Of a DNA stretch of 63,218 bases, positions 1 to 63,218 are shown one piece after another. Source of the DNA: an uncultured Eubacteriales bacterium (GTDB lineage: Bacteria; Bacillota; Clostridia; Christensenellales; Aristaeellaceae); assembly GCA_900315315.1 (NCBI GenBank), contig OMYT01000015.1, forward strand, positions 1 through 63,218. The letters run 5' to 3'. The translations under genes and the position numbers were made by a program. Every line of letters begins with the position of its first letter. The first letter of the stretch is position 1. The notes below the pieces were generated by a model. That model worked only from the letters and a program-made list of their open reading frames with translations. It ran no database searches and was not told the origin of the DNA.

Positions 1-1
1 C

Positions 2-97
2 CATCAGATGAAGTTGTCTCATCGCGTGTGCAAGAATTGCGGTTATTATAACGGCGTCCAGGTAGTCGTCGCAAAGGACGAAGCGAAGAACGCCTGA
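2..97 (+). CDS. rpmF: 50S ribosomal protein bL32, C-terminal fragment
   Basis: The first 32 codons of the window are the end of a reading frame that enters from outside and stops at TGA 95-97. The peptide contains KLSHRVCKNCGYYNG, the signature of the zinc-ribbon end of ribosomal protein bL32, with one CxxC pair visible and the other half of the ribbon upstream of the window. bL32 sits in the large ribosomal subunit. The gene is cut by the window edge, so its start and promoter cannot be seen. It is followed at once by a strong intrinsic terminator, so it is probably not co-transcribed with valS. Confidence 0.88.
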   Translation, partial: HQMKLSHRVCKNCGYYNGVQVVVAKDEAKNA

Positions 98-135
98 TTT
101 GTCGACTGCTATTTTGGCCAGTATGTGAGAAATGC

Positions 136-170
136 AGCTCCGACCCGATTGGGCGGAGCTGTTTTTGTTT
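136..170 (+). terminator. Intrinsic terminator after rpmF
   Basis: A 10-bp stem (AGCTCCG plus CCC, with one bulged A) closes on the loop GATT and is followed by GTTTTTGTTT. It lies between rpmF and valS and ends just before the valS ribosome binding site. Confidence 0.8.
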
Positions 171-187
171 AAGCGGAGGTAGTGGAT

Positions 188-2842
188 ATGGAAAAGAAAA
201 TGACCAGGGCTGATATGGCGACCCGATTCAATCCTCAGGAGATTGAAGCCGGGCTCTACCAGGCATGGGAAGAAGCCGGCGCTTTTGTTGCGCACCGGGA
301 AGAAGGAAAGAAACCCTTTACGATTGTGATGCCGCCGCCTAATATTACCGGGCAGCTGCACATGGGGCATGCGATGGACTGCATTCTGCAGGATGCGCCG
401 GTCCGCTATCACCGGATGAAGGGAGATCCCACCCTTTGGCTGCCGGGTACGGATCATGCCGCGATTGCGACCGAGGTCAAGATCGTGGAGGCGATGCGCA
501 AGGAAGGCCTGACCAAACAGGGTATCGGCCGGGAAGCGTTCCTTGAGCGCGCCTGGAACTGGAAGAAGGAATACGGCGGACGCATCGTGCATCAGCAGCG
601 GAAGATGGGCGTCAGCTGTGACTGGAGCCGTGAGCGCTTCACGATGGACGAAGGCTGCAGCAAGGCAGTGCGCGAAGTGTTCGTGCGTCTGTTTGAAAAG
701 GGCCTGATCTACCGCGGACAGCGGATGATCAACTGGTGCCCGGCATGCCGAAGCGCGCTGAGCGACGCGGAAGTGGAATACAAGGAGCAGGCCAGCCATC
801 TCTGGCACATCCGTTATCCCGGTGCCGACGGAAGTGAAGGCGTTGTTGTGGCGACAACCCGGCCGGAAACCATGCTGGGTGATACCGGTGTGGCGGTGAA
901 TCCCGCGGATGAACGTTATACCGATCTGGTGGGAAAGAAAGTGATCCTGCCGATCATGAACAAGGAAATACCGGTGGTTGCCGATGATTATGTGGAGATG
1001 GAATTCGGTACCGGCGCCGTGAAGATGACGCCCGCGCATGATCCGAACGACTTTGAAGTGGCCCAGCGGCATGATCTTGAGATTATCACGGTGACGAATG
1101 ATGACGGCACCATGAATGAGAATGCCGGGAAGTTTGCCGGTATGGGGCCGCTGGAATGCCGTAAGGTCGTGGTAGAAGAATTGGAGCGCCTGGGCCTTCT
1201 GGTCAAAATTGAAGACTACAGCCATAATGTGGGATTCTGCTACAGGCATGGAGATACTCCCGTGGAGCCGCGTCTGAGCGAGCAGTGGTTCGTAAAAATG
1301 AAACCGCTGGCAGAACCGGCGATTGCGGCAGTGAAAGAGGGGAAGACCCGCTTTGTGCCGGACCGTTTCAGCAAGATTTACTATAACTGGATGGAGAACA
1401 TCCGTGACTGGTGCATCAGCCGCCAGCTGTGGTGGGGGCACCGGATTCCTGCCTGGTACTGTGATGACTGCGGAGAGATGAGCGTGAGCCGGACGGACCT
1501 GACCGCCTGCCCGAAGTGCGGCGGTAAAGTCCGGCAGGATGAGGATGTGCTGGACACCTGGTTCTCCAGTGCCCTTTGGCCTTTCTCCACGCTGGGCTGG
1601 CCGGAACAGACGGAGGATCTGAAATACTTCTATCCTACGAGCATGCTGGTGACGGGCTACGATATCATTTTCTTCTGGGTGGCCCGCATGATTTTCAGCG
1701 GTATTGAGCACATGGGGGAGACACCCTTTGAGACGGTGCTGATTCACGGGCTGGTGCGGGATGAGCAGGGGCGGAAAATGTCCAAGTCCCTGGGCAACGG
1801 TGTGGATCCGCTGGAGGTTGTTGATGAATACGGTGCGGATGCGCTGCGCTTCAGCCTGGTGATGGGCGTGAGCCCCGGAAATGATACCCGCTACAGCACG
1901 GAAAAGGTGGAGGCTGCCCGGAATTTTGCGAACAAAGTCTGGAATGCCAGCCGCTTTGTGCTGATGAACGTGAACGAGCGGAAGGCCTTTGATCCCGCGA
2001 AACTGGAAACTGCCGACAAGTGGATTCTGACCCGGCTGCAGGAAGCAATCCGGGATGTGTCCGACCACATGGAGGATGGCGACTTCGGTCTGGCGGCGAC
2101 GAAAATCTATGATTTCGCCTGGAGCGAGTTCTGCGACTGGTATATCGAGCTGAGCAAGTCCCGCCTTCTGGGTGAGGATGGTGAGAGCAAGGAGACCGTG
2201 AAGGGTGTGCTGCTCTTCGTGCTGGAGAACTTGCTGAAGCTGCTGCATCCCTTTATGCCGTTCCTCACAGAGCAGGTGTACAAGTATCTGCCGGACAGCG
2301 AAGGGTTCCTGATGCTGCAGAAGTGGCCTGAATATAATGAAGGCTTTGTGTTTGCTGAGGAAGAGCAGCGGATGCAGGGCGTGATGGAGATTATCCGCAC
2401 TATCCGGAACCTGCGGAGCGAGATGAATGTGGCTCCCTCAAAACGGACGCGGCTGATGCTGCTGCCCGCGGAAGGGTGGGCGGAGACACTGCAGAACGGC
2501 GAAGGCTATTTCCGCCGCCTGGCCGGTGCGGAACAGATGGAGATTCTGGGGGACCGGAACGCTGTGACTGAAAAGACCGTGAGCGCTGTGGTGACGGCCG
2601 GCGAGCTGTTTATCCCGCTGGGCGATCTGGTTGACTTCGCCAAGGAAGTGGCCCGGCTGACCAAGGAACTGGAAAACCTGCAGAAGGAAACTGCCCGTTC
2701 CGAGGGAATGCTGAAAAACCAGGGCTTCCTGAGTAAGGCACCGGCGCATCTTGTGCAGGCGGAAAAGGATAAGCTCGAGGCCGCAAAGGCGAAAGTTGCG
2801 GCACTGGTGAACCGGATCGAAGAACTGAAAGAGAACGTTTGA
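188..2842 (+). CDS. valS: Valyl-tRNA synthetase
   Basis: Cytosolic class I aminoacyl-tRNA synthetase that charges tRNA-Val and edits mischarged threonine. Near the N-terminus is PPPNITGQLHMGHAM, which holds the HIGH-type signature in the form used by ValRS. The KMSKS loop is present as GRKMSKSLGNGVDP, followed by DEYGADALRF. A middle CP1 editing region holds TTRPETMLGDTGVAV. The last ~65 residues are a Lys/Glu-rich coiled coil typical of the ValRS tRNA-binding arm. About 884 residues is normal for bacterial ValRS. A GTG at 182 is in frame, but GGAGG at 175-179 is ideally spaced from ATG 188, so 188 is preferred. No T-box leader fits in the short upstream gap. Confidence 0.97.
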   Translation: MEKKMTRADMATRFNPQEIEAGLYQAWEEAGAFVAHREEGKKPFTIVMPPPNITGQLHMGHAMDCILQDAPVRYHRMKGDPTLWLPGTDHAAIATEVKIVEAMRKEGLTKQGIGREAFLERAWNWKKEYGGRIVHQQRKMGVSCDWSRERFTMDEGCSKAVREVFVRLFEKGLIYRGQRMINWCPACRSALSDAEVEYKEQASHLWHIRYPGADGSEGVVVATTRPETMLGDTGVAVNPADERYTDLVGKKVILPIMNKEIPVVADDYVEMEFGTGAVKMTPAHDPNDFEVAQRHDLEIITVTNDDGTMNENAGKFAGMGPLECRKVVVEELERLGLLVKIEDYSHNVGFCYRHGDTPVEPRLSEQWFVKMKPLAEPAIAAVKEGKTRFVPDRFSKIYYNWMENIRDWCISRQLWWGHRIPAWYCDDCGEMSVSRTDLTACPKCGGKVRQDEDVLDTWFSSALWPFSTLGWPEQTEDLKYFYPTSMLVTGYDIIFFWVARMIFSGIEHMGETPFETVLIHGLVRDEQGRKMSKSLGNGVDPLEVVDEYGADALRFSLVMGVSPGNDTRYSTEKVEAARNFANKVWNASRFVLMNVNERKAFDPAKLETADKWILTRLQEAIRDVSDHMEDGDFGLAATKIYDFAWSEFCDWYIELSKSRLLGEDGESKETVKGVLLFVLENLLKLLHPFMPFLTEQVYKYLPDSEGFLMLQKWPEYNEGFVFAEEEQRMQGVMEIIRTIRNLRSEMNVAPSKRTRLMLLPAEGWAETLQNGEGYFRRLAGAEQMEILGDRNAVTEKTVSAVVTAGELFIPLGDLVDFAKEVARLTKELENLQKETARSEGMLKNQGFLSKAPAHLVQAEKDKLEAAKAKVAALVNRIEELKENV

Positions 2843-2850
2843 TTCAGTGT

Positions 2851-2880
2851 GGGGCTGCGGGTTTCCGCAGCCCCGATTTG
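2851..2880 (+). terminator. Strong hairpin after valS, weak terminator
   Basis: A perfect 10-bp stem (GGGGCTGCGG with its complement) closes on GTTT nine bases after the valS stop codon. It is followed only by GATTTG, a poor T-tract, so it may end, attenuate or merely protect the transcript before rsmH. Confidence 0.45.
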
Positions 2881-2896
2881 AACATAGGGACGGGAG

Positions 2897-3856
2897 TTGA
2901 AACCTCGAATGGAATTCAGGCATGAACCGGTGCTGCTGCAGGAAGTGCTGCTGTGGATGAACGTCCGGGAAAACGGTGTTTACTGCGACGGTACGCTGGG
3001 CGGCGGGGGCCATAGTGAGGCGATCCTGAAGGCTTCCGGCGGCACAGCGAGGCTGTACGGGATTGATCGGGATGAGAATGCAATCCGCGCAGCCTCCGAA
3101 CGCCTTTCCGGCTTTGGAGGCTTCACAGCCATTCGCGGAAATTTCCATGACGCGAAGGCTCTGCTTCAGGAAGCCGGAGCAGGCCCTCTGGACGGCGCTC
3201 TGCTGGACCTGGGCGTTTCCAGTCCGCAGCTGGATACGGCGGCGCGGGGATTCAGTTATCACGAGGATGCGCCGCTGGATATGCGGATGGACCAAAGTCA
3301 GGGAATGACGGCGGCGGATCTGCTGAATACGGTGGATGAGCGGGAACTGACAGCGATCATCCGCGATTACGGGGAAGAAAAATGGGCGGCGCGGATTGCC
3401 GGGATGATCTGTGAGCATCGTGCACTGAAACCTTTCGAAACGACTTTTGATCTGGTGCATGCGGTGGACGCGGCTGTCCCGAAAGCAGTGCGGCGGAAGG
3501 AAGAGGGGCATCCGGCCCGGAGAACCTTTCAGGCGGTTCGCATTGCCGTGAATGATGAACTGAAACCGCTGGAGCAGGCGCTTCGGGATCTGATGGACTG
3601 TCTGAAACCCGGCGGGAGGCTTTGCGTGATCACTTTCCATTCCCTGGAGGACCGGATTGTAAAACGCCTTTTCAAACAACTGGAGAATCCGTGCATCTGC
3701 CCGCCGAAAGCGCCGATCTGCACCTGCGGCCGGAAACCGGTGGCAAGGGTGCTGGCAGGCGGCGCGGTGGCGCCGTCTGCGGATGAAACCGAACGGAATC
3801 CCAGAGCCCGCAGCGCCAAACTGCGGGTGGCGGAGAAATTGAAAACGGAGGAGTAA
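2897..3856 (+). CDS. rsmH: 16S rRNA (cytosine-1402-N4)-methyltransferase
   Basis: SAM-dependent methyltransferase (MraW family) that adds the N4-methyl group to C1402 in the decoding centre of 16S rRNA. The family start EFRHEPVLLQEVL, the SAM loop GTLGGGGHSEAIL, DLGVSSPQLD, RRTFQAVRIAVNDEL and ITFHSLEDRIVK are all present in order. The length of ~315 residues is normal. The start is uncertain: a TTG at 2897 has AGGGA upstream, while ATG 2909 (MEFRHEP) matches where family proteins usually begin. The gene is not in a division/cell-wall (dcw) cluster, its usual home. It is followed without a gap by rsmI, which modifies the same nucleotide. Confidence 0.96.
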   Translation: MKPRMEFRHEPVLLQEVLLWMNVRENGVYCDGTLGGGGHSEAILKASGGTARLYGIDRDENAIRAASERLSGFGGFTAIRGNFHDAKALLQEAGAGPLDGALLDLGVSSPQLDTAARGFSYHEDAPLDMRMDQSQGMTAADLLNTVDERELTAIIRDYGEEKWAARIAGMICEHRALKPFETTFDLVHAVDAAVPKAVRRKEEGHPARRTFQAVRIAVNDELKPLEQALRDLMDCLKPGGRLCVITFHSLEDRIVKRLFKQLENPCICPPKAPICTCGRKPVARVLAGGAVAPSADETERNPRARSAKLRVAEKLKTEE

Positions 3857-3857
3857 T

Positions 3858-4712
3858 GTGGCTGTTCTTTATGTAGTGGCGACTCCTGTCGGCAATCTTC
3901 AGGATCTTTCGCCCAGGGCAGCGGATACGCTGAGAACAGCGGATCTGATCATCGCCGAGGATACCCGAGTGACGATGAAGCTGTGCCGGGTGTTCGGGTT
4001 TCATGCGCCGCTGGTCAGCTGCCACCGGCATAACGAGGAAAGCAAAGCGGCGGAACTGGCCGGCAGAATCCTGGGAGAGGATCTGGCGGCGGCGCTGGTG
4101 ACGGACGCGGGAACGCCCTGCATCTCTGATCCGGGCTGCGAGGTTGTGCGGGAATGCGTTGCCCTTCAGATCCCGGTGATCCCGATTCCCGGCTGCTGCG
4201 CTGGGATTGCGGCGGTTTCGGTAAGCGGCTTTGACGCGAGGGAATTTGCTTTTTACGGGTTTCTGCCGCGGGAAAAGAAAGACCTGAAGGAACGCCTGAA
4301 GGAAATTGCGCGGGGGGTGAAGGTGGCGGTTCTCCACGAATCGCCTTTCCGGATCATTGATCTCACGGAAGCGGTTGCGGAAACATTGCCGGAGGCGCGG
4401 ATGGCTGTCTGCTGCGACCTGACAAAGCTTCACGAGAAAACGCTCTATGGCACGCCGCAGTCTGTGCTGGCCGAACTGAAAGCAAACGAGAAGACGGAAA
4501 AAGGCGAGTATTGTGTGGTGATTGACCTTCACGGAGTTTCTCTTCCGGAGGAGAAGGATACAGCGGCAGAGTGGCCGGCAGAAGCAAAACTGATTGAGGA
4601 AATGAAACAAGGCGCGAACCTTCGGGAGGCGCAGGAAATCCTGATCGCCAGGGGAGAAAAGAAAAACGCCGTCAAGCAGGCGGCGCTGACCCTGAAAAAA
4701 CTGTTTGAATAA
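3858..4712 (+). CDS. rsmI: 16S rRNA (cytidine-1402-2'-O)-methyltransferase
   Basis: Tetrapyrrole-methylase-fold enzyme that methylates the 2'-OH of C1402 in 16S rRNA, completing the m4Cm modification begun by RsmH. The N-terminus VATPVGNLQDLSPRA, the segment IIAEDTRVTMKL, and LVTDAGTPCISDPGCEVV followed by PIPGCCAG are the classic RsmI motifs. The C-terminal ~40 residues carry the small helical tail seen in the family. Length is 284 residues. The GTG start at 3858 lies one base after the rsmH stop (TAA 3854-3856), with GGAG inside the end of rsmH as the ribosome site, so translational coupling is likely. A strong hairpin follows. Confidence 0.96.
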   Translation: MAVLYVVATPVGNLQDLSPRAADTLRTADLIIAEDTRVTMKLCRVFGFHAPLVSCHRHNEESKAAELAGRILGEDLAAALVTDAGTPCISDPGCEVVRECVALQIPVIPIPGCCAGIAAVSVSGFDAREFAFYGFLPREKKDLKERLKEIARGVKVAVLHESPFRIIDLTEAVAETLPEARMAVCCDLTKLHEKTLYGTPQSVLAELKANEKTEKGEYCVVIDLHGVSLPEEKDTAAEWPAEAKLIEEMKQGANLREAQEILIARGEKKNAVKQAALTLKKLFE

Positions 4713-4715
4713 AAA

Positions 4716-4752
4716 ACGGAGCCTGCCGGTTTCATTCTTCGGCAGGCTCCGT
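4716..4752 (-). terminator. Terminator shared by convergent rsmI and aquaporin genes
   Basis: A 13-bp perfect stem (ACGGAGCCTGCCG with its complement) encloses an 11-nt loop between the two converging genes. Read on the minus strand it is followed by a run of six Ts, making it a canonical terminator for the aquaporin gene. On the plus strand only TTAT follows, so termination of rsmI is weaker. Confidence 0.85.
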
Positions 4753-4766
4753 TATACTGAAGCTAA

Positions 4767-5417
4767 TTATTTATCGGAAGCCAGGAAGTTGTAAACCAAT
4801 GCTGCCAGCGCGCCGCCCACCAGGGGAGCCAGCAGGAAGACCCAGATGCTGCTCAGGTCGCCGGCGATGAGAGCCGGACCGAAGGAGCGGGCAGGGTTAA
4901 CAGAAGTGCCGGTGAAGTTGATGCCCAGCAGATGAACAAGCACCAGTGCGCCGCCGATGACCAGGCCGGCAATATTGCCATTGGATTCTTTGGAGGTGAC
5001 GCCCAGGATCGCGATCACGAAGACGAAGGTCAGAATCACTTCAATCCCGAAGCTCATCAATGCGCTGCCGTTATAGAGTGCATTGCAGCCGAGTTTGCCG
5101 GTATCCTTCACGATGAAGTTCAGGACAGCAGCGCCGGCGATGGCGCCCAGGAACTGGGCGACAATGTAGCTGCAGAAATCCTTCACGGACATCTTTTTGC
5201 TGATCAGCATGGCGATGGACACGGCCGGGTTGATATGGCAGCCGGAAACATTGCCGATGGAGTAAGCCATGGCGACGATGACCAGACCGAAAGCCAGGGC
5301 GGTGCCGATGAGCCCGGAAACGCCTGTTGCGCAGATCTGTCCCGCGACGCCGCAGGCGAAGAGCACGAGCACGGCGGTGCCGATAAACTCAGCCAGGTAC
5401 TTTTTGAAATCCTTCAT
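4767..5417 (-). CDS. aqpZ: Aquaporin, AqpZ-like water channel
   Basis: Six-helix major intrinsic protein forming a water pore in the cytoplasmic membrane. Both half-helix NPA signatures are present: GCHINPAVS after helix 2 and TSVNPARSFGP after helix 5. The four residues that make the AqpZ-type narrow filter can be placed by alignment: Phe in ALAFGL, His in LVHLLG, Thr in GTSVNPAR and Arg of NPAR. This argues for water rather than glycerol. Length is 216 residues. The frame is open further upstream, but AAGGAGG is spaced 9 nt from the ATG at 5417 (MKDFKKYLAEF), which fixes the start. It is monocistronic, with its own promoter and terminator. Confidence 0.93.
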   Translation of the reverse strand: MKDFKKYLAEFIGTAVLVLFACGVAGQICATGVSGLIGTALAFGLVIVAMAYSIGNVSGCHINPAVSIAMLISKKMSVKDFCSYIVAQFLGAIAGAAVLNFIVKDTGKLGCNALYNGSALMSFGIEVILTFVFVIAILGVTSKESNGNIAGLVIGGALVLVHLLGINFTGTSVNPARSFGPALIAGDLSSIWVFLLAPLVGGALAALVYNFLASDK

Positions 5418-5459
5418 GAAATACATCCTCCTTTTTCTACCGGTTGTATAACCGGAGGT

Positions 5460-5488
5460 ATTATAACTCAAGATACAGTGTTCCGCAA
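5460..5488 (-). promoter_or_regulatory. Promoter of the aquaporin gene
   Basis: On the minus strand, TTGCGG (5488-5483) is spaced 17 nt from a perfect TATAAT (5465-5460). Just downstream, at 5440-5455, is the inverted repeat CCGGTT-GTAT-AACCGG, which overlaps the early leader and could be an operator or small hairpin next to the ribosome site. Confidence 0.6.
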
Positions 5489-5539
5489 CAGGTGAATTTC
5501 ATGATGCGGATGACAGGCATATGAAAACAGAAAAGTTCA

Positions 5540-5548
5540 TGGTATAAT
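5540..5548 (+). promoter_or_regulatory. Extended -10 promoter for addAB
   Basis: TGGTATAAT is a full extended -10 element 40 nt upstream of the addA start. No good -35 hexamer is seen at 17 nt, which is common for extended -10 promoters. Confidence 0.55.
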
Positions 5549-5588
5549 CGGTTCAACGATACACGCCCTTTTGGAAGGGGGATTGCCC

Positions 5589-8500
5589 GTGCCGGATTTC
5601 AATGCTGCCCAGACAGAAGCCATCAACGCCCGGAACCGTAATATCCTCGTTTCCGCTGCCGCCGGCTCAGGGAAAACCACCGTCATGGTGGAAAAAATCA
5701 AGGAAACGCTGATTCGGCATCCGGAGGCGTCTGTTTCTCAGTTTCTGGTAATCACTTTTACCAGGGATGCCGCGCGGAATATGAAGGATAAGCTGCGGAA
5801 TCTGCTGGAGGAAGCAGCCCGGAAGGGCGAAGAACAAGCCGCGAGGGCGCTGGGCGAGATTGAAATTGCCTCCATCAGCACAATTCATTCCTTTTGCACC
5901 CAGCTGTTAAAAGAATACAACGATAATACCGGCGCTTCCATGAATCCGCGCGTACTGAAAGACGAGGAAAAGAAGCAGATCATGAACGAATGCTTCAGCG
6001 ACGCGTCGGAGCGGATCTTCACTGAAAAAGACAGATACAGCAAGGCTGACAGGCAGACTGTCAGTTTCCTGATGGCCGCTTTCAATCCCGACGAGATCCG
6101 GAAAATGGTTCAGGATCTCTACAATGTTCTGATGGGCATTCCGTATCCTTTCGATTTCCTTGAAAAGATCGTCAGGGAACCTCCGTGTGCCCTCTGGAAC
6201 AGAGAGATCATGACTTCCATTGACCTGGATGTGCTTGGGCTGGAAGAATGCCTGCGCCGGGAGCAGGAACTCCTGCAGGAACCGGAGGCAATGGCTCAGT
6301 GTTCTGGCATTGTACAGGCGGACGCCGATTTGATTGCTGTGTTCCTTCAGAAATATATATTGACTGAAGAAGTCAAAGCAAAAAGGCAGCTGCTGCTTGA
6401 AACGGCAGACGCCTTTGCAAAAGCGCCCGCCGTGCCCCGGGGATCGGATGACGGCGTCAAAGCATGGAAAAAAGAATTTGATGCAGTCCGCAGCAGCATG
6501 AAAGGTGCGAGGGGAATATTGCCCACATCGGTCAGGCGCATTGATGCCATGCTGGATGAAAAAAACGACCGCATGAACGGCATCATCCGGAAGGAATTGC
6601 GGGGGCTGGAGCTGCTCCTGCGGGAAACAGCTGCGCAGTATGAGCGGCATAAGCTGGAGGCCGGCGCGATTGATTATGCCGATATGGAGCAGATCGCTTT
6701 CCGGATTATGTCTGACCCGGATAAGCGGGATGAGCTGCTTGCCAGGTACAAATATATCTATGTGGATGAGTGCCAGGATGTTTCCGGTATTCAGAACGCG
6801 ATTATTGAGTCCCTGGCGGGTCCGGGTCATCAGTTCTTTATGGTCGGTGATATCAAGCAGTCCATCTACGGCTTTCGCCATGCGGAACCGGATCTGTTTG
6901 AGCAAAAACGCAGGGATTATCAGGAAAATGCGGATGCGGAAGAACGCCGGATTTTTTTCATGGATAACTACCGTTCCTGCAGAAGCGTTGTAGATGCCGT
7001 GAACGAAGTATTCACGGAAGCGATGGACAAAAAGATCACGGATATGGATTACATCCCTGAAGATAATCTTCAGTGCAATGTCGGGGGTGATTTCGGACCC
7101 GTTGACGTTTTCCTCGTTCAGAAAGGGGAGGACGATGCGGATAAACTGGAAGCCCAGTGCGAGGTTGCCGGACGGTATATCCAGTCGCTGATTGCACTTT
7201 CTTCCGAAGTGAGCAGCAGTAGGCATTACACCTACAGGGATATTGTCATTCTGGTGAAGGTGGCCAAAGGCACTGCTTCCGCGATTGTGGATCATCTGAA
7301 GAAGATGCATATTCCGGCGATGTATGAAGGCGCTCAGGATTATTTCGGACTGGCGGAAGTAAAGGCTTTTGTGAGCCTCCTGACCGTGATCGACAATCTG
7401 CATAATGACGATGCGCTGGTCGGAACGCTGATCAATACGCCCTTTCTGTTCACGGAGAGCGAACTGGCGGAGATTCGGCTGGAAAAGAATGAATATGGAC
7501 CTTTTTATGAAGCTTTTGAGTTTTGCGCGGAGCGGAATCAGAAATCGATTGATCTCCGCTGCAGGCAGGTGACGGACCGGTTGACCGAATGGCGTGAAAT
7601 CAGTGAAAACATGCCTGCTCCGGATTTTGTCTGGTGGCTGATGCGTGAAACCGGGATCTATGCATCGCGCGGAGCTTATCCGGACGGAAAGGCCAGACAG
7701 GCGAACCTGGATGCTCTTTATCAGAGAGCGCTGGACGGCAGGGAAGCCGGGAATATCTGTCTTTCGGATTTTGTCGGCAGTCTCCGGGAAGCCGGTGAAA
7801 CAAAGCAGCGCGACAGTGATGATCATCCTGTTATGGGGGCCGGCGATAATTTTGTGCGCGTGATGACGATGCATAAGAGCAAAGGCCTTGAGTTCCCGGT
7901 GGTAATCCTCATGGATCTGCAGAAGAGCCTTCGCAGAAAACGCGGCGATGAGAGGCTGCGTATCGACGTTTCTTCTTCCGGCGGCGCGCTGGGGCTGTAC
8001 CTGCCTGCCGTTCAGCGCGGAAAGCACAGCGCCGTGGATTCACAGGGGAAAATTGCCTTTGACGTTCGGGCACTGCGGAAAAATATTTCAGAAGGAACGC
8101 GTCTGCTGTATGTAGCGATGACCCGTGCAATGCAGAGGCTTTGCCTGATCGGATCTTTCAAAGAAAACGCCGAAAAGCTGTGGCGGAATCAGATCCGCGC
8201 TGCCCGGATCTGGAAAACGGACAGCATGTTGGATATGGTTATGCCCGCTGTCCTCAGCCGGGTCGAACTGCCTGACGTGGGTGGAACGAATAGGGATAAT
8301 CTTTGGCGGCTGACCTGCGTTTCCGGAAAGTCCATTGAAGAGACGGAAGAAACCGCGGAAACCCTGGATTCCTGGATTGAAGCTGCTCTTGAAAACGATG
8401 AACCCGTGATGCTGTTCATGCCGGAGAAAGCGGAACCGGCACCCTTGAAGACCAGTGTTACGACAATCACGCAGCACAGGGTTGTTCTGACAGATGATGA

Positions 8501-9119
8501 CAGCGAGGAAACGCTGGAGGACAAACGGAGAACAGAGGAAGCCGTCCGCACCTTCCGTCTCTCTTCAGTTGCAGGCAAACCGGCTTTTCTGGAAGAAGAG
8601 CAGGAAACTGCGGCCCCGGTCAGCATCGGAACTGCTACCCATCGTTTTATCCGCCTGGTCACCCTTGATGAACTGCGGAAGAAGGGAGCAGAGTCCGGGA
8701 AGGTGATCCGTGCTGAAATGGAGAGAATGAGGGCGGAGGGCATCCTGACGGAAGAAGAAGCAGGAATGATCAGGATAGACGGTGTGATTTCCTTCTTTGA
8801 GAGTGAATTGGGGAAACGGATGCTGGCAAGCCCGGAGATCAAACGGGAAGCCGCTTTCACTATGAAGATTAATTCCCATGGGGCGACCATGGTGCAGGGG
8901 ATTGTTGACTGTGCTTTCACAGAAAACGGAGAATGGGTTCTGATTGATTATAAGACGGATTATGATACGGCCCCGGAGGTTTTTGTTCCGAGGCATGAGA
9001 TGCAGATGAACTGGTATCGGGAAGCGCTCGAGAGGCTCACCCGGATACCGGTGAAGGAAATGTGGCTGTATGCCCTTCGGGTCGGCAGAGCCTTCCCTGT
9101 GGAGAGGAGGGAACTCTGA
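5589..9119 (+). CDS. addA: ATP-dependent helicase/nuclease subunit A
   Basis: Large subunit of AddAB, the Bacillota counterpart of RecBCD, which unwinds and resects DNA double-strand ends for recombination. Helicase motifs run in order: Walker A AAAGSGKTT near residue 25, YVDECQDVSGIQ (motif II, with Cys in place of the usual Phe or Tyr), VGDIKQSIYGFRHAEP, NYRSC, MTMHKSKGLEFPVVIL and LLYVAMTRAMQR. The C-terminal nuclease carries MVQGIVDCAF and LIDYKTDYD. About 1176 residues is close to the usual size. The frame opens at TTG 5571, but the purine-rich GGAAGGGG fits the GTG at 5589 (PDFNAAQTEAI) better. addB overlaps its stop by one base. The order A then B is the reverse of Bacillus. Confidence 0.97.
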   Translation: MPDFNAAQTEAINARNRNILVSAAAGSGKTTVMVEKIKETLIRHPEASVSQFLVITFTRDAARNMKDKLRNLLEEAARKGEEQAARALGEIEIASISTIHSFCTQLLKEYNDNTGASMNPRVLKDEEKKQIMNECFSDASERIFTEKDRYSKADRQTVSFLMAAFNPDEIRKMVQDLYNVLMGIPYPFDFLEKIVREPPCALWNREIMTSIDLDVLGLEECLRREQELLQEPEAMAQCSGIVQADADLIAVFLQKYILTEEVKAKRQLLLETADAFAKAPAVPRGSDDGVKAWKKEFDAVRSSMKGARGILPTSVRRIDAMLDEKNDRMNGIIRKELRGLELLLRETAAQYERHKLEAGAIDYADMEQIAFRIMSDPDKRDELLARYKYIYVDECQDVSGIQNAIIESLAGPGHQFFMVGDIKQSIYGFRHAEPDLFEQKRRDYQENADAEERRIFFMDNYRSCRSVVDAVNEVFTEAMDKKITDMDYIPEDNLQCNVGGDFGPVDVFLVQKGEDDADKLEAQCEVAGRYIQSLIALSSEVSSSRHYTYRDIVILVKVAKGTASAIVDHLKKMHIPAMYEGAQDYFGLAEVKAFVSLLTVIDNLHNDDALVGTLINTPFLFTESELAEIRLEKNEYGPFYEAFEFCAERNQKSIDLRCRQVTDRLTEWREISENMPAPDFVWWLMRETGIYASRGAYPDGKARQANLDALYQRALDGREAGNICLSDFVGSLREAGETKQRDSDDHPVMGAGDNFVRVMTMHKSKGLEFPVVILMDLQKSLRRKRGDERLRIDVSSSGGALGLYLPAVQRGKHSAVDSQGKIAFDVRALRKNISEGTRLLYVAMTRAMQRLCLIGSFKENAEKLWRNQIRAARIWKTDSMLDMVMPAVLSRVELPDVGGTNRDNLWRLTCVSGKSIEETEETAETLDSWIEAALENDEPVMLFMPEKAEPAPLKTSVTTITQHRVVLTDDDSEETLEDKRRTEEAVRTFRLSSVAGKPAFLEEEQETAAPVSIGTATHRFIRLVTLDELRKKGAESGKVIRAEMERMRAEGILTEEEAGMIRIDGVISFFESELGKRMLASPEIKREAAFTMKINSHGATMVQGIVDCAFTENGEWVLIDYKTDYDTAPEVFVPRHEMQMNWYREALERLTRIPVKEMWLYALRVGRAFPVERREL

Positions 9120-12100
9120 TGGCGCACATTCGTATTGTTACCACCCGTGCTCCGGGGTTGATCCCGAGTCTGATTCGGGAAATAGACAATGCTGCCAATC
9201 CGGTGGTGCTGATTCCGGAATCATTTACGCTTGCCTGTGAAACGGAAATCGTGAAGCAAAGCCCGTACGGCGGCATTTTTGACCTGAAAATTTTCTCTCC
9301 CGCTTCTCTTATCCGTGAGGTTCGGGAACTGACAGGCCGCGGGGATCGGAAGCCGATTTCCGGGGACGGGCAAAATATGATTATTTCCGGGGTGCTGCAT
9401 CATTACCGGGATAACCTGACATACTACCGGGATTCGGCGGCGCAGCCGACCCTGGCTGCGAAGATCGCCGGACAGATTGATGAATTTACGCGTGCCAGAC
9501 TGACTCCCGGGTTTCTGAGACAGTATAAACCGGACAGCCGCCGCACAGGCGCGAAGCTGCAGGATATCGCCCTGATCTGGGAGGGATATCAGCAGATTCT
9601 TGAAAAGGGATTTGAGGATACGATCGGACAGTGGATGTCCGCTGTCAGGATGATTCGCAGGAGCGGGATTGTTCGGCACAGTCAGCTTCTGATCTACGGT
9701 TTCGATTATATTTCCCATGATATTCTGAACCTGGTGGAAGCAGTAGCGTTTCCCGATGACGATTCGGCTGCTGACGAGGTTGTCATCGGCTTGGTCAGCG
9801 ATGACGAAGGCCCGGATCGCGATATCTTTAAGGCAGCCAACGATTCTGTGCAGGCACTGAAATACTGGCTGGAGTGCAGAAACACGCCCTGTATCGTTCA
9901 GCGGGCGGATATCATGCCGCGAATGGACGCCGGTATTGCCTATGCGGAGAAGAACATCTATGCTCTCGGTGCCTTCGGCAGTGAAAGAATCTATCGCCGG
10001 AAAGACGAAACCTGGGTAATCCGGGAAAACCCGGTCACCGTCCGGAAAGCAGCGATGGCTGAACTGGAAAGCACATATGTGCCGGATATGTCCCACGTTC
10101 ACATGTACTATGCAAGAAACTCTTATCTGGAATGCCAGCATGCCTGTCAGACGCTGATTGACTGGCATCGGGCTGGCGTTCCCTGGGAAGAGATGTCTGT
10201 CGCGGTCTGTGAGCAGGATACGCTTCCGTCGCTGCTGCCGATGACGTTGTCCGCGTCGGGGATTCCTTTTAACGTAAAACAGGATCAGCCGATTCTGATG
10301 AGCGGCTATGGGCAGTATTTCCTGTCGCTCCTGCGAATTCTGCGGCTGAATTTCTGCCGGGAAGATGTGCTGCGGCTGGTCAAAACCGGCTTTACGGACT
10401 TGCAGCCCGATCAGGTGATGGATCTGGAGAACTATGCCCGTGAAAACGGGATTCATCGCAGCAGATGGCAGAAGCCGTTTTATATTCCCGAAACGGGAAG
10501 CGGGAAAGAAAAGGCGCTGCTTCTTGAAAATCTCCGGAAGAAGATTGTTGACCCCATTGTTGAACTCAGAAATAAACTGGGCCGGAAAGATTGTACGGGC
10601 AGGCAGGCTGCTGAGCTTCTTTTTGAGTTCATTACGGATGCGGGAATCTATCAGCGCCTTCAGGATCAGGAAGAAATCCTGGCTTCCCGGGGAGATGATC
10701 CGGCCATTGACAGGAACCGGCAGGTGTGGACGGCGGTCAATGAACTTCTGGATACCGTCGCGACATTTATCGGAGATGAGCCGCTTCCGCGGCATGATCT
10801 GTGCGCGATGCTGGAAGCGTCTCTGGCCTCCCGCAGGATTAAATCCCTGCCGCAGCTTTCCGGTGCGGTCATGGTTGCGCCTCCCCAGATGTTCTTTTCT
10901 TCAGGGGTACGCTGCATGATTGTCATGGGATTGCAGGAGAATGAGATCTCGGCCGGCGCGGGCATTCTTTCCGAGCAGGAGCGTGGCCTGCTGGAGGAGT
11001 TTATCGGGCGGAAAAACCGGGAGTACTATCAGTGGTATTCCGGTGATCCGGATGAGTTGGAAGGTGAGATAAGGCCGTACAGCAAGATCGGTCAGTCGCT
11101 GATGGATCTGGCTGCCCGCCGGAAACAGGATGTTTACCAGGCGGTTTCCCTGGCTCGTCAGGAATTGATGATCTCCTGTTCCGGCGCAAAGCCCAGCGGC
11201 GGTGTCATGACGCCCTCTTCTGCCTTTGACCGCATGTCGGGGATTATCCGTGAAACGAACCCGGGGAATATGACCGGCGGACTTATGGAAACGGATATCC
11301 GTCCATTTGCCCCTGCTTTTGCCCTGGAAACGCTTGCTGTGAAACTGCGGGAAGCCAGAGACGGCAAGGACGGTTTTCTGCAGGACGAAGACCCGGACGA
11401 CATCCTGTGGAAAAGAGCGCTGGGAGCACTGTATCGGTCTGAAGAATGGAAAAAGAAGGTTGAAGGGGTTCTGAACGGCCTGCATGTTACGGTGATGTCT
11501 GCCCGGATTACTCCTGAACAGGCCCGCAGGCTGTATATGACTCATGGAATGACCATTTCCCGGCTTGAGACTTTCGCCTCCTGTCCGTATCGGCATTTTT
11601 TGCAGTACGGACTGGGATTGGTTCCGTCGGGAGCCTGGGTATTCCGGCAGGATGAGCAGGGGACTTTCAATCATGATGTGCTGCAGGCATTTCTGGACAG
11701 GGCTATGAAGCTTCCGGAATGGCCGGATTTGTCGGAAGAATCACAAACGGAACTGCTGAACAGCGTTCTGAAAGAACGGGTGAAACAGTGGGATGGCGGG
11801 ATTCTGACTTCGGACACCATGCACCGGTATCAGGGTGCGGCCATTATCCACGGCGTAAGGACGTCCGTCGAAAGCATGATGCGGGCTTTCCGTCAGAAAC
11901 CGCACTTCCTGCCCATGGCTACGGAGGTGCCGTTCGGCACACCGGATGAAAGCGGAAGAACAGAAATTCCGCCGATCCTGATCAGAACTTCCGACGGGGA
12001 TACAGTTGCTTTCTCCGGACGGATCGACCGAATTGATGTGCTTGAAACAGAAGACGGAAAGAAATACTTCCTGATTGTGGACAACAAGATGTCTGGAAAG

Positions 12101-12631
12101 GAGGTAAAGCAGAACTCCATTGCGGCCGGACTTCAACTGCAGCTTCCTCTGTATATCCTGGCGGCACAGAAAGGCCTTGAAGGATATGAAGCTGCAGGCG
12201 GCCTGTATCAGCCGGTCAGGGATGTCCTGGTCGACAGTGAGGACAGGAATCATATTGAAAAGCAGATAGACAAAGAACTGCAGACCTCCGGCATGATCCG
12301 CGATATTGAAATTGTTCAGGAGGCGGCAAAGCCGGTGAAAATCTCCGGAAAGAGCGGTGCAAACGATACAGTCTCCGTGGTGTCGGCGGAGGAACTGCTT
12401 GCATCCGCTTCCTGCGCTCTGAATACGGCAACGGACAGTGTCAATCGGATTCGCAGCGGGGAAGTAGCGCCCAGGCCGGTAAAAGACGGTATGGATTCAC
12501 CCTGCAGCTGGTGCGATCATCTGAACGGCTGCAAGTATGATGTCACGATTCCCGGTTGTAAAATAATAGAGATAGATCATAAACAGCGGGTAATGATTCA
12601 GTTCGGCGACGATGAAACTCCGGCCCAATAA
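9119..12631 (+). CDS. addB: ATP-dependent nuclease subunit B
   Basis: Second subunit of AddAB, with an inactive-helicase-like body and a C-terminal RecB-family nuclease locked by a 4Fe-4S cluster. The four cluster cysteines are visible: one in FASCPYRHFLQYGL and three in SPCSWCDHLNGCKYD. Nuclease residues lie in FSGRIDRID and IVDNKMSGKE, where the family DYK reads DNK. The N-terminus (HIRIVTTRAPGLIPS) lacks the GxxGxGKT ATP-binding loop found in Bacillus AddB, as in RexB-type subunits. The ATG overlaps the addA stop (TGATG), with GGAGAGGAGG upstream, so the pair is translationally coupled. About 1170 residues. Confidence 0.95.
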   Translation: MAHIRIVTTRAPGLIPSLIREIDNAANPVVLIPESFTLACETEIVKQSPYGGIFDLKIFSPASLIREVRELTGRGDRKPISGDGQNMIISGVLHHYRDNLTYYRDSAAQPTLAAKIAGQIDEFTRARLTPGFLRQYKPDSRRTGAKLQDIALIWEGYQQILEKGFEDTIGQWMSAVRMIRRSGIVRHSQLLIYGFDYISHDILNLVEAVAFPDDDSAADEVVIGLVSDDEGPDRDIFKAANDSVQALKYWLECRNTPCIVQRADIMPRMDAGIAYAEKNIYALGAFGSERIYRRKDETWVIRENPVTVRKAAMAELESTYVPDMSHVHMYYARNSYLECQHACQTLIDWHRAGVPWEEMSVAVCEQDTLPSLLPMTLSASGIPFNVKQDQPILMSGYGQYFLSLLRILRLNFCREDVLRLVKTGFTDLQPDQVMDLENYARENGIHRSRWQKPFYIPETGSGKEKALLLENLRKKIVDPIVELRNKLGRKDCTGRQAAELLFEFITDAGIYQRLQDQEEILASRGDDPAIDRNRQVWTAVNELLDTVATFIGDEPLPRHDLCAMLEASLASRRIKSLPQLSGAVMVAPPQMFFSSGVRCMIVMGLQENEISAGAGILSEQERGLLEEFIGRKNREYYQWYSGDPDELEGEIRPYSKIGQSLMDLAARRKQDVYQAVSLARQELMISCSGAKPSGGVMTPSSAFDRMSGIIRETNPGNMTGGLMETDIRPFAPAFALETLAVKLREARDGKDGFLQDEDPDDILWKRALGALYRSEEWKKKVEGVLNGLHVTVMSARITPEQARRLYMTHGMTISRLETFASCPYRHFLQYGLGLVPSGAWVFRQDEQGTFNHDVLQAFLDRAMKLPEWPDLSEESQTELLNSVLKERVKQWDGGILTSDTMHRYQGAAIIHGVRTSVESMMRAFRQKPHFLPMATEVPFGTPDESGRTEIPPILIRTSDGDTVAFSGRIDRIDVLETEDGKKYFLIVDNKMSGKEVKQNSIAAGLQLQLPLYILAAQKGLEGYEAAGGLYQPVRDVLVDSEDRNHIEKQIDKELQTSGMIRDIEIVQEAAKPVKISGKSGANDTVSVVSAEELLASASCALNTATDSVNRIRSGEVAPRPVKDGMDSPCSWCDHLNGCKYDVTIPGCKIIEIDHKQRVMIQFGDDETPAQ

Positions 12632-12667
12632 TACCGGTTTCCGGCTGCTTCTGAAGGGCCTCCTGGG

Positions 12668-13003
12668 TTATTCCTTCAGTTTGCTGTTCTCGTGTTCCAT
12701 CTTGTTTTCCCAGTGGATCAGCAGCGTCATGCCGGCGCGCATCAGCAGGATCGCGCAGGTCATGCCGATTGCGCTCCAGTCCGGAGCGATAATGGTATTC
12801 AGCACCTCACTGGTAAGCAGGAAGTTCAGGCCGGTGGAGATGCCGGTGGTGAGTGCGTCCCGGCAGCCCATATGATCCTTTCTCAGGAGCCTGATCAGGG
12901 CCCGGATGGTATAATAGACGATGATCAGGGCACCGATGATCTCAACGCCGGTGATGATATATTTCAGAAAATATTCAAAATGGGTGTCAATTTGTTCATG
13001 CAT
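12668..13003 (-). CDS. DUF1622 family membrane protein
   Basis: Small integral membrane protein of 111 residues with about three hydrophobic helices: YIITGVEIIGALIIVYYTI, a middle segment GISTGLNFLLTSEVLNTII, and IGMTCAILLMRAGMTLLIHW. The pattern of helix, short basic loop (RLLRKDH), then a leucine-rich helix followed by xxEVLxTI is that of DUF1622; no biochemical role is known to me. It has its own promoter and GGAGG ribosome site, converges on addB and is transcribed alone. Confidence 0.8.
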   Translation of the reverse strand: MHEQIDTHFEYFLKYIITGVEIIGALIIVYYTIRALIRLLRKDHMGCRDALTTGISTGLNFLLTSEVLNTIIAPDWSAIGMTCAILLMRAGMTLLIHWENKMEHENSKLKE

Positions 13004-13035
13004 GGCTGAAAAAACCTCCGCTTCAGGATAGAATT

Positions 13036-13064
13036 ATTATATACACCTCGCTGTGTTTAGACAA
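13036..13064 (-). promoter_or_regulatory. Promoter of the DUF1622 gene
   Basis: On the minus strand TTGTCT (13064-13059) is spaced 17 nt from TATAAT (13041-13036). It lies between the glgP terminator and the DUF1622 start. Confidence 0.6.
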
Positions 13065-13078
13065 GGAAAAAAAGAAAT

Positions 13079-13103
13079 CAGGGAGCATTTTGACTGCTCC
13101 CTG
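13079..13103 (-). terminator. Terminator of the malQ-glgP operon
   Basis: A 9-bp perfect stem CAGGGAGCA with its complement encloses a 7-nt loop and, on the minus strand, is followed by ATTTCTTTTTTT. It lies 34 nt after the glgP stop codon. Confidence 0.85.
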
Positions 13104-13136
13104 AGGTTTTCGATTGCCTGATTGAATGATATTGGA

Positions 13137-15479
13137 TTATACGTTCCAGATCTCTTCGGCATACTGGCGGATCGTGCGGTCGGAGGAGAATTTGCCGGAG
13201 CAGGCAACGTTCATCAGGCACTTGCGTGCAAAGGCATTTTCGTCCTCTTTGGCGTCACGGATGGCCTGCAGTTTGGCCTTGTAATAGCTGTCAAAGTCTT
13301 TCATGACGTAATAGTGGTCCGGCTTATGCCAGGAGGCGCCTTTCAGGATTGCGTCATGCAGTTCCTTCAGCGCACCGTCGTCATCCGGAAAGGTGCCGTC
13401 GGTCAGTGTGTCCAGTGCCCTGCGAAGCAAGGCATTCTTTTCATAAATCGTATTCGGATCGTAAGAATTCTTGATCTTCTCGAGCTCTTCCACGGTGGCG
13501 CCGAAGATATAGTTGTTTTCGCGGCCGGCTTCTTCCACAATCTCCACGTTTGCACCGTCAAAGGTACCGAGGGTCACTGCGCCGTTCAGCATCAGCTTCA
13601 TATTACCGGTGCCGGAGGCTTCCGTCCCGGCAGGGGAGATCTGCTCTGAAATATCCGCGGCAGGAATGATCTTCTCCGCCCAGGAGCAGTTATAGTTCCG
13701 GACAAAGACAACCTTCAGGCGGTCCATTGTCTCCGGGTCGTTATTGACTTTATCGGCGATCATGTTGATCCAGTGGATGATGGCTTTGGCGCGGTCATAG
13801 CCGGGGGCTGCTTTGGCGCCGAAGATGAAGGCGACAGGCGGCAGGTCCTTCAGCTGGCCGCGCTTCAGCTGGTCGTAGATCGCCAGGATGCTCAGGGCAT
13901 TCATGAACTGGCGCTTGTACTCATGCAGACGCTTGACCTGTACATCGAATACCATTTCCGGATCCAGGGTAACCCCTTCCCGTCGTTGGATCTCGGCGGC
14001 AAGCTGCTCTTTTTTCGATTTCTTTACCGTGCGGAATTTGCCGCAGAGGGAAGTGTTGATTTTTGGAACCAGGTTTTTCAGCAGATCCAGATCCGTTTCG
14101 AAACCCGGGCCGATCTGATCGGTAATCAGCTTGCACAGTTCAGGATTGCACAGGCCCAGCCAGCGGCGCTGGGTGATGCCGTTGGTCTTGTTCTGGAAGC
14201 GCTCCGGCCAGATGGCATACCAGTCGGCAAACAGATCTTTTTTGAGGATTTCGCTGTGGAGGGCGGCGACGCCGTTGACCGCATGGGTTGCGTAAACCGC
14301 CATCTGTGCCATATGGACGCGGCCGTCCAGAATGACGCACAGGGAGGGGGTAATTTCCTTGCCGAGCTTTTTCATCTCTTTCCGGAAGCGCGCGTCAATC
14401 TTCCGGATAATGGAAACGATCTGAGGGCAGACGGAAGAAAGCAGGCTGAGATCCCACTTTTCCAGCGCTTCCTGCATAACCGTATGGTTGGTATAGGAGA
14501 AAGTATCCCGCGCGATCAGGAAAGCTTCCTCAAAGGGGATGCCATCCTCGCCCAGCAGGCGGATCAGTTCCGGGATGGCCATGGTGGGATGGGTGTCGTT
14601 CAGCTGGGCGGCAACTTCTTTGGCGAAGAAGGAATAGTCACTGCCGTGACGCACGCGGTATTTGCGCAGGATATCCTGCATGGTAGCGGAAACAAGCACA
14701 TACTGCTGGCGGACCCGCAGTTGCCTGCCTGCTTTTTTGGTGTCATTCGGGTAGAGGAACTTGGTGATGTCTTCAGCCTTGTTCTTTTCTGCGGCGGCCT
14801 TTGCGTAATTTTGGGTGTTGAAGAGGGCAAAGTCGACTTCATGGAGACTTTCGGTCTGCCAGAGGCGCAGTGTGCCGATGTTCTTTGCGCCAAAACCGAC
14901 AACCGGCATATCATAGGGGACTGCCAGCACAGCTCCGCCTTTCATGGGAACGATCACTGCTTCGTCCAGCCGGCGGACAGACCAGGGATCACCGAATTTG
15001 GACCAGTCGTCCGGCTCTTCCACCTGACGGCCGTCCACAAAGTTTTGCTTGAACAGACCGTACCGGAACCGGAGACCGTAGCCGGTCAGCGGTACATCGC
15101 AGGTGACGGCGCTGTCCAGGAAGCAGGCGGCCAGCCGTCCGAGACCGCCGTTGCCGAAAGCATCGTCCTCAATGTCTTCCATAATGGCGATATCGACGCC
15201 TTTCTCTTTCAGCAGGTCCTTCACTTCGTCCAGGAAGCCCATGCAGTACAGATTGTTATAGATCAGCCGGCCGACAAGGAATTCCATGGACAGATAGGCC
15301 GCCTGCCGACGGGGAAAACGGTCGGCTTCTTTCTTGGCCCATAACGGGGCAAGCGCGTCCATGGCGGCGCCGGACAGGGCATTGTGGAGCTCCGTGGCGG
15401 TTGCCTGCGGCAGTTCCTTGTGGCATTCGGTCATCAGCCGCTGTTCGGCGTCCTTCATCAGTTGCTTGGCATTCATCAT
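13137..15479 (-). CDS. glgP: Glycogen/maltodextrin phosphorylase (GT35)
   Basis: Pyridoxal-phosphate enzyme that releases glucose-1-phosphate from alpha-1,4-glucans in the cytosol. The PLP-lysine signature EASGTGNMKLMLNG is followed by TLGTFDGANVEI. QLNDTHPTMAIPEL and the VHMAQMAVYATHAVNGVA segment are also diagnostic. The 780 residues are slightly short for the family because the N-terminal regulatory region is reduced, as in bacterial maltodextrin phosphorylases. AGGAGGT is spaced well from the ATG at 15479. It is the last gene of the operon and starts 6 nt after the malQ stop; MalQ lengthens short dextrins into chains that this enzyme can attack. Confidence 0.96.
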   Translation of the reverse strand: MMNAKQLMKDAEQRLMTECHKELPQATATELHNALSGAAMDALAPLWAKKEADRFPRRQAAYLSMEFLVGRLIYNNLYCMGFLDEVKDLLKEKGVDIAIMEDIEDDAFGNGGLGRLAACFLDSAVTCDVPLTGYGLRFRYGLFKQNFVDGRQVEEPDDWSKFGDPWSVRRLDEAVIVPMKGGAVLAVPYDMPVVGFGAKNIGTLRLWQTESLHEVDFALFNTQNYAKAAAEKNKAEDITKFLYPNDTKKAGRQLRVRQQYVLVSATMQDILRKYRVRHGSDYSFFAKEVAAQLNDTHPTMAIPELIRLLGEDGIPFEEAFLIARDTFSYTNHTVMQEALEKWDLSLLSSVCPQIVSIIRKIDARFRKEMKKLGKEITPSLCVILDGRVHMAQMAVYATHAVNGVAALHSEILKKDLFADWYAIWPERFQNKTNGITQRRWLGLCNPELCKLITDQIGPGFETDLDLLKNLVPKINTSLCGKFRTVKKSKKEQLAAEIQRREGVTLDPEMVFDVQVKRLHEYKRQFMNALSILAIYDQLKRGQLKDLPPVAFIFGAKAAPGYDRAKAIIHWINMIADKVNNDPETMDRLKVVFVRNYNCSWAEKIIPAADISEQISPAGTEASGTGNMKLMLNGAVTLGTFDGANVEIVEEAGRENNYIFGATVEELEKIKNSYDPNTIYEKNALLRRALDTLTDGTFPDDDGALKELHDAILKGASWHKPDHYYVMKDFDSYYKAKLQAIRDAKEDENAFARKCLMNVACSGKFSSDRTIRQYAEEIWNV

Positions 15480-15485
15480 GATTTG

Positions 15486-16961
15486 TTACCTCCTGTTGGT
15501 TTCTTTGTTAAGCCGGTAGTATTTCATGGACAGGCTCAGGGAAAGCTGGTCGGGTTTCATGCGCCACCGCCAGTTTCCGCCGATGGTCCCGGGGTAGTTC
15601 ATCCGGGCGGAATTGTCAAGGCCGAGAATATCCTGCATGGGAATGATAACTGTGTCGCAGGGGCCTCTGAAAAGGAAACGGATAAAGGCTTCCGGAGCGT
15701 CTTCGGGTTTGGAGAATCCGAGGAGTTTTCCGGCGTAGTCAAGGACCTTCGGATCTGCCCGATCCGCCCATCCGCGCGTGGTATCGTTATCGTGCGTGCC
15801 GGTATAGGCAACGGAGTTGTTCCCGTAGTTGTCCGGGTGATGGGGATTGGTCTCATCGGAATCGAACCCGAAGGTCAGGACCTTCATCCCGGGATAACCG
15901 CACCAGTTCAGCAGACGGCGCACACGGTTGTTGACGCAGCCGAGATCCTCCGCGATGATCTGTATGCCGGGGACCTCCTGATTCAGCCGTTTGAAGAGTG
16001 CTTTCCCGGGGCCGATGACCCACTTGCCTTCTCTGGCGTTGGGCATTCCGTGCTTGACGGAATAGTAATTCGCGAACCCGATGAAATGATCGATCCGGAT
16101 CATGTCATACAGTTCGGCCATCCCGCGCATCCGAGCCACCCACCAGTCGAACTTCCGGCAGAAACGGAGATAGGTCCAGCGGTACAGCGGATTTCCCCAC
16201 AGTTGTCCGTCCTCCGAGAAATAGTCCGGGGGGACACCGGCAACCTTTTTCGGAATCAGTTCCCGGTCCAACTGGAAGATTTCCGGATGGGTCCAGGTAT
16301 CCGCTGAATCTTCAGCCACATAAATGGGCATATCGCCGAAGAGCCGGATCGAGCGATCGTTGCAGTACTTCTTCAGGTCGAACCATTGACGGCGGAAGAT
16401 ATACTGGCAGAAGATGTGGTAATCGATATCATCCCGAAGCTCTTCTGTGTACTTGCGTATAGCTTCCGGACGGCGGAAACGGATCCCTTCATCCGGCCAG
16501 GAAGTCCACATGACCTGGTTGAAATGGTTTTTGACTGCTGTGAAAAGAGCAAAATCCTCCACCCAGGGATTCACGGAAATAAACTCACGGATCTGCCCGC
16601 TGAGGCTGGCGGCGGACTGCTTATAGCAGCGGCGGAGAAGCATCTCCTTGTTTTTACGGACAGCATCAAACTCGATTGTCTCCGGATTCTCCGGAACAAA
16701 TTCCTCACTGTCGTCGTATTGCAGAAGACCTTCTTCCCGAAGCCGCTGGCAGGAAATCAGCAGCGGATTGCCGGCAAACACGGAAGAGGACTGGTAGGGG
16801 CTTTCGCCGTAGCCGGTCGGACCGATGGGCAGAACCTGCCAGATGGTCATGCCGGAGGCCTGAAGGAAGTCCGCAAATTCATATGCTTCCTGTCCCATAG
16901 AGCCGATTCCGCCGGGAGAGGGGAGAGAAGAGATGTGCATCAGGATACCGCTGGAGCGCAT
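15486..16961 (-). CDS. malQ: 4-alpha-glucanotransferase (amylomaltase, GH77)
   Basis: Cytosolic disproportionating enzyme that transfers glucan segments between maltodextrins. The N-terminus GILMHISSLPSPGGIG and LPIGPTGYGESPYQSSS are typical GH77. Catalytic-site motifs follow in order: IRIDHFIGF with the nucleophile Asp, IIAEDLG with the acid/base Glu, and YTGTHDNDT with the transition-state Asp. Length of 491 residues is typical. AAAGGA precedes the ATG at 16961. It lies between the LacI regulator and glgP in one operon. Confidence 0.96.
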   Translation of the reverse strand: MRSSGILMHISSLPSPGGIGSMGQEAYEFADFLQASGMTIWQVLPIGPTGYGESPYQSSSVFAGNPLLISCQRLREEGLLQYDDSEEFVPENPETIEFDAVRKNKEMLLRRCYKQSAASLSGQIREFISVNPWVEDFALFTAVKNHFNQVMWTSWPDEGIRFRRPEAIRKYTEELRDDIDYHIFCQYIFRRQWFDLKKYCNDRSIRLFGDMPIYVAEDSADTWTHPEIFQLDRELIPKKVAGVPPDYFSEDGQLWGNPLYRWTYLRFCRKFDWWVARMRGMAELYDMIRIDHFIGFANYYSVKHGMPNAREGKWVIGPGKALFKRLNQEVPGIQIIAEDLGCVNNRVRRLLNWCGYPGMKVLTFGFDSDETNPHHPDNYGNNSVAYTGTHDNDTTRGWADRADPKVLDYAGKLLGFSKPEDAPEAFIRFLFRGPCDTVIIPMQDILGLDNSARMNYPGTIGGNWRWRMKPDQLSLSLSMKYYRLNKETNRR

Positions 16962-16988
16962 AGAATACCGTCCTTTCAGGAAAATAGT

Positions 16989-18005
16989 TTAAGAGTGCTT
17001 GCACTGGGCCAGGGATTCACGTTTGCGGAAAGCGGCTTCCACCAGAATATGGCGGGGGGCTGCATCCTTTTCCATCATATCCAGGAGCAGATTGACGCTC
17101 CGACGGGCGATTTCATCGACCGGCTGTTCAACCGTTGTCAGGCGCGGTACCATAAACCGGCTGATATCAATCCCGTCAAAGCCGACAATGCTGACATCTT
17201 CAGGAACAGAACGTCCGAGATCCTTCAGGGCCCGGATGGCGCCAACGGCAACCGTATCGCTCATGGCGAAGAGAGCGGTGACGTCAGGCTGCTCCGCAAA
17301 GAAGACCTTGGCGATCTCATACCCGGCATCGTAGGAAAAACGGGTTTCCCGGTACAGGGACTTGTCATAAGTCAGGCCGCGTTCCGTATAGGCTTCGCAA
17401 AAACCGCTGAATCGCATGGCGAGTGAATCGCCGGCCACGGGGTTGGAACCGAAAACGGCTGTCCGCGTATGACCGAGGGACAGCAGTTCTTCGGCAACAA
17501 GGCGTCCCATGGCGCGGTCGTCAACTGCGACGGAAGAAGCGCGGGGCAGGGCAGCGGTTTCGGCGTTGACGGTGGTGAAGACCATCGGCACATCCATTCC
17601 TTTGATTGCCCGGACGCGGTCATCTATCAGGCTGCCGACGAAGATCAGGCCTTTGACGTGATTTTGCCGGGTCATGCGTACGGCAGTCTGAAATTCGTCG
17701 TCCCTTTCATCGATATATTCGGTCATAAAATTGTCCGGTACTGTGTCGGCCCGGTCCAGGATTGCCTCCGCGAGAGAACTGAGAAACGGATTGGAACGTC
17801 CGCGGATGACGACACCGATAACTTCATTTCCCTGTTTTAGTCCCCTGGCGTTGGAATTACCGACAAAATGACAGTTCCGGATGACTTCTTCCACCCTTTT
17901 TCGGGTAGCCTGATTGACATCCGGCCTGTGATTAAGCACACGGCTGACAGTGGTCACGGAGACACCGGCCATTTCAGCGATATCGCGGATCGTATAAACC
18001 TTCAT
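16989..18005 (-). CDS. LacI-family transcriptional repressor of the malQ-glgP operon
   Basis: 338-residue DNA-binding repressor. The N-terminal helix-turn-helix and hinge are YTIRDIAEMAGVSVTTVSRV followed by LNHRPDVNQATRKRV, the LacI signature. The rest is a periplasmic-binding-protein-like sensor with VIGVVIRGRSNPF, SVAVDDRAMGRLVAEEL and VPEDVSIVGFDGIDISRF. GGAGG is spaced 9 nt from ATG 18005, which beats an in-frame start further upstream. As first gene of the operon, with a palindromic site over its predicted transcription start, it is probably autoregulated and senses maltodextrin or a related sugar. The ligand is inferred from context only. Confidence 0.93.
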   Translation of the reverse strand: MKVYTIRDIAEMAGVSVTTVSRVLNHRPDVNQATRKRVEEVIRNCHFVGNSNARGLKQGNEVIGVVIRGRSNPFLSSLAEAILDRADTVPDNFMTEYIDERDDEFQTAVRMTRQNHVKGLIFVGSLIDDRVRAIKGMDVPMVFTTVNAETAALPRASSVAVDDRAMGRLVAEELLSLGHTRTAVFGSNPVAGDSLAMRFSGFCEAYTERGLTYDKSLYRETRFSYDAGYEIAKVFFAEQPDVTALFAMSDTVAVGAIRALKDLGRSVPEDVSIVGFDGIDISRFMVPRLTTVEQPVDEIARRSVNLLLDMMEKDAAPRHILVEAAFRKRESLAQCKHS

Positions 18006-18048
18006 GGTGTACAACCTCCGTTTTTTGCCGAATTCCGGAAACGGTATC

Positions 18049-18060
18049 GGTAACGTTTTC
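18049..18060 (-). promoter_or_regulatory. LacI-type operator at the lacI-malQ-glgP promoter
   Basis: GAAAACGTTACC on the minus strand contains the central AACGTT dyad typical of LacI-family operators. It starts 7 nt downstream of the -10 box, so it covers the predicted transcription start. Confidence 0.6.
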
Positions 18061-18066
18061 AGCGTT

Positions 18067-18095
18067 AGAATATCATAGGTTTTTTGCTTCGTCAA
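18067..18095 (-). promoter_or_regulatory. Promoter of the lacI-malQ-glgP operon
   Basis: On the minus strand TTGACG (18095-18090) is followed after 17 nt by TATTCT (18072-18067). It drives the regulator, malQ and glgP, and is back-to-back with the promoter of the leucine-rich-repeat gene. Confidence 0.7.
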
Positions 18096-18121
18096 TAGAC
18101 TTTTTTCTGCCGGAAAGGAGG

Positions 18122-18150
18122 TTGTTTTTTTTGCCCGCAGGCGATATAAT
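18122..18150 (+). promoter_or_regulatory. Promoter of the leucine-rich-repeat protein gene
   Basis: TTGTTT (18122-18127) is spaced 17 nt from a perfect TATAAT (18145-18150). The expected transcription start near 18157 is only about six bases before the first in-frame ATG, which matters for the choice of start codon. Confidence 0.6.
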
Positions 18151-18162
18151 TATACAAGCTAT

Positions 18163-18891
18163 ATGGTTCGGGAGGTGATCAAACTGAAAAAGCGTTTGCT
18201 TGCGCTGTTGCTCGCGGCAGCGGTTCTCTTCAGTTTTGCGATTGCCTGCGCGGACGAGTGGGACGATGAGGATTTCGGGGATGACGAATTCGAGGAAGAG
18301 GAAGAGTTCGAAGAAGAAGACAGCAAACCCGATTTCATGAATGTTTCCGGATACGATACAGGCGAAAAGTATACCAGCGGAGATTTTATTTATCAGCTGC
18401 CTGATGGCGTGGACGGCGCCGTGGTGATCAGCTATATCGGCACTTCGCCCGAAATGGTGATTCCGGATACCCTTGATGATCATCCGGTCGTCGCGATCGG
18501 GGATCAGGCCTTCAATTTCCTGACGATCGAGACGGCAACGCTGCCTGATACGGTCAAAACCATCGGCAGCATGGCTTTTTACCAATGTGCGAACCTGAAG
18601 CAGGTCCTGATCCGGGATGGCGTGGTGAGCATCGGGACCTGTTGTTTTGGCGGGGATCCTTTGCTGGAAGAGGTTACGATTCCGGAGTCGGTTGAGACAG
18701 TGGATGATTTTGCCTTCCTTGCCTGTGCCAGCCTGAAGGAGGTTTCCTTCGGTTCGGCACTGAAAAAAATCGGCGCCAGCGCTTTTCAGATGTGCGCTAC
18801 GCTGAGTAAGGTTTCCCTGCCGGAAACTGCGGAAATCGGGGAGAATGCGTTCACGGATTGTCCGGCCGATATGGAAATTGTTAAACAATAA
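18163..18891 (+). CDS. Secreted BspA-like leucine-rich-repeat protein
   Basis: About 235-242 residues. A basic start and hydrophobic stretch (KKRLLALLLAAAVLFSF) form a signal peptide, with ACADEW offering an AxA cleavage site; the Cys could instead be a weak lipobox. Then comes a very acidic linker (~25 residues, mostly Asp and Glu). The body has five or six BspA-type (LRR_5) repeats with the pattern aIGxxAFxxCxxLkxVxIPxsV, for example TIGSMAFYQCANLKQV. Such repeats mediate binding at the cell surface. There is no LPXTG motif or transmembrane anchor. The ATG at 18163 has no ribosome site; GGAGG at 18171-18175 is instead placed 8 nt before a CTG codon at 18184 (LKKRLL), which may be the true start. 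Confidence 0.85.
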   Translation: MVREVIKLKKRLLALLLAAAVLFSFAIACADEWDDEDFGDDEFEEEEEFEEEDSKPDFMNVSGYDTGEKYTSGDFIYQLPDGVDGAVVISYIGTSPEMVIPDTLDDHPVVAIGDQAFNFLTIETATLPDTVKTIGSMAFYQCANLKQVLIRDGVVSIGTCCFGGDPLLEEVTIPESVETVDDFAFLACASLKEVSFGSALKKIGASAFQMCATLSKVSLPETAEIGENAFTDCPADMEIVKQ

Positions 18892-18908
18892 AAAATAGCA
18901 ATAATCAA

Positions 18909-18940
18909 CGGGCGGTTCGTTCTGAACCGCCCGTTTATAA
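18909..18940 (+). terminator. Terminator of the leucine-rich-repeat gene
   Basis: A 10-bp perfect stem CGGGCGGTTC with its complement encloses GTTCT and is followed by TTTATAACTT. Confidence 0.8.
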
Positions 18941-18947
18941 CTTTATT

Positions 18948-18986
18948 GACCGAAGGGGTTTAAGGGGGCGATCGGAAAGCCCCCTT
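18948..18986 (-). repeat. Post-stop stem-loop element, copy 1 (after zinc-ribbon gene)
   Basis: Sense strand is minus. Stem AAGGGGGC/GCCCCCTT (8 bp), 9-nt loop TTTCCGATC, then tail AAACCCCTTCGGTC. The stem overlaps the TAA stop codon of the zinc-ribbon gene. It is one of five copies in the window sharing loop and tail while the stem sequence changes with its pairing kept. No T-run follows, so it is not a standard terminator. Confidence 0.8.
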
Positions 18987-19686
18987 ATTGTATGATCATT
19001 CTTCCGCAGGTTTCACACTCAATAAGCGCGCCGTTTTTGATCTTTGAAAGCGTTGCGGAGGGAAGAGAAGTGTTGCAGCCGGAACACTGACCGTAGGTCA
19101 GCCGGGCTACCGGCGGAGAAATATGCTTCTTGATCACCTCATACTCCTCCAGCAATTTGGGATCCACCTGATCCATCATCTCTTTGGCTTTCGCTCGCTG
19201 CGCGTCCAGTTCGACCTTTTTGCTCTTTGATTCTTCTTCATACTCGGTCTTCAGCTGGTCAAAAGCTTTTTTGGCGTTGGCCGCTTCCAGCCGTACGCTG
19301 CGCTGCAGCTTGTCGTTCGCTTCGGTTTCTTTTGAGATCCGGCTGATCTCTGCTTCATACTGGCGGATGGTATCGCGGCACTTGCTGACCTCGGACAGCA
19401 GGGCTTTTACATCTTCCGGGGTATCAAGGGCTTCGGTTTCATACCGGTTCTGCAGGATCTGAAGCTGTTCCCGGGAACGTTCAACCGCTTGGGCGATGAT
19501 GTCTTTCCGGTCTACCATGGCGGAAACATCTTCTTCAATCTGCTTATACTTCTTCTGCCGGTCAAGGATAAAATCACGGGCTTTTTCAAGCTTCTGGCGG
19601 GTGGGTGAACGCTTGATTGAGTTTGCGATGGCATCCGCTTTCATGTCTTCGGTCTGATAAGCCCACAGCGCTTCATACTTCTCCAT
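18985..19686 (-). CDS. Coiled-coil C4 zinc-ribbon protein (COG1579 / DUF164 type)
   Basis: 233 residues: a long helical hairpin rich in Glu, Lys and Gln (residues ~15-185) followed by a C-terminal treble-clef ribbon with CSGC and CETCGR as the two zinc pairs. This is the architecture of COG1579 proteins, often found downstream of nif3-like genes in Clostridia, as here. Members have been linked to nucleic-acid or ribosome-associated roles, but nothing in this sequence settles the function. AAGGAGG lies 8 nt before the ATG. It is the last gene of the dgt-dnaG-rpoD block, and its stop codon is overlapped by the post-stop element. Confidence 0.85.
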   Translation of the reverse strand: MEKYEALWAYQTEDMKADAIANSIKRSPTRQKLEKARDFILDRQKKYKQIEEDVSAMVDRKDIIAQAVERSREQLQILQNRYETEALDTPEDVKALLSEVSKCRDTIRQYEAEISRISKETEANDKLQRSVRLEAANAKKAFDQLKTEYEEESKSKKVELDAQRAKAKEMMDQVDPKLLEEYEVIKKHISPPVARLTYGQCSGCNTSLPSATLSKIKNGALIECETCGRMIIQ

Positions 19687-19734
19687 ACAAGGAGCCTCCT
19701 TCTGGCAGGATTGATGATCAACCGCCTGCCGCGG

Positions 19735-20499
19735 TCAGTAAGGGAAGGTATAGGCCGGAACCTCCGACACATAAACCCTCACATTACATTCTAACGCAGG
19801 AAGCGCCTTTTGTAAAGCAACTGCCAGGACCTCCATGGCCGGCTCTTCGGTGGCAAAATGTCCGCATTCGAAGGCGACAAGGCCGCTGTCGGCCATTGCC
19901 AGGGCGAGATGATGCTTGATCTCTCCGGAAAGGAAAGCGTCGCAGCCGGCTTCCGCGGCGGTTGTCCATTCATCGCTTCCGCCGCCGCTGCACAGGCCGA
20001 TTTTCCGGATTTTCGCGTCTTCCGGACCCATGAGGCGGACTGTCGTCCCGAGTCTGCGGCTGAGTTCTTCCGCACAGGCGGAGGCCGTCATGGCTTCCGG
20101 CAGCAGACCGCAGCGAAAAAAACCTTCACCTGACACATCTGTGAGCCCGCAGAGTTCAGCCAGCGTGTCGTTGACGCCGCAGGGCGCCTGATCCAGATTG
20201 GTGTGGGCGGCAATGAGGCTGATATTCTCCCTCACAAGGTGGCGGATCAGACGGCCTTCATAGTCTTCATCGGTAAGCTGCCGGCGGGGGGAGAACATCA
20301 ACGGGTGATGGGTGATGATCAACTGTGCGCCGAGGGAAACGGCTTCATTGATGACTGCTTCCGTGACGTCCAGAGCCAGCAGGACGCAGGATACTTCAGC
20401 GGCGGGGGAGCCGACCAGCAGACCGGAATTGTCAAATTCAGCCTGGGTTTCAAAAGGGGCAATTTCGTTGATAAGAAGGTAAAAATCGCGAACTGTCAT
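19735..20499 (-). CDS. Nif3-like dinuclear metal-centre protein (YqfO/DUF34)
   Basis: 254-residue Nif3/DUF34 protein, a family that forms toroidal hexamers with a two-metal site. Expected metal ligands are visible: LIITHHPLMF, AAHTNLDQAPCGVNDTLAE and the C-terminal FECGHFATEEPAM. It lacks the ~100-residue insert of Bacillus YqfO, so it is the short bacterial form. The biochemical role is debated; a GTP cyclohydrolase-like or metal-insertion role has been proposed for the family. Its position directly after trmK mirrors Bacillus yqfN-yqfO. GGAGG is placed 8 nt before the ATG. Confidence 0.9.
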   Translation of the reverse strand: MTVRDFYLLINEIAPFETQAEFDNSGLLVGSPAAEVSCVLLALDVTEAVINEAVSLGAQLIITHHPLMFSPRRQLTDEDYEGRLIRHLVRENISLIAAHTNLDQAPCGVNDTLAELCGLTDVSGEGFFRCGLLPEAMTASACAEELSRRLGTTVRLMGPEDAKIRKIGLCSGGGSDEWTTAAEAGCDAFLSGEIKHHLALAMADSGLVAFECGHFATEEPAMEVLAVALQKALPALECNVRVYVSEVPAYTFPY

Positions 20500-20562
20500 T
20501 TGAGATTCCTCCGCTTTGGTGTTTGTAATTGGATTTTGCCTCCGGGCCCGGGACGGTAAGCA

Positions 20563-21246
20563 CTAAGGGATTCTGCTTTCATAGAAGGCGATGTCTTCGC
20601 GTACCTGGTTGATCAGGGACTCATCCTGTTTTTCGGCGGTCAGGAGCCCCTGCAGTTTATCGTCCAGAACATCGCGGCGGCGGATGAGGTACGGGATCAG
20701 CTGATCCGACGCGGAATCGAACAGCGGACCGCCCAGCCGGATTTCCCGGGGAGACAGATCCGCCGCGCCGGGTCTGGCGCGAAGCACCAGATAGAATCGT
20801 CCGGCGCAATAGCAGGGTTCCTCCCGGTCAAGGTGGTAACCGATCCGGCAGACCGCTTCCCGGATCAGGGGAAGGTCCGTATGGGCTGAGAGCAGGAGCG
20901 AGGCACCCTTCAGCCGGTCCTGCCCGGAAAGCAGGATATCCCGGATGGTCCGCCCGCCCATACCGGTCACGGAGATCATTTCGCATTGTTCCCGAAGCGG
21001 CTGAAGGCCGTTCCCGCAGCGGAAGGTGACCCGGTCTGTCAGCCGGCAGGCAATGATCCCGTTCCTGGCGTTGTTCAGGGCGCTCTCGCTCAGGTCCGTC
21101 AGAATCATATGCTGACAGCGGCCGCGCTGCAGGAGCGCGGCCGGTAGATGGGCGTGATCTGTTCCGATGTCCGCCGCCAGCTCGCATGGATCATAGAGAT
21201 CAAAGGCAAGGGACAGGCGGGCATCCAGATTGACAGGGGTGGGCAT
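20563..21246 (-). CDS. trmK: tRNA (adenine-22-N1)-methyltransferase
   Basis: SAM-dependent enzyme that forms m1A22 in the tRNA D-arm. The Rossmann SAM loop ELAADIGTDHAHLPAALL, then ILTDLSESALNNARNGI and VTGMGGRTIRDIL, are characteristic TrmK (YqfN, COG2384) motifs. A C-terminal helical coiled-coil tail follows. The start is taken as the ATG at 21246 (MPTPVNLDARL), because the open frame upstream of it overlaps rpoD. Only 4 nt separate it from the rpoD stop, so it is co-transcribed and likely translationally coupled. About 227 residues. Confidence 0.92.
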   Translation of the reverse strand: MPTPVNLDARLSLAFDLYDPCELAADIGTDHAHLPAALLQRGRCQHMILTDLSESALNNARNGIIACRLTDRVTFRCGNGLQPLREQCEMISVTGMGGRTIRDILLSGQDRLKGASLLLSAHTDLPLIREAVCRIGYHLDREEPCYCAGRFYLVLRARPGAADLSPREIRLGGPLFDSASDQLIPYLIRRRDVLDDKLQGLLTAEKQDESLINQVREDIAFYESRIP

Positions 21247-21250
21247 AAGC

Positions 21251-22777
<1,527 letters not shown>

Positions 22778-22853
22778 TGGAATCCTCTCCTTCTGATTCA
22801 CGTTGGTCGGTCAGGTTCCGTAAGGGTCACGGCAGCATCACTGCCGGAAAGCA

Positions 22854-24617
22854 TCACTTCAGTTTCTTCAGCTTGTCGGAGATTTCCTGCGCTTCTTTCA
22901 GCAGTGCGGGCACTGTATCGGGTGGCGCGGTGTCAAGCATCCCGCTGATCTCTTCAAAACGCTTCTCAAGCTTTGTTCTCCGGATCCGGTTCAGACAATC
23001 GTTGGCCATGGTGATCATCTGATCCGTGTCGCCGGCGGCAGGGGAGAGCAGGATACGGGTGTATCGGGAACGGGTAGCTTCATCCGGCGCGAGATCCGGC
23101 AGCGAAGCGGGAGAGGCGCCGGCCAGAAGTTCCCTGTATAATGATTTCAACTCGTCATCCTCAAAATCCTTTTCGTCGATCATTTCTTTCGGAATCTGAC
23201 CGGAAGCAAAGAGGCTGAGCAGGAGCTCCTGGGCTTTCAGATCTTCGGAGGTGCCCGTTTCGGCGGCTGCGGAACGGATCCGTGAAGGCTGCCGGGCAGG
23301 CGTTTTTCCGGTGGACTGCCGGGCGGCGGTCAGGTTCATCTGCTCCAGCAGCGTTTCACGTGTAAATCCGGTCGCGAGGGAAAGATCCTTCAGGTGGATT
23401 TCCCGTTCAACCGGGTCCACGGCGGCGATAATGCCGGAGGCAGCGCGGGCGTAGGCCAGTTTTCCGTCCTGAGTGGAAAGGTCGTACTGTTCTTTCAGGC
23501 GCCGGAGTCGGTACGTTGCCGGCGAGATGGCAGGAAGTTTCCGGAAGCCTTCGATTCCGTCCCGGCGGATAAATTCATCCGGGTCCAGGCCATCCGGGAA
23601 ATCAAGCACCCGGGCGGGAACGCCTTCCTGTTCCAGAATATCCAGCCCCCGGAGGATTGCATGCTGTCCTGCGGAGTCGCCGTCATATCCCAGATAAACC
23701 TGTGGAGCGAACCGGTGCAGCAGGCGGGCCTGCTCATTGGTCAGCGCTGTGCCGAGCGTGGCGCAGACGCCCTCCACTCCGAACTGGGTCAGGCTGACCA
23801 CATCCATGTAGCCCTCCACCAGGATTACCCGTTCCAGATGACGCTGCTGGCGCAGCAGGTTTGCCGCGTAAACGCCCTGGCGCTTGTTGAACACGGGCGT
23901 GTCGGAGGTGTTCAGGTATTTCGGTTCCCGCTTTTCCAGTGTGCGTCCGCCGAACGCGATGACGTTTCCGTGCGTATTGATGATCGGGAACATAGCCCGG
24001 TTCCGGAACATGTCGAAATATCGTTCTTTGCCGTCATCGTTCTTTTTCCGGACTGTCAGACCGGCCAGCACAAGCTCATCCAGTTTCCAGCCTTTTTCCA
24101 TTAGCCGGTCGCTCATCGCTGACCAGGAATCGGGCGAGGCCCCCAACCCGAACTTCCGGATGACGCTGTCGCTCAGCCCGCGCCTTCGCAGGTAGGCGAG
24201 GGAGGCTTCGCCGGCGGGAGTGAAAAGCGTTTCGTGGTAGAATCTCGCGGCCTCCCGGTTGGCGTTCAGCAGGCGCTCCCGCTGGGTGCGTCGCCGTTCA
24301 TAGTCTTCGTCTTTTTCCATTTCGGGAATGGTCATATGGGCGCGGTCGGCAAGCTGCTCCACGGCTTCCGGAAACGAAAGCCGCTCTATGTCCATCATAA
24401 AGTGGATTACGTCTCCGCCGGCCTTGCATCCGAAACAGTAATACAGCTGATGCTCCCCGTCCACGGAAAAGGAAGCGGTCTTCTCTCCGTGAAAGGGACA
24501 CAGCCCCCAGTAGTTCCGGCCTTTTTTGTTCAGAGCCACATAGCCGGAAACGATCTGAACGATGTCAGACCGGCTTCGGAGCTCATCCAGCCATGCAGCG
24601 GGGTAACGGGAAGCCAT
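22854..24617 (-). CDS. dnaG: DNA primase
   Basis: Makes RNA primers for replication. The N-terminal CHC2 zinc domain is complete (GLCPFHGEKTASF and YYCFGCKAGGDVI, giving Cys, His, Cys, Cys). The catalytic core follows, with EREPKYLN and the Toprim motifs VILVEGYMDVVSL and VYLGYDGDSAGQHA. A divergent C-terminal helicase-binding region ends the protein. About 587 residues is typical. The frame is open to GTG 24629, but GAGGTG is 9 nt before ATG 24617 (MASRYPAAWLDEL), which is preferred. It lies between dgt and rpoD on the same strand. Confidence 0.95.
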   Translation of the reverse strand: MASRYPAAWLDELRSRSDIVQIVSGYVALNKKGRNYWGLCPFHGEKTASFSVDGEHQLYYCFGCKAGGDVIHFMMDIERLSFPEAVEQLADRAHMTIPEMEKDEDYERRRTQRERLLNANREAARFYHETLFTPAGEASLAYLRRRGLSDSVIRKFGLGASPDSWSAMSDRLMEKGWKLDELVLAGLTVRKKNDDGKERYFDMFRNRAMFPIINTHGNVIAFGGRTLEKREPKYLNTSDTPVFNKRQGVYAANLLRQQRHLERVILVEGYMDVVSLTQFGVEGVCATLGTALTNEQARLLHRFAPQVYLGYDGDSAGQHAILRGLDILEQEGVPARVLDFPDGLDPDEFIRRDGIEGFRKLPAISPATYRLRRLKEQYDLSTQDGKLAYARAASGIIAAVDPVEREIHLKDLSLATGFTRETLLEQMNLTAARQSTGKTPARQPSRIRSAAAETGTSEDLKAQELLLSLFASGQIPKEMIDEKDFEDDELKSLYRELLAGASPASLPDLAPDEATRSRYTRILLSPAAGDTDQMITMANDCLNRIRRTKLEKRFEEISGMLDTAPPDTVPALLKEAQEISDKLKKLK

Positions 24618-24686
24618 CTGTTCAATCACCTCAGCGGATGCAAATCAAAGAAGGGAATCCATCGGTCTCGTCCGGGATCACAGTCA

Positions 24687-25691
24687 TCAGAATGCCGGGA
24701 AAGCGGAAGGGACGAAAAGATCCCGGAATTTTCTGGTGGCATAGCGGTCCGTCATACAGGAAAGGAAATCGCAGACGCTGCGTTCCGTCCCGTCGCGGTA
24801 TCCGATCATCACAAATTCCTCGGGCATTTCGCCGGGGTGCTTGCAGTAGTATTCAAACAGGTGGCGCAGCACATAGTCGCAGCGGGCTTCTTCCGGGTCA
24901 CGCCATCCGTCCCGGTAGACCCGGTCAAACATGAATTCCCGCAGGCCGTTCATGGCGTTCTCTGTTTCCTCTGACATTTCCAGATGCGGTTTTCCCTCGC
25001 TGTTGGAAACGATATCCAGGATCATGGTGTTGATCCGTTCCCCGTGGGTCTGCCCCAGGATGCGCAGGCAGTCCGTTGGAAGCTCAAAGGGCTTAAGGAT
25101 CCCGGCACGCAGTGCGTCGTCCAGGTCGTGGTTCAGATACGCGATCCGGTCCGCCCGGCGGACGCACTCCGCTTCCGCTGTTTCGGGCTGCACTTTTCCG
25201 GAGTGGGAAAGAATGCCCTGGCGGACTTCCTTGGTCAGGTTCAGCCCTGTTCCCCGGTTTTCAAGCACTTCCACCACCCGCAGGCTCTGCTCATTGTGCC
25301 GGAAGCCTTCAGGCAGAAGTTCATTCAATGTTCGCTCCCCGATATGGCCGTAGGGAGTATGCCCCAGGTCGTGCCCCAGGGCGATGGCTTCGGTCAGGTC
25401 TTCATTCAGGCGGAGGGAACGGGCCAGCGTCCGTGCAACCTGGGCCACCTCAAGCGTGTGGGTCAGGCGGGTCCGGTAATGATCCCCTTCCGGAGAAAGA
25501 AAAACCTGGGTCTTGAATTTCAGCCGGCGGAAGGATTTGCAGTGGATGATCCGGTCCCGGTCCCGCTGGAACTCCGTCCGCAGGTCGTCCGGGGTAACAG
25601 GCGCATCGCGTCCGGCGGATTCTGCAGCGTGAGCCGCCCAGGGTGCGAGGATCTGGTATTCCTGTTGCTCGAGCCGTTCTCTGATGGTCAC
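24687..25691 (-). CDS. dgt: dNTP triphosphohydrolase, Dgt-like HD-domain protein
   Basis: HD-superfamily enzyme expected to hydrolyse dNTPs to nucleoside and triphosphate. Metal ligands can be placed: His in YRTRLTHTLEVAQVA, HD in AIALGHDLGHTPYGHIGE, and a later Asp in RRADRIAYLNHDLDDA. FQRDRDRIIHCKSFRRLKFK is the usual N-terminal signature. At ~334 residues it matches the short clostridial Dgt-like proteins that commonly precede dnaG. The start is taken as GTG 25691, with GAGGAGGGG closely upstream, rather than the more distant in-frame codon. It is the first gene of the replication/transcription block. Confidence 0.92.
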   Translation of the reverse strand: MTIRERLEQQEYQILAPWAAHAAESAGRDAPVTPDDLRTEFQRDRDRIIHCKSFRRLKFKTQVFLSPEGDHYRTRLTHTLEVAQVARTLARSLRLNEDLTEAIALGHDLGHTPYGHIGERTLNELLPEGFRHNEQSLRVVEVLENRGTGLNLTKEVRQGILSHSGKVQPETAEAECVRRADRIAYLNHDLDDALRAGILKPFELPTDCLRILGQTHGERINTMILDIVSNSEGKPHLEMSEETENAMNGLREFMFDRVYRDGWRDPEEARCDYVLRHLFEYYCKHPGEMPEEFVMIGYRDGTERSVCDFLSCMTDRYATRKFRDLFVPSAFPAF

Positions 25692-25779
25692 TGCAACCCC
25701 TCCTCTCAGATCTGCCGCCGGAAAAAGCAATATTAATATTCAACACAAAGCGTTAAAATCCTTCCGCAGGCCTAAAACC

Positions 25780-25807
25780 TTGACAAGTGAAGGGAAACAG
25801 ATACAAT
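25780..25807 (+). promoter_or_regulatory. Promoter of the M16 peptidase gene
   Basis: A perfect TTGACA (25780-25785) is followed after 16 nt by TACAAT (25802-25807), about 40 nt before the start codon. The 158-nt gap it lies in also has to hold the leftward promoter of the dgt-dnaG-rpoD block, for which I see only weak AT-rich candidates near 25727-25745. Confidence 0.7.
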
Positions 25808-25849
25808 GAGAAAGTCTGAAAAAAGGGATTTCAACAGGGAGATATACAG

Positions 25850-28720
25850 ATGACTTTTGATCAAAATCAGCAGGTTTTCGGCTTTATCGTCAGGGAAATC
25901 CGGGCAAGCAGCGAGCTGCGGGGGAGAACAGTGCTCATGGAGCATCTGAAAACCGGTGCACGCCTGTTCTGGGTGGATAACGGGGCGGAAAATATGGTGT
26001 TTTCCGTTACGTTCCGGACCCTGCCGCAGGATGATACGGGCGTTTTCCATATTCTGGAACACAGTGTGCTTTGCGGGAGCGAAAAGTATCCGGTTCGGGA
26101 ACCTTTTGTGGAATTGCTGAAGAGCAGTATGAATACTTTCCTGAACGCGATGACTTTTCAGGATATGACGATGTTTCCCGTTTCCAGCCGGAACCCGCGG
26201 GACTTGCTGAATCTGACCGGTGTATATCTGGATGCGGTGTTCGCCCCTACGGTGATGGAGGACCGGAAACGTTTCTGCCAGGAGGGCTGGCATATAGACC
26301 GGGATGAGGAAGGAAACCCGGTTTACAAGGGTGTTGTTTATAATGAAATGAAAGGCGCCATGAGCGATACGGATACCCTGATCGACCGGCAGATCATGCG
26401 CCAGCTCTTTCCGGACACTTGCTACGGTTTCAACAGCGGCGGCGATCCGGAGGCGATTACGGACCTGACCTATGAACAGTTTCAGGAACAGTACCGCCGG
26501 CATTATCACCCTTCGAACGCGTACTTTTTCCTGGATGGAAAGGTACCGATGGAAGAGATGCTTCCGCTGATTGCCTCCTATCTGGATGCCTTTGACCGGC
26601 GGGAGGAACTGCCTGCATGCGGCCTGCAGCAGCCCGTCGCTTCCGAACAGACCATTCAGTATGAACTCGGGCAGGAGGAAACGCCGGAAAACCGGGGGTA
26701 TCTGACCCTGGCCCGCATCACGGGAACCTGGAAGGACCGGGCGGAGAACACGGCTTGCGGGATCATCTGCGATGTGCTGACGGGCAGCAATGAGGCGCCG
26801 CTGAAACGGGCGGCGCTGGAACGCGAACTGGCGCAGGATCTGACGATTTCCGTGGACGACACGGTTCTGCAGAGCTGGATCACCATCCATGCGGAGAATG
26901 TGACCGAGGGGCGTGAGCAGGAGATTCTGACCCTGCTGGATGAAGCAGGGGAGAAGATCCGGCGTGAGGGACTCGACCGCTGCGCGGTGGAGGCTTCCAT
27001 GAACCGGGCGGTTTATGCCCTTCGGGAGGAAGAGGAGCCTCAGGGCATCGGGCGCTGCATCCGTTGTCTGGGTTCCTGGATCTACGGCGGCGATCCGACC
27101 GACGCGCTGGAGTCCGGCAAACTGGTCCGGGAACTGAAGCATCTGCTTGAAGCCGGACGCTTTGATGAGTTGGCGGCGGATATGCTCCTGAATCGGGAGA
27201 ACGCGGCGGTCCTGCATACGCTGCCGTCCCTGACCCTCGGAGAAGAAAAACGCAGGGCGGAAGAAGAAAGGCTACGCGGAATCATCGCAGCCTGGACGGA
27301 GGAAGAACGGCAGGAGAACACGCGGCTGATCGAAGACATTGAATCCTGGCAGGAATCGCCGGACAGCCCGGAGGCGCTGAAAACCCTGCCGCGGCTGACC
27401 AAGGAAGATGCGGACGTGGCGCCGGAATGGCCGGAAACGGAACTGCGGGAGTTCGAAGGCGTTCCGGTCATGGTTCATGAGCTGAACTGCAACGGGGTTG
27501 TCCATCTGCGGGCTTATTTCCGCCTGACGGATTACGCGCTGGAAGATATTACCAAAGTGAGCCAGCTGGCGGGGATGCTCGGGCGTATGCCTACGGCGAA
27601 GCATGATGCGCTGACGCTCCAGCAGGAGATCAAACGCTGGACCGGATCGATGGGTTTCTCGATCATCACCCGCACGGAAATCGGGCAGAACAAGGTTTGC
27701 GCGCCGTATCTGACGGCCTTCGTCAGCGCGCTGGAAGAGAGCCGGGAGCAGGCATGGAACCTGCTGGCGGAAATCCTGACCTCGACTCGCTTTGAAGATC
27801 ACGGCAAGATGATTGAGATGTTCCGGCAGAACGAGCTGGGAGCGCGTCAGCGCATCCTCGGCGCGGGCCATCTGATCGGCGTGAAGCATGTCCTCAGCCA
27901 TTACAGTGCTGACGGCGCGGTGAAGAACGCGCTGGACGGCGATGCTGCCGCCCGGTATATCCATGCCCTTGCGAAGACACCGGAGCAGGAACTGCCGGGT
28001 CTCATGGCCGTGGCGGACCGGTTGATGAAAGAGACCTTCTGCCGCCGGAGAATGACGGTGAGCGTTACAGCCACAGCTGCCATGGTGCCGGAGTCGCTGA
28101 TCGCGGCTTTCCCGGAGGGCAGCGCGGTGCCGGAGACCGCGGCCTACCGGAACGACGCGCCCATGAAAGCGGGCTTCAGGATTCCGGCGCAGATCGGTTT
28201 TGCGGTTCGCGGCTGGCGGATCGGTAAACCTTTCGAGGGCAGCATGTGGCTCGCGACGTCGATCCTGAGTCTCGGATACCTGTGGAATGTGGTGCGGGTT
28301 CAGGGCGGCGCTTACGGAGCAGGAATCCAGATAGACCGGGCCGGAAATCTCTTCTCCTATTCCTATCGCGATCCGACGCCGGCCAAAACCCTGAATGCGG
28401 ACAGCGGGGAAGCCGGTTTCCTTCTCGACTTTGTGAAGCGGGGAGAGAATCTGGATTCATATATTATCTCTGCTCTGAATGAACTGAATCCGCTCCTGAG
28501 TCCCCGGGACAAAGGTTCTCTGGCGGACGGAAGGTTCATGGTCGGCTATACACGTGAGGAAGCGGAACGGATCCGGAAGCAGATTCTTCATGCGACCCCG
28601 GAGGATCTGGTCCGCTGCGCCGAATGGCTGGAGTCCTTTGCGCGGGAAGGGGCCGTCTGCGTGGTCGCGCATCAGGACGCACTGAAGGCCTGCGAAGACC
28701 TGGAAATTAGCGACCTTTAA
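25850..28720 (+). CDS. Insulinase-family zinc metallopeptidase (M16C, PreP-like)
   Basis: 956-residue single-chain M16 peptidase, a clamshell protease that degrades short unstructured peptides in the cytosol. The inverted zinc motif HILEH is at residues 67-71, with the distal zinc Glu at ~166 in GVVYNEMKGAMSD. VREPFVELLKSSMNTFLNAM matches the presequence-protease (M16C) subgroup. The C-terminal half holds the second, inactive pair of domains, including AYGAGIQIDRAG near the end. There is no signal peptide. GGGAG precedes ATG 25850. A small orphan gene follows on the same strand after 28 nt. Confidence 0.93.
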   Translation: MTFDQNQQVFGFIVREIRASSELRGRTVLMEHLKTGARLFWVDNGAENMVFSVTFRTLPQDDTGVFHILEHSVLCGSEKYPVREPFVELLKSSMNTFLNAMTFQDMTMFPVSSRNPRDLLNLTGVYLDAVFAPTVMEDRKRFCQEGWHIDRDEEGNPVYKGVVYNEMKGAMSDTDTLIDRQIMRQLFPDTCYGFNSGGDPEAITDLTYEQFQEQYRRHYHPSNAYFFLDGKVPMEEMLPLIASYLDAFDRREELPACGLQQPVASEQTIQYELGQEETPENRGYLTLARITGTWKDRAENTACGIICDVLTGSNEAPLKRAALERELAQDLTISVDDTVLQSWITIHAENVTEGREQEILTLLDEAGEKIRREGLDRCAVEASMNRAVYALREEEEPQGIGRCIRCLGSWIYGGDPTDALESGKLVRELKHLLEAGRFDELAADMLLNRENAAVLHTLPSLTLGEEKRRAEEERLRGIIAAWTEEERQENTRLIEDIESWQESPDSPEALKTLPRLTKEDADVAPEWPETELREFEGVPVMVHELNCNGVVHLRAYFRLTDYALEDITKVSQLAGMLGRMPTAKHDALTLQQEIKRWTGSMGFSIITRTEIGQNKVCAPYLTAFVSALEESREQAWNLLAEILTSTRFEDHGKMIEMFRQNELGARQRILGAGHLIGVKHVLSHYSADGAVKNALDGDAAARYIHALAKTPEQELPGLMAVADRLMKETFCRRRMTVSVTATAAMVPESLIAAFPEGSAVPETAAYRNDAPMKAGFRIPAQIGFAVRGWRIGKPFEGSMWLATSILSLGYLWNVVRVQGGAYGAGIQIDRAGNLFSYSYRDPTPAKTLNADSGEAGFLLDFVKRGENLDSYIISALNELNPLLSPRDKGSLADGRFMVGYTREEAERIRKQILHATPEDLVRCAEWLESFAREGAVCVVAHQDALKACEDLEISDL

Positions 28721-28748
28721 AGGGCGATGGATCAGGAGGCAGATATCC

Positions 28749-29042
28749 ATGGACCGTGACCAGGCATACGAAGAAAGCCGCCGGAATCCGCCGGGAAGCC
28801 GGTCCCTGCGGTGCATCTGGTACTGCGGAAAAATCAATGAGGAGATCCGCAAGGCGGCCAGGCTGGGCGAAACCAGCCTGGAGCTTCGCTTTCCCCCGAA
28901 GCACTATGTGGCCCTGCACCGGGATGTCTTCAAACAGATCTATCTGAATCAGGGGTACGACGTAAGCTTTGCGCCGAATTTTCAGTATATTCAGCCTACC
29001 GAGTGGATCTTTACTCTCAACTGGAAACCGGAAACAAAATGA
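28749..29042 (+). CDS. Unrecognised small protein downstream of the M16 peptidase
   Basis: 97 residues, basic, no signal or membrane segment. AGGAGG is well spaced before ATG 28749, which supports a real gene. The centre (KINEEIRKAARLGETSLELR, then FPPKHYVALHRDVF) suggests a helix, a beta strand and another helix; the C-terminus is aromatic (FQYIQPTEWIFTLNW). I do not recognise the family. It is probably co-transcribed with the peptidase gene. Confidence 0.65.
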   Translation: MDRDQAYEESRRNPPGSRSLRCIWYCGKINEEIRKAARLGETSLELRFPPKHYVALHRDVFKQIYLNQGYDVSFAPNFQYIQPTEWIFTLNWKPETK

Positions 29043-29090
29043 AAACGCCTGATGATTGTGCAAGGGAACAATCATAGTTGTACATACAAA

Positions 29091-29122
29091 TGTTAGTGTG
29101 TTAGTGCGTTAGTGTGTTAGTG
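29091..29122. repeat. Tandem 8-bp repeat, four copies
   Basis: TGTTAGTG is repeated four times head to tail, the third copy starting with C instead of T, followed directly by TTTT. It is intergenic. Confidence 0.9.
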
Positions 29123-29182
29123 TTTTCCCCTCGCCGAGAGGAACTTTTCAATTTTGTGCCCTGCAGGCCTTTGTTTTCGGTC

Positions 29183-29227
29183 ACTTTATCAACTTTATCA
29201 ACTTTATCAACTTTATCAACATTATCA
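29183..29227. repeat. Tandem 9-bp repeat, five copies
   Basis: ACTTTATCA is repeated four times exactly, with a fifth copy ACATTATCA. It lies 60 nt after the 8-bp array in the same gap. There are no spacers, so it is not CRISPR-like. Confidence 0.92.
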
Positions 29228-29396
29228 AGTAAAAATACATATGGGGTCGTTTCTCAGGATCTCATGAGGCACTGCTCGCCGCATTTTCTGATTTCAGTGG
29301 TATGCATGATTATATGATAGTTTGAAATATAAAAAGGAAAATTTCCCTTTTTGTCAAATCAAACAAGGAAACGTTCTTCCCGGGGAGGCAGGGCAG

Positions 29397-30332
29397 ATGG
29401 CACAAAAAGCGGATATTCTCTGTATCGGCGTTGCGCTGGTGGATTCAATCATTCGGGGCTTTGATCCGGAGCCGGTTTCCGCTTCAGGCTACCGGGCTGT
29501 ATCCGGTTCGCTGAAGGTCGGCGGGGAGGCTGTCAACCATGCTGTTGCGGCAGCCAGGCTTGGCATGAAAGCGGAAATTCTTTGTTCGCTTGGTGCGGAC
29601 AGTGCGGGAGACATGGTGCTCGCTTACCTGAATCAGGCCGGCGTGAACACGGATCTCGTGATCCGCGCTGAAGAGCATCCGACGCCGGTAACCACGATGT
29701 TCGTCCGGGAGGACGGTACCAGGAAATCCATCACAAATCTGGCACACCGTTATAATTTTCATCCGGAACAATACGCTTCATGCTTTTCCGGCACGCGGGC
29801 CGTTGTTCTCGGCTCGCTGTTCCGGGCGCCTTTTGATGATCCCGGCATTATTTTCAGTGTGCTTCGGGCCGCCCGGGAGGTGGGTGCTTCGGTCTTTGCG
29901 GATACAAAACTGCCGAATTTTAATGTGCTGGCACTGGATGACCTGAAAGAAGCCCTGCCGCTGATCGACTATCTCACGCCCAACGAGGATGAAGCCCGGT
30001 ACTATACCGGAAAAGAGGATCCGGATGAAATGGCGGAGGTTTTTCTTGCATATGGGGTTCGCAATGTCATCATTAAGCTGGGAAGCAGGGGCTGTTATTT
30101 CCGGAATGCAGAGGAGGCGCTTTCTCTGCCGCCACTGCCGGTTGATGCTGTGGACAGCACGGGAGCAGGGGACTGCTTTATGGCCGGCTTTGCTTCTGAG
30201 ATTCTTCGGGGAAGCAGTCATAAAGAAGCGCTACGTTTTGCCAATGCATGCGGGGCAATCTGTACAACAGCGGTCGGTGCCGGCGCTGCGCTGAAAAGCC
30301 GGGAACAGGTTTTGCGGTGGATAAGCGGTTGA
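29397..30332 (+). CDS. PfkB-family carbohydrate or nucleoside kinase
   Basis: 311-residue ribokinase-like kinase. Both PfkB signatures are present: GGEAVNHAVAAARLG near the N-terminus, which is the substrate-binding glycine pair, and DAVDSTGAGDCFMAGF near the C-terminus, with the catalytic Asp and anion hole. YLTPNEDEARYYTG is also typical. The substrate cannot be read from sequence; fructose, ribose or a similar sugar is likely. The frame is open upstream, but GGGGAGG fixes the start at ATG 29397 (MAQKADILCIG). Confidence 0.9.
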   Translation: MAQKADILCIGVALVDSIIRGFDPEPVSASGYRAVSGSLKVGGEAVNHAVAAARLGMKAEILCSLGADSAGDMVLAYLNQAGVNTDLVIRAEEHPTPVTTMFVREDGTRKSITNLAHRYNFHPEQYASCFSGTRAVVLGSLFRAPFDDPGIIFSVLRAAREVGASVFADTKLPNFNVLALDDLKEALPLIDYLTPNEDEARYYTGKEDPDEMAEVFLAYGVRNVIIKLGSRGCYFRNAEEALSLPPLPVDAVDSTGAGDCFMAGFASEILRGSSHKEALRFANACGAICTTAVGAGAALKSREQVLRWISG

Positions 30333-30390
30333 TGCTGAAGGAAATGCGGAAAAACAGTTTCCGTGAGAAAACAGCAACGGTGCCGATGCG

Positions 30391-30419
30391 TTTACAGATG
30401 CAGAGAATCTTTATATAAT
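30391..30419 (+). promoter_or_regulatory. Promoter of the GT4 glycosyltransferase gene
   Basis: TTTACA (30391-30396) is spaced 17 nt from a perfect TATAAT (30414-30419), 33 nt before the start codon. Confidence 0.7.
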
Positions 30420-30452
30420 ACCGGAGAGCATGGGTTTTAGTGAGGGTTTGCG

Positions 30453-31619
30453 ATGAAAGTGCTTTTGGCGACGGATTGTTACCTTTTTCAGACGGGAGGC
30501 GTGACAAGCGTCGTAACTTCTCTGGAAAACGGCATGCGGAAGAACGGATGTGAGGTAAAAGTCCTGGCGCTTTCCAACAGCAACCGGTCTTATCGGGAGG
30601 GCGACAGTTATTTTGTCCGTTCCCACCGCTTCCCTGATTATCCGGAGCATCGCTTCAGTCTCGCCATGCATGATCCGCTTCTGGATGAGCTGATGGAATG
30701 GAATCCCGATATCATTCATATTCATACGGAAGCCACTGCGGGCTGGATGGCACAGATCATTGCGAAAAAAACGAATACGCCGGTTGTGATGACGACCCAT
30801 ACCGACTTCGAGTATTTTATGTTCGGCCGTTTCCGCGGCCTCCCGATTATCCAGACGCTGTTCGGTGTATGGGGTAAGAGGGCGTACAGGATCGCGGAGA
30901 AGGTCATCGTGCCTGCAGAAAAAGCGCGGGATTTTCCGCATCTCCGGCCTCTCAGGGATAAAGTGGTTGTGATGCCGAACGGCATTCAGCTGGATTGTTA
31001 TCAGAAGCCGGTTTCATCCGAAGAAAAAAGCGAACTGTTCAGCCGGTACGGACTCCGGGATAACGGATATACGCTGGTGATGGTCACCCGGGTAAGCAAG
31101 GAAAAAAATATTATGGAAATCCTTCAGTTCTTTCCGGATCTGCTTCGGGTCCTGCCGGAGGCGCAGCTGGTTATTGTCGGCGAGGGGCCGGACCGGAAAC
31201 GCCTCGAAAACTATTGTGCTCAGAAGGGTTTATCGGATCGTGTGCGCTTCACCGGCCGGATTCCTCCGGAAGAGGTATACCGGTATTATGCCATGGGCGA
31301 TCTTTTTGTCTCTGCGTCCACCTTTGAACTTCATAGTATGTCCTATCTGGAGGCGATGGCCTGCGGGCTGCCGCTGGTATGCCGGGAAGATTCCTGCCTT
31401 CAGGGCGTGCTGGAAAACGGTGAAAACGGCTTCAGCTATCGTGACGAGCAGGAATTCATTGACGCGGTCGAAAAAATACTGGAGTCGGACGAGCTTCGCA
31501 GTCGGATGAGCGCGGAGGCGCTGAAACGGGCGGAAGCATCGGGGAACCGGTATTTTGTGGAGCGTACGCTCGCGCTGTATCAGGCTGTATGTTCGTCATA
31601 TGAGTCCGGAGCCTGCTGA
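30453..31619 (+). CDS. Glycosyltransferase family 4, glycolipid-synthase type
   Basis: 388-residue GT-B glycosyltransferase. The N-terminal acceptor half starts MKVLLATDCYLFQTGGVTS and has PDIIHIHTEATAGWMA; the C-terminal nucleotide-sugar half has VVMPNGIQLDCY, VIVGEGPDRKRLE and the EX7E motif in STFELHSMSYLEAMACGLP. This pattern is shared with diacylglycerol glucosyltransferases and related lipid-sugar enzymes, so a membrane glycolipid role is plausible but inferred. It has its own promoter, a GAGGG ribosome site and a strong terminator, so it is monocistronic. Confidence 0.9.
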   Translation: MKVLLATDCYLFQTGGVTSVVTSLENGMRKNGCEVKVLALSNSNRSYREGDSYFVRSHRFPDYPEHRFSLAMHDPLLDELMEWNPDIIHIHTEATAGWMAQIIAKKTNTPVVMTTHTDFEYFMFGRFRGLPIIQTLFGVWGKRAYRIAEKVIVPAEKARDFPHLRPLRDKVVVMPNGIQLDCYQKPVSSEEKSELFSRYGLRDNGYTLVMVTRVSKEKNIMEILQFFPDLLRVLPEAQLVIVGEGPDRKRLENYCAQKGLSDRVRFTGRIPPEEVYRYYAMGDLFVSASTFELHSMSYLEAMACGLPLVCREDSCLQGVLENGENGFSYRDEQEFIDAVEKILESDELRSRMSAEALKRAEASGNRYFVERTLALYQAVCSSYESGAC

Positions 31620-31631
31620 ACAGCATAACGG

Positions 31632-31672
31632 ATCCCGGGGTTCGAAAAAAGAACCCCGGGAATTCTTTTTTT
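31632..31672 (+). terminator. Strong intrinsic terminator after the GT4 gene
   Basis: An 11-12 bp perfect stem TCCCGGGGTTC with its complement encloses GAAAAAA and is followed by ATTCTTTTTTT. Confidence 0.92.
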
Positions 31673-31688
31673 CCTGCCGCGTATCGTG

Positions 31689-31694
31689 TATAAT
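31689..31694 (+). promoter_or_regulatory. -10 element upstream of zapA
   Basis: A perfect TATAAT lies 41 nt before the zapA start and just after the GT4 terminator. No clear -35 hexamer is seen. Confidence 0.45.
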
Positions 31695-31735
31695 GACGGG
31701 GTGGTTTTACCATAACCCGGAAAAGAGGAACGAAC

Positions 31736-32065
31736 TTGGAAAAAAGGAAAGTTACAGTTTCGATCGGCGGGAAGCCTTGCACTTTTTATTCCGATGATTC
31801 GGATGAGTATATCGCTGCCCTGGAAAAAAGGGCGAACGAAGTGATGAAACAGACGGCGAAGTTCGCGGGATCATCAACCTGTACCAATGCCATCCTGTCC
31901 GTGCTTTGCCTCACGGATCAGCTGCTGAGAACGGAGCGGGCGGAGAAACCGGGAAAGACGGAAAAACCGCAGAGAGCGGAACAGAAAGCCGGGAAAAAGA
32001 ACAATCCGAAAGCTGCCGCGGAAGACAAGGGGCAGGTTTCGGTATGGGATTTGATGGATGATTAG
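31736..32065 (+). CDS. zapA: Cell division protein ZapA
   Basis: 109 residues. Residues 1-65 (KVTVSIGGKPCTFYSDDSDE, then YIAALEKRANEVM) have the ZapA fold: two short strands and a helix, followed by a helix with AILSVLCLTDQLLR. ZapA binds FtsZ and cross-links Z-ring filaments. The C-terminal ~40 residues are a Lys/Glu/Ala-rich tail ending SVWDLMDD. The start is TTG 31736, preceded by AGAGGA. It is transcribed alone, apart from the usual clostridial neighbours of zapA. Confidence 0.85.
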   Translation: MEKRKVTVSIGGKPCTFYSDDSDEYIAALEKRANEVMKQTAKFAGSSTCTNAILSVLCLTDQLLRTERAEKPGKTEKPQRAEQKAGKKNNPKAAAEDKGQVSVWDLMDD

Positions 32066-32079
32066 ATGTACTGAAATAA

Positions 32080-32823
32080 TTATGCCCGCATCTCTTCGAT
32101 ATGATAAACATAATCCAGGGTCTTCAGGGCCTCGATGATTTCCCCGTGGGACTTGTATTTCCTGAGCATTTCATTGCTCACGGAGATGGCGATGGAATAG
32201 ACGGAAAGCCCGCTGCCCACATAGGCCGGGTTCTGTTCGATTTCGTCAATGGTGATGCCCAGCCGGCGCAGCACGGTTACGAAGTCCTGCAGGCATACGC
32301 TGTTTGTCAGTTCCAGGTGGATTTCAAAATGATTGGAGCGGTTCTTGAAGGCGATTTCCAGGGCCGGAAACCAGAGCAGCGCGCACAGCAGCGCAGCGAA
32401 GGAGGCCAGGGCGACCGTGTAGTAGCCCATGCCCAGCGCGATACCGATGGCGATCGCTACCCAGAGGCCGACGGCGGTGGTCAGGCCCTTGATCTGGTTC
32501 CGGGAGGAATAGAAGACGGAGTGAACGGCGATGACGGACGCGCCGATGATGGTCGCTCCCGAGAGGATATACAGACTGCTTCTGCCTGAATCGGCAAACA
32601 CATAGCTGTCCAGCAGCGCCACCAGGGAGCCGATCAGGAACGCAAGCATGAATGTGCGAAGGCCGGCGGAATGCCGCTTGTTGGAACGCTCCCAGCCGAT
32701 GATGGCGCCGAGCGTCAGGGAAAGCAGCAGGCGCAGCAGGATGGAACCGATGGTGATGTCCGAGGCCCAGCTTCCGAGCAGCTGCGCGATGGGATCGGTA
32801 AAGACGGGATTTGCGGGATTCAT
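32080..32823 (-). CDS. MgtC/SapB-family membrane protein
   Basis: 247 residues. The N-terminal ~150 residues hold four to five transmembrane helices, with the MgtC core LLSLTLGAIIGWERSNKRHS AGLRT read across two segments and GASVIAVHSVFY. The C-terminal ~85 residues form a cytosolic ACT-like domain (HFEIHLELTN to YVYHIEEMRA). MgtC relatives are linked to survival in low magnesium and to membrane-potential or ATP-synthase control; the substrate, if any, is unknown. It is the last gene of the leftward run and lies 48 nt after the antiporter gene, with AGGAGG before its ATG. Confidence 0.88.
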   Translation of the reverse strand: MNPANPVFTDPIAQLLGSWASDITIGSILLRLLLSLTLGAIIGWERSNKRHSAGLRTFMLAFLIGSLVALLDSYVFADSGRSSLYILSGATIIGASVIAVHSVFYSSRNQIKGLTTAVGLWVAIAIGIALGMGYYTVALASFAALLCALLWFPALEIAFKNRSNHFEIHLELTNSVCLQDFVTVLRRLGITIDEIEQNPAYVGSGLSVYSIAISVSNEMLRKYKSHGEIIEALKTLDYVYHIEEMRA

Positions 32824-32871
32824 GGGAATGCCTCCTGTATCAGTTCATCATTTATGTTGAGGAATTCAAAG

Positions 32872-34320
32872 CTATAGAATTCGTCGTCGCGGGTTCCGCC
32901 GGGGCGCGGGAATATTCTGGTCGTGGTAATATTCCTCCGCGGCTTCGGTAAAGGCCCGCTCGTTTTCGTTCTCCGTATGGGCGGGGAGTTCGCTCTGTAT
33001 TTTCTGGATCCGTTCGATCAGCAGATCCACTTCTGTTTTTTTCTGTCCGTCCTCGGTGGTTTCCTCCACCGGGGCCAGGTCTTCCAGTTCATTGGAATAG
33101 GATCCGGACAGATAAAGGGACAGCTTGGCCGCGCCGGGACCGATCAGCTCGTACAGGACGCTGGAGGACAGAATAATCGTTTCCAGTGCCCGGCCCAGTT
33201 CCCCGCCCAGCTCCCGGGCGCCGAGGGCAGCAAGGCCGATGGCGACGCCGGCCTGCGGAATCAGCGCCAGCCCGAGATACCGGCTGACCTTCGGGGATTT
33301 TCCGGCCAGTTTGCAGCCTGCGAAGGCGCCGAGATATTTCCCCGCGATCCGGACAATAAAGTAGATGATGCCGATCAGCAGAAGGGACACCGAACCGATG
33401 GCTTCCGAGTTGTTGACCAGCAGTCCCAGATCGAAGGACAGGCCGCTGCGGAAGAAGAACAGCAGCAGGATCGGCGGGCTGAAATAGTTCAGCTGGCGGA
33501 AGAGGCGCTCGTCCTCTGTCGTGTTGATGTAGACCATTCCCATGCCCATGCAGCCCAGCAGCGGGGAAACGTCCAGCACCGCGCAGATTCCGCAGTAGGA
33601 GAACAGCAGCGCAATGGCGACGATCAGGCGGTTGTCGTTGCTGCGCCGGGAGATGAGCAGCTTCAGGAGAATGCCGAAGAAACACCCGAGCAGGAGCAGC
33701 AGCAGGTTCTTGCCTATGGGAAGCAGCACCTGGGCAATCTGGAAGCCGGAACTGGAGAAAACGGCGTCCGCCACGGAGACGGCAACCGAGTAAAGGATCA
33801 GGCAGACTACGTCGTCCAGCGCGACGACCTGCAGCAGCGTATCGACGAAATCTCCCTTTGCGCCGGTCTGCCGGATGGTCATGATGGTGGAGGCCGGCGC
33901 CGTGGCGGTGGCCAGCGCGCCGAGAACCACGGAGAAAGCAAAGTTCAGGCCGAGGATCAGATGGCAGGTCAGGAAGACCAGGATGGCTGCGCCCACGGAT
34001 TCCAGCACCGTGATGGTGATCACCTTGCCTCCGTTCTTTTTCAGCACGGAAAGGCGGAAAAACTCGCCGGTGCTGAAGGCGATGAAGGCCAGGGCGATAT
34101 CCGGAAGGAAGGCGGTATTTTCGATCACTGTCCTCGGGATCAGGTTCAGGCAGAACGGCCCCGCCAGGATCCCGCCGACGATATAGGCCGTCACATTCGG
34201 CAGCCGCAGCTTTTTGGTGATCCGCGTCATGAGGAAACCGCAGGCCAGCATCAGCGCGATCGAGATGATTGTGACCGCAACCGGCGATTCCCCATTCAGC
34301 CAGCTCATCCAGAAGGGCAT
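32872..34320 (-). CDS. Monovalent cation:proton antiporter, CPA2 family
   Basis: 482 residues with about 12-13 transmembrane helices. The core has TGEFFRLSVLKKNGGK, ALATATAPASTIMTIRQTGA and the paired acidic residues in VVALDDVVCLIL, the ion-binding site of electrogenic CPA2 antiporters such as NapA. The cytosolic tail (~70 residues) is charged and ends with an Arg-rich stretch (APRRNPRRRIL). There is no RCK/TrkA-N nucleotide-binding domain, unlike KefB/C. It is expected to exchange Na+ or K+ for H+. GGAAG precedes ATG 34320. Confidence 0.9.
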   Translation of the reverse strand: MPFWMSWLNGESPVAVTIISIALMLACGFLMTRITKKLRLPNVTAYIVGGILAGPFCLNLIPRTVIENTAFLPDIALAFIAFSTGEFFRLSVLKKNGGKVITITVLESVGAAILVFLTCHLILGLNFAFSVVLGALATATAPASTIMTIRQTGAKGDFVDTLLQVVALDDVVCLILYSVAVSVADAVFSSSGFQIAQVLLPIGKNLLLLLLGCFFGILLKLLISRRSNDNRLIVAIALLFSYCGICAVLDVSPLLGCMGMGMVYINTTEDERLFRQLNYFSPPILLLFFFRSGLSFDLGLLVNNSEAIGSVSLLLIGIIYFIVRIAGKYLGAFAGCKLAGKSPKVSRYLGLALIPQAGVAIGLAALGARELGGELGRALETIILSSSVLYELIGPGAAKLSLYLSGSYSNELEDLAPVEETTEDGQKKTEVDLLIERIQKIQSELPAHTENENERAFTEAAEEYYHDQNIPAPRRNPRRRIL

Positions 34321-34347
34321 GGTAATGCTTCCTTTCAGTGATAAATC

Positions 34348-36174
34348 TCAGTCATAAATCTTTCGCCCGCGTTCATCCGGCACGCCGGAGAGACGGTGGA
34401 AGAAGGTGTTGATGATGTCGCACCATTCCCGGGCATTGTACAGCTGTTTTTCCATTCGCTCCCGGATGACGCCGGCGTCAGGCTCCGGGAAGGGGAGGGA
34501 CAGCAGCTTTTCAGCCAGGACGCGGGTTTCCTCAAGCCCCTCAAAGTGATCGTCGTAGATCCGCTGGACCAGTGTCCGCCCGTCCTTCATCCGGAAAGTG
34601 TAGGGCAGACGGTGATAAAACAGCAGGTACAGATCCGGGCAGGTTTCCGGTTTTTCATATTTTTTCCGGATTGTCTCCGGATACTGGCTGAGATACCCGG
34701 TGCCCCCGGCGGTCCGGTCGATCCCCACGGCGTTCCGGTCCGCCTTGTGGTAGGTGCCCCACAGGTCGTATTCATATCCGGAGGGGTTGGGACCGTAGTG
34801 ATCATGCGGATTGACCATCCAGCCGATGCCCAGCGGAGCGGTGTATTTCTCGTAGATCCCGCGGGAGGAAAGCAGCAGATCTGTCAGTTTTTTCTCTTCT
34901 GCCGGGCTGAACCCGTAGGTGAGGCGGCACCAGCGGGCGACGGCGGTTTCCGCGTCCGTTTCCGGGTTCCAGGCCAGCAGTCCGAAGGTGTATAGATTGA
35001 CGGCGGCCAGCGGATGGCCTGTGTAATTCGCGTCGTTGCCGAGGTTTGAGACTGCGGCCAGGGACATGATGTTGTCCGCCGGCAGTTCCTCGTAGAGCTC
35101 CTTCCACATGGGAATCATGGTATAAAGGTCGATCTGGTGGCCGGTATATTCCTGCGTCAGCTGGAGCTCCATGGCCAGGTTTGTCCGCTTCATCCCGAGC
35201 AGCAGCGGGCTCAGCGGCTCCCGGACCTGGAAATCGAAAGGCCCGTGCTTGACCTGCAGGATCACGTTGTCGGCAAACTGTCCGTCCAGAAACGCGTAGT
35301 GCTCCCAGGCGGCCTTCGGCCGGTCCGTCGCGGTATCCCGCCAGTCCTGCCGGCAGTTGTACACAAAACACCGCCAGACGATCACGCCGCCGTAAGGCCG
35401 TACGGCTTCCGCCAGCATATTTGCGCCGTCGGCGTGGTTCCGCCCGTAGGTAAAAGGTCCGGGGCGGCCTTCGCTGTCTGCCTTGACCAGGAAACCGGCC
35501 AGGTCCGGAATCGCGGCCCAGACCTGGGAGGCGGTTTTCTTCCACCACTCCCGCACAACCGGATCCAGCGGATCCGCTGTGGGAATCCCGGAACGCATGG
35601 GCTGGGAAAAGTCAATCGAAAGCATCAGCCGGATGCCGAAGGGGCGGAACGCTTCCGCCAGCAGCGCCAGGGAGGGCAGATCATCCTCCAGCAGCAGCTG
35701 CGCGGGGAAGTGCACGTTCACATTGTTGATGCACAGGACGTTCAGTCCGGCGGAGGCCAGCAGGCGCCCAAGCTCCCGGATCCGTTCCGGGTCCCAGGAA
35801 AGTTTCCCGTCTGCAAAGAAAAGGCTCCGGCCGGCATATCCCCGCTCGATGGTCCCGTCCGGGTTGTCCCAGCAGTCGATCATCCGCAGCGCATACTTTG
35901 GTGCGGATTCCACCGAGTCGGAAATCGTTTCCCCGCACAGCCGGTCCAGGATCAGCCGGTAAGCCCCGTAGAGCAGTCCGGTGCTCCCCCCCGCAATGTG
36001 AAAGCTGCCGTCATCCAAAGCCTCAATCCGGTATCCGTCCCCCAGGGAAGCATCTTCCGCCAGCGTAACTGCCGGATCCGGCAGCGCATGCGATAATTCA
36101 AACCGTGCCAGCTCTGCCGGTGTTTTCAACCCGTCAGGCACTGGATCCTTCAGCTGTGAAAGCCACAGATTCAT
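34348..36174 (-). CDS. Alpha-glucuronidase (GH67), intracellular
   Basis: About 608 residues without a signal peptide. Family GH67 removes 4-O-methyl-glucuronic acid from the non-reducing end of short xylo-oligosaccharides after uptake. Diagnostic segments: LRMIDCWDNPDGTIERGYAG, LCINNVNVHFPAQLL, FLVKADSEGRPGPFTYGRNH (with the general-acid Glu), VIVWRCFVYN and NVILQVKHGPFDFQVREPL. The frame is open to 36213, but AGAGGAG is 10 nt before the ATG at 36174 (MNLWLSQL), so that start is used. No xylanase or xylosidase gene is nearby; the neighbours are an ABC exporter and an antiporter. Confidence 0.93.
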   Translation of the reverse strand: MNLWLSQLKDPVPDGLKTPAELARFELSHALPDPAVTLAEDASLGDGYRIEALDDGSFHIAGGSTGLLYGAYRLILDRLCGETISDSVESAPKYALRMIDCWDNPDGTIERGYAGRSLFFADGKLSWDPERIRELGRLLASAGLNVLCINNVNVHFPAQLLLEDDLPSLALLAEAFRPFGIRLMLSIDFSQPMRSGIPTADPLDPVVREWWKKTASQVWAAIPDLAGFLVKADSEGRPGPFTYGRNHADGANMLAEAVRPYGGVIVWRCFVYNCRQDWRDTATDRPKAAWEHYAFLDGQFADNVILQVKHGPFDFQVREPLSPLLLGMKRTNLAMELQLTQEYTGHQIDLYTMIPMWKELYEELPADNIMSLAAVSNLGNDANYTGHPLAAVNLYTFGLLAWNPETDAETAVARWCRLTYGFSPAEEKKLTDLLLSSRGIYEKYTAPLGIGWMVNPHDHYGPNPSGYEYDLWGTYHKADRNAVGIDRTAGGTGYLSQYPETIRKKYEKPETCPDLYLLFYHRLPYTFRMKDGRTLVQRIYDDHFEGLEETRVLAEKLLSLPFPEPDAGVIRERMEKQLYNAREWCDIINTFFHRLSGVPDERGRKIYD

Positions 36175-36198
36175 AACTTCATGACTCCTCTCAGAAAA

Positions 36199-36230
36199 AA
36201 CTCCACTCTTCACTCTCCACTCTTCACTCT
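36199..36230. repeat. Short tandem repeat between the exporter and GH67 genes
   Basis: TCCACTCTTCACTC is present twice in direct succession in the 61-nt gap upstream of the GH67 start codon. Confidence 0.75.
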
Positions 36231-36235
36231 AAACT

Positions 36236-37972
36236 TCAGTGCTCATACTGCGACCGGTAAAGCGCGGCATAAGCGCCTTCCGCGGCCAGCAGCTCCTCAT
36301 GGGTGCCCTGCTCGATCACGTCGCCGTCGCGCATGACCAGGATGGTGTCCGCGTTCCGGATGGTGGACAGGCGGTGGGCCACGATGAAGGACGTCCGGCC
36401 CTCCATCATGGAGGCGAAGGCCTTCTGGATCCGCTGCTCTGTGCGCACGTCGATGGAGGAGGTTGCCTCATCGAGGATCAGTACCGGGGGCAGGCGCAGC
36501 ATCACCCGGGTGATGCACAGCAGCTGCTGCTGTCCCTGGGAGAGGGAACCGCCGTTCTCCGGGATAAACGTGTCATATCCGTCGGGCAGCCGGCGGATAA
36601 AGCTGTGGGCATGGGAAGCCTTCGCTGCGGCAATGATTTCCTCTTCCGTGGCTCCGGGATGCCCGAAGGAGATGATCTCACGGACCGTGCCGGCCGGCAG
36701 CCAGGTATCCTGCAGCACCATGCCGATGTTCCGGCGCAGCGCTTCCCGGCGGATGCCGCGCGTCTCGGTTCCGTCCAGGCGGATCGCGCCGTCGTCGATG
36801 TCGTAAAAGCGCATCAGCAGGTTGATCAGCGTGGTTTTGCCGCAGCCGGTGGGGCCGACGATGGCCACCCGTTTTCCGGGTTCGACGTTCAGGCTCAGGT
36901 CCGTGATCAGCGGCCGTGCGGGATCATAGGAGAAGCGCACATGCTCCAGGGCAAATAGGCCCTCCGTCCCTTCGGGCGACAGTGCGTCCTCCGGATCGGG
37001 TGTGAGCGGTTCGGCATCGATCAGTTCGAAAATCCGGGCGGCGCAGGCCAGTGCGTTCTGCAGTTCGGTAATGACGCCGGAGATTTCGTTGAAGGGCTTT
37101 GTGTACTGGTTTGCGTAGCTCAGCAGGCTGGTCAGTCCGCCGATGGTCAGCGATCCGCCGGCCAGCACCGTCAGCGCGCCGGTGAAGGCCACGGCCGCGT
37201 AGACCAGCGCGTTCACGAAGCGGGTGGAGGGATTGACCAGCGAGGAGAAAAACGTAGCCTTCAGCGAGCAGTCCGCCAGCCGCGTGTTGATCTCGTCAAA
37301 CTGCTCCAGCGTAGCCTCTTCGCGGCAGAAGGCCTGCACCAGTTTCTGGTTTCCCAGGGCTTCGTCGATCAGGGAAGTCTGTTCGCCCCGGGTGGTGGAC
37401 TGCTGCTGGAACATGCCGTAGGTCCGCCGGGCAATAAAGCGGGCCACCAGCAGGGAAACCGGGGTCAGCACGATGACCACCAGCGTGATCAGCGGGCTCA
37501 GCATCAGCATGAAGACCAGCGTCCCGATGATCGTCATCACCCCGGAGAACAGCTGGGTAAAGCCCATCAGCAGGCCGTCGGCAAAGGTATCCACGTCCGT
37601 GATCATCCGGGAAACAAGATCTCCCGAAGGATGGGAATCCAGATACTTCAGGGGCAGCTGCTGGATATGCCGGAAGGCGTCCCGCCGGATATCCTGCACG
37701 GTGCAGTAGGTGAGCCGGTTGTTCAGCAGCCCGGTCAGCCACTGCAGCAGCGCGGAGGATCCGACGCAGATTCCGACTTTCAGCAGCAGATCAGCAAGCT
37801 TTGCGAAATCGACCTGCTCCGGACCGATGATGCAGTCGATTCCCCGGCCGATCAGGATCGGACTCAGCAGCGTCAGGATCACGTTCAGCAGGTTCAGCAC
37901 CAGGGAGAGCAGTGCCAGGCCGGAGCGCGGACGGATGTAGGTGAGCACCCGGCGGACGATCTTCTTGTTCAT
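36236..37972 (-). CDS. ABC exporter half-transporter with canonical ATPase site
   Basis: 578 residues: six transmembrane helices (~1-310), then a nucleotide-binding domain. Walker A is GPTGCGKTTL, Walker B LILDEATSSID with the catalytic Glu, and the switch is IVAHRLSTI with its His. The signature is LSQGQQQLL, departing from LSGGQ. This is the pattern of the 'D/B-type' partner of heterodimeric exporters such as BmrCD or TM287/288: its own Walker motifs are competent, while its signature belongs to the degenerate site. Its start overlaps the end of the partner gene by four bases (ATGA), so the two are translationally coupled. Confidence 0.93.
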   Translation of the reverse strand: MNKKIVRRVLTYIRPRSGLALLSLVLNLLNVILTLLSPILIGRGIDCIIGPEQVDFAKLADLLLKVGICVGSSALLQWLTGLLNNRLTYCTVQDIRRDAFRHIQQLPLKYLDSHPSGDLVSRMITDVDTFADGLLMGFTQLFSGVMTIIGTLVFMLMLSPLITLVVIVLTPVSLLVARFIARRTYGMFQQQSTTRGEQTSLIDEALGNQKLVQAFCREEATLEQFDEINTRLADCSLKATFFSSLVNPSTRFVNALVYAAVAFTGALTVLAGGSLTIGGLTSLLSYANQYTKPFNEISGVITELQNALACAARIFELIDAEPLTPDPEDALSPEGTEGLFALEHVRFSYDPARPLITDLSLNVEPGKRVAIVGPTGCGKTTLINLLMRFYDIDDGAIRLDGTETRGIRREALRRNIGMVLQDTWLPAGTVREIISFGHPGATEEEIIAAAKASHAHSFIRRLPDGYDTFIPENGGSLSQGQQQLLCITRVMLRLPPVLILDEATSSIDVRTEQRIQKAFASMMEGRTSFIVAHRLSTIRNADTILVMRDGDVIEQGTHEELLAAEGAYAALYRSQYEH

Positions 37973-39747
37973 CTGTCCTCGCTTCCCTTCGGGGGTTCGG
38001 AGGCTTTTCGGCCGCCCTCGAGTTCCCTGATGTCGGCAGGCGTCTCCTGCTGGGCTTCATGGATCTCCCGGTACACCGGACAGGTATCCAGCAGTTCCTC
38101 ATGGGTTCCCTGGCCGATGCACACGCCGTCGTCCAGTACCAAAATCCGGTCGGCGAAACGGACGGAGGCCGTGCGCTGGGAAACGATGAAAGTCACGGGT
38201 TTCCATTCAAGCTCCCGCAGGGCCCGGCGCAGCGCTGCGTCCGTGGCGTAGTCCAGCGCGGAGGAGCTGTCGTCCAGAATCAGGACCGCAGGCCGGCCGG
38301 TCAGGGCCCGCGCAATGGTCAGCCGCTGCCGCTGGCCGCCCGAGAAATTCGTGCCGCCCTGTTTGACCGGTTCATCCAGGCCGAGTTCTTTCTTGCCAAT
38401 GATATCGGAGCCCTGGGCGATGCGCAGCGCTTCCCGCAGTTCCTCTTCCGTGGCATCAGGATCCCGCCACAGCAGGTTGGACCGGATTGTCCCCCGGAAA
38501 AGCACCGCGTGCTGGGGCACGATGCCGACCGCCTTGCGCAGGGAAGCGAGGCGGTATTCCCGCACGTCGCGGCCGCCGAGTTTCACCGCGCCGCCGGCAG
38601 CGTCGTAGAAGCGGGGAATCAGGCTGATCAGCGTGGTTTTGCCGCTGCCGGTGCCGCCGATAATCCCGATGGTCTCTCCGGGCGCGGCGGAAAAGGAGAT
38701 ATGCTCCAGGCTCGGATCGCCGGTGGCGCTGTAGCGGACGGAGACGTCCTCAAAGGAAAGGCTGACCGGGCCGTCCGGCACATCGGCTTCGCCGTCCTTC
38801 TGGGAGGGCTTCTGAACCAGGATATCGTTCACGCGCCGGGCGCAGGCGGCGGACTTGGTCAGCGTGACAATCAGGTTCGCCAGCTTGATCAGCTCCACCA
38901 GAATCTGGGTCATGTAGTTGTACAGGGCAATCACCTGTCCCTGGGTCAGTGTGCCGCTGTTGACCTTCAGCGCGCCGGTGTGGATCAGGATGATGATGCC
39001 GGCGTTCAGCGCCAGGAAGGTTAGGGGATTCAGCGCGGATGTCAGCCGGCCTGTGAACAGCTGGATTCGGGTTAATGCCTGATTCAGCCAAATAAACCGT
39101 TCGGTCTGGTTCTCTTCCTGCACAAAGGCGCGGATCACCCGCACGCCGGACAGGTTTTCGCGGGTGGCCCCGGTGACGCCGTCGAGGTTTTCGCGCACTC
39201 TCTTCTGCAGCGGCATGCTGCCCAGGATGATGCCGAAGACGATCAGGAACAGCACCAGAATGACGCCGGCAAAAATCAGGGCGCTCCCGGAATCAATGGT
39301 GAAGGCCATGATCAGCGCGCCGAAAACAACAAATGGGGAGCGCAGCAGCAGGCGCAAGCCGAGGTTGATCCCCGTCTGTACCTGGTTGATATCTCCGGTA
39401 ATCCGGGTGATCAGTGTGGAGGTTCCGAAATGATCCAGGTCCGTGTAGGACAGGGACTGGATATGGGCAAAGAGATCATGGCGCAGCCCGGTGGAAAAGC
39501 CGATGGCTGCCCGTGCCGCGAAGTATTGGGCAGTAACGGAGGCGGCCAGTCCAAGCACCGCCATCAGCACCAGCAGCAGTACGCACCGGTACACCACGGG
39601 AGAGGACTCCTGCCGCAGTCCTTCATCCACCAGTTGGGCGATGATCAGCGGGACGATCAGTTCAAAAACCGCTTCCAGCAGCTTAAACGCCGGCCCGAGG
39701 ATGCATTCCTTGCGGTACTCCTTCAACCGGCTCCAGAATTGTCTCAC
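37969..39747 (-). CDS. ABC exporter half-transporter with degenerate ATPase site
   Basis: 592 residues: six transmembrane helices, then a nucleotide-binding domain with Walker A GGTGSGKTTL and a fully canonical signature NFSGGQRQRL. Walker B reads LILDDSSSALD, where Asp replaces the catalytic Glu, and the switch reads IVSQRTASV, where Gln replaces His. These are the hallmark changes of the non-hydrolysing site in heterodimeric exporters. Its partner is the gene immediately downstream. The substrate is not predictable; drugs, lipids or peptides are possible. The start is GTG 39747, with GGGAG 9 nt upstream. Confidence 0.93.
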   Translation of the reverse strand: MRQFWSRLKEYRKECILGPAFKLLEAVFELIVPLIIAQLVDEGLRQESSPVVYRCVLLLVLMAVLGLAASVTAQYFAARAAIGFSTGLRHDLFAHIQSLSYTDLDHFGTSTLITRITGDINQVQTGINLGLRLLLRSPFVVFGALIMAFTIDSGSALIFAGVILVLFLIVFGIILGSMPLQKRVRENLDGVTGATRENLSGVRVIRAFVQEENQTERFIWLNQALTRIQLFTGRLTSALNPLTFLALNAGIIILIHTGALKVNSGTLTQGQVIALYNYMTQILVELIKLANLIVTLTKSAACARRVNDILVQKPSQKDGEADVPDGPVSLSFEDVSVRYSATGDPSLEHISFSAAPGETIGIIGGTGSGKTTLISLIPRFYDAAGGAVKLGGRDVREYRLASLRKAVGIVPQHAVLFRGTIRSNLLWRDPDATEEELREALRIAQGSDIIGKKELGLDEPVKQGGTNFSGGQRQRLTIARALTGRPAVLILDDSSSALDYATDAALRRALRELEWKPVTFIVSQRTASVRFADRILVLDDGVCIGQGTHEELLDTCPVYREIHEAQQETPADIRELEGGRKASEPPKGSEDR

Positions 39748-39816
39748 GTCCAGGTCTCCCTGTTCTGATTTATTTCTTTAGCAAACGATAATAATCTTTT
39801 CACCAGCAGTCTTCTT

Positions 39817-39856
39817 TGTCATTCTGAGCGGAGCCGCAGCCGGAGTCGAAGAATCT
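39817..39856. repeat. Intergenic dispersed-repeat-like sequence
   Basis: GTCATTCTGAGCGGAG leads into a GC-rich middle and ends GTCGAAGAATCT, with ATTCT and AGAAT as inverted ends. Sequences of this form recur many times in some bacterial genomes, from memory. Only one copy is in this window. It sits in the 214-nt gap between the divergent exporter and SDR genes; the rest of that gap is AT-rich, with no other feature I can support. Confidence 0.5.
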
Positions 39857-39961
39857 CACGTCACTGACTGTATTATACATCAAAAACACATTGATTGAAA
39901 GCAAGACTTATTATATGATGTTATTAAAGAGAAATGAAAAGCAACAAGGAGGAAAAGGCAT

Positions 39962-40984
39962 ATGAAGGCGCTTTTTATCGGAGGCACGGGAACCATCAGT
40001 ATGGGTATCATTCGACGCCTGGCGGCTGAAACGGATTGGGAAGTCTTCCTGCTGAACCGGGGGAACCGGAAGGCGGAGGTTCCTGACGGCGTCCGGCAGA
40101 TCGTCGCGGACATCAGCAGGGAGGCGGATGTGGCGGCTCTGCTGAAAGACATGACCTTTGACACGGTCTGTGAGTTCATCGGTTTCACCCGGGATCAGGT
40201 GGAGCGGGATTACCGGCTCTTCAGCGGCAAAACCAGCCAGTATATCTATATCAGTTCCGCTTCCGCCTATCAGACGCCCCCGGCCGATTACCGCATCACG
40301 GAAGGTACGTCGCTGGCCAATCCTTATTGGGGATACTCCAGGAACAAGATTGCCTGCGAGGAGTTCCTGATGGAAAAGTATCGGAAGGAAGGCTTCCCGG
40401 TGACCATTGTCCGTCCCAGCCATACCTATGACGAGCGGACGGTTCCCCTGGGCGTTCACGGAAATAACGGTTTCTGGCAGGTCATTAAGCGGATGCAGGA
40501 AGAAAAGCCCGTGATCATTCAGGGCGACGGGTCCTCCCTCTGGACCATGACCTGGAACGGGGACTTTGGCCGCGGGTTTATCGGCCTTATGGGAAACCGG
40601 CAGGCCATCGGGGAGGCTTTCCAGATCACCTCGGATGAAACCCTGACCTGGAACCAGATCTATCAGACCATTGCGGACGCGCTGGGCGTGCAGCTGCATC
40701 CGGTGCATGTGGCGAGCGATTTCCTCGCGGAAACGGGGAAAAAGTACGGCTACGATTTTGAGGGGAGCCTGCTCGGGGATAAATCCTGTTCCGTCGTCTT
40801 TGACAACCGGAAACTGAAAAGGATCGTGCCGGATATGAGAACGGAGGTGCCCTTCAGCATCGGCGTCCGCAGATCCCTGAACTACGTCCTGTCCCATCCC
40901 GAATGCCAAAGGGAAGACCCGGATTTCGACGCCTACTGCGACAAAGTCATCTCAGCCCTCGAATCAGCTAAACAACAGGTATAA
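39962..40984 (+). CDS. Atypical SDR, NAD-dependent epimerase/dehydratase family
   Basis: 340 residues with an N-terminal Rossmann loop KALFIGGTGTISMGI and YISSASAYQTPP. The catalytic YxxxK is present as YSRNKIACEE, and TIVRPSHTYDERTV follows. Proteins starting GGTGxIS that are similar to the chloroplast RNA-binding protein CSP41 form an atypical SDR group acting on nucleotide sugars or as regulators; the substrate here is unknown. AAGGAGG precedes ATG 39962. It is transcribed alone, convergent with the small gene at 41162. Confidence 0.87.
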   Translation: MKALFIGGTGTISMGIIRRLAAETDWEVFLLNRGNRKAEVPDGVRQIVADISREADVAALLKDMTFDTVCEFIGFTRDQVERDYRLFSGKTSQYIYISSASAYQTPPADYRITEGTSLANPYWGYSRNKIACEEFLMEKYRKEGFPVTIVRPSHTYDERTVPLGVHGNNGFWQVIKRMQEEKPVIIQGDGSSLWTMTWNGDFGRGFIGLMGNRQAIGEAFQITSDETLTWNQIYQTIADALGVQLHPVHVASDFLAETGKKYGYDFEGSLLGDKSCSVVFDNRKLKRIVPDMRTEVPFSIGVRRSLNYVLSHPECQREDPDFDAYCDKVISALESAKQQV

Positions 40985-40998
40985 ATATACTTATCTCC

Positions 40999-41035
40999 GA
41001 CCGAAGGAGCTCGAGGGCGACCGGAAAGCCCTCGA
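40999..41035 (-). repeat. Post-stop stem-loop element, copy 2
   Basis: Sense strand minus: stem TCGAGGGC/GCCCTCGA, 9-nt loop TTTCCGGTC, tail GCTCCTTCGGTC. Compared with the other copies, both strands of the stem have changed together. It lies beyond the terminator of the 41162 gene and just after the SDR stop codon on the other strand. Confidence 0.8.
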
Positions 41036-41066
41036 AAAAAAAGCCCCGGAGCAAATACTCCGGGGC
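41035..41066 (-). terminator. Terminator of the small gene at 41162
   Basis: A 9-bp perfect stem GCCCCGGAG with its complement encloses a 6-nt loop and, on the minus strand, is followed by eight Ts. It separates element copies 3 and 2. Confidence 0.85.
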
Positions 41067-41093
41067 CGAAGGGGGGCGATCGGAAAGCCCCCC
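41065..41093 (-). repeat. Post-stop stem-loop element, copy 3 (short tail)
   Basis: Sense strand minus: stem GGGGGGC/GCCCCCC, loop TTTCCGATC, then directly TTCGGC. The C-rich part of the tail is missing, and TTCGG follows the stem at once. Confidence 0.78.
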
Positions 41094-41121
41094 AAATGTT
41101 TACCCTAAACAATCTTATTCA

Positions 41122-41158
41122 GACCGAAGGGGTTTGGGGGCGATCGGAAAGCCCCCAA
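41122..41158 (-). repeat. Post-stop stem-loop element, copy 4
   Basis: Sense strand minus: stem TTGGGGGC/GCCCCCAA, loop TTTCCGATC, tail ACCCCTTCGGTC. It begins 3 nt after the TGA stop of the small gene at 41162. Confidence 0.82.
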
Positions 41159-41161
41159 TTC

Positions 41162-41389
41162 TCAAGCTATCTTCTCAAGATAGTTGAAGAGCTTCATCTC
41201 ATCATTGCTGTCGGAGGCGAAGAGTTCCGGATCCTCATCCCCAATCAGGCTGGCAATCCCGAGATACTTCTCCATCGGGTTCTTCAGATCATACTGATCC
41301 CCTTCAGGCGTAAGCACCAGCACAGAGTGTTCGCACTGCTCCAGCGTGTCTTCAAACAGCTTCAGCTCATCATTATTACAAATCTTCAT
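41162..41389 (-). CDS. Unrecognised acidic small protein
   Basis: 75 residues, acidic, no signal peptide or membrane segment. The order appears to be helix (NDELKLFEDTLEQCEH), beta hairpin (SVLVLTPEGDQYDL), helix (MEKYLGIASLIG), then an acidic linker and helix (DEMKLFNYLEKIA), which suggests a compact domain. AAAGGA lies upstream of the ATG at a rather long spacing. A genuine gene is supported by its own terminator and by post-stop element copies 4 and 3 directly behind it. I do not recognise the family. Confidence 0.6.
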   Translation of the reverse strand: MKICNNDELKLFEDTLEQCEHSVLVLTPEGDQYDLKNPMEKYLGIASLIGDEDPELFASDSNDEMKLFNYLEKIA

Positions 41390-41639
41390 TTTCTAACACT
41401 TCCTTTACCATTGAATAACCATTGAATCTTCACCGGTGACGGAGAACGTGTTTCCCGCTCTCCGGGAGGTATTGTACCGCAAATACAACCCGATTCCAAT
41501 CGCCCCGTTGTCAATGTATTGACCGAAAAGTACAAATTTGACGTCTTTGCGACCTTGACAGTCGTTTTTGACGGTGTTAAGGTATATTCACAGGTAAAAA
41601 AGACAGGAAGGACGGCCTTTTCAGGCAATTACGGGCAGC
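41390..41639. other. 250-nt divergent gap between the small gene and the sortase
   Basis: It should hold promoters for both genes. Rightward candidates are TTGTCA-17-TACAAA (41508-41536) and a perfect TTGACA at 41555-41560 without a good -10 at normal spacing. Nothing else is evident. Confidence 0.4.
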
Positions 41640-42572
41640 ATGAAAAAGCAGAAGCAGATCCCCGACCAGGCGCAGGACGCGAACGGCTCCAAAAAGAAAA
41701 AAAAGAAGAGCCATCGCGGGACGAACCTGCTGCTTTTGCTGATCCTGCTTGTCGGCGCCGGTATCGCCGGTTACCCGGCCTTCAGTGAATATTGGAACAG
41801 TATGCACCAGTCCCGGGCCATCATGGGCTACGCGGAGCGCGTGGCTGAGATGAGCAACGAAGAGTATATGGGTGTCTGGAACGAGTCCCTTGAATATAAC
41901 CGCCGCCTGGCAGCTGACCCGAATCCGTGGGATATGTCGGATGAGGAAATGGATGAGTATGAAAAGCAGCTGAATGTGGACGGTACCGGTAATATGGGTT
42001 TCATCAGCATTCCCAAGATCAATGTCGATCTGCCGATCTATCACGGTACCAGCGACGCTGTTCTTCAGACCTCCATCGGCCATATCGACGGCACTTCGCT
42101 TCCCTCCGGCAGTATTCACAGCAATCCGGATGACTATGATGAGGTCGAGTTCGCCTCCCACAGCGTCCTGAGCGGTCACCGCGGCCTCCCGAGCGCGAAA
42201 CTTTTCAGTGATCTGGACGCCATGGAGGAAGGGGATGTTTTCTACCTCACGATCCTGGACCAGACCCTGACTTATCAGGTGGACCAGATCACGGTCATCG
42301 TACCGGAGGACAGCAGCGAGCTGGTCCTCTTCCCGGGCAAGGATTATTGTACGCTGATGACCTGTACGCCCTACGGCATCAATACGCACCGCTTGCTGGT
42401 CCGCGGCAGGCGGGTGGAAAATGACAAGGAACTGCTGGATGTCCGTGTGACGGCCGACGCCCTGGCCATTGACCCGCTGTATGTGGTGCCGTTCATCGCC
42501 GGCCCGGTTCTGCTGCTGATGATTATCTGGGTGGTCCTCTTTGCCGGCAGGCGGAAGAAATCAAGGTATTGA
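41640..42572 (+). CDS. Class C (pilus-type) sortase
   Basis: 310 residues. A very basic N-terminus (KKKKKK) and signal-anchor LLLLLILLVGAGIAGYPAF, then a lid-like DP segment (ADPNPWD, ~93-99), the catalytic His in SGHRGLP (~180), Cys in TLMTCTPYGINTHR (~242) and Arg in LLVRG (~255), and a C-terminal membrane helix with RRKK. These features make it class C, which joins or anchors surface proteins by transpeptidation. A ~15-residue acidic insert (SIHSNPDDYDEVEFA) precedes the catalytic His. Its likely substrate, the LPSTG adhesin, lies 4.4 kb downstream rather than adjacent. Confidence 0.93.
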   Translation: MKKQKQIPDQAQDANGSKKKKKKSHRGTNLLLLLILLVGAGIAGYPAFSEYWNSMHQSRAIMGYAERVAEMSNEEYMGVWNESLEYNRRLAADPNPWDMSDEEMDEYEKQLNVDGTGNMGFISIPKINVDLPIYHGTSDAVLQTSIGHIDGTSLPSGSIHSNPDDYDEVEFASHSVLSGHRGLPSAKLFSDLDAMEEGDVFYLTILDQTLTYQVDQITVIVPEDSSELVLFPGKDYCTLMTCTPYGINTHRLLVRGRRVENDKELLDVRVTADALAIDPLYVVPFIAGPVLLLMIIWVVLFAGRRKKSRY

Positions 42573-42600
42573 TTATCAATAATGAAATGGGGAAACCAAT

Positions 42601-42993
42601 ATGAGTCTGTTTGAAAAACTGAAGAACATGTTCCGGAAAGCGCCGGAACCTGCGAAGGTGCCGGAAATTCCGGCAAAGGCGGAGAACACCCGTTTGAAAA
42701 AAGCCTGCAAGGAATGCGGGAAGATGTTCTCCTATGATCCGGCCTGGGAGTTCGTGCCAAACTACTGCAAGGACTGCAAGCAGAAGTTCAAAAAGGAAAA
42801 GGAAGAAAAGCAGCGCTCCGGCGCGCCGCGGAAAATCAAGCGGAAGTGCAAGGAGTGCGGCAATTTCTTTACCTTCCCGAACACGCTCGCCCATTACCCG
42901 AGCTACTGCCCGAACTGCCGCAAACGGCATAAGGAAGCCCAAAAGGCCAAGTACAGCCGTAAAAAGGAGTCAAACCAGGGTTCAAAGGGATGA
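42601..42993 (+). CDS. Small protein with two zinc-ribbon-like domains
   Basis: 130 residues, strongly basic. Two similar units each carry a pair of CxxC motifs: KACKECGKMFSYDP with YCKDCKQKF, and KCKECGNFFTFPNT with YCPNCRKRH. Each is expected to bind one zinc ion. The linker and C-terminus are Lys-rich, which fits a nucleic-acid-binding role, but no family with known function is recognised. It follows the sortase by 28 nt and precedes prdX by about 20 nt, so it is probably part of one transcript. Confidence 0.75.
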   Translation: MSLFEKLKNMFRKAPEPAKVPEIPAKAENTRLKKACKECGKMFSYDPAWEFVPNYCKDCKQKFKKEKEEKQRSGAPRKIKRKCKECGNFFTFPNTLAHYPSYCPNCRKRHKEAQKAKYSRKKESNQGSKG

Positions 42994-43012
42994 AACTGAA
43001 GGGATGATGACC

Positions 43013-43558
43013 ATGGAACTGCTTGACGGACGCCCGGAGACGGCGGAAGGCCGGCTCCCGCGGGAAATCCGCACCTATGATTATCTGGACCGCCTCGGGA
43101 TCGTGTATCAGCGGACCGACCATGAGCGGGCGGACAATATGGAAGCCTGCAACGAGATCGATGCGGTACTGGGCGTCATCATTTGCAAAAACCTCTTCCT
43201 CTGTAACCGGCAGCAGACGGATTTCTACCTGCTGATGATGCCCGGGGATAAGAAGTTCAAGACGAAGGAGCTTTCAAGCCAGATCAATTCCTCCCGCCTG
43301 TCCTTTGCAAGCCCGGAGGATATGCTGAAATATCTGGATATCGAGCCGGGTGCGGTCAGTATCATGGGCCTCATGAACGATCATGACCATGCCGTCCGCC
43401 TGCTGATTGACGAGGATGTGCTGAAGGATGAGTTCATCGGCTGCCATCCCTGCGTCTGCACCTCCAGCCTGAAAATCCGGACGAAGGATATTGTTGACAC
43501 GTTTCTCCCGTCCACCGGCCACAGCTATGAAACGGTGCACCTGGTGGGCGAGGACTGA
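43013..43558 (+). CDS. Prolyl-tRNA editing protein PrdX (YbaK/ProX family)
   Basis: 181 residues. Free-standing aminoacyl-tRNA deacylase, expected to clear Ala from mischarged tRNA-Pro. Family motifs: YQRTDHERADNMEACNEID, CKNLFLCNRQQTDFYLLMM, PGDKKFKTKELSSQI, SRLSFASPEDM and GCHPCVCTSSLKI. Three in-frame ATGs are close together; GAAGGG is 9 nt before the one at 43013, so that is chosen. It sits between the zinc-ribbon gene and an esterase gene on the same strand. Confidence 0.9.
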   Translation: MELLDGRPETAEGRLPREIRTYDYLDRLGIVYQRTDHERADNMEACNEIDAVLGVIICKNLFLCNRQQTDFYLLMMPGDKKFKTKELSSQINSSRLSFASPEDMLKYLDIEPGAVSIMGLMNDHDHAVRLLIDEDVLKDEFIGCHPCVCTSSLKIRTKDIVDTFLPSTGHSYETVHLVGED

Positions 43559-43584
43559 CTGATGATTGAAGGAGGCAGCCCGGG

Positions 43585-45162
43585 ATGAGTTCATTCAGAC
43601 ATTCGTTCAGAAGAGACGGGAAGACAGCGCTTGTGCAGACGGACCGGGGAAGGATCCGGGGTTATGAGCACGACGGCCTGCGGATTTTCAAGGGAATCCC
43701 GTATGCCAAAGCCCGGCGCTTTCATGCACCGGAGCCGGCGGAACCCTGGCCGGGCGTTTTTGACGCAAGCAATTACGGTTATGTCTGCCCGCTCCTGACA
43801 AACGATCCCCCGCGGGGCGAACTCTATGTGCCGCACCGCTTCTGGCCCATGGATGAGAACTGCCTGAATCTGAATATCTGGACGCCCGCCGCGGAGGAAG
43901 CGAAGCGCCCGGTGCTGGTCTGGCTCCACGGCGGCGGCTATGAGGCCGGTTCCTCCATTGAGCAGACAGCCTACGACGGTGAGAATCTGAGCCGAACCGG
44001 AAATACGGTGGTCGTCTCGATCAACCACCGCCTGAACATCCTCGGCTATTTCGATCTTTCAGACTTCGGGGACGAATATGCCAACTCCGGCAATGCCGGC
44101 GGGGAGGACATCATTGCGGCGCTTAGGTGGATCCGGGAGAATATCGCTGCCTTCGGCGGAAATCCGGAGAACGTGACGGTCTTCGGCCAGTCCGGCGGAG
44201 GCGCTAAAGTCACCACACTCCTGCAGTCACCGGCTGCGGACGGCCTCTTTACGAAAGGCGTTGTCATGAGCGGCGTCATCGGCCCCGTGCTCGCGGATGC
44301 CGAAGGCACCGGGAAGGAACTGGCCGAAGCGGTCATGAAGGAACTGGGCATTCGCAGTGTTAAGGAGCTGGAACAGGCGGATTATGCGGCCTTTGCAAAG
44401 GCTTTCCGGAAGGTGCGTCCCGCGCTGAAAGCGGCCGGAAAGTATACCGGCGGCTGCCCGCATCCCAACCAGTATTATCTCGGGGATCCGCTGGTTCACG
44501 GTTTCCGGAAGGAAACGGCGCATATTCCGCTCCTGGTCGGCAGCGTGTTCGGGGAGTTTACCTCCTTTACGCCGCTGCCCTGGGACCGGGAAACTCTCCC
44601 GGAGGAAGCCCAGGAGCAGATGATCCGTGAAGCCCTCGGCGAAAAGCCGGCGGAAGCCCTGATCCCGCTCTTCCGGGAAGCCTATCCGGATCGGAAGACG
44701 ATCGATCTGCTGCGGCTGGATTCGGTCTTCCGTCTGCCGGAGATCAGCTACATCCGGGAACGGAGCAAACTGAACAGCTGCACCTGGTCCTATCTCTTCA
44801 ATATGGATCAGCCGATCGACGGCGGCAACACGCCTTGGCACTGCTGCGATATCCCGTACTTTTTCCGCAATATCGACCTGGTGGAGTACCCTCACGGAGA
44901 TATCGGGGATCCGCAGCTGGCCTCCCGCGTCCAGAATGAGGCGGCCGAAATCCTCCTGGCCTTCGCGCGGACGGGAAACCCGAACAACACCGCCGTTCCC
45001 GACTGGCCGGCCAGCGAACCGGGGAAGGAATACGTGCTTGTCATGGATGCACATACCCGCGTTAAAGAGAATTACGACCATCGCCTCATGGAAACCTGCG
45101 CGAAGTACGCGGAGGAGATCATGCGGAGAATGGCTGCGCAGGAAGCAAATATTCAGCACTGA
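43585..45162 (+). CDS. Type-B carboxylesterase
   Basis: 525-residue alpha/beta hydrolase. The family start VQTDRGRIRGYEHDGLRIFK, the oxyanion segment VLVWLHGGGYEAGSS, the nucleophile elbow VFGQSGGGAK (Ser), a later Glu in GSVFGEFTSF and His in NTPWHCCDIPYFF form the expected triad. There is no signal peptide, so it acts in the cytosol. The natural ester is unknown; deacylation of plant-derived or xenobiotic esters is possible. GGAGG lies upstream of ATG 43585, at somewhat long spacing. Confidence 0.92.
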   Translation: MSSFRHSFRRDGKTALVQTDRGRIRGYEHDGLRIFKGIPYAKARRFHAPEPAEPWPGVFDASNYGYVCPLLTNDPPRGELYVPHRFWPMDENCLNLNIWTPAAEEAKRPVLVWLHGGGYEAGSSIEQTAYDGENLSRTGNTVVVSINHRLNILGYFDLSDFGDEYANSGNAGGEDIIAALRWIRENIAAFGGNPENVTVFGQSGGGAKVTTLLQSPAADGLFTKGVVMSGVIGPVLADAEGTGKELAEAVMKELGIRSVKELEQADYAAFAKAFRKVRPALKAAGKYTGGCPHPNQYYLGDPLVHGFRKETAHIPLLVGSVFGEFTSFTPLPWDRETLPEEAQEQMIREALGEKPAEALIPLFREAYPDRKTIDLLRLDSVFRLPEISYIRERSKLNSCTWSYLFNMDQPIDGGNTPWHCCDIPYFFRNIDLVEYPHGDIGDPQLASRVQNEAAEILLAFARTGNPNNTAVPDWPASEPGKEYVLVMDAHTRVKENYDHRLMETCAKYAEEIMRRMAAQEANIQH

Positions 45163-45187
45163 CGAAAAAACAGGGAGAGACGGAACC

Positions 45188-46411
45188 ATGCAGAAAACAA
45201 GACTGAGGAAATACGCGAAACTCATTGCCCGGACGGGCGCGAATGTGCAGAAAGGCCAGGAGGTCTTTATCACCGCCGGGCTGGATCAGCCTGAGTTCGT
45301 AAAGATGGTCGTGGAGGAATGCTATAAGCTCGGTGCAAGCCGTGTTGTCGTGGATTTTGATTATCAGCCGCTGGAAAAGCTCCATGTGCGTTACTGCAGC
45401 CTGAAGACCCTCGGTGAACTCACCGGGTATCAGAAAGCCCGCTGGGAGCATTATGTGGAAAAGATTCCCTGCCGGATCTATCTCGAGTCGGATGATCCGG
45501 ACGGCCTGAAGGGCATCAATCAGAACAAGATGCTCAAGGCGCAGCAGATGCGCTATCCTTTGATCAAAGGCTATCGGGATGCGCTGGAAAACAAAGATCA
45601 GTGGTGCATCGCCGCGGTCCCGGGAGAAGCCTGGGCAAAAAAGATGTTCCCGGACCTGACAAAGCATCAGGCGGTCGAAAAGCTCTGGGAGGCCATTCTG
45701 TCCACCAGCCGTGTATCTGACGACCCGGTTGCCGAGTGGGAGAAGCACAATCAGGATCTGCATGAGCGCTGCGATTATCTGAACAGCCTCGGTATTGACA
45801 AACTGCACTATACTTCTTCCAACGGCACGGATCTGACTGTCGGCATGATGCCGGAGGCTGTTTTCAAGGGCGGCGGGGACACCAGCCTGCAGGGCATCTC
45901 CTTCAATCCCAATATTCCTACGGAGGAATGCTTCATCTCCCCGAAGAAGGGTCTGGCGGAGGGCAAAGTCGTCGCCAGCATGCCTCTGAGCAGGGAAGGC
46001 CAGCTGATCGAAAACTTCTGGATCCGCTTTGAGGGCGGCAAGGCCGTCGAATGGCACGCGGAAAAGAATGAACAGCTCCTGACCAATATCATCACCGCGG
46101 ATGAAGGCGCGGCTTACCTCGGTGAATGCGCCCTGGTTCCCTTTGATTCACCTATCCGCAACAGCGGTCTTCTGTTCTATAACACGCTCTTTGATGAGAA
46201 TGCCGCCTGTCATCTGGCCCTGGGCATGGGCTTTGCGGACACGATCCGGGGCTTTGAGGATATGACCCTGGAGGATTGCAGGGCTCTGGGCGTCAACGAT
46301 TCCATGATCCATGTTGATTTCATGATCGGCACGGAGGACCTGAATATTGATGCTATTACCCGCGAAGGGGAGACTGTGCCGGTTTTCCGGAAGGGTAACT
46401 GGGCGTTCTGA
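45188..46411 (+). CDS. M29-family metallo-aminopeptidase
   Basis: 407 residues, homologous to thermophilic aminopeptidases AmpS/T/II, with a two-metal active site. Ligand-bearing segments are visible: FNPNIPTEECFISP, AAYLGECALVP, NAACHLALGMGF and MIHVDFMIGTEDL. It starts with KTRLRKYAKLIARTGANVQK, where the family begins. It is cytosolic and probably recycles peptides. GGGAGAG precedes ATG 45188; the open frame further upstream lies inside the esterase gene and is not used. A Nudix gene follows after 15 nt. Confidence 0.93.
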   Translation: MQKTRLRKYAKLIARTGANVQKGQEVFITAGLDQPEFVKMVVEECYKLGASRVVVDFDYQPLEKLHVRYCSLKTLGELTGYQKARWEHYVEKIPCRIYLESDDPDGLKGINQNKMLKAQQMRYPLIKGYRDALENKDQWCIAAVPGEAWAKKMFPDLTKHQAVEKLWEAILSTSRVSDDPVAEWEKHNQDLHERCDYLNSLGIDKLHYTSSNGTDLTVGMMPEAVFKGGGDTSLQGISFNPNIPTEECFISPKKGLAEGKVVASMPLSREGQLIENFWIRFEGGKAVEWHAEKNEQLLTNIITADEGAAYLGECALVPFDSPIRNSGLLFYNTLFDENAACHLALGMGFADTIRGFEDMTLEDCRALGVNDSMIHVDFMIGTEDLNIDAITREGETVPVFRKGNWAF

Positions 46412-46426
46412 GATCGGAGAAGCATC

Positions 46427-46810
46427 ATGAAAACGATCCATGTTGTCGCAGCCGTCATTCGCGACGGGGAAGGCCGGATCTTCGCCACCCAGCGGGGATA
46501 TGGCCCGTATAAGGACGGCTGGGAGTTTCCCGGCGGCAAAATCGAGCCGGGCGAGACCCCGGAAGAGGCCCTGAAGCGGGAAATCCGGGAGGAACTCGAT
46601 GCGGAAATCGAGGTCGGGGAGCCCGCCGGCCGCATTGAATACGACTATCCGGAGTTTCATCTCTCCATGGATTGTTTTTTCTGTGTTCTTTTGTCCGGCG
46701 TCCTGATCCTGAAGGAGCATGAGGCCGCGAAGTGGCTCAGCCGCGAAGAACTGGACAGCGTTGCCTGGCTTCCGGCAGATCTCTCCCTGATTGAGCGTCT
46801 CAAAGCATAA
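46427..46810 (+). CDS. Nudix hydrolase, 8-oxo-dGTP diphosphatase-like (MutT)
   Basis: 127 residues. The Nudix box is GGKIEPGETPEEALKREI followed by REELDAEI, matching GX5EX7REUXEEXGU except that the late Gly is Asp. It starts KTIHVVAAVIRDGEGRIFAT and has GYGPYKDGWEFPGGK, like MutT and CTP-pyrophosphohydrolase forms. It probably cleans oxidised nucleotides. It is the last gene of the run from the sortase. Confidence 0.9.
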   Translation: MKTIHVVAAVIRDGEGRIFATQRGYGPYKDGWEFPGGKIEPGETPEEALKREIREELDAEIEVGEPAGRIEYDYPEFHLSMDCFFCVLLSGVLILKEHEAAKWLSREELDSVAWLPADLSLIERLKA

Positions 46811-46845
46811 AAGTTATTCATAAAAAACAGACAAAAAACTCAATA

Positions 46846-46880
46846 TGTAACCGCTCATGAAACCTTTTTCCTGCTATAAT
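46846..46880 (+). promoter_or_regulatory. Promoter region of the giant adhesin with TGTAACC/TGAAACC direct repeats
   Basis: TGTAACC (46846-46852) and TGAAACC (46858-46864) are repeated with a 12-bp period, 10 nt before TATAAT (46875-46880). The -35 region has no TTGACA. The same arrangement occurs upstream of the Glu-rich exported protein gene at 57995-58028. More TGTAAC words follow at 46916 and 46938 in the leader. Confidence 0.6.
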
Positions 46881-46971
46881 TTGCATGGTGAATACTATAG
46901 GTAGCTTTATTTGTTATGTAACTGTTTATAAAAACCATGTAACTAACCGCAAGGAAGCGAGGTATTGGAAA

Positions 46972-49900
46972 ATGATGAATGCAGGAAATCTGAACGGAAA
47001 AGCCAGACAGATGAAGGATTGGAGGCGGCGCCTTGTCGCGCTTGTCGCAGCCTTGTCATTGCTGATTTCATCCTGCGGGCTGACGGCCTTCGCGGAGTCG
47101 GATGATGATATTTATTCCGCTCCCGTGACGGCGCCGATCGCCCCCGATACCTCGCCGGAGCCGGAGGAGACAGCGGAGGCTACGCCTGCTCCCGAAGGTC
47201 AGGAAGAGACCGGGACGGAACCGGCGGAAGGGACCGGGGAAGAGAACGGGACCGAGCCCGGGGAAGAGACCGGAACCGGGGCCGAAGGGGAGCACGAGGT
47301 TTCCGAGGAGCCCGTGGATCTCACAGCCTACGAACCCGGCACCCTGACTGCCGAAGCGGATGACATTGCGGTCACGCTGGACTACACCGCCGAGGCCCGC
47401 ATTCCGGAAGGAACCGTGTTCACCCTGGCCCGTGCGGCGGGCGGAGACCTTTATACAGCCATGAAGTCCGCGGCCCGGGTCCTGAAGGAGGAGCAGAACG
47501 AGACCTGGAAGCGCGAAATGGGAGACGAAGCCCTCTTCTATCTGCTCACGCTGACAACCCCGGAAGGAACGGAAATCCATCCCACCGCCGGCGTTACCCT
47601 CACCTGCACCAATTTGGTCATCCCCGCTGACGCCACCGGTTTTGTGACCGGCAGCAACGCGGAAAATGTGGACTGGACCGGAGACCTGAATATTGAATTC
47701 CTGCCTGATGCCATCGGCTATGCTTATCTCAAACAGGTTCAGATCGGAACCGTCACCCTGGTCCATGAAGACCGTGACTACATGGTAACCGCGTCCTACG
47801 GCCCGGACGCAGGCTTCCCCGTCGGAACCCAGCTGAAGGTTCGCGAGATCATGCCTGGCACGCCTGAATACACGCTTTACAGCGGCATGACCGACGAAGC
47901 CCTGAATGAGGACTGGAGCGAGATCACCCTCGAGCGCTATTTCGATATCGCCTTTGTCAAGGGAGAAACTGAACTGGAGCCCCAGGCGGACGTCGATGTC
48001 CAGATCACTTTCCGTGACAAAATTGAAGAGAATGAAGATACGGAAGTGGCCGCCGTCCATATCGAGAATAACGAAGCGAACGTCATCGAGTCCGAAACCG
48101 ATTCCCAGAAGGCCGCCAAACACGATGACGAAGCCATCGATACCGTAGCCTTCACTTCCGATAGCTTCTCTGTTTACGGCGTTGTCCAGAAAAAGAAGAT
48201 CATCACCAAGATCCTGGATGCCCAGGGTCATACCTACGAGATTGAAGTTACTTATACCCAGGAAGCCGAGATCCCCGAAGATGCTCAGGTGAAGGTCGAA
48301 GAGATCCCGGAAGGCAGCGACCTGTGGGAAGCCTACAGGCTCCAGACTGCCGCCGCCCTGAACGCGGATGACGTGCGCCTGCCCGGTTTGTACGATATTT
48401 CCATCGTTGATGCGGAAGGGAATAAAGTAGAACCCAAAGCCGCGGTGAATGTCGCCTTCAAACTGCTGAACGACGAAACCACTGAAGATATCCAGGTGGT
48501 CCACTTCAAGGAAGAGATCCCCCAGGAACTCGTTGAAGCGGCAGCACAGACCCAGGAAGCCGCAGAACAGACCGAAGTCCAGATTGAGCCCCTCGCAGAA
48601 GAAAACAAAATTGCTTCCGAAGAGATCCAGGCCAGCGTGGAAGGCGACGCCGTCACCTTTGACACGGACAGCTTCTCTGTCTATGCTTTCGCCTACACGA
48701 TTGTCACCTATTACAAGGTAGCCTCCGGCGAAACCTACAAGATCACCCTGAACTACGACGAGAATTCCGGCATCCCGGCAGGCTCTACCCTCAACGTCGA
48801 AGAAATCCTGCCTGGCGATGAGCGGTACAACGAATACCTCGAAATGGCCCTCAAAGCCGCCGGTCAGACAACTGAAGCCGAAGAAGCAGCAACTGAAGGT
48901 GCAGTCACAGAAGAAGGAACAGAAGCAAGCGAAGAAGCAGCCGTGACCGAGGAAACCACGGAAACGATAATTCCTGAGAATCAGTATGCACGTTTCTTTG
49001 ATATCGAGATTCGGAATAATGATCAGAAGATCGAGCCGACTGGTAAGGTCTCAGTTACAGTCGAACTGGCGGATATGCCTAAAGATAAACAGGACACGCT
49101 GAAGGTTGTCCACTTTACTGAAGCAGAAGCGATTCTTGTAAAAGCCGACGCGACGTCTGAATCAATCACGTTTGATGCTGATTCCTTCTCGGTTTATGGT
49201 GTGATTGTTTACGAAAGCAATCCAACTGGTGTAACCGGTCTGGATGGAAGATCCTTCACAATCAGACACAACGGTTACGTTTCAGCAAATGTAGATAAAA
49301 ATGCAACTACAAATCTTTTCCTTAAGAGTTCAGAACCGACTGTTTGGTATTTTGAGGCAGCGGGTGAGTCTGATGGAAATCCATACTATATCTACACGAT
49401 TGTGGATAAAACGAAGCTGTATATGCGTTTGAACCGGCGTGATTCCAACAATGCGCATGCTGAACTCAGCGAGGTTCCTCAAGCTTTCGAAGTAGGAATG
49501 ATCGGTTCACAATATACATTCAAAACAACAAGTAATAATACGGACTACTATTTGAATGCATTTAGGAATACGAATGGTTTTGCTGGGTGGTACCAAAGAA
49601 GTCCATCTGATGACAAATTTGACCTGAAATTCCAGGATCCGCTTCTTACCGAAGGCGAAAACTATGCAGTAATTGTTAAAGCCCAGGGTGGAGACACATA
49701 TTATGCTGTCCAGAATGATGGTAAACTGCAGGCAGTGGACTATAATCCTGATACCAATACTGTAACGTTGGATTATCCGCTTTTCTGGGAGTATAAGAGA
49801 GAACCGCTATATAATGGTTTTATCCATAATCTTCGTATTCCGACACAAGCCAGTGGCTTTGATGGCAACAACTTGCCTAAAGGCTACTACTACAGATATA

Positions 49901-52900
49901 TTGATCCGGCAGAAGCGAACCCTGCTCTTGTTAAAGGAAACGCTATCTCTGAAGAACCGATTATCCCTGTAGAAGGTGATAACGACGATCATACAGCAGA
50001 GGCGAATGCAAATCATCCAGGCTATGCTTTGAATTGTGCTGTAGTTTATGAGAATAACCGGATATATGGTATTAATTCTCAGTATCTAGGTATCGATGAA
50101 ACTAACCTGACTCTCAAATCGAAAGTTGATGCCAATTCTGCTGCAGAAGTGTATTTCGTCAAAGCGACAGATGTCCTGCCATCTGCAAACCTGAATCACA
50201 CAGTGAACCATATCGATATATCGATCAAAGGCGGCGCTTCGCTTGATGTTAACTTAAAGAATGGAACATATTATTATAGAGATAATAACAATGAGCTTAA
50301 GCCGTTTACTGTCAGTGAGTCCAATCCTGTGACATTAAAACTGAAGACGGATAATGTTGACATTGAGCCGGATGACATGAAACGTGCTCTGATCACCGCC
50401 TATACCAGGAACAAAGGCGTACTGGACAATGCTTTCTACATTACCGGCTATTCGCAGAACCGCCATAATGATATCAGTACAAACCAGATTCGACTTGAAG
50501 GATCTTTTAAGGTTGCGAATCTGGATCCCTATCAGGGAGTTGATGAAGATCATCTGACTTGGTGGCAATTACAAGCTAGGAAGAATAATAGGGTTTATTA
50601 CTCCATTACTGTGAGCAAACCTGTTACTTTCAACTGGGAGTACAATATCGACGGGCGGACAAGGCCACTGCTGGATAAAGACGGGAACCAGCTTAGTTCT
50701 ACCGTTACAGTCAATCTGTCCAAGAGTTTTGACTATTGGGATGAGCAGAATGAATGCCCGCCGGTTACATGGAATCGTGGAACCTGGCGTGATGGCCATA
50801 TAATCTGGGATACTTCTGAGCATAACGGCAGTGGTATGGACTTCAAACTTGAGGCTCCTCTAACGATCATCGATCAGAATAAAGTTGCGATTGAAATCAC
50901 AAAAGATTTACTGACCGTGGATGGCGAAGTGCTGTATCCGAGCACCACAGTTACGAATCAGTTTGTTGTATATCAGAAAACTGAGGATTATGCTAATGAT
51001 ATTAGTAATGTAGCAGATATCGGCATATCATCCAGGGAAAATACATATGATTATACAGATGCAGGCTATAGCGGATTGCATATTAAGCCCATCTCGATCA
51101 GCAGCAATACTGTTTCCGGTATGGTACGTGACCTGGATGTTACAGCAGGTATGGTCTATATCGAAGAGGACAGTGAATCCATTGCCAAAGTGATTACCGA
51201 TACCTCCGGCAAGAAGTGGAAGTATGTCAGCACTTATATCGAAACTGACTATGCTGATCGTGGAAATGCTTTTACAAAGCACACGGTTGACGGACTGAAG
51301 GCTGTTCCGGAAGTTCTGGGCACGTATAACGGCGATAAGACCAATAACCTGCAGAAGTTCCATGTTTACAATGTTTATACACCTGTAACGGAACTGACGG
51401 TCAATAAAGTTTGGGATGACAATTCAGCGAGTCACACGGAAGATTCTGTCATATTGAAACTGTATCGCTATACCAACGGAACGAAATATGAAGCTCCTGT
51501 TGACCCTGGTACTGGCGGAGGATCTGGAGGAGCTTCAGGTAGTGGCACTGGTGAGGAACCAATTGAAAAAGCGACACTTATGGTTGTTCGTTCACAACAT
51601 AAAGACAATAAGGATAAACGAGAAACAATAAAAACGACCAATATTACTGCGGGAAAACGTTACTGTATTTCATGGAATGCATTAGGTCCTGATAATGAGA
51701 TTTATGTTAATGGAGTTTTAAAGGAAAGATTCAGTGCAGGTGAATGTACTTATTTATCTCCAAGTCCTGTATCGGCAAATGAAACAATAACTATTGAAAT
51801 AGTTGACACTCGTTATGATCAAAATGGAGTTAGTAACCTCAGTGTTACTGAAGTATCAGACAGTACGGGCAAGCAAGATAATGATATCGTGATTGCTACA
51901 AATCGTGCGATTCGCTTCCGTGCATATGCCGGAGGATCGGATGTAGGCGAGTCCACTGTGTCTGAAGACGAGTTTGTGAAAGACATTACTCTGTATGACG
52001 GACACTGGATAGAAACACTTGAAGACATTCCAGTATGTGATCCGGATGGATATCTGTACTATTACAAGATTGTTGAAGAAGTTGTTCCGCCCAAGTACAA
52101 GGTGACCTATTCTTCAACCGGCCTTGCTGCGAATACTCAGAGCCTCATACTGACAGCGACTAATACGAAGGATGATACAAAGAAAGGCTCTCTGAAAGTA
52201 AGCAAGGAGGTTACCGGTGACGGAGATACAGAGAAGGAATTCAAATTCAAGGTTACTCTGATCGGACATACGGGATACGATAAATTCTCCACGGAAGAAG
52301 TTAGAAATAATCAAACAAAAACAGGGGAAATCGAGTTTAATGGTGATTATGCAGAGTTCACGCTGAAACATAACGAAAGCCTGAAAATCAATGATTTGCC
52401 TGAGAATACGCAGTATAAGGTCGAGGAAGAAACGGTCCTCGGTTATAAGACAACTATTACTGGAAACACGACGGGCACAATTACTCATGACAACACGGCA
52501 GAAATTAGATTTACCAATGAGAAAGTGAATAATGGTTCCCTTAAGATCCAAAAGGTGGTTGCCGGCGACAGCGCAACAGATGAAGACAGAAACAGGGAGT
52601 TCACATTCACCATCGAGATCCTGAAAGAGGATAACAGCAGAGATACCGATTTCAGGGGACTTCATGGGCAGGTAACGTTTGATCAAGGTGTCGCTACAAA
52701 TGTAAAACTGAAACATGGAAATTCCGTCACAATTGAGGATCTGCCTTATAACACACTGTACAAGATTTCAGAAAGTTATGACGAATCAATTGGGCAGACA
52801 AACCTTTATGAACAATCTGTTCTGGTGCAGATTGATGGCAGAGAGCCTCAAAATATGCCGCTTATTGATCGTGTTACCAGTTCCGGGCAGATCGATATTA

Positions 52901-55900
52901 TCGTTACAAACACCAGAAAAGAAACCATCAATATCGATGCAAATAAGGCCTTTACGACGGGTTCTGTCAAGCCGACTGCTATACAGTTAACTTTGATCCG
53001 CAAGGGTGACGATCGTGACGACTTTGATGTTGTCGATGTCGTGACAGTGACTGAAAGCGATGGCTGGAAGCACGAGTGGAAGAACCTCCAAAAGATGTAT
53101 GAGGACGGAGTCACTGTATACACATATTTCGTGGTCGAAACAGGGCTGTATTTCGGTGAATTGACAGGTGGGACAATTTCTGACGATGACTGGGTTGCAC
53201 CCAATATTTCGCGCCTGTCTGAGGGAGACCTCGCATATGATGCAGAGAAAAAAGCCTGGACGATTACCATTGTTAATACGTCCTGGACAGATGTTCCTGT
53301 CGTGAAATCGTGGCCTGACTTCAGTGATTCACAATACGACTGGTATGTTAAATTCCAGTTATACAAGAAGGAGGAACTGGTCTTTGGCAATGCCTTGACG
53401 GAAGGGGCTGCCCTGGACTGGACTGCTGTACCTGAAAAAGTGCTGACGGTCGAAAAGAATGCGACTTCAACACCCAGGTTCAGTGATCTGGATGTATACC
53501 GCAAGGATTCAAACGGAAATGTTTATAAAGTGACATATAAGGTTAAGGAAATTGAGTATAAAGTCTGGACCGGATCGAATCCGAATGATGAAAATGCGAT
53601 CGTTGCACAATGGTCTGAGAATGGTAGTCTGACCCATAAAACATACAAAGATAAAGATTACGTCCCGACCTTTGAACAGGAGATTGCTGGTGAGGATATC
53701 ACCATCACGAATCTTAATGAACGCTATTCCATCATTGTAAAGAACGAGCCTAAGGAGAACTTTGACGGAAAACTGGTTGTACATAAGGAATGGATTGATA
53801 TTCTTCCGGAGGACCTTCCCAATTGTCCGGCGGTTTATGTTACGCTCTATCAATTGGCACCGGGACAAACTGAAAAGAGATTAGCAAAAGCATATGTATC
53901 CAAAGATGCTAATGATCAAGAAACATATATCCATCATAAATTGGATGCAGAGAACAACTGGACCTGGGCGATAGATCATCTGCCAATCAGCCCTGAAGGA
54001 TCATCAGGTGAATATAAGTACTTTGTGGTAGAGGAGCCTCTCACAGGTATTGATCAAAGCTATTCGTATCTGGATAACGAATGTACAAAACCGCTGGGAA
54101 CAATTATTGAAACCGATAATACAACATGCAATACAGACAAGAACTATTATATTCGTCTTGACTGCTATCAGGTTCGCGATACTTACGGAACCGGCACATG
54201 GTCAGCTGAATATGGTTACGCCGATCCGCATCTGGCCAGAACCGGCAATACCGGTGAGATCAAGATTAAAAACAGGTGCCCCAGTGAATATATGCAGATG
54301 GATCTCAAAAAGAAGTTCCTTGAGTACAGACTCGAAGAGAGTGGGGCTGTCAGTCTTTATACCACAACGCAGGAAGTAGATGTCATGAAAAACATGTTCA
54401 TCGAGCTTCAAATGTATCGAAGGATTGTTACCAGTGACAGCCCTGCGAACAATCCTACTGTGGTTAAAGTCTGGGATACATATGGTTATCCTTTTAAGGT
54501 TGGATATGATAAAGCAGGCACTGCGAAGGTAATCCCGAATGAGAAGAATCCATTTGAAGTTGAGAATGCAGGAGGCAACTGGGCATTCAGGATTCACAGC
54601 CAAAGCCAGAGAAATGGTTTGCCAAGGCGCGGCTTCTATAGAAATGACCAGGATCAGCTTATAGCGGTTCGCTATCAGTATCTGTTTAAAGAGATTAATG
54701 TCTATGATGGAGATCTGAACACGATCGGTGGACAATGGTCTGCCTGGCTGCCTTATCTGTGGGACCCGATTACAGATACAGCGACAAAGATCAAAGTATT
54801 TGATCTCCAGACTGCCCAGGATGATGACCGCATTGTGAATACCCCCGGATCATCGTTGACTGTGATTAAAGAGTGGTCAGGTAGCCATTCGGATGTAGAT
54901 GAAGTTTATATCAAGATCTGGAGAAAATCGGATGGTAAAGGTTGGGAAGACTTTACACATTATATCTGCACAGAGATGAAACTTGGTTCCATTTCTCAGA
55001 ACTATATGGGTACATATTCCGCATATCTTGACAAGAACAAGGAGTGCCTGATCCTGAAAGAAGGGAACTCCTGGAAGGTAATCATTGATCATGTTCCGAT
55101 CCTTGACAGTAATAACAGTGGTAAACCCTTTATCTACAAGCTCGAAGAGATAGGATACAAGTATACTGGCCATGATCCCGTGTATTCAGTACGTGAAACC
55201 GAGACAGAGTTTAGCCCTGTGTACTATCAGTGGAATGTTGGGAACAATGATTTTGAGGTTCAGAATAACCCGGATTCAGGTTTGGTTCTGAAGAAAACAA
55301 ATGCCACTTCCAACAAATTAATGGTGTCTAATACATCAAAGTTTGGTGCTCTTCAGATCATCAAAGCGATTGCCCCAATCGGAGTGGAAACGTCGGAAGC
55401 CTTTACCTTCCTCGTTACGCTAAGCAGCTTACCGGCTGAAAAGATTCTTGCTGCTTCGGAATTGAGCGTTACAGGAGGAGCAATCACCGAATTCAACCGT
55501 GCAACAGGTTCTAATACGGCTACATTCAAGATTACGATCACTGGTGCAGGAACAGCCACGATCAATGGCATACCCTATGGAACAACTTACACTGTAGTCG
55601 AGGAAACACCGCCTGCCGGATGGGCAAAGGTTGGGTCTGAAGTTTATAGCGATATGGGAACCACCAAGACCATCGCCACAACAGATAATCCGATCGATAC
55701 GGTTACAGTAACCAACAGGGAGATTACTGAAGTTAAGGTGATCAAGCACTGGTTCCAGGCAGGCGGCTCGCCAGAAATCACGAATGATATTCAAGGTGCT
55801 ACTGTTTCGGTTATGTTGAAAGATGCCAAGGGAACTCAGCTCAGAGACATAAACGGACAGGATCTGACAAGCGCGGTGCTGAATGTAACACTAAATGGCA

Positions 55901-56928
55901 GCCCAAATTGGACTTATACCTGGTCGAATCTGCCAAAGCGCTATGAAGATGGATCTGTGATCGAGTATAAGGTCGTAGAGACCCTGGCAAAAATCGGTAC
56001 TGCTGAGGTGTTCTCCGGTACGATGGAAGCTGAAAAACGAGATGACGGATTCTTCCATCTTGACAATACATTGCCGAAGAAGAACATAGAAGTGACCAAA
56101 GCCTGGGTGGATGGAGACAGCCATGCCTGGCCGACGGATATTAATAAAGTGACGGTAGGTCTGTATTGGCTGAACGGCAGCACGGTTGAGCCCTATCCGG
56201 ATCAGGCAAACCAGATGAAAATTGATATCACGGAGGATAACGAACAGAAAAATTCGTTTACAGACCTGCCGGTATACGATAATAATGGAGCGTTGATTAC
56301 CTACAGCATCAGAGAACTGAGCATCACACTGACGGATGGGACAACAGTCGGAACACGTGGAGACGGTAATGACTATATCCAGATTACAGGCGATCATGCG
56401 CAGAGTTGGTCCGTAAGTGAAACGGCAGTATCCAACGGTGCTGCAACGGTTACAAACACACCGGTAAAGGCAAGCTTCAATATCCGGAAGGTGAATGCAG
56501 ATGATATGGCAACCCCTTTGACCGGTGCAAAGTTCAAAGTCGGAATACCGGACGGTACTGACAGTGATGGAAACCCGAAGTACAATACAGTTATAGACGA
56601 GTTTGAGGTTGAGTCGAGCAAGGATTATGAGATTACTGGTCTCACGGACGGCACTTATGTGCTGATTGAGACGAAGGCGCCTGACGGGTATAATATGCTG
56701 AGCGCGCCAATCAGTTTCACGGTTGCCAATGGCACAGTAGCATTCGAGAATGGAAACTCGACTGTAGTGTATAATTCTGTAGAGAAGTTACTGAAGGTTG
56801 GAAATACTTCCGGCGTTGCACTTCCGTCTACCGGCGGCAGCGGTACGCTGATCTACACAATTGCGGGTATGGCGCTGATTGTGCTGGCAGGGGTGCTGCT
56901 GGTGAGCAGGAGAAAGAGAAAGACTTAA
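46972..56928 (+). CDS. Giant Cna_B-repeat LPXTG surface adhesin
   Basis: 3318 residues. Signal peptide at ~14-43 (WRRRLVALVAALSLLISSCG, cleavage near TAFAES), a Pro/Glu/Thr-rich linker to ~115, then three full and one degenerate copies of a ~140-170-residue domain ending in DSFSVY (~127-748). After that comes a large beta-rich region, and from ~1471 to 3280 a string of Cna_B/SpaA domains (for example LTVNKVWDDN, GSLKVSKEVTG, VKVIKHWFQA, VTKAWVDGD, IRKVNADD). LPSTG is at 3284-3288, then a hydrophobic helix and RRKRKT. It is anchored to peptidoglycan or polymerised by sortase; Cna_B domains usually form internal isopeptide bonds. GAGG is 9 nt before ATG 46972. Base composition falls sharply inside the gene near 48,970. 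Confidence 0.93.
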   Translation: MMNAGNLNGKARQMKDWRRRLVALVAALSLLISSCGLTAFAESDDDIYSAPVTAPIAPDTSPEPEETAEATPAPEGQEETGTEPAEGTGEENGTEPGEETGTGAEGEHEVSEEPVDLTAYEPGTLTAEADDIAVTLDYTAEARIPEGTVFTLARAAGGDLYTAMKSAARVLKEEQNETWKREMGDEALFYLLTLTTPEGTEIHPTAGVTLTCTNLVIPADATGFVTGSNAENVDWTGDLNIEFLPDAIGYAYLKQVQIGTVTLVHEDRDYMVTASYGPDAGFPVGTQLKVREIMPGTPEYTLYSGMTDEALNEDWSEITLERYFDIAFVKGETELEPQADVDVQITFRDKIEENEDTEVAAVHIENNEANVIESETDSQKAAKHDDEAIDTVAFTSDSFSVYGVVQKKKIITKILDAQGHTYEIEVTYTQEAEIPEDAQVKVEEIPEGSDLWEAYRLQTAAALNADDVRLPGLYDISIVDAEGNKVEPKAAVNVAFKLLNDETTEDIQVVHFKEEIPQELVEAAAQTQEAAEQTEVQIEPLAEENKIASEEIQASVEGDAVTFDTDSFSVYAFAYTIVTYYKVASGETYKITLNYDENSGIPAGSTLNVEEILPGDERYNEYLEMALKAAGQTTEAEEAATEGAVTEEGTEASEEAAVTEETTETIIPENQYARFFDIEIRNNDQKIEPTGKVSVTVELADMPKDKQDTLKVVHFTEAEAILVKADATSESITFDADSFSVYGVIVYESNPTGVTGLDGRSFTIRHNGYVSANVDKNATTNLFLKSSEPTVWYFEAAGESDGNPYYIYTIVDKTKLYMRLNRRDSNNAHAELSEVPQAFEVGMIGSQYTFKTTSNNTDYYLNAFRNTNGFAGWYQRSPSDDKFDLKFQDPLLTEGENYAVIVKAQGGDTYYAVQNDGKLQAVDYNPDTNTVTLDYPLFWEYKREPLYNGFIHNLRIPTQASGFDGNNLPKGYYYRYIDPAEANPALVKGNAISEEPIIPVEGDNDDHTAEANANHPGYALNCAVVYENNRIYGINSQYLGIDETNLTLKSKVDANSAAEVYFVKATDVLPSANLNHTVNHIDISIKGGASLDVNLKNGTYYYRDNNNELKPFTVSESNPVTLKLKTDNVDIEPDDMKRALITAYTRNKGVLDNAFYITGYSQNRHNDISTNQIRLEGSFKVANLDPYQGVDEDHLTWWQLQARKNNRVYYSITVSKPVTFNWEYNIDGRTRPLLDKDGNQLSSTVTVNLSKSFDYWDEQNECPPVTWNRGTWRDGHIIWDTSEHNGSGMDFKLEAPLTIIDQNKVAIEITKDLLTVDGEVLYPSTTVTNQFVVYQKTEDYANDISNVADIGISSRENTYDYTDAGYSGLHIKPISISSNTVSGMVRDLDVTAGMVYIEEDSESIAKVITDTSGKKWKYVSTYIETDYADRGNAFTKHTVDGLKAVPEVLGTYNGDKTNNLQKFHVYNVYTPVTELTVNKVWDDNSASHTEDSVILKLYRYTNGTKYEAPVDPGTGGGSGGASGSGTGEEPIEKATLMVVRSQHKDNKDKRETIKTTNITAGKRYCISWNALGPDNEIYVNGVLKERFSAGECTYLSPSPVSANETITIEIVDTRYDQNGVSNLSVTEVSDSTGKQDNDIVIATNRAIRFRAYAGGSDVGESTVSEDEFVKDITLYDGHWIETLEDIPVCDPDGYLYYYKIVEEVVPPKYKVTYSSTGLAANTQSLILTATNTKDDTKKGSLKVSKEVTGDGDTEKEFKFKVTLIGHTGYDKFSTEEVRNNQTKTGEIEFNGDYAEFTLKHNESLKINDLPENTQYKVEEETVLGYKTTITGNTTGTITHDNTAEIRFTNEKVNNGSLKIQKVVAGDSATDEDRNREFTFTIEILKEDNSRDTDFRGLHGQVTFDQGVATNVKLKHGNSVTIEDLPYNTLYKISESYDESIGQTNLYEQSVLVQIDGREPQNMPLIDRVTSSGQIDIIVTNTRKETINIDANKAFTTGSVKPTAIQLTLIRKGDDRDDFDVVDVVTVTESDGWKHEWKNLQKMYEDGVTVYTYFVVETGLYFGELTGGTISDDDWVAPNISRLSEGDLAYDAEKKAWTITIVNTSWTDVPVVKSWPDFSDSQYDWYVKFQLYKKEELVFGNALTEGAALDWTAVPEKVLTVEKNATSTPRFSDLDVYRKDSNGNVYKVTYKVKEIEYKVWTGSNPNDENAIVAQWSENGSLTHKTYKDKDYVPTFEQEIAGEDITITNLNERYSIIVKNEPKENFDGKLVVHKEWIDILPEDLPNCPAVYVTLYQLAPGQTEKRLAKAYVSKDANDQETYIHHKLDAENNWTWAIDHLPISPEGSSGEYKYFVVEEPLTGIDQSYSYLDNECTKPLGTIIETDNTTCNTDKNYYIRLDCYQVRDTYGTGTWSAEYGYADPHLARTGNTGEIKIKNRCPSEYMQMDLKKKFLEYRLEESGAVSLYTTTQEVDVMKNMFIELQMYRRIVTSDSPANNPTVVKVWDTYGYPFKVGYDKAGTAKVIPNEKNPFEVENAGGNWAFRIHSQSQRNGLPRRGFYRNDQDQLIAVRYQYLFKEINVYDGDLNTIGGQWSAWLPYLWDPITDTATKIKVFDLQTAQDDDRIVNTPGSSLTVIKEWSGSHSDVDEVYIKIWRKSDGKGWEDFTHYICTEMKLGSISQNYMGTYSAYLDKNKECLILKEGNSWKVIIDHVPILDSNNSGKPFIYKLEEIGYKYTGHDPVYSVRETETEFSPVYYQWNVGNNDFEVQNNPDSGLVLKKTNATSNKLMVSNTSKFGALQIIKAIAPIGVETSEAFTFLVTLSSLPAEKILAASELSVTGGAITEFNRATGSNTATFKITITGAGTATINGIPYGTTYTVVEETPPAGWAKVGSEVYSDMGTTKTIATTDNPIDTVTVTNREITEVKVIKHWFQAGGSPEITNDIQGATVSVMLKDAKGTQLRDINGQDLTSAVLNVTLNGSPNWTYTWSNLPKRYEDGSVIEYKVVETLAKIGTAEVFSGTMEAEKRDDGFFHLDNTLPKKNIEVTKAWVDGDSHAWPTDINKVTVGLYWLNGSTVEPYPDQANQMKIDITEDNEQKNSFTDLPVYDNNGALITYSIRELSITLTDGTTVGTRGDGNDYIQITGDHAQSWSVSETAVSNGAATVTNTPVKASFNIRKVNADDMATPLTGAKFKVGIPDGTDSDGNPKYNTVIDEFEVESSKDYEITGLTDGTYVLIETKAPDGYNMLSAPISFTVANGTVAFENGNSTVVYNSVEKLLKVGNTSGVALPSTGGSGTLIYTIAGMALIVLAGVLLVSRRKRKT
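51498..51960 (+). other. Gly/Ser linker and extra domain inserted inside a Cna_B domain
   Basis: Within the adhesin (~residues 1510-1663), a Cna_B strand (LKLYRYTNGTKYEAP) is interrupted by a GGGSGGASGSG linker and a ~110-residue beta-rich segment. The Cna_B sequence resumes at ITLYDGHWIETLEDIP. The inserted DNA is AT-richer than its surroundings. Confidence 0.65.
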
Positions 56929-56936
56929 TCAGAGAG

Positions 56937-56957
56937 GAGGAGCTTCGGCTCCTCTTT
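56937..56957 (+). terminator. Terminator of the adhesin gene
   Basis: A 7-bp stem GAGGAGC with its complement encloses TTCG and is followed by TTTCTCTG. The UUCG tetraloop makes it very stable, though the T-tract is short; some read-through into the next gene is possible. Confidence 0.65.
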
Positions 56958-56986
56958 CTCTGTATAGGCAAAGGGGTATAAATAAT

Positions 56987-57709
56987 ATGAAGAAACTTGT
57001 TGCTTTTGTGATCCTGATTGTGCTTGTTGCTGTGCTGCTGCCCGGGGTGTCGCTGTCTGCTTCGGAGATGAAACGGGGAAGCCGGGGAGAAGGCGTCCGG
57101 GAGGCGCAGGAGTGGCTGATTGAACTGGGATATCTGGAAGGGGAAGCGGACGGCATCTTCGGGAAAAAGACGGAAGCATCCGTGAAGAAGTTTCAGCAGA
57201 CGATCGGGGTAAAGTCGACGGGAAAGCTGTCGGGGAAACAGCTGGATGAGCTTCAGTTCCTTCTGATGGACGCTTCGGGAGCCATGGAAGGGGATGGGCT
57301 CGGTGAAGATGAACTGCGGGAGATCTATCCGGCAGGATGCTGCAGGACAGATGATTTGCCGGGGGCGGTGGACTTTTGCTGGCGGCATTTTGAGGCCGGA
57401 CAGCTGACGGCAAAGCTTAGACTGCCGGCGCTGCCGGACAAGGCGATAAGCCTGTTCGCGGACCGGGCGGTCCCTATGTGGGAACAGGCAATCCGTGATC
57501 TTTATGAAGAATGGGAGAATGAAAGTCCCGAGGTCGCGGAGAAACAGCTGGATATCTTTGAGAGGGAAATGAGTGAAAAGGAAGAAGAACTGGAACAGAA
57601 ATACGGAGCGGGTACCGCAAGAGCAAAACAGGAGCTGGCATTCTGGCTGGAGGACGTTTGCGTAGACCGGTGTTTTGATCTCCATACAGCGGAAGGAAAC
57701 GGCGATTGA
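56987..57709 (+). CDS. Exported peptidoglycan-binding-domain protein
   Basis: 240 residues. Signal peptide KKLVAFVILIVLVAVLLPG with cleavage near SLSASE, then one PG_binding_1 domain (~30-95: GVREAQEWLIELGYLEGEAD, IFGKKTEASVKKFQ). The remaining ~145 residues match no family I know; they are helical and contain paired cysteines (AGCCRTDD, VCVDRCF) and a Glu-rich coiled stretch. It follows the adhesin by 58 nt, which suggests a role at the wall where the adhesin is attached. The ribosome site AAAGGGG is about 11 nt before the ATG. Confidence 0.82.
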   Translation: MKKLVAFVILIVLVAVLLPGVSLSASEMKRGSRGEGVREAQEWLIELGYLEGEADGIFGKKTEASVKKFQQTIGVKSTGKLSGKQLDELQFLLMDASGAMEGDGLGEDELREIYPAGCCRTDDLPGAVDFCWRHFEAGQLTAKLRLPALPDKAISLFADRAVPMWEQAIRDLYEEWENESPEVAEKQLDIFEREMSEKEEELEQKYGAGTARAKQELAFWLEDVCVDRCFDLHTAEGNGD

Positions 57710-57844
57710 ATATGCTCGGAGCATCACATCAGAATATCGGAAACAGTTAGTTGCAAGATAAAAGTGAAATTTAACAAAATGATTTTCAATGTGTAACCAA
57801 AAATAATGAACATTATTCTACAAAGGCTTATAAAATACCAAAGA

Positions 57845-57866
57845 GAAACGTTTCGGAAACGATTTC
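57845..57866. promoter_or_regulatory. Two adjacent LacI/CcpA-like operator dyads
   Basis: GAAACGTTTC is a perfect 10-bp palindrome and is followed after one base by GAAACGATTTC, an odd-length variant. Both resemble LacI-family or catabolite-repression sites. They lie ~130 nt upstream of the promoter of the Glu-rich protein gene. Confidence 0.45.
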
Positions 57867-57994
57867 GGAACTGATCATGGTAACTAATGGGGGGAGGGGG
57901 AAGACGAATAATTACACTAAATAAGCGTACAGTTAATGATATATGTAATAAAAATCAAAAAATTTTTCCAAAAAAGTTGTAGAATTTCCTGAAA

Positions 57995-58028
57995 TGTAAC
58001 CGGGCATGAAACCATTGGTTGTTATAAT
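57995..58028 (+). promoter_or_regulatory. Promoter of the Glu-rich exported protein gene with TGTAACC/TGAAACC repeats
   Basis: TGTAACC (57995-58001) and TGAAACC (58007-58013) are again 12 bp apart and lie 9 nt before TATAAT (58023-58028). This is nearly the same arrangement as upstream of the giant adhesin. Confidence 0.6.
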
Positions 58029-58093
58029 GACATTGTCAGAGTGGAAAGGAAGGAAAAAACACTCTGAAATGACGAAAGAAAGGAGTGGCAGAA

Positions 58094-58978
58094 ATGACCA
58101 GGAAAATGATGAAGATCTTCGCTGTGATGATGGCCTGCATGATGGTCCTGTTGGTTTCTGCTGTCTCATTTGCTGAGGAAGCTCCTGTGGATATCTTCGC
58201 CATGGAAGCTCCTGCTGCAGAAGCTCCGGCCCAGGAGGAAGAGGCTCTGGTTGAGGATCCTGCTCCTGCTGAAGATCCTGAGCTTGTTGAGGAACCTGTT
58301 GAAGAACCTGAAGAAGAGCCTGTTGAAGAGCCTGCTCCCGTGGAGGAGCCCGTTCCCGCTGAGGAGCCCGCTCCCATTGAAGAACCGACCCCTGCTGAGG
58401 AACCCGTTGTTGTTAACGATGACGATCTGGTTGAGATCGATGATGACTGGGGATATGTTTCCCGCGAACTGATTGAGCAGCATACGCCCGAGATGACTCA
58501 GGAATTCATCCATGCGGATGATCCCGATTGGGTCCCCGAAGGACAGGTTAAAACTGCGGAGGAAGAACCGGCTCAGAATAATGCTCCGGAAACGATTGAA
58601 GACGTAACTGAAGTGGAAGAAGAAACGCCTGCTGAGGTAATCGAAGAAACGGAAGAATCTGTTGAAGAAACCGAAGGAACCGAAGAATCCGAAGGATCTG
58701 AAGATACTGAAGAAATCGAAGAGACCGAAGAGACTAAAGAAACCACGCCTGAGGTCGTTGTGAAGGTCACTGCCAGTATGAGGAGCGAAAACCTGATGCA
58801 CCTCAAGGCCCACATCGAAGATCCGAATGGTAATGATTACAATTATCAGTGGCAGGTTTCCGTGGACGGCGGCGAGAACTACGAAGACGTTGAAGATGCG
58901 GAAGAAGATTTCTTCGATGTTGAGCTGGACGAGGAGAATGTTTCCAACCTCTGGCGCGTGAAGGTGCACGCGGTCTGA
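58094..58978 (+). CDS. Exported Glu/Pro-repeat protein with a C-terminal Ig-like domain
   Basis: 294 residues. Signal peptide (KIFAVMMACMMVLLVSAVSF, cleavage near AEEAP), then ~80 residues of EEP-type repeats (PVEEPVPAEEPAPIEEP), a short ordered segment with YVSRELIEQHTPEMTQEF, a second Glu/Thr-rich stretch (~60 residues), and a final ~70-residue beta domain. That domain contains YNYQWQVSVDGGENYEDVED, like the Ig-type modules of clostridial surface proteins. There is no LPXTG or membrane anchor. AAAGGAG is 8 nt before ATG 58094. The very high negative charge suggests a wall-associated spacer or a calcium-binding polymer, which is inference. Confidence 0.82.
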   Translation: MTRKMMKIFAVMMACMMVLLVSAVSFAEEAPVDIFAMEAPAAEAPAQEEEALVEDPAPAEDPELVEEPVEEPEEEPVEEPAPVEEPVPAEEPAPIEEPTPAEEPVVVNDDDLVEIDDDWGYVSRELIEQHTPEMTQEFIHADDPDWVPEGQVKTAEEEPAQNNAPETIEDVTEVEEETPAEVIEETEESVEETEGTEESEGSEDTEEIEETEETKETTPEVVVKVTASMRSENLMHLKAHIEDPNGNDYNYQWQVSVDGGENYEDVEDAEEDFFDVELDEENVSNLWRVKVHAV

Positions 58979-58997
58979 TAGAACAGACAGCTTACAA

Positions 58998-59024
58998 GAT
59001 CATCCGAAAGGATGGTCTTTTTTG
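58998..59024 (+). terminator. Terminator of the Glu-rich protein gene
   Basis: An 8-bp stem GATCATCC with GGATGGTC (one G-T pair) closes on GAAA and is followed by TTTTTTG. Confidence 0.85.
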
Positions 59025-59037
59025 TTGCTTTTTCATA

Positions 59038-59066
59038 TTGCGTGCAAACGTTTGCTGTGTTAATAT
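59038..59066 (+). promoter_or_regulatory. Cellobiose phosphorylase promoter with a LacI-type operator in the spacer
   Basis: TTGCGT (59038-59043) and TAATAT (59061-59066) are 17 nt apart. The perfect 12-bp palindrome GCAAACGTTTGC occupies 59044-59055, inside that spacer. This is the textbook LacI/MalR-type operator, so a bound repressor would block RNA polymerase directly. Confidence 0.75.
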
Positions 59067-59106
59067 TGGCGTAGAAAAAGAGTATTTGTTTTCAGGAGGA
59101 AAAATC

Positions 59107-61494
59107 ATGCAGTACGGCTATTTTGACGAACAGGCGAGAGAGTATGTCATTACCAATCCGAATACGCCGGCGCCCTGGGCCAATTATCTGGGATCTCCGG
59201 AATACGGCGCGATTGTAACGGTGAATGCCGGGGGATACAGCTTTATCAAGAGCGGTGCTGCGGGCCGGATTTTGCGATATACCTTCAATCAGTTTGATGA
59301 GCCAGGCCGGTATATCTATCTGCGGGATGAGGAGACGGGTGACTTCTGGTCCGCCAGCTGGAAGCCTGTGGCGAAGCCGCTGGAAGAATACAAGACCGAA
59401 TGTCACCATGGCACGAGCTATACGGAGATTGTCAGCGAGTATAACGGGATCCGCAGCAGGGTCCTGTATTATGTTCCCATGGGCGCAACCCATGAGGTAT
59501 GGCGGATCACGGTGGAGAACCTGACGGACAGGCCGAGGAAGATTGCTGTGTTCGGTTATGCCGAACTGACGACGGAGAGTTTCTATACACAGGACCTCGT
59601 GAACATGCAGTATACGCAGTTCATTACGAAGACAGAATTCCATGACAACTTCATTCTGGAGCAGATCAATGAATTCAGTTATCCGAATCCGGACGGAACG
59701 ACCGGGCGGGAGCGTTTCTTCGGCCTGGCGGGCGCGCCGGTGGAAAGCTATACGGGCCGGCGGGAGCAGTTCCTGGGACGGAACCGGTTTGACAGGCCGC
59801 AGGCGGTGCTGGACGGGAAATGCGACAACAGCCTGAACTACAATGCCAATCCCTGCGGCGCCCTGCAGTTCAGCGCAAGGCTGCAGCCGGGCGGGAAGCA
59901 GACCGCTGCCTTCCTGCTGGGACAGAAGACGGTGTTTGAAGCAAAGGAGATCATGGACCGCTATGCGGATCCGGCGGGAACGGTGGAACGGGAACTACAG
60001 GAACTGATTAGCTACTGGCACGGGGAACTCGCCAATCTGAAGATTTCCACGCCGGACAAGAACTTTGATGCGATGATCAACACGTGGAACGCGTTCCAGT
60101 GCTTCACGACCTTTGTGTGGAGCCGGGCGGCGAGCCTGGTCTACTGCGGGGAACGGAATGGATACGGATACCGGGATACCGTACAGGACATCCAGGGCAT
60201 CATGCATCTGGATCCTGAGATGGCGCGGAAGATGCTGACCTTTATGCTGAGCGCGCAGGTGCATCACGGAGCCGGGCTGCCCCTGGTCAAGTATTCCCAC
60301 AATCCTGGGCATGAGGATACGCCGGAGCAGGAGAGTTATGTCAAGGCGACAGGGCATCCGAGCTACCGGGCGGACGACGCGCTGTGGCTGTTCCCGACGG
60401 TGTACAAGTATATTGCTGAGACCGGGAACGTGGCATACCTGGATGAAGAAATCCCGTTTGCCGACAAGGACACGGGTACGGTGCGGGAGCATCTGAAGCG
60501 GGCGATTAACTTCAGCATGACCCATCTGGGGCCGCACGGGATGCCGGCGGGCCTGCACGCGGACTGGAACGACTGTCTGGTGCTGGGTTCCCAGGGAGAG
60601 AGCACGTTTGTGGCGTTCCAGCTGTATTATGCGCTGAACATCATGAAGGAGTTCTGCGAGAATGAGCCGGAGTATGTGAAGTATCTGGAGGAAACCGCAT
60701 CGAAGCTGCTGAAGATCCTGAACGATCTGTGCTTTGAGGGCGATCGCTTCATCCGCGGATTCCGGGATACGGGAGATGTCATCGGGAGCAAGAAGGACCG
60801 GGAAGCCTCCATGTGGCTGAATCCGCAGAGCTGGGCGGTCATCAGCAGAGGCGCGACGCCGGAACAGGCGGAGATCATTCTGGAAACCGCCCATGAGAAA
60901 CTGAATACGCCCTACGGGCTGGAACTGATGCAGCCCAGCTATCGTTATGATTATTTCGAAGGCGCCCGGATGAGGCTGTTTAACCCGGGCACCAAAGAGA
61001 ACGGCGGCATCTTCTGTCAGCCTCAGGGCTGGGCGATCCTGGCTGAGGCGCTGTGCGGGCACGGAAACCGGGCTTTCGATTATTACCGGGAGAGCAGCCC
61101 GGCAACCTTCAATGACGATGCGGACCGGCGGGTGATCGAGCCCTATGTGCACGGGCAGTTCATTGAAGGGCATGAGAGTCCCTTTGCAGGACGGAGCCAT
61201 GTGCACTGGCTGACGGGCACCGCCAGCACGGTGATGGTGGGCTGCGTGGAAGGCATTCTCGGCCTGCGGCCGACGCCCAAGGGGATTGAAATTTCACCTG
61301 CGATTCCGGAAAGCTGGGTCGGCTTTACGATGGAAAAGGTTTTCCGCGGGAAGAAGCTGCATATTACAGTGGATAACGCGGCCCACAAGCAGGGGAAGCC
61401 GGAAAAGGTTGTGCTCAATGGGGTGGAGCGCAAGGCGGGGCTCATTTTGGAGAATGAACTGAAGGAAGAAAACGATATTATTGTTGTGATGTAA
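59107..61494 (+). CDS. Cellobiose phosphorylase (GH94)
   Basis: 795 residues, no signal peptide. Splits cellobiose with phosphate into glucose-1-phosphate and glucose in the cytosol. The start MQYGYFDEQAREYVITNPNT and PWANYLGSPEYGAIVTVNAG are characteristic of cellobiose phosphorylases within GH94. The core has RDTVQDIQGIMHLDPEMARK, GLHADWNDCLVLGSQGES carrying the catalytic acid, and HVHWLTGTASTVMVGCVEGI. CAGGAGG precedes ATG 59107, while an in-frame start upstream lies in the operator and is rejected. The gene is expected to be repressed by a LacI-family protein. Its glucose-1-phosphate enters the same route as that from GlgP. Confidence 0.95.
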   Translation: MQYGYFDEQAREYVITNPNTPAPWANYLGSPEYGAIVTVNAGGYSFIKSGAAGRILRYTFNQFDEPGRYIYLRDEETGDFWSASWKPVAKPLEEYKTECHHGTSYTEIVSEYNGIRSRVLYYVPMGATHEVWRITVENLTDRPRKIAVFGYAELTTESFYTQDLVNMQYTQFITKTEFHDNFILEQINEFSYPNPDGTTGRERFFGLAGAPVESYTGRREQFLGRNRFDRPQAVLDGKCDNSLNYNANPCGALQFSARLQPGGKQTAAFLLGQKTVFEAKEIMDRYADPAGTVERELQELISYWHGELANLKISTPDKNFDAMINTWNAFQCFTTFVWSRAASLVYCGERNGYGYRDTVQDIQGIMHLDPEMARKMLTFMLSAQVHHGAGLPLVKYSHNPGHEDTPEQESYVKATGHPSYRADDALWLFPTVYKYIAETGNVAYLDEEIPFADKDTGTVREHLKRAINFSMTHLGPHGMPAGLHADWNDCLVLGSQGESTFVAFQLYYALNIMKEFCENEPEYVKYLEETASKLLKILNDLCFEGDRFIRGFRDTGDVIGSKKDREASMWLNPQSWAVISRGATPEQAEIILETAHEKLNTPYGLELMQPSYRYDYFEGARMRLFNPGTKENGGIFCQPQGWAILAEALCGHGNRAFDYYRESSPATFNDDADRRVIEPYVHGQFIEGHESPFAGRSHVHWLTGTASTVMVGCVEGILGLRPTPKGIEISPAIPESWVGFTMEKVFRGKKLHITVDNAAHKQGKPEKVVLNGVERKAGLILENELKEENDIIVVM

Positions 61495-61499
61495 TGAAT

Positions 61500-61536
61500 G
61501 TGGGGGCTTTCCGAGTGCCCCCACGCCCCTTCGGGT
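61500..61536 (+). repeat. Post-stop stem-loop element, copy 5 (after cellobiose phosphorylase)
   Basis: Sense strand plus: stem GTGGGGGC/GCCCCCAC, 9-nt loop TTTCCGAGT, tail GCCCCTTCGGGT. It begins 6 nt after the GH94 stop codon and ends 11 nt before the trmO start codon, where it occupies the place of the ribosome binding site. Confidence 0.82.
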
Positions 61537-61547
61537 GTGATATCAGA

Positions 61548-62210
61548 ATGAAGATCATTGCGAGAATTCAGAACGATTTCGACGGGAAGTTCGGGGTGCC
61601 GCGGCAGAGCGGGCTGGTGGAGGAAGTAATCTCCACGATTGTATTCGAGCCGGAATACCGGGTGCCGGAAGCCCTGAGAGGGATTGAGGATTTCTCTCAT
61701 CTGTGGCTGATCTGGGCCTTTGACCGAACGGAGCGGGAGACCTGGTCGCCGACGGTCCGGCCGCCCAGGCTCGGCGGCAACCGGCGAGTCGGTGTGTTTG
61801 CCACGCGCTCACCGTATCGGCCGAACCCTGTCGGGCTGAGCTGCGTGCGCCTGATCGGTGTGGAGCAGGGGAGCGAAGGCATGGTCCTGAAGGTCACCGG
61901 AGCGGACCTGGTGAACGGAACGCCGATTTATGACATCAAGCCCTATCTGCCCTATGCGGACTGCCGCACGGACGCGACCGGCGGGTTTACGGACCGGACG
62001 GAGAAACGCAGGGTTGAGGTGGAAATCCCGGAAGATTTGGCCGGAAAGATGAGTATGGAAAGCCAGAAGGCATTAAAAGCCGTGCTGCGGGAGGATCCGC
62101 GGCCGGCTTACCAGGAGGACCCGGAGCGGGTCTACGCCTTCGAGTTTGGCGGGAAGCATATTGAGTTTCAGGTGGAGAATGGAGTTCTTCGGGTTATAAC
62201 AGTGGAATAA
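61548..62210 (+). CDS. trmO: tRNA (N6-threonylcarbamoyl-A37)-N6-methyltransferase TrmO
   Basis: 220 residues, TsaA/UPF0066 family. Beta-barrel SAM methyltransferase that methylates t6A37 in certain tRNAs. Diagnostic motifs: FGVPRQSGLVEEV, PPRLGGNRRVGVFATRSPYR followed by PNPVGLSCVRL, and GTPIYDIKPYLPYAD. The C-terminal ~75 residues hold the small extension found in many members. The ATG at 61548 starts where the family does (MKIIARIQNDFDGKFG). No good GGAGG is visible: the 53-nt gap upstream is filled by the structured repeat, so translation may depend on coupling or on that structure. Confidence 0.92.
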   Translation: MKIIARIQNDFDGKFGVPRQSGLVEEVISTIVFEPEYRVPEALRGIEDFSHLWLIWAFDRTERETWSPTVRPPRLGGNRRVGVFATRSPYRPNPVGLSCVRLIGVEQGSEGMVLKVTGADLVNGTPIYDIKPYLPYADCRTDATGGFTDRTEKRRVEVEIPEDLAGKMSMESQKALKAVLREDPRPAYQEDPERVYAFEFGGKHIEFQVENGVLRVITVE

Positions 62211-62230
62211 GCGGGTTTTGTGTTCGGAGA

Positions 62231-63109
62231 TTACTCCTGAACAAACAGATCCACGAAGCTGAAGGTGCGGCAGTCGACGAGGCCGCGGTTGGTAAGGCGC
62301 AGCTCGGGGAGGCAGGCCAGCGGGATCAGGGCCATGGTCATATACGGCGAATTGATCACGCAGCCCATTTCCTTCCAGGCGGCGCTCAGTTTGCTGACCA
62401 GCTCCGCCATCTGTTCCACGGGCAGGTCGTTCATCAGGCCGGCGATGGGCAGGGGAACGAGGGCGAGGATTTTGCCGTCGGCAACGGCGCACAGGCCGCC
62501 GCCGCACTCGATCAGGGTGTTGGCGGCGAGAGCCATATCCTCGTCATTGGTGCCGGCAACAAGCAGATTATGGGCGTCATGGGCCACGGTCTGGGCCATG
62601 GCGCCTTTTTTGAACCCGAAGCCCTTCAGGAAGCCGCAGCCTTTGGTGCCGGTGGCGTGATGCCGCTCGAAGACGGCCATTTTCAGGATATCCTGCTCCG
62701 GATCGGCTTCCACGAAACCGTTCTTGACCTTCAGGTCAATGATCCGCTCATAGTTTCCGACATGATTCGGAATGATCTCGATGACGCGGGTCTTCACGCT
62801 GTCTTTGCCGGCAGGCGCGGAGATTTTGAAACTGTCGGGTGTGATCGGGCTGCCGACGTGCATGGTGTGATAGATGGCGGGCGGGAAAGCGGACTCGCCG
62901 ATTTTGACGGTCATTTGGCCGTTTTCGGCCACCACTTCGCCGTCGATGATCGTCCGGGTGATGCGGATATCGTTCAGGTCGCTGAAGAAAACGATGTCGG
63001 CGCACTTGCCCGGGGCGATGGATCCCATCTCATGATCCATGCGGAAGCAGGTTGCCGGGTTGATGGTCACATACTGGATCGCCTTCACGGGATCCAGGCC
63101 TTCCTTCAC
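62231..63109 (-). CDS. ade: Adenine deaminase, N-terminally incomplete
   Basis: About 293 residues equal to the C-terminal half of adenine deaminase (adenine to hypoxanthine; full length is about 570-600). The match starts at AVKEGLDPVKAIQYVTINPA, continues with GSIAPGKCADIVFF and the Ade-specific C-terminal domain (HHATGTKGCGFLKGFGF, then AHDAHNLLVAG). The N-terminal amidohydrolase barrel that carries most metal ligands is absent. The frame stays open to the window end, but the ~90 nt upstream of ~63120 encode nothing like Ade and are 22-bp repeats instead. So this is a disrupted gene, a rearrangement or an assembly junction. Whether a GTG at 63109 starts a short product is doubtful. Confidence 0.8.
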   Translation of the reverse strand: MKEGLDPVKAIQYVTINPATCFRMDHEMGSIAPGKCADIVFFSDLNDIRITRTIIDGEVVAENGQMTVKIGESAFPPAIYHTMHVGSPITPDSFKISAPAGKDSVKTRVIEIIPNHVGNYERIIDLKVKNGFVEADPEQDILKMAVFERHHATGTKGCGFLKGFGFKKGAMAQTVAHDAHNLLVAGTNDEDMALAANTLIECGGGLCAVADGKILALVPLPIAGLMNDLPVEQMAELVSKLSAAWKEMGCVINSPYMTMALIPLACLPELRLTNRGLVDCRTFSFVDLFVQE

Positions 63110-63141
63110 GGCGCAGCGGTGCGTAGCGTATAATGGTTTTA

Positions 63142-63202
63142 CCGAAAATCGGAAAAAGAATTCCCGATAATCGGAAAAGGAATTCCGTGAAAACGGAACG
63201 GG
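63142..63202. repeat. 22-bp tandem repeats with dyad symmetry at the window end
   Basis: Two full units, CCGAAAATCGG plus AAAAAGAATTC and CCGATAATCGG plus AAAAGGAATTC, are followed by a third diverged one, CGTGAAAACGG plus AACGGG. Each unit begins with a small inverted repeat (CCGA..TCGG, or CCGT..ACGG in the third). The array continues to within 16 nt of the window edge. Confidence 0.85.
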
Positions 63203-63218
63203 ACATGTTGAAGCAAAT

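What the first reader, a model, noticed from the sequence alone, without database searches (positions are those of the whole stretch)
18948..61536. Five-copy, covarying stem-loop element placed just after stop codons
Five copies (18948-18986 minus, 40999-41035 minus, 41065-41093 minus, 41122-41158 minus, 61500-61536 plus) share one design: a 7-8 bp stem, a loop of exactly 9 nt starting TTTCCG, and a tail with TTCGG. The outer stem pairs are AA/TT, TC/GA, TT/AA and GT/AC, and copy 2 changes GGGGGC to GAGGGC with its partner strand, so pairing is kept while sequence varies. CCG in the loop is always complementary to CGG in the tail, which would allow a pseudoknot. Three copies begin within about 6 nt of a stop codon, in the gene's own orientation; one stem overlaps the stop codon. 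None has the T-run of a terminator. This looks like a dispersed structured RNA element rather than chance.
Basis: partly seen in the sequence, partly recalled or inferred. Interest (0 to 1): 0.85.

Follow-up and report, generated by a model that had tools for sequence, protein, structure and literature searches.

The report
Mobile pseudoknot repeat after stop codons
A tiny mobile repeat, about 37 bases long, sits right after the ends of genes in some Clostridia and in phage genomes, and its sequence variation says that it folds into a knot whose third strand follows the sequence of the stem, which looks new.

Summary
The five copies are real and belong to a large family: an exact pattern finds 145 in the window's 4.26 Mb genome, the reversed pattern 0. 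The family also occurs in other Clostridia MAGs and in phage contigs; Rfam has no match.

The stem covaries. The pseudoknot is supported: loop TTTCCG goes with tail TTCGG, loop TTTGCG with tail TTCGC (13 of 14; 14 of 14). This suggests a triplex pseudoknot.

The element is mobile: two orthologous sites are empty in 29 of 29 other loci each. It often lies directly behind stop codons, mostly in sense.

It resembles REP/BIME repeats but lacks the GTAG/CGTC tag and a linked RAYT gene, so I do not file it as a REP. Likely action: a structured 3' barrier on the upstream mRNA, spread as a non-autonomous element. The mobilising enzyme is unknown and the RNA role untested.

The parts
18950..18987 (-). 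Copy 1: stem TAAGGGGGC/GCCCCCTTA, loop TTTCCGATC, spacer AACCCC, tail TTCGG; the stem includes the TAA stop of gene 18985-19686(-)
   Evidence: no copy behind this stop in 29 of 29 other loci
41001..41036 (-). Copy 2: stem TTCGAGGGC/GCCCTCGAG (end pair T-G), loop TTTCCGGTC, spacer CTCC, tail TTCGG; stem and spacer both carry the A/T change
41066..41093 (-). Copy 3: shortened form, stem GGGGGGC/GCCCCCC, loop TTTCCGATC, tail TTCGG without spacer
41124..41158 (-). Copy 4: stem TTGGGGGC/GCCCCCAA, loop TTTCCGATC, spacer ACCCC, tail TTCGG; begins 3 nt after the stop codon of 41162-41389(-)
61499..61534 (+). Copy 5: stem TGTGGGGGC/GCCCCCACG (end pair T-G), loop TTTCCGAGT, spacer CCCC, tail TTCGG; begins 4 nt after the stop of 59107-61494(+) (GH94) and lies before the TrmO gene 61548-62210(+)
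   Evidence: absent in 29 of 29 other loci of the genus
41036..41065 (-). Ordinary intrinsic terminator between copies 2 and 3; a neighbour, not part of the element
   Evidence: read directly: GC-rich hairpin followed by a run of T

Best explanation
It is a non-autonomous mobile repeat of about 37 nt plus a variable 3' flank, REP-like in behaviour. Its conserved part folds into an H-type pseudoknot: stem S1 (commonly 7-10 bp), L1 = UUU, S2 = 3-4 bp between loop CCG(A/G) and tail UCGG, and a spacer L3 that lies along S1 as a third strand in parallel register. Many copies lie directly behind stop codons, mostly in the orientation of the upstream gene. Once transcribed, the knot most likely acts on the upstream message as a 3' barrier (against 3'-to-5' exonucleases, or by holding ribosomes at the stop codon), so that genes of one operon are expressed differently. 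Shown: repetition, covariation of S1 and S2, the third-strand rule, empty orthologous sites, stop-codon placement, presence in phages. Inferred: the triplex itself, the RNA-level role, the enzyme that moves it.
For: 145 copies in the genome, 0 matches of the reversed control. S1: 7 of 10 pairs change on both sides, covariation score 0.483 against 0.135 shuffled (the 58 rows were picked from 136 cores that have an unbroken 7-10 bp stem, so the 100% pairing is by selection). S2: loop GCG goes with tail TTCGC in 13 of 14 hairpins found without a condition on the tail and in 14 of 14 in stretches of two further genomes. Third strand: opposite a 5'-G the spacer has C in 102 of 107 (position 1) and 104 of 109 (position 2); opposite a 5'-A it has C in 0 of 32 and 0 of 18; concordance 1.00, 0.978, 0.977 in the own, phage and other-Clostridia sets taken alone; extra G's in the stem go with the C-run in the spacer (0-2: 35 of 40; 1-3: 16 of 22; 2-4: 57 of 65; 3-5: 15 of 23). 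Placement: stop of an ORF of 80 or more codons within -3..10 nt of the stem side in 38 of 106 own copies (3.5 expected) and 28 of 83 phage copies (3.8 expected). Sense against antisense between codirectional genes: 57 to 22 own, 61 to 13 phage. Mobility: empty orthologous sites, 29 of 29 loci twice; behind phage capsid genes 11 of 58 relatives carry it, with different stems.
Against: No transcript or probing data. 22 of 106 own copies are antisense to both neighbours. In the set from other Clostridia there is no stop-codon excess (8 of 159, 6.0 expected); some of those copies carry another hairpin before the stem or stand in inverted pairs. Opposite A-U the spacer base is more often A than U, which is not a standard pyrimidine-motif triple; on the complementary strand the same rule fits a purine-motif triplex (motifs recalled), so the working molecule could be DNA. 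Other loop types with a changed triplet do not show the pairing: of the 33 hairpins that are neither CCG nor GCG, 1 has a complementary tail, probably by chance, and none of the 6 CTG loops does; most of the 33 are probably unrelated hairpins. No mobilising enzyme found. Target-site duplications are not general.
Confidence: 0.55

Rival explanations
1. A purely selfish DNA repeat: the knot is the recognition form of single-stranded DNA for a transposase, as hairpin plus tag is for REP/TnpA-REP and IS200/IS605; closeness to stop codons only reflects where insertion does least harm.
For: Empty sites and turnover, subfamilies of near-identical copies, inverted pairs and mosaics in some other Clostridia, the tag CCGAAGG on the 5' side of the hairpin on the complementary strand, and a third-strand rule that fits a purine-motif DNA triplex (motif recalled).
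Against: Harm avoidance alone does not obviously explain the peak at -4..5 nt from the stop (36 of 76 sense copies) or the sense bias of 61 to 13 in phages. No copy was found beside a Y1 transposase in 30 loci.
Confidence: 0.3
2. A transcription terminator or pause site of unusual form, with a weak U-rich stretch some 7-13 nt behind the knot.
For: T is raised at +10 to +12 behind TTCGG in all three sets (0.40, 0.53 and 0.54 at +11 in own, phage and other Clostridia). TTTT within +6..+25 occurs in 16 of 87 phage copies against 3 of 87 at +41..+60, and in 23 against 12 of 106 own copies.
Against: No U-run directly behind the structure (TTTT in +1..+8: 4 of 106 own, 1 of 87 phage, 0 of 169 others); the other Clostridia show little TTTT excess (28 against 25 of 169); many copies lie between codirectional genes; ordinary terminators stand beside copies in the window.
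Confidence: 0.12
3. A dispersed relative of type III antitoxin RNAs (ToxI/CptI), small H-type pseudoknots with loop-stem interactions.
For: Same size class and fold class; direct tandem copies exist (L002, L259). CptI comes from Eubacterium rectale, a Clostridia species (PMC4627078, abstract start and passages).
Against: ToxN (PF13958) was not found in the window's genome and was found in 1 of 41 genomes, one without the element; most copies are single and intergenic.
Confidence: 0.03

Closest known systems
REP / BIME repeats (GTAG- and CGTC-tagged repetitive extragenic palindromes)
   Same: Short palindromes in high copy, intergenic, with a conserved short tag on one side of the hairpin, in part as inverted dimers and mosaics, many just downstream of coding regions (PMC3733652, PMC8266576, passages). 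E. coli REPs within 15 nt of a stop codon act on translation, as cited in PMC12306157 (passages).
   Different: No GTAG or CGTC tag (tag is CCTTCGG / CCGAAGG); the loop is complementary to the tag; the spacer follows the stem sequence; no RAYT gene seen beside copies (CGTC repeats too are said to lack one, PMC3733652); copies in phage contigs.
H-type pseudoknots with loop-stem triples (ToxI, CptI, SAM-V, guanidine-III, SAM-II, preQ1-I)
   Same: S1/S2 topology; in most pseudoknots the long loop lies in the minor groove of S1 and can form triples (PMC4627078, passage). SAM-V and guanidine-III: abstract starts seen. preQ1-I and SAM-II details recalled.
   Different: Those are riboswitches or antitoxins; here the stem varies freely and the third strand varies with it over many dispersed copies.
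Stenotrophomonas SMAG-type REPs
   Same: Stop-proximal placement and possible mRNA role (recalled)
   Different: GTAG-tagged hairpins (recalled); no pseudoknot described in what I saw

Membership tests
REP (GTAG/CGTC) | Short palindrome, high copy number, intergenic | tested here: met
   145 copies; 104 of 106 copies outside called genes
REP (GTAG/CGTC) | Terminal GTAG or CGTC tetranucleotide | tested here: not met
   Within 8 nt of the stem side and of the tail side, of 371 copies: GTAG 2 and 1, CTAC 1 and 0, CGTC 1 and 20, GACG 10 and 4. Tag definition from PMC3733652 and PMC8266576 (passages).
REP (GTAG/CGTC) | RAYT (Y1 transposase) gene flanked by copies (GTAG families; PMC3733652 reports none for CGTC repeats) | tested here: not met
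   PF01797 in 29 of 61 genomes; no copy in the 30 loci fetched around matches, two chance hairpins without the tail. The window's genome shows only short pieces of the domain; it is 89% complete, so absence there is weak.
REP (GTAG/CGTC) | Organisation in inverted dimers/mosaics (BIME) | tested here: met
   Inverted pairs and repeated mosaics in L071, L058 and L114 from other Clostridia; in the window's genome copies are mainly single or direct tandem by eye
Type III antitoxin RNA | ToxN-family nuclease gene in the same genome | tested here: not met
   0 in G000; 1 of 41 genomes. ToxN models only; CptN and TenpN were not searched apart.
Type III antitoxin RNA | H-type pseudoknot with loop-stem triples | tested here: inconclusive
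   S1 and S2 covary; triples are inferred from the third-strand rule, not seen in a structure
Intrinsic terminator | U-run directly behind the hairpin | tested here: not met
   TTTT in +1..+8 in 4 of 106 own, 1 of 87 phage, 0 of 169 others
Any Rfam 15 family | Score at or above the gathering score | tested here: not met
   0 in the window; 9 loci with copies gave only a 5S rRNA; of 26 sub-threshold matches none came near its gathering score and the best ones include the ordinary terminator

The most novel reading that the evidence does not exclude
A bacterial SINE-like element: a self-folding triplex pseudoknot that is copied into the 3' ends of strongly expressed genes of host and phage (the major capsid gene above all) and serves there as a portable RNA 3' end. 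The stem is free to change because the triple-strand code, not the sequence, is under selection.
Probability: 0.15. Interest if true: 0.92.

Novelty: new variant of a known kind. Interest (0 to 1): 0.77.

Why it matters
If right, a whole tertiary fold, third strand included, can be read from covariation over many natural copies of one repeat. That is an unusual natural data set on which triples a nucleic-acid triplex tolerates. It is also a test case for how tiny elements spread among gut bacteria and phages, and for whether they tune the gene in front of them.

Tried and rejected
Rfam in gathering and E-value mode: nothing relevant.

RAYT/Y1 transposase link: no copy in 30 loci around PF01797 matches. 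Presence does not track copies by eye: G001, G002, G023 and G035 have 2-4 Y1 matches and no copy, while G014, G020, G025, G031 and G036 have copies and no Y1 match; several of these genomes are incomplete.

Target-site duplications: own set 18 of 84 with 6 nt or more (9.6 expected; mean match reached in 8 of 200 shuffles), phage set 17 of 76 (7.4 expected; 0 of 200), other Clostridia 8 of 159 (8.9 expected; 146 of 200). Possible tandem arrays were dropped first: 22 of 106, 11 of 87, 10 of 169. Two suggestive single cases (14 nt in L257, 9 nt in L222). Not a general feature.

ToxN link: rejected. Antiparallel pairing of the spacer with the 5' stem strand: below the parallel register at every shift tried; it reaches 0.835 on informative cores only at the extreme shift of 4, where few positions overlap.

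I first read the phage sites behind capsid genes as one conserved place with changing stems. A search for capsid relatives not conditioned on the element found 47 of 58 without it, and trees of two of the three capsid families scatter the bearers (the second tree has unresolved forks, the third family was not treed). Repeated acquisition is the better reading.

Plasmids: one query, no match. Papers: the four literal 17-mers are in 0 papers; the listings show no description of this element, and only passages of three REP papers and one antitoxin paper were read. The library holds only open-licence papers. That the genus is Aristaeella is a guess from recall, tested by nothing; only shows that the name is in use.
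Full report
What is there. The general form is X-GGGC - TTTCCGATC - GCCC-X' - Y-CC - TTCGG, where X and X' are complementary and differ between subfamilies (TAAGG, CCA, CCAAA, CCAGA, CCAGG, TTGGG, TGCGA, TGTGG and others). The exact pattern occurs 145 times in the 4.26 Mb genome that holds the window, the reversed control 0 times.

Distribution. Of 61 genomes (the window's and 60 relatives) 21 hold the exact pattern: 21 of 37 in the genus, own included, and 0 of 24 from other families of the order. The single-contig genomes G023 and G035 have none. A sample of the class gives 1 of 391, the window's own genome. The viral collection gives 74 stretches, and five uncultured phage records from human faeces hold matches of 89-94%. 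The element is patchy, which fits horizontal spread.

Structure. S1 varies by changes on both sides in 7 of 10 pairs. Its 58 rows were picked from 136 cores with an unbroken stem of 7-10 bp, so the percentage paired says nothing, but the variety of pair types does. S2, the pairing of loop and tail, is shown by a second loop type. Among 423 hairpins defined by a closing C-G pair, a 9-nt loop starting TTT and a stem of 6 bp or more, loop CCG goes with tail TTCGG in 368 of 376, and loop GCG with tail TTCGC in 13 of 14. The CCG figure is biased because most loci were fetched by CCG and TTCGG; the GCG copies were not chosen by their tail. Of the remaining 33 loop types 1 has a complementary tail, probably by chance, and 1 each of CTG and CCT has TTCGG; none of the 6 CTG loops pairs with its tail. 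Stretches of two more genomes of the genus, picked from the model's hits (the model was trained on both types), hold 14 GCG loops, all with TTCGC; the 5 CCG loops in the same fetch all have TTCGG. The base after CCG is A in 259, G in 96, C in 12 and T in 4 of 371 copies; A and G can pair with the U before CGG, so S2 is probably 4 bp in most copies.

The third strand. The spacer between stem and tail is not free. Read in parallel to the 5' strand of the stem, it has C opposite G in 102 of 107 unique cores at the first variable pair and in 104 of 109 at the second; opposite A it has T 18, A 13, G 1 and C 0, then A 16, T 2 and C 0. Mutual information summed over positions is 1.95 bits against at most 0.76 in 500 shuffles within equal lengths. 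G or not-G in the stem agrees with C or not-C in the spacer at 97.7% of positions of the 45 informative cores, and at 100%, 97.8% and 97.7% in the window's genome, phages and other Clostridia taken alone (9, 26 and 20 cores); one base off register it is 51-63%. The number of G's in the stem goes with the number of C's in the spacer. Antiparallel Watson-Crick pairing does not give a parallel rule, so a triplex is the natural reading. In most H-type pseudoknots this loop lies in the minor groove of S1 (PMC4627078, passage); that it then runs parallel to the 5' strand is my inference from the topology. The set of bases (C on G-C; A or U on A-U) matches no single textbook motif on the sense strand; on the complementary strand it reads as G on G-C and T or A on A-T, as in purine-motif DNA triplexes (recalled). 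I leave open which molecule and which groove. Copies in one genome are related, so the counts overstate independence; agreement between three separate sets is the better argument.

Placement. I trained a simple gene caller on the fetched parts of the genome. Of 106 copies there, 104 lie outside called genes; 76 follow a gene in its own orientation (57 between codirectional genes, 18 between convergent ones, 1 at a contig end), 22 are antisense to both neighbours, 5 lie between divergent genes, the rest are incomplete or inside a call. In 36 of the 76 sense copies the stem starts at -4 to 5 nt from the stop codon. A second cluster of 10 at 19-26 nt is mostly the CCA-type subfamilies (8 of 10 by eye), which carry another hairpin of about 22 nt before the stem. 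By a caller-free test 38 of 106 own, 4 of 9 other-genus and 28 of 83 phage copies abut the stop of a long ORF, against 3.5, 0.2 and 3.8 expected; the set from other Clostridia shows nothing of the kind (8 of 159, 6.0 expected). Where the element is antisense to the gene on its stem side, the stem lies 7-18 nt from that gene's start in 9 of 27.

Mobility. At the site of copy 5, 29 of 29 other loci of the genus lack the element; 10 of them have a single base between stop and next start where the window's genome has 53. At copy 1, 29 of 29 lack it in the 200 nt or less examined behind that stop codon; in the nearest relative, G062, a degenerate copy stands at the end of the convergent neighbour instead (by eye). 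For copies 2-4 one ortholog, in G062, was readable and shows none. At 11 further sites compared with G062, one lacked a flank; of the other 10, I read remnants of an element at 3 and none at 7. Subfamilies with near-identical copies coexist. Target-site duplications are not consistent. No Y1 transposase is linked.

Phages. Of 87 copies in viral contigs, 61 lie in sense between codirectional genes and 13 antisense between such genes. I gave PHROGs 30 of the 35 genes that end within 15 nt before a copy: 11 of 30 are major head protein genes; others match portal, terminase, major tail, baseplate, adaptor or HNH families, and some match nothing. Several of the 11 are related to each other. To tell retention from repeated entry I fetched relatives of three capsid proteins without regard to the element: 67 loci, of which 9 were cut short and dropped, and 58 have a readable 3' end. 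The element follows in 11 of 58, the three query loci among them and two with near-identical 3' ends; the rest show an ordinary hairpin, almost no gap, or other sequence. On trees of two of the three families bearers are scattered and have different stems, though the second tree is poorly resolved. Entry was therefore probably repeated. Either insertion favours strongly expressed genes, or copies there are kept because they help; that capsid genes are strongly expressed is general knowledge, not measured here.

Mechanism. Placement at 0-5 nt behind stop codons, sense bias and the many capsid genes point to action on the upstream mRNA. The closest precedent is REP repeats, which near stop codons act on translation (as cited in PMC12306157, passages) and elsewhere are held to stabilise mRNA (PMC3733652, passages). 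I therefore favour a mobile 3' barrier. A terminator role is less likely because no U-run follows directly, although T is mildly raised further on. A purely selfish DNA role is the main rival.

Verdict. It works like a REP/BIME repeat but fails the tag test and shows no linked RAYT, so it is reported as a new variant of dispersed palindromic repeat, with a pseudoknot and a third-strand rule. No description was found in the searches named under Tried and rejected. On rechecking I lowered the terminator rival from 0.15 to 0.12, because the T excess is weaker in the set from other Clostridia than I had first written.

Noticed in passing
L396 (G062:C36), site matching L375:3575-3640; also G000 locus L025: A second repeat (containing GCAAGGAATCGCACGCGCAC) interrupts an element copy within its loop, after TTTCC, in G062, and follows a truncated copy in G000: a repeat that seems to use the element's loop as a target.
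   Followed up: partly
L396 (G062:C36), sites matching L375:8150-8400 and 12660-12770: Arrays of another repeat (GTGTCATCCCGAGCGAAGTCGAGGGATCT and close variants) occupy intergenic places in G062 where G000 carries the element.
   Followed up: no
L197 (IMGVR_UViG_2515154140), 211-239: One copy with loop TTTCCGCGC, followed by a second, partly similar sequence, in a GC-rich contig unlike the rumen ones; source organism not determined.
   Followed up: partly
window 47059-56928 (+): A 3289-residue surface protein with DUF7601, Cna_B and SpaA domains and an LPXTG anchor.
   Followed up: partly
G000 copies of the CCA-type subfamilies, e.g. L011, L021, L022: A second hairpin with variable stem (TTTCGCGCCTGCGGGCGCGA type) directly precedes the element stem in these subfamilies and is shared with other Clostridia.
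   Followed up: partly
L418-L438, directly behind phage capsid genes: Many relatives without the element carry an ordinary GC-rich hairpin at the same place, followed by a T-rich stretch and AAGGAGTG.
   Followed up: no
G011:C65:7263-7730: A ToxN-family protein (PF13958, E 9.2e-47) in a genome of the genus in which no copy was found.
   Followed up: no
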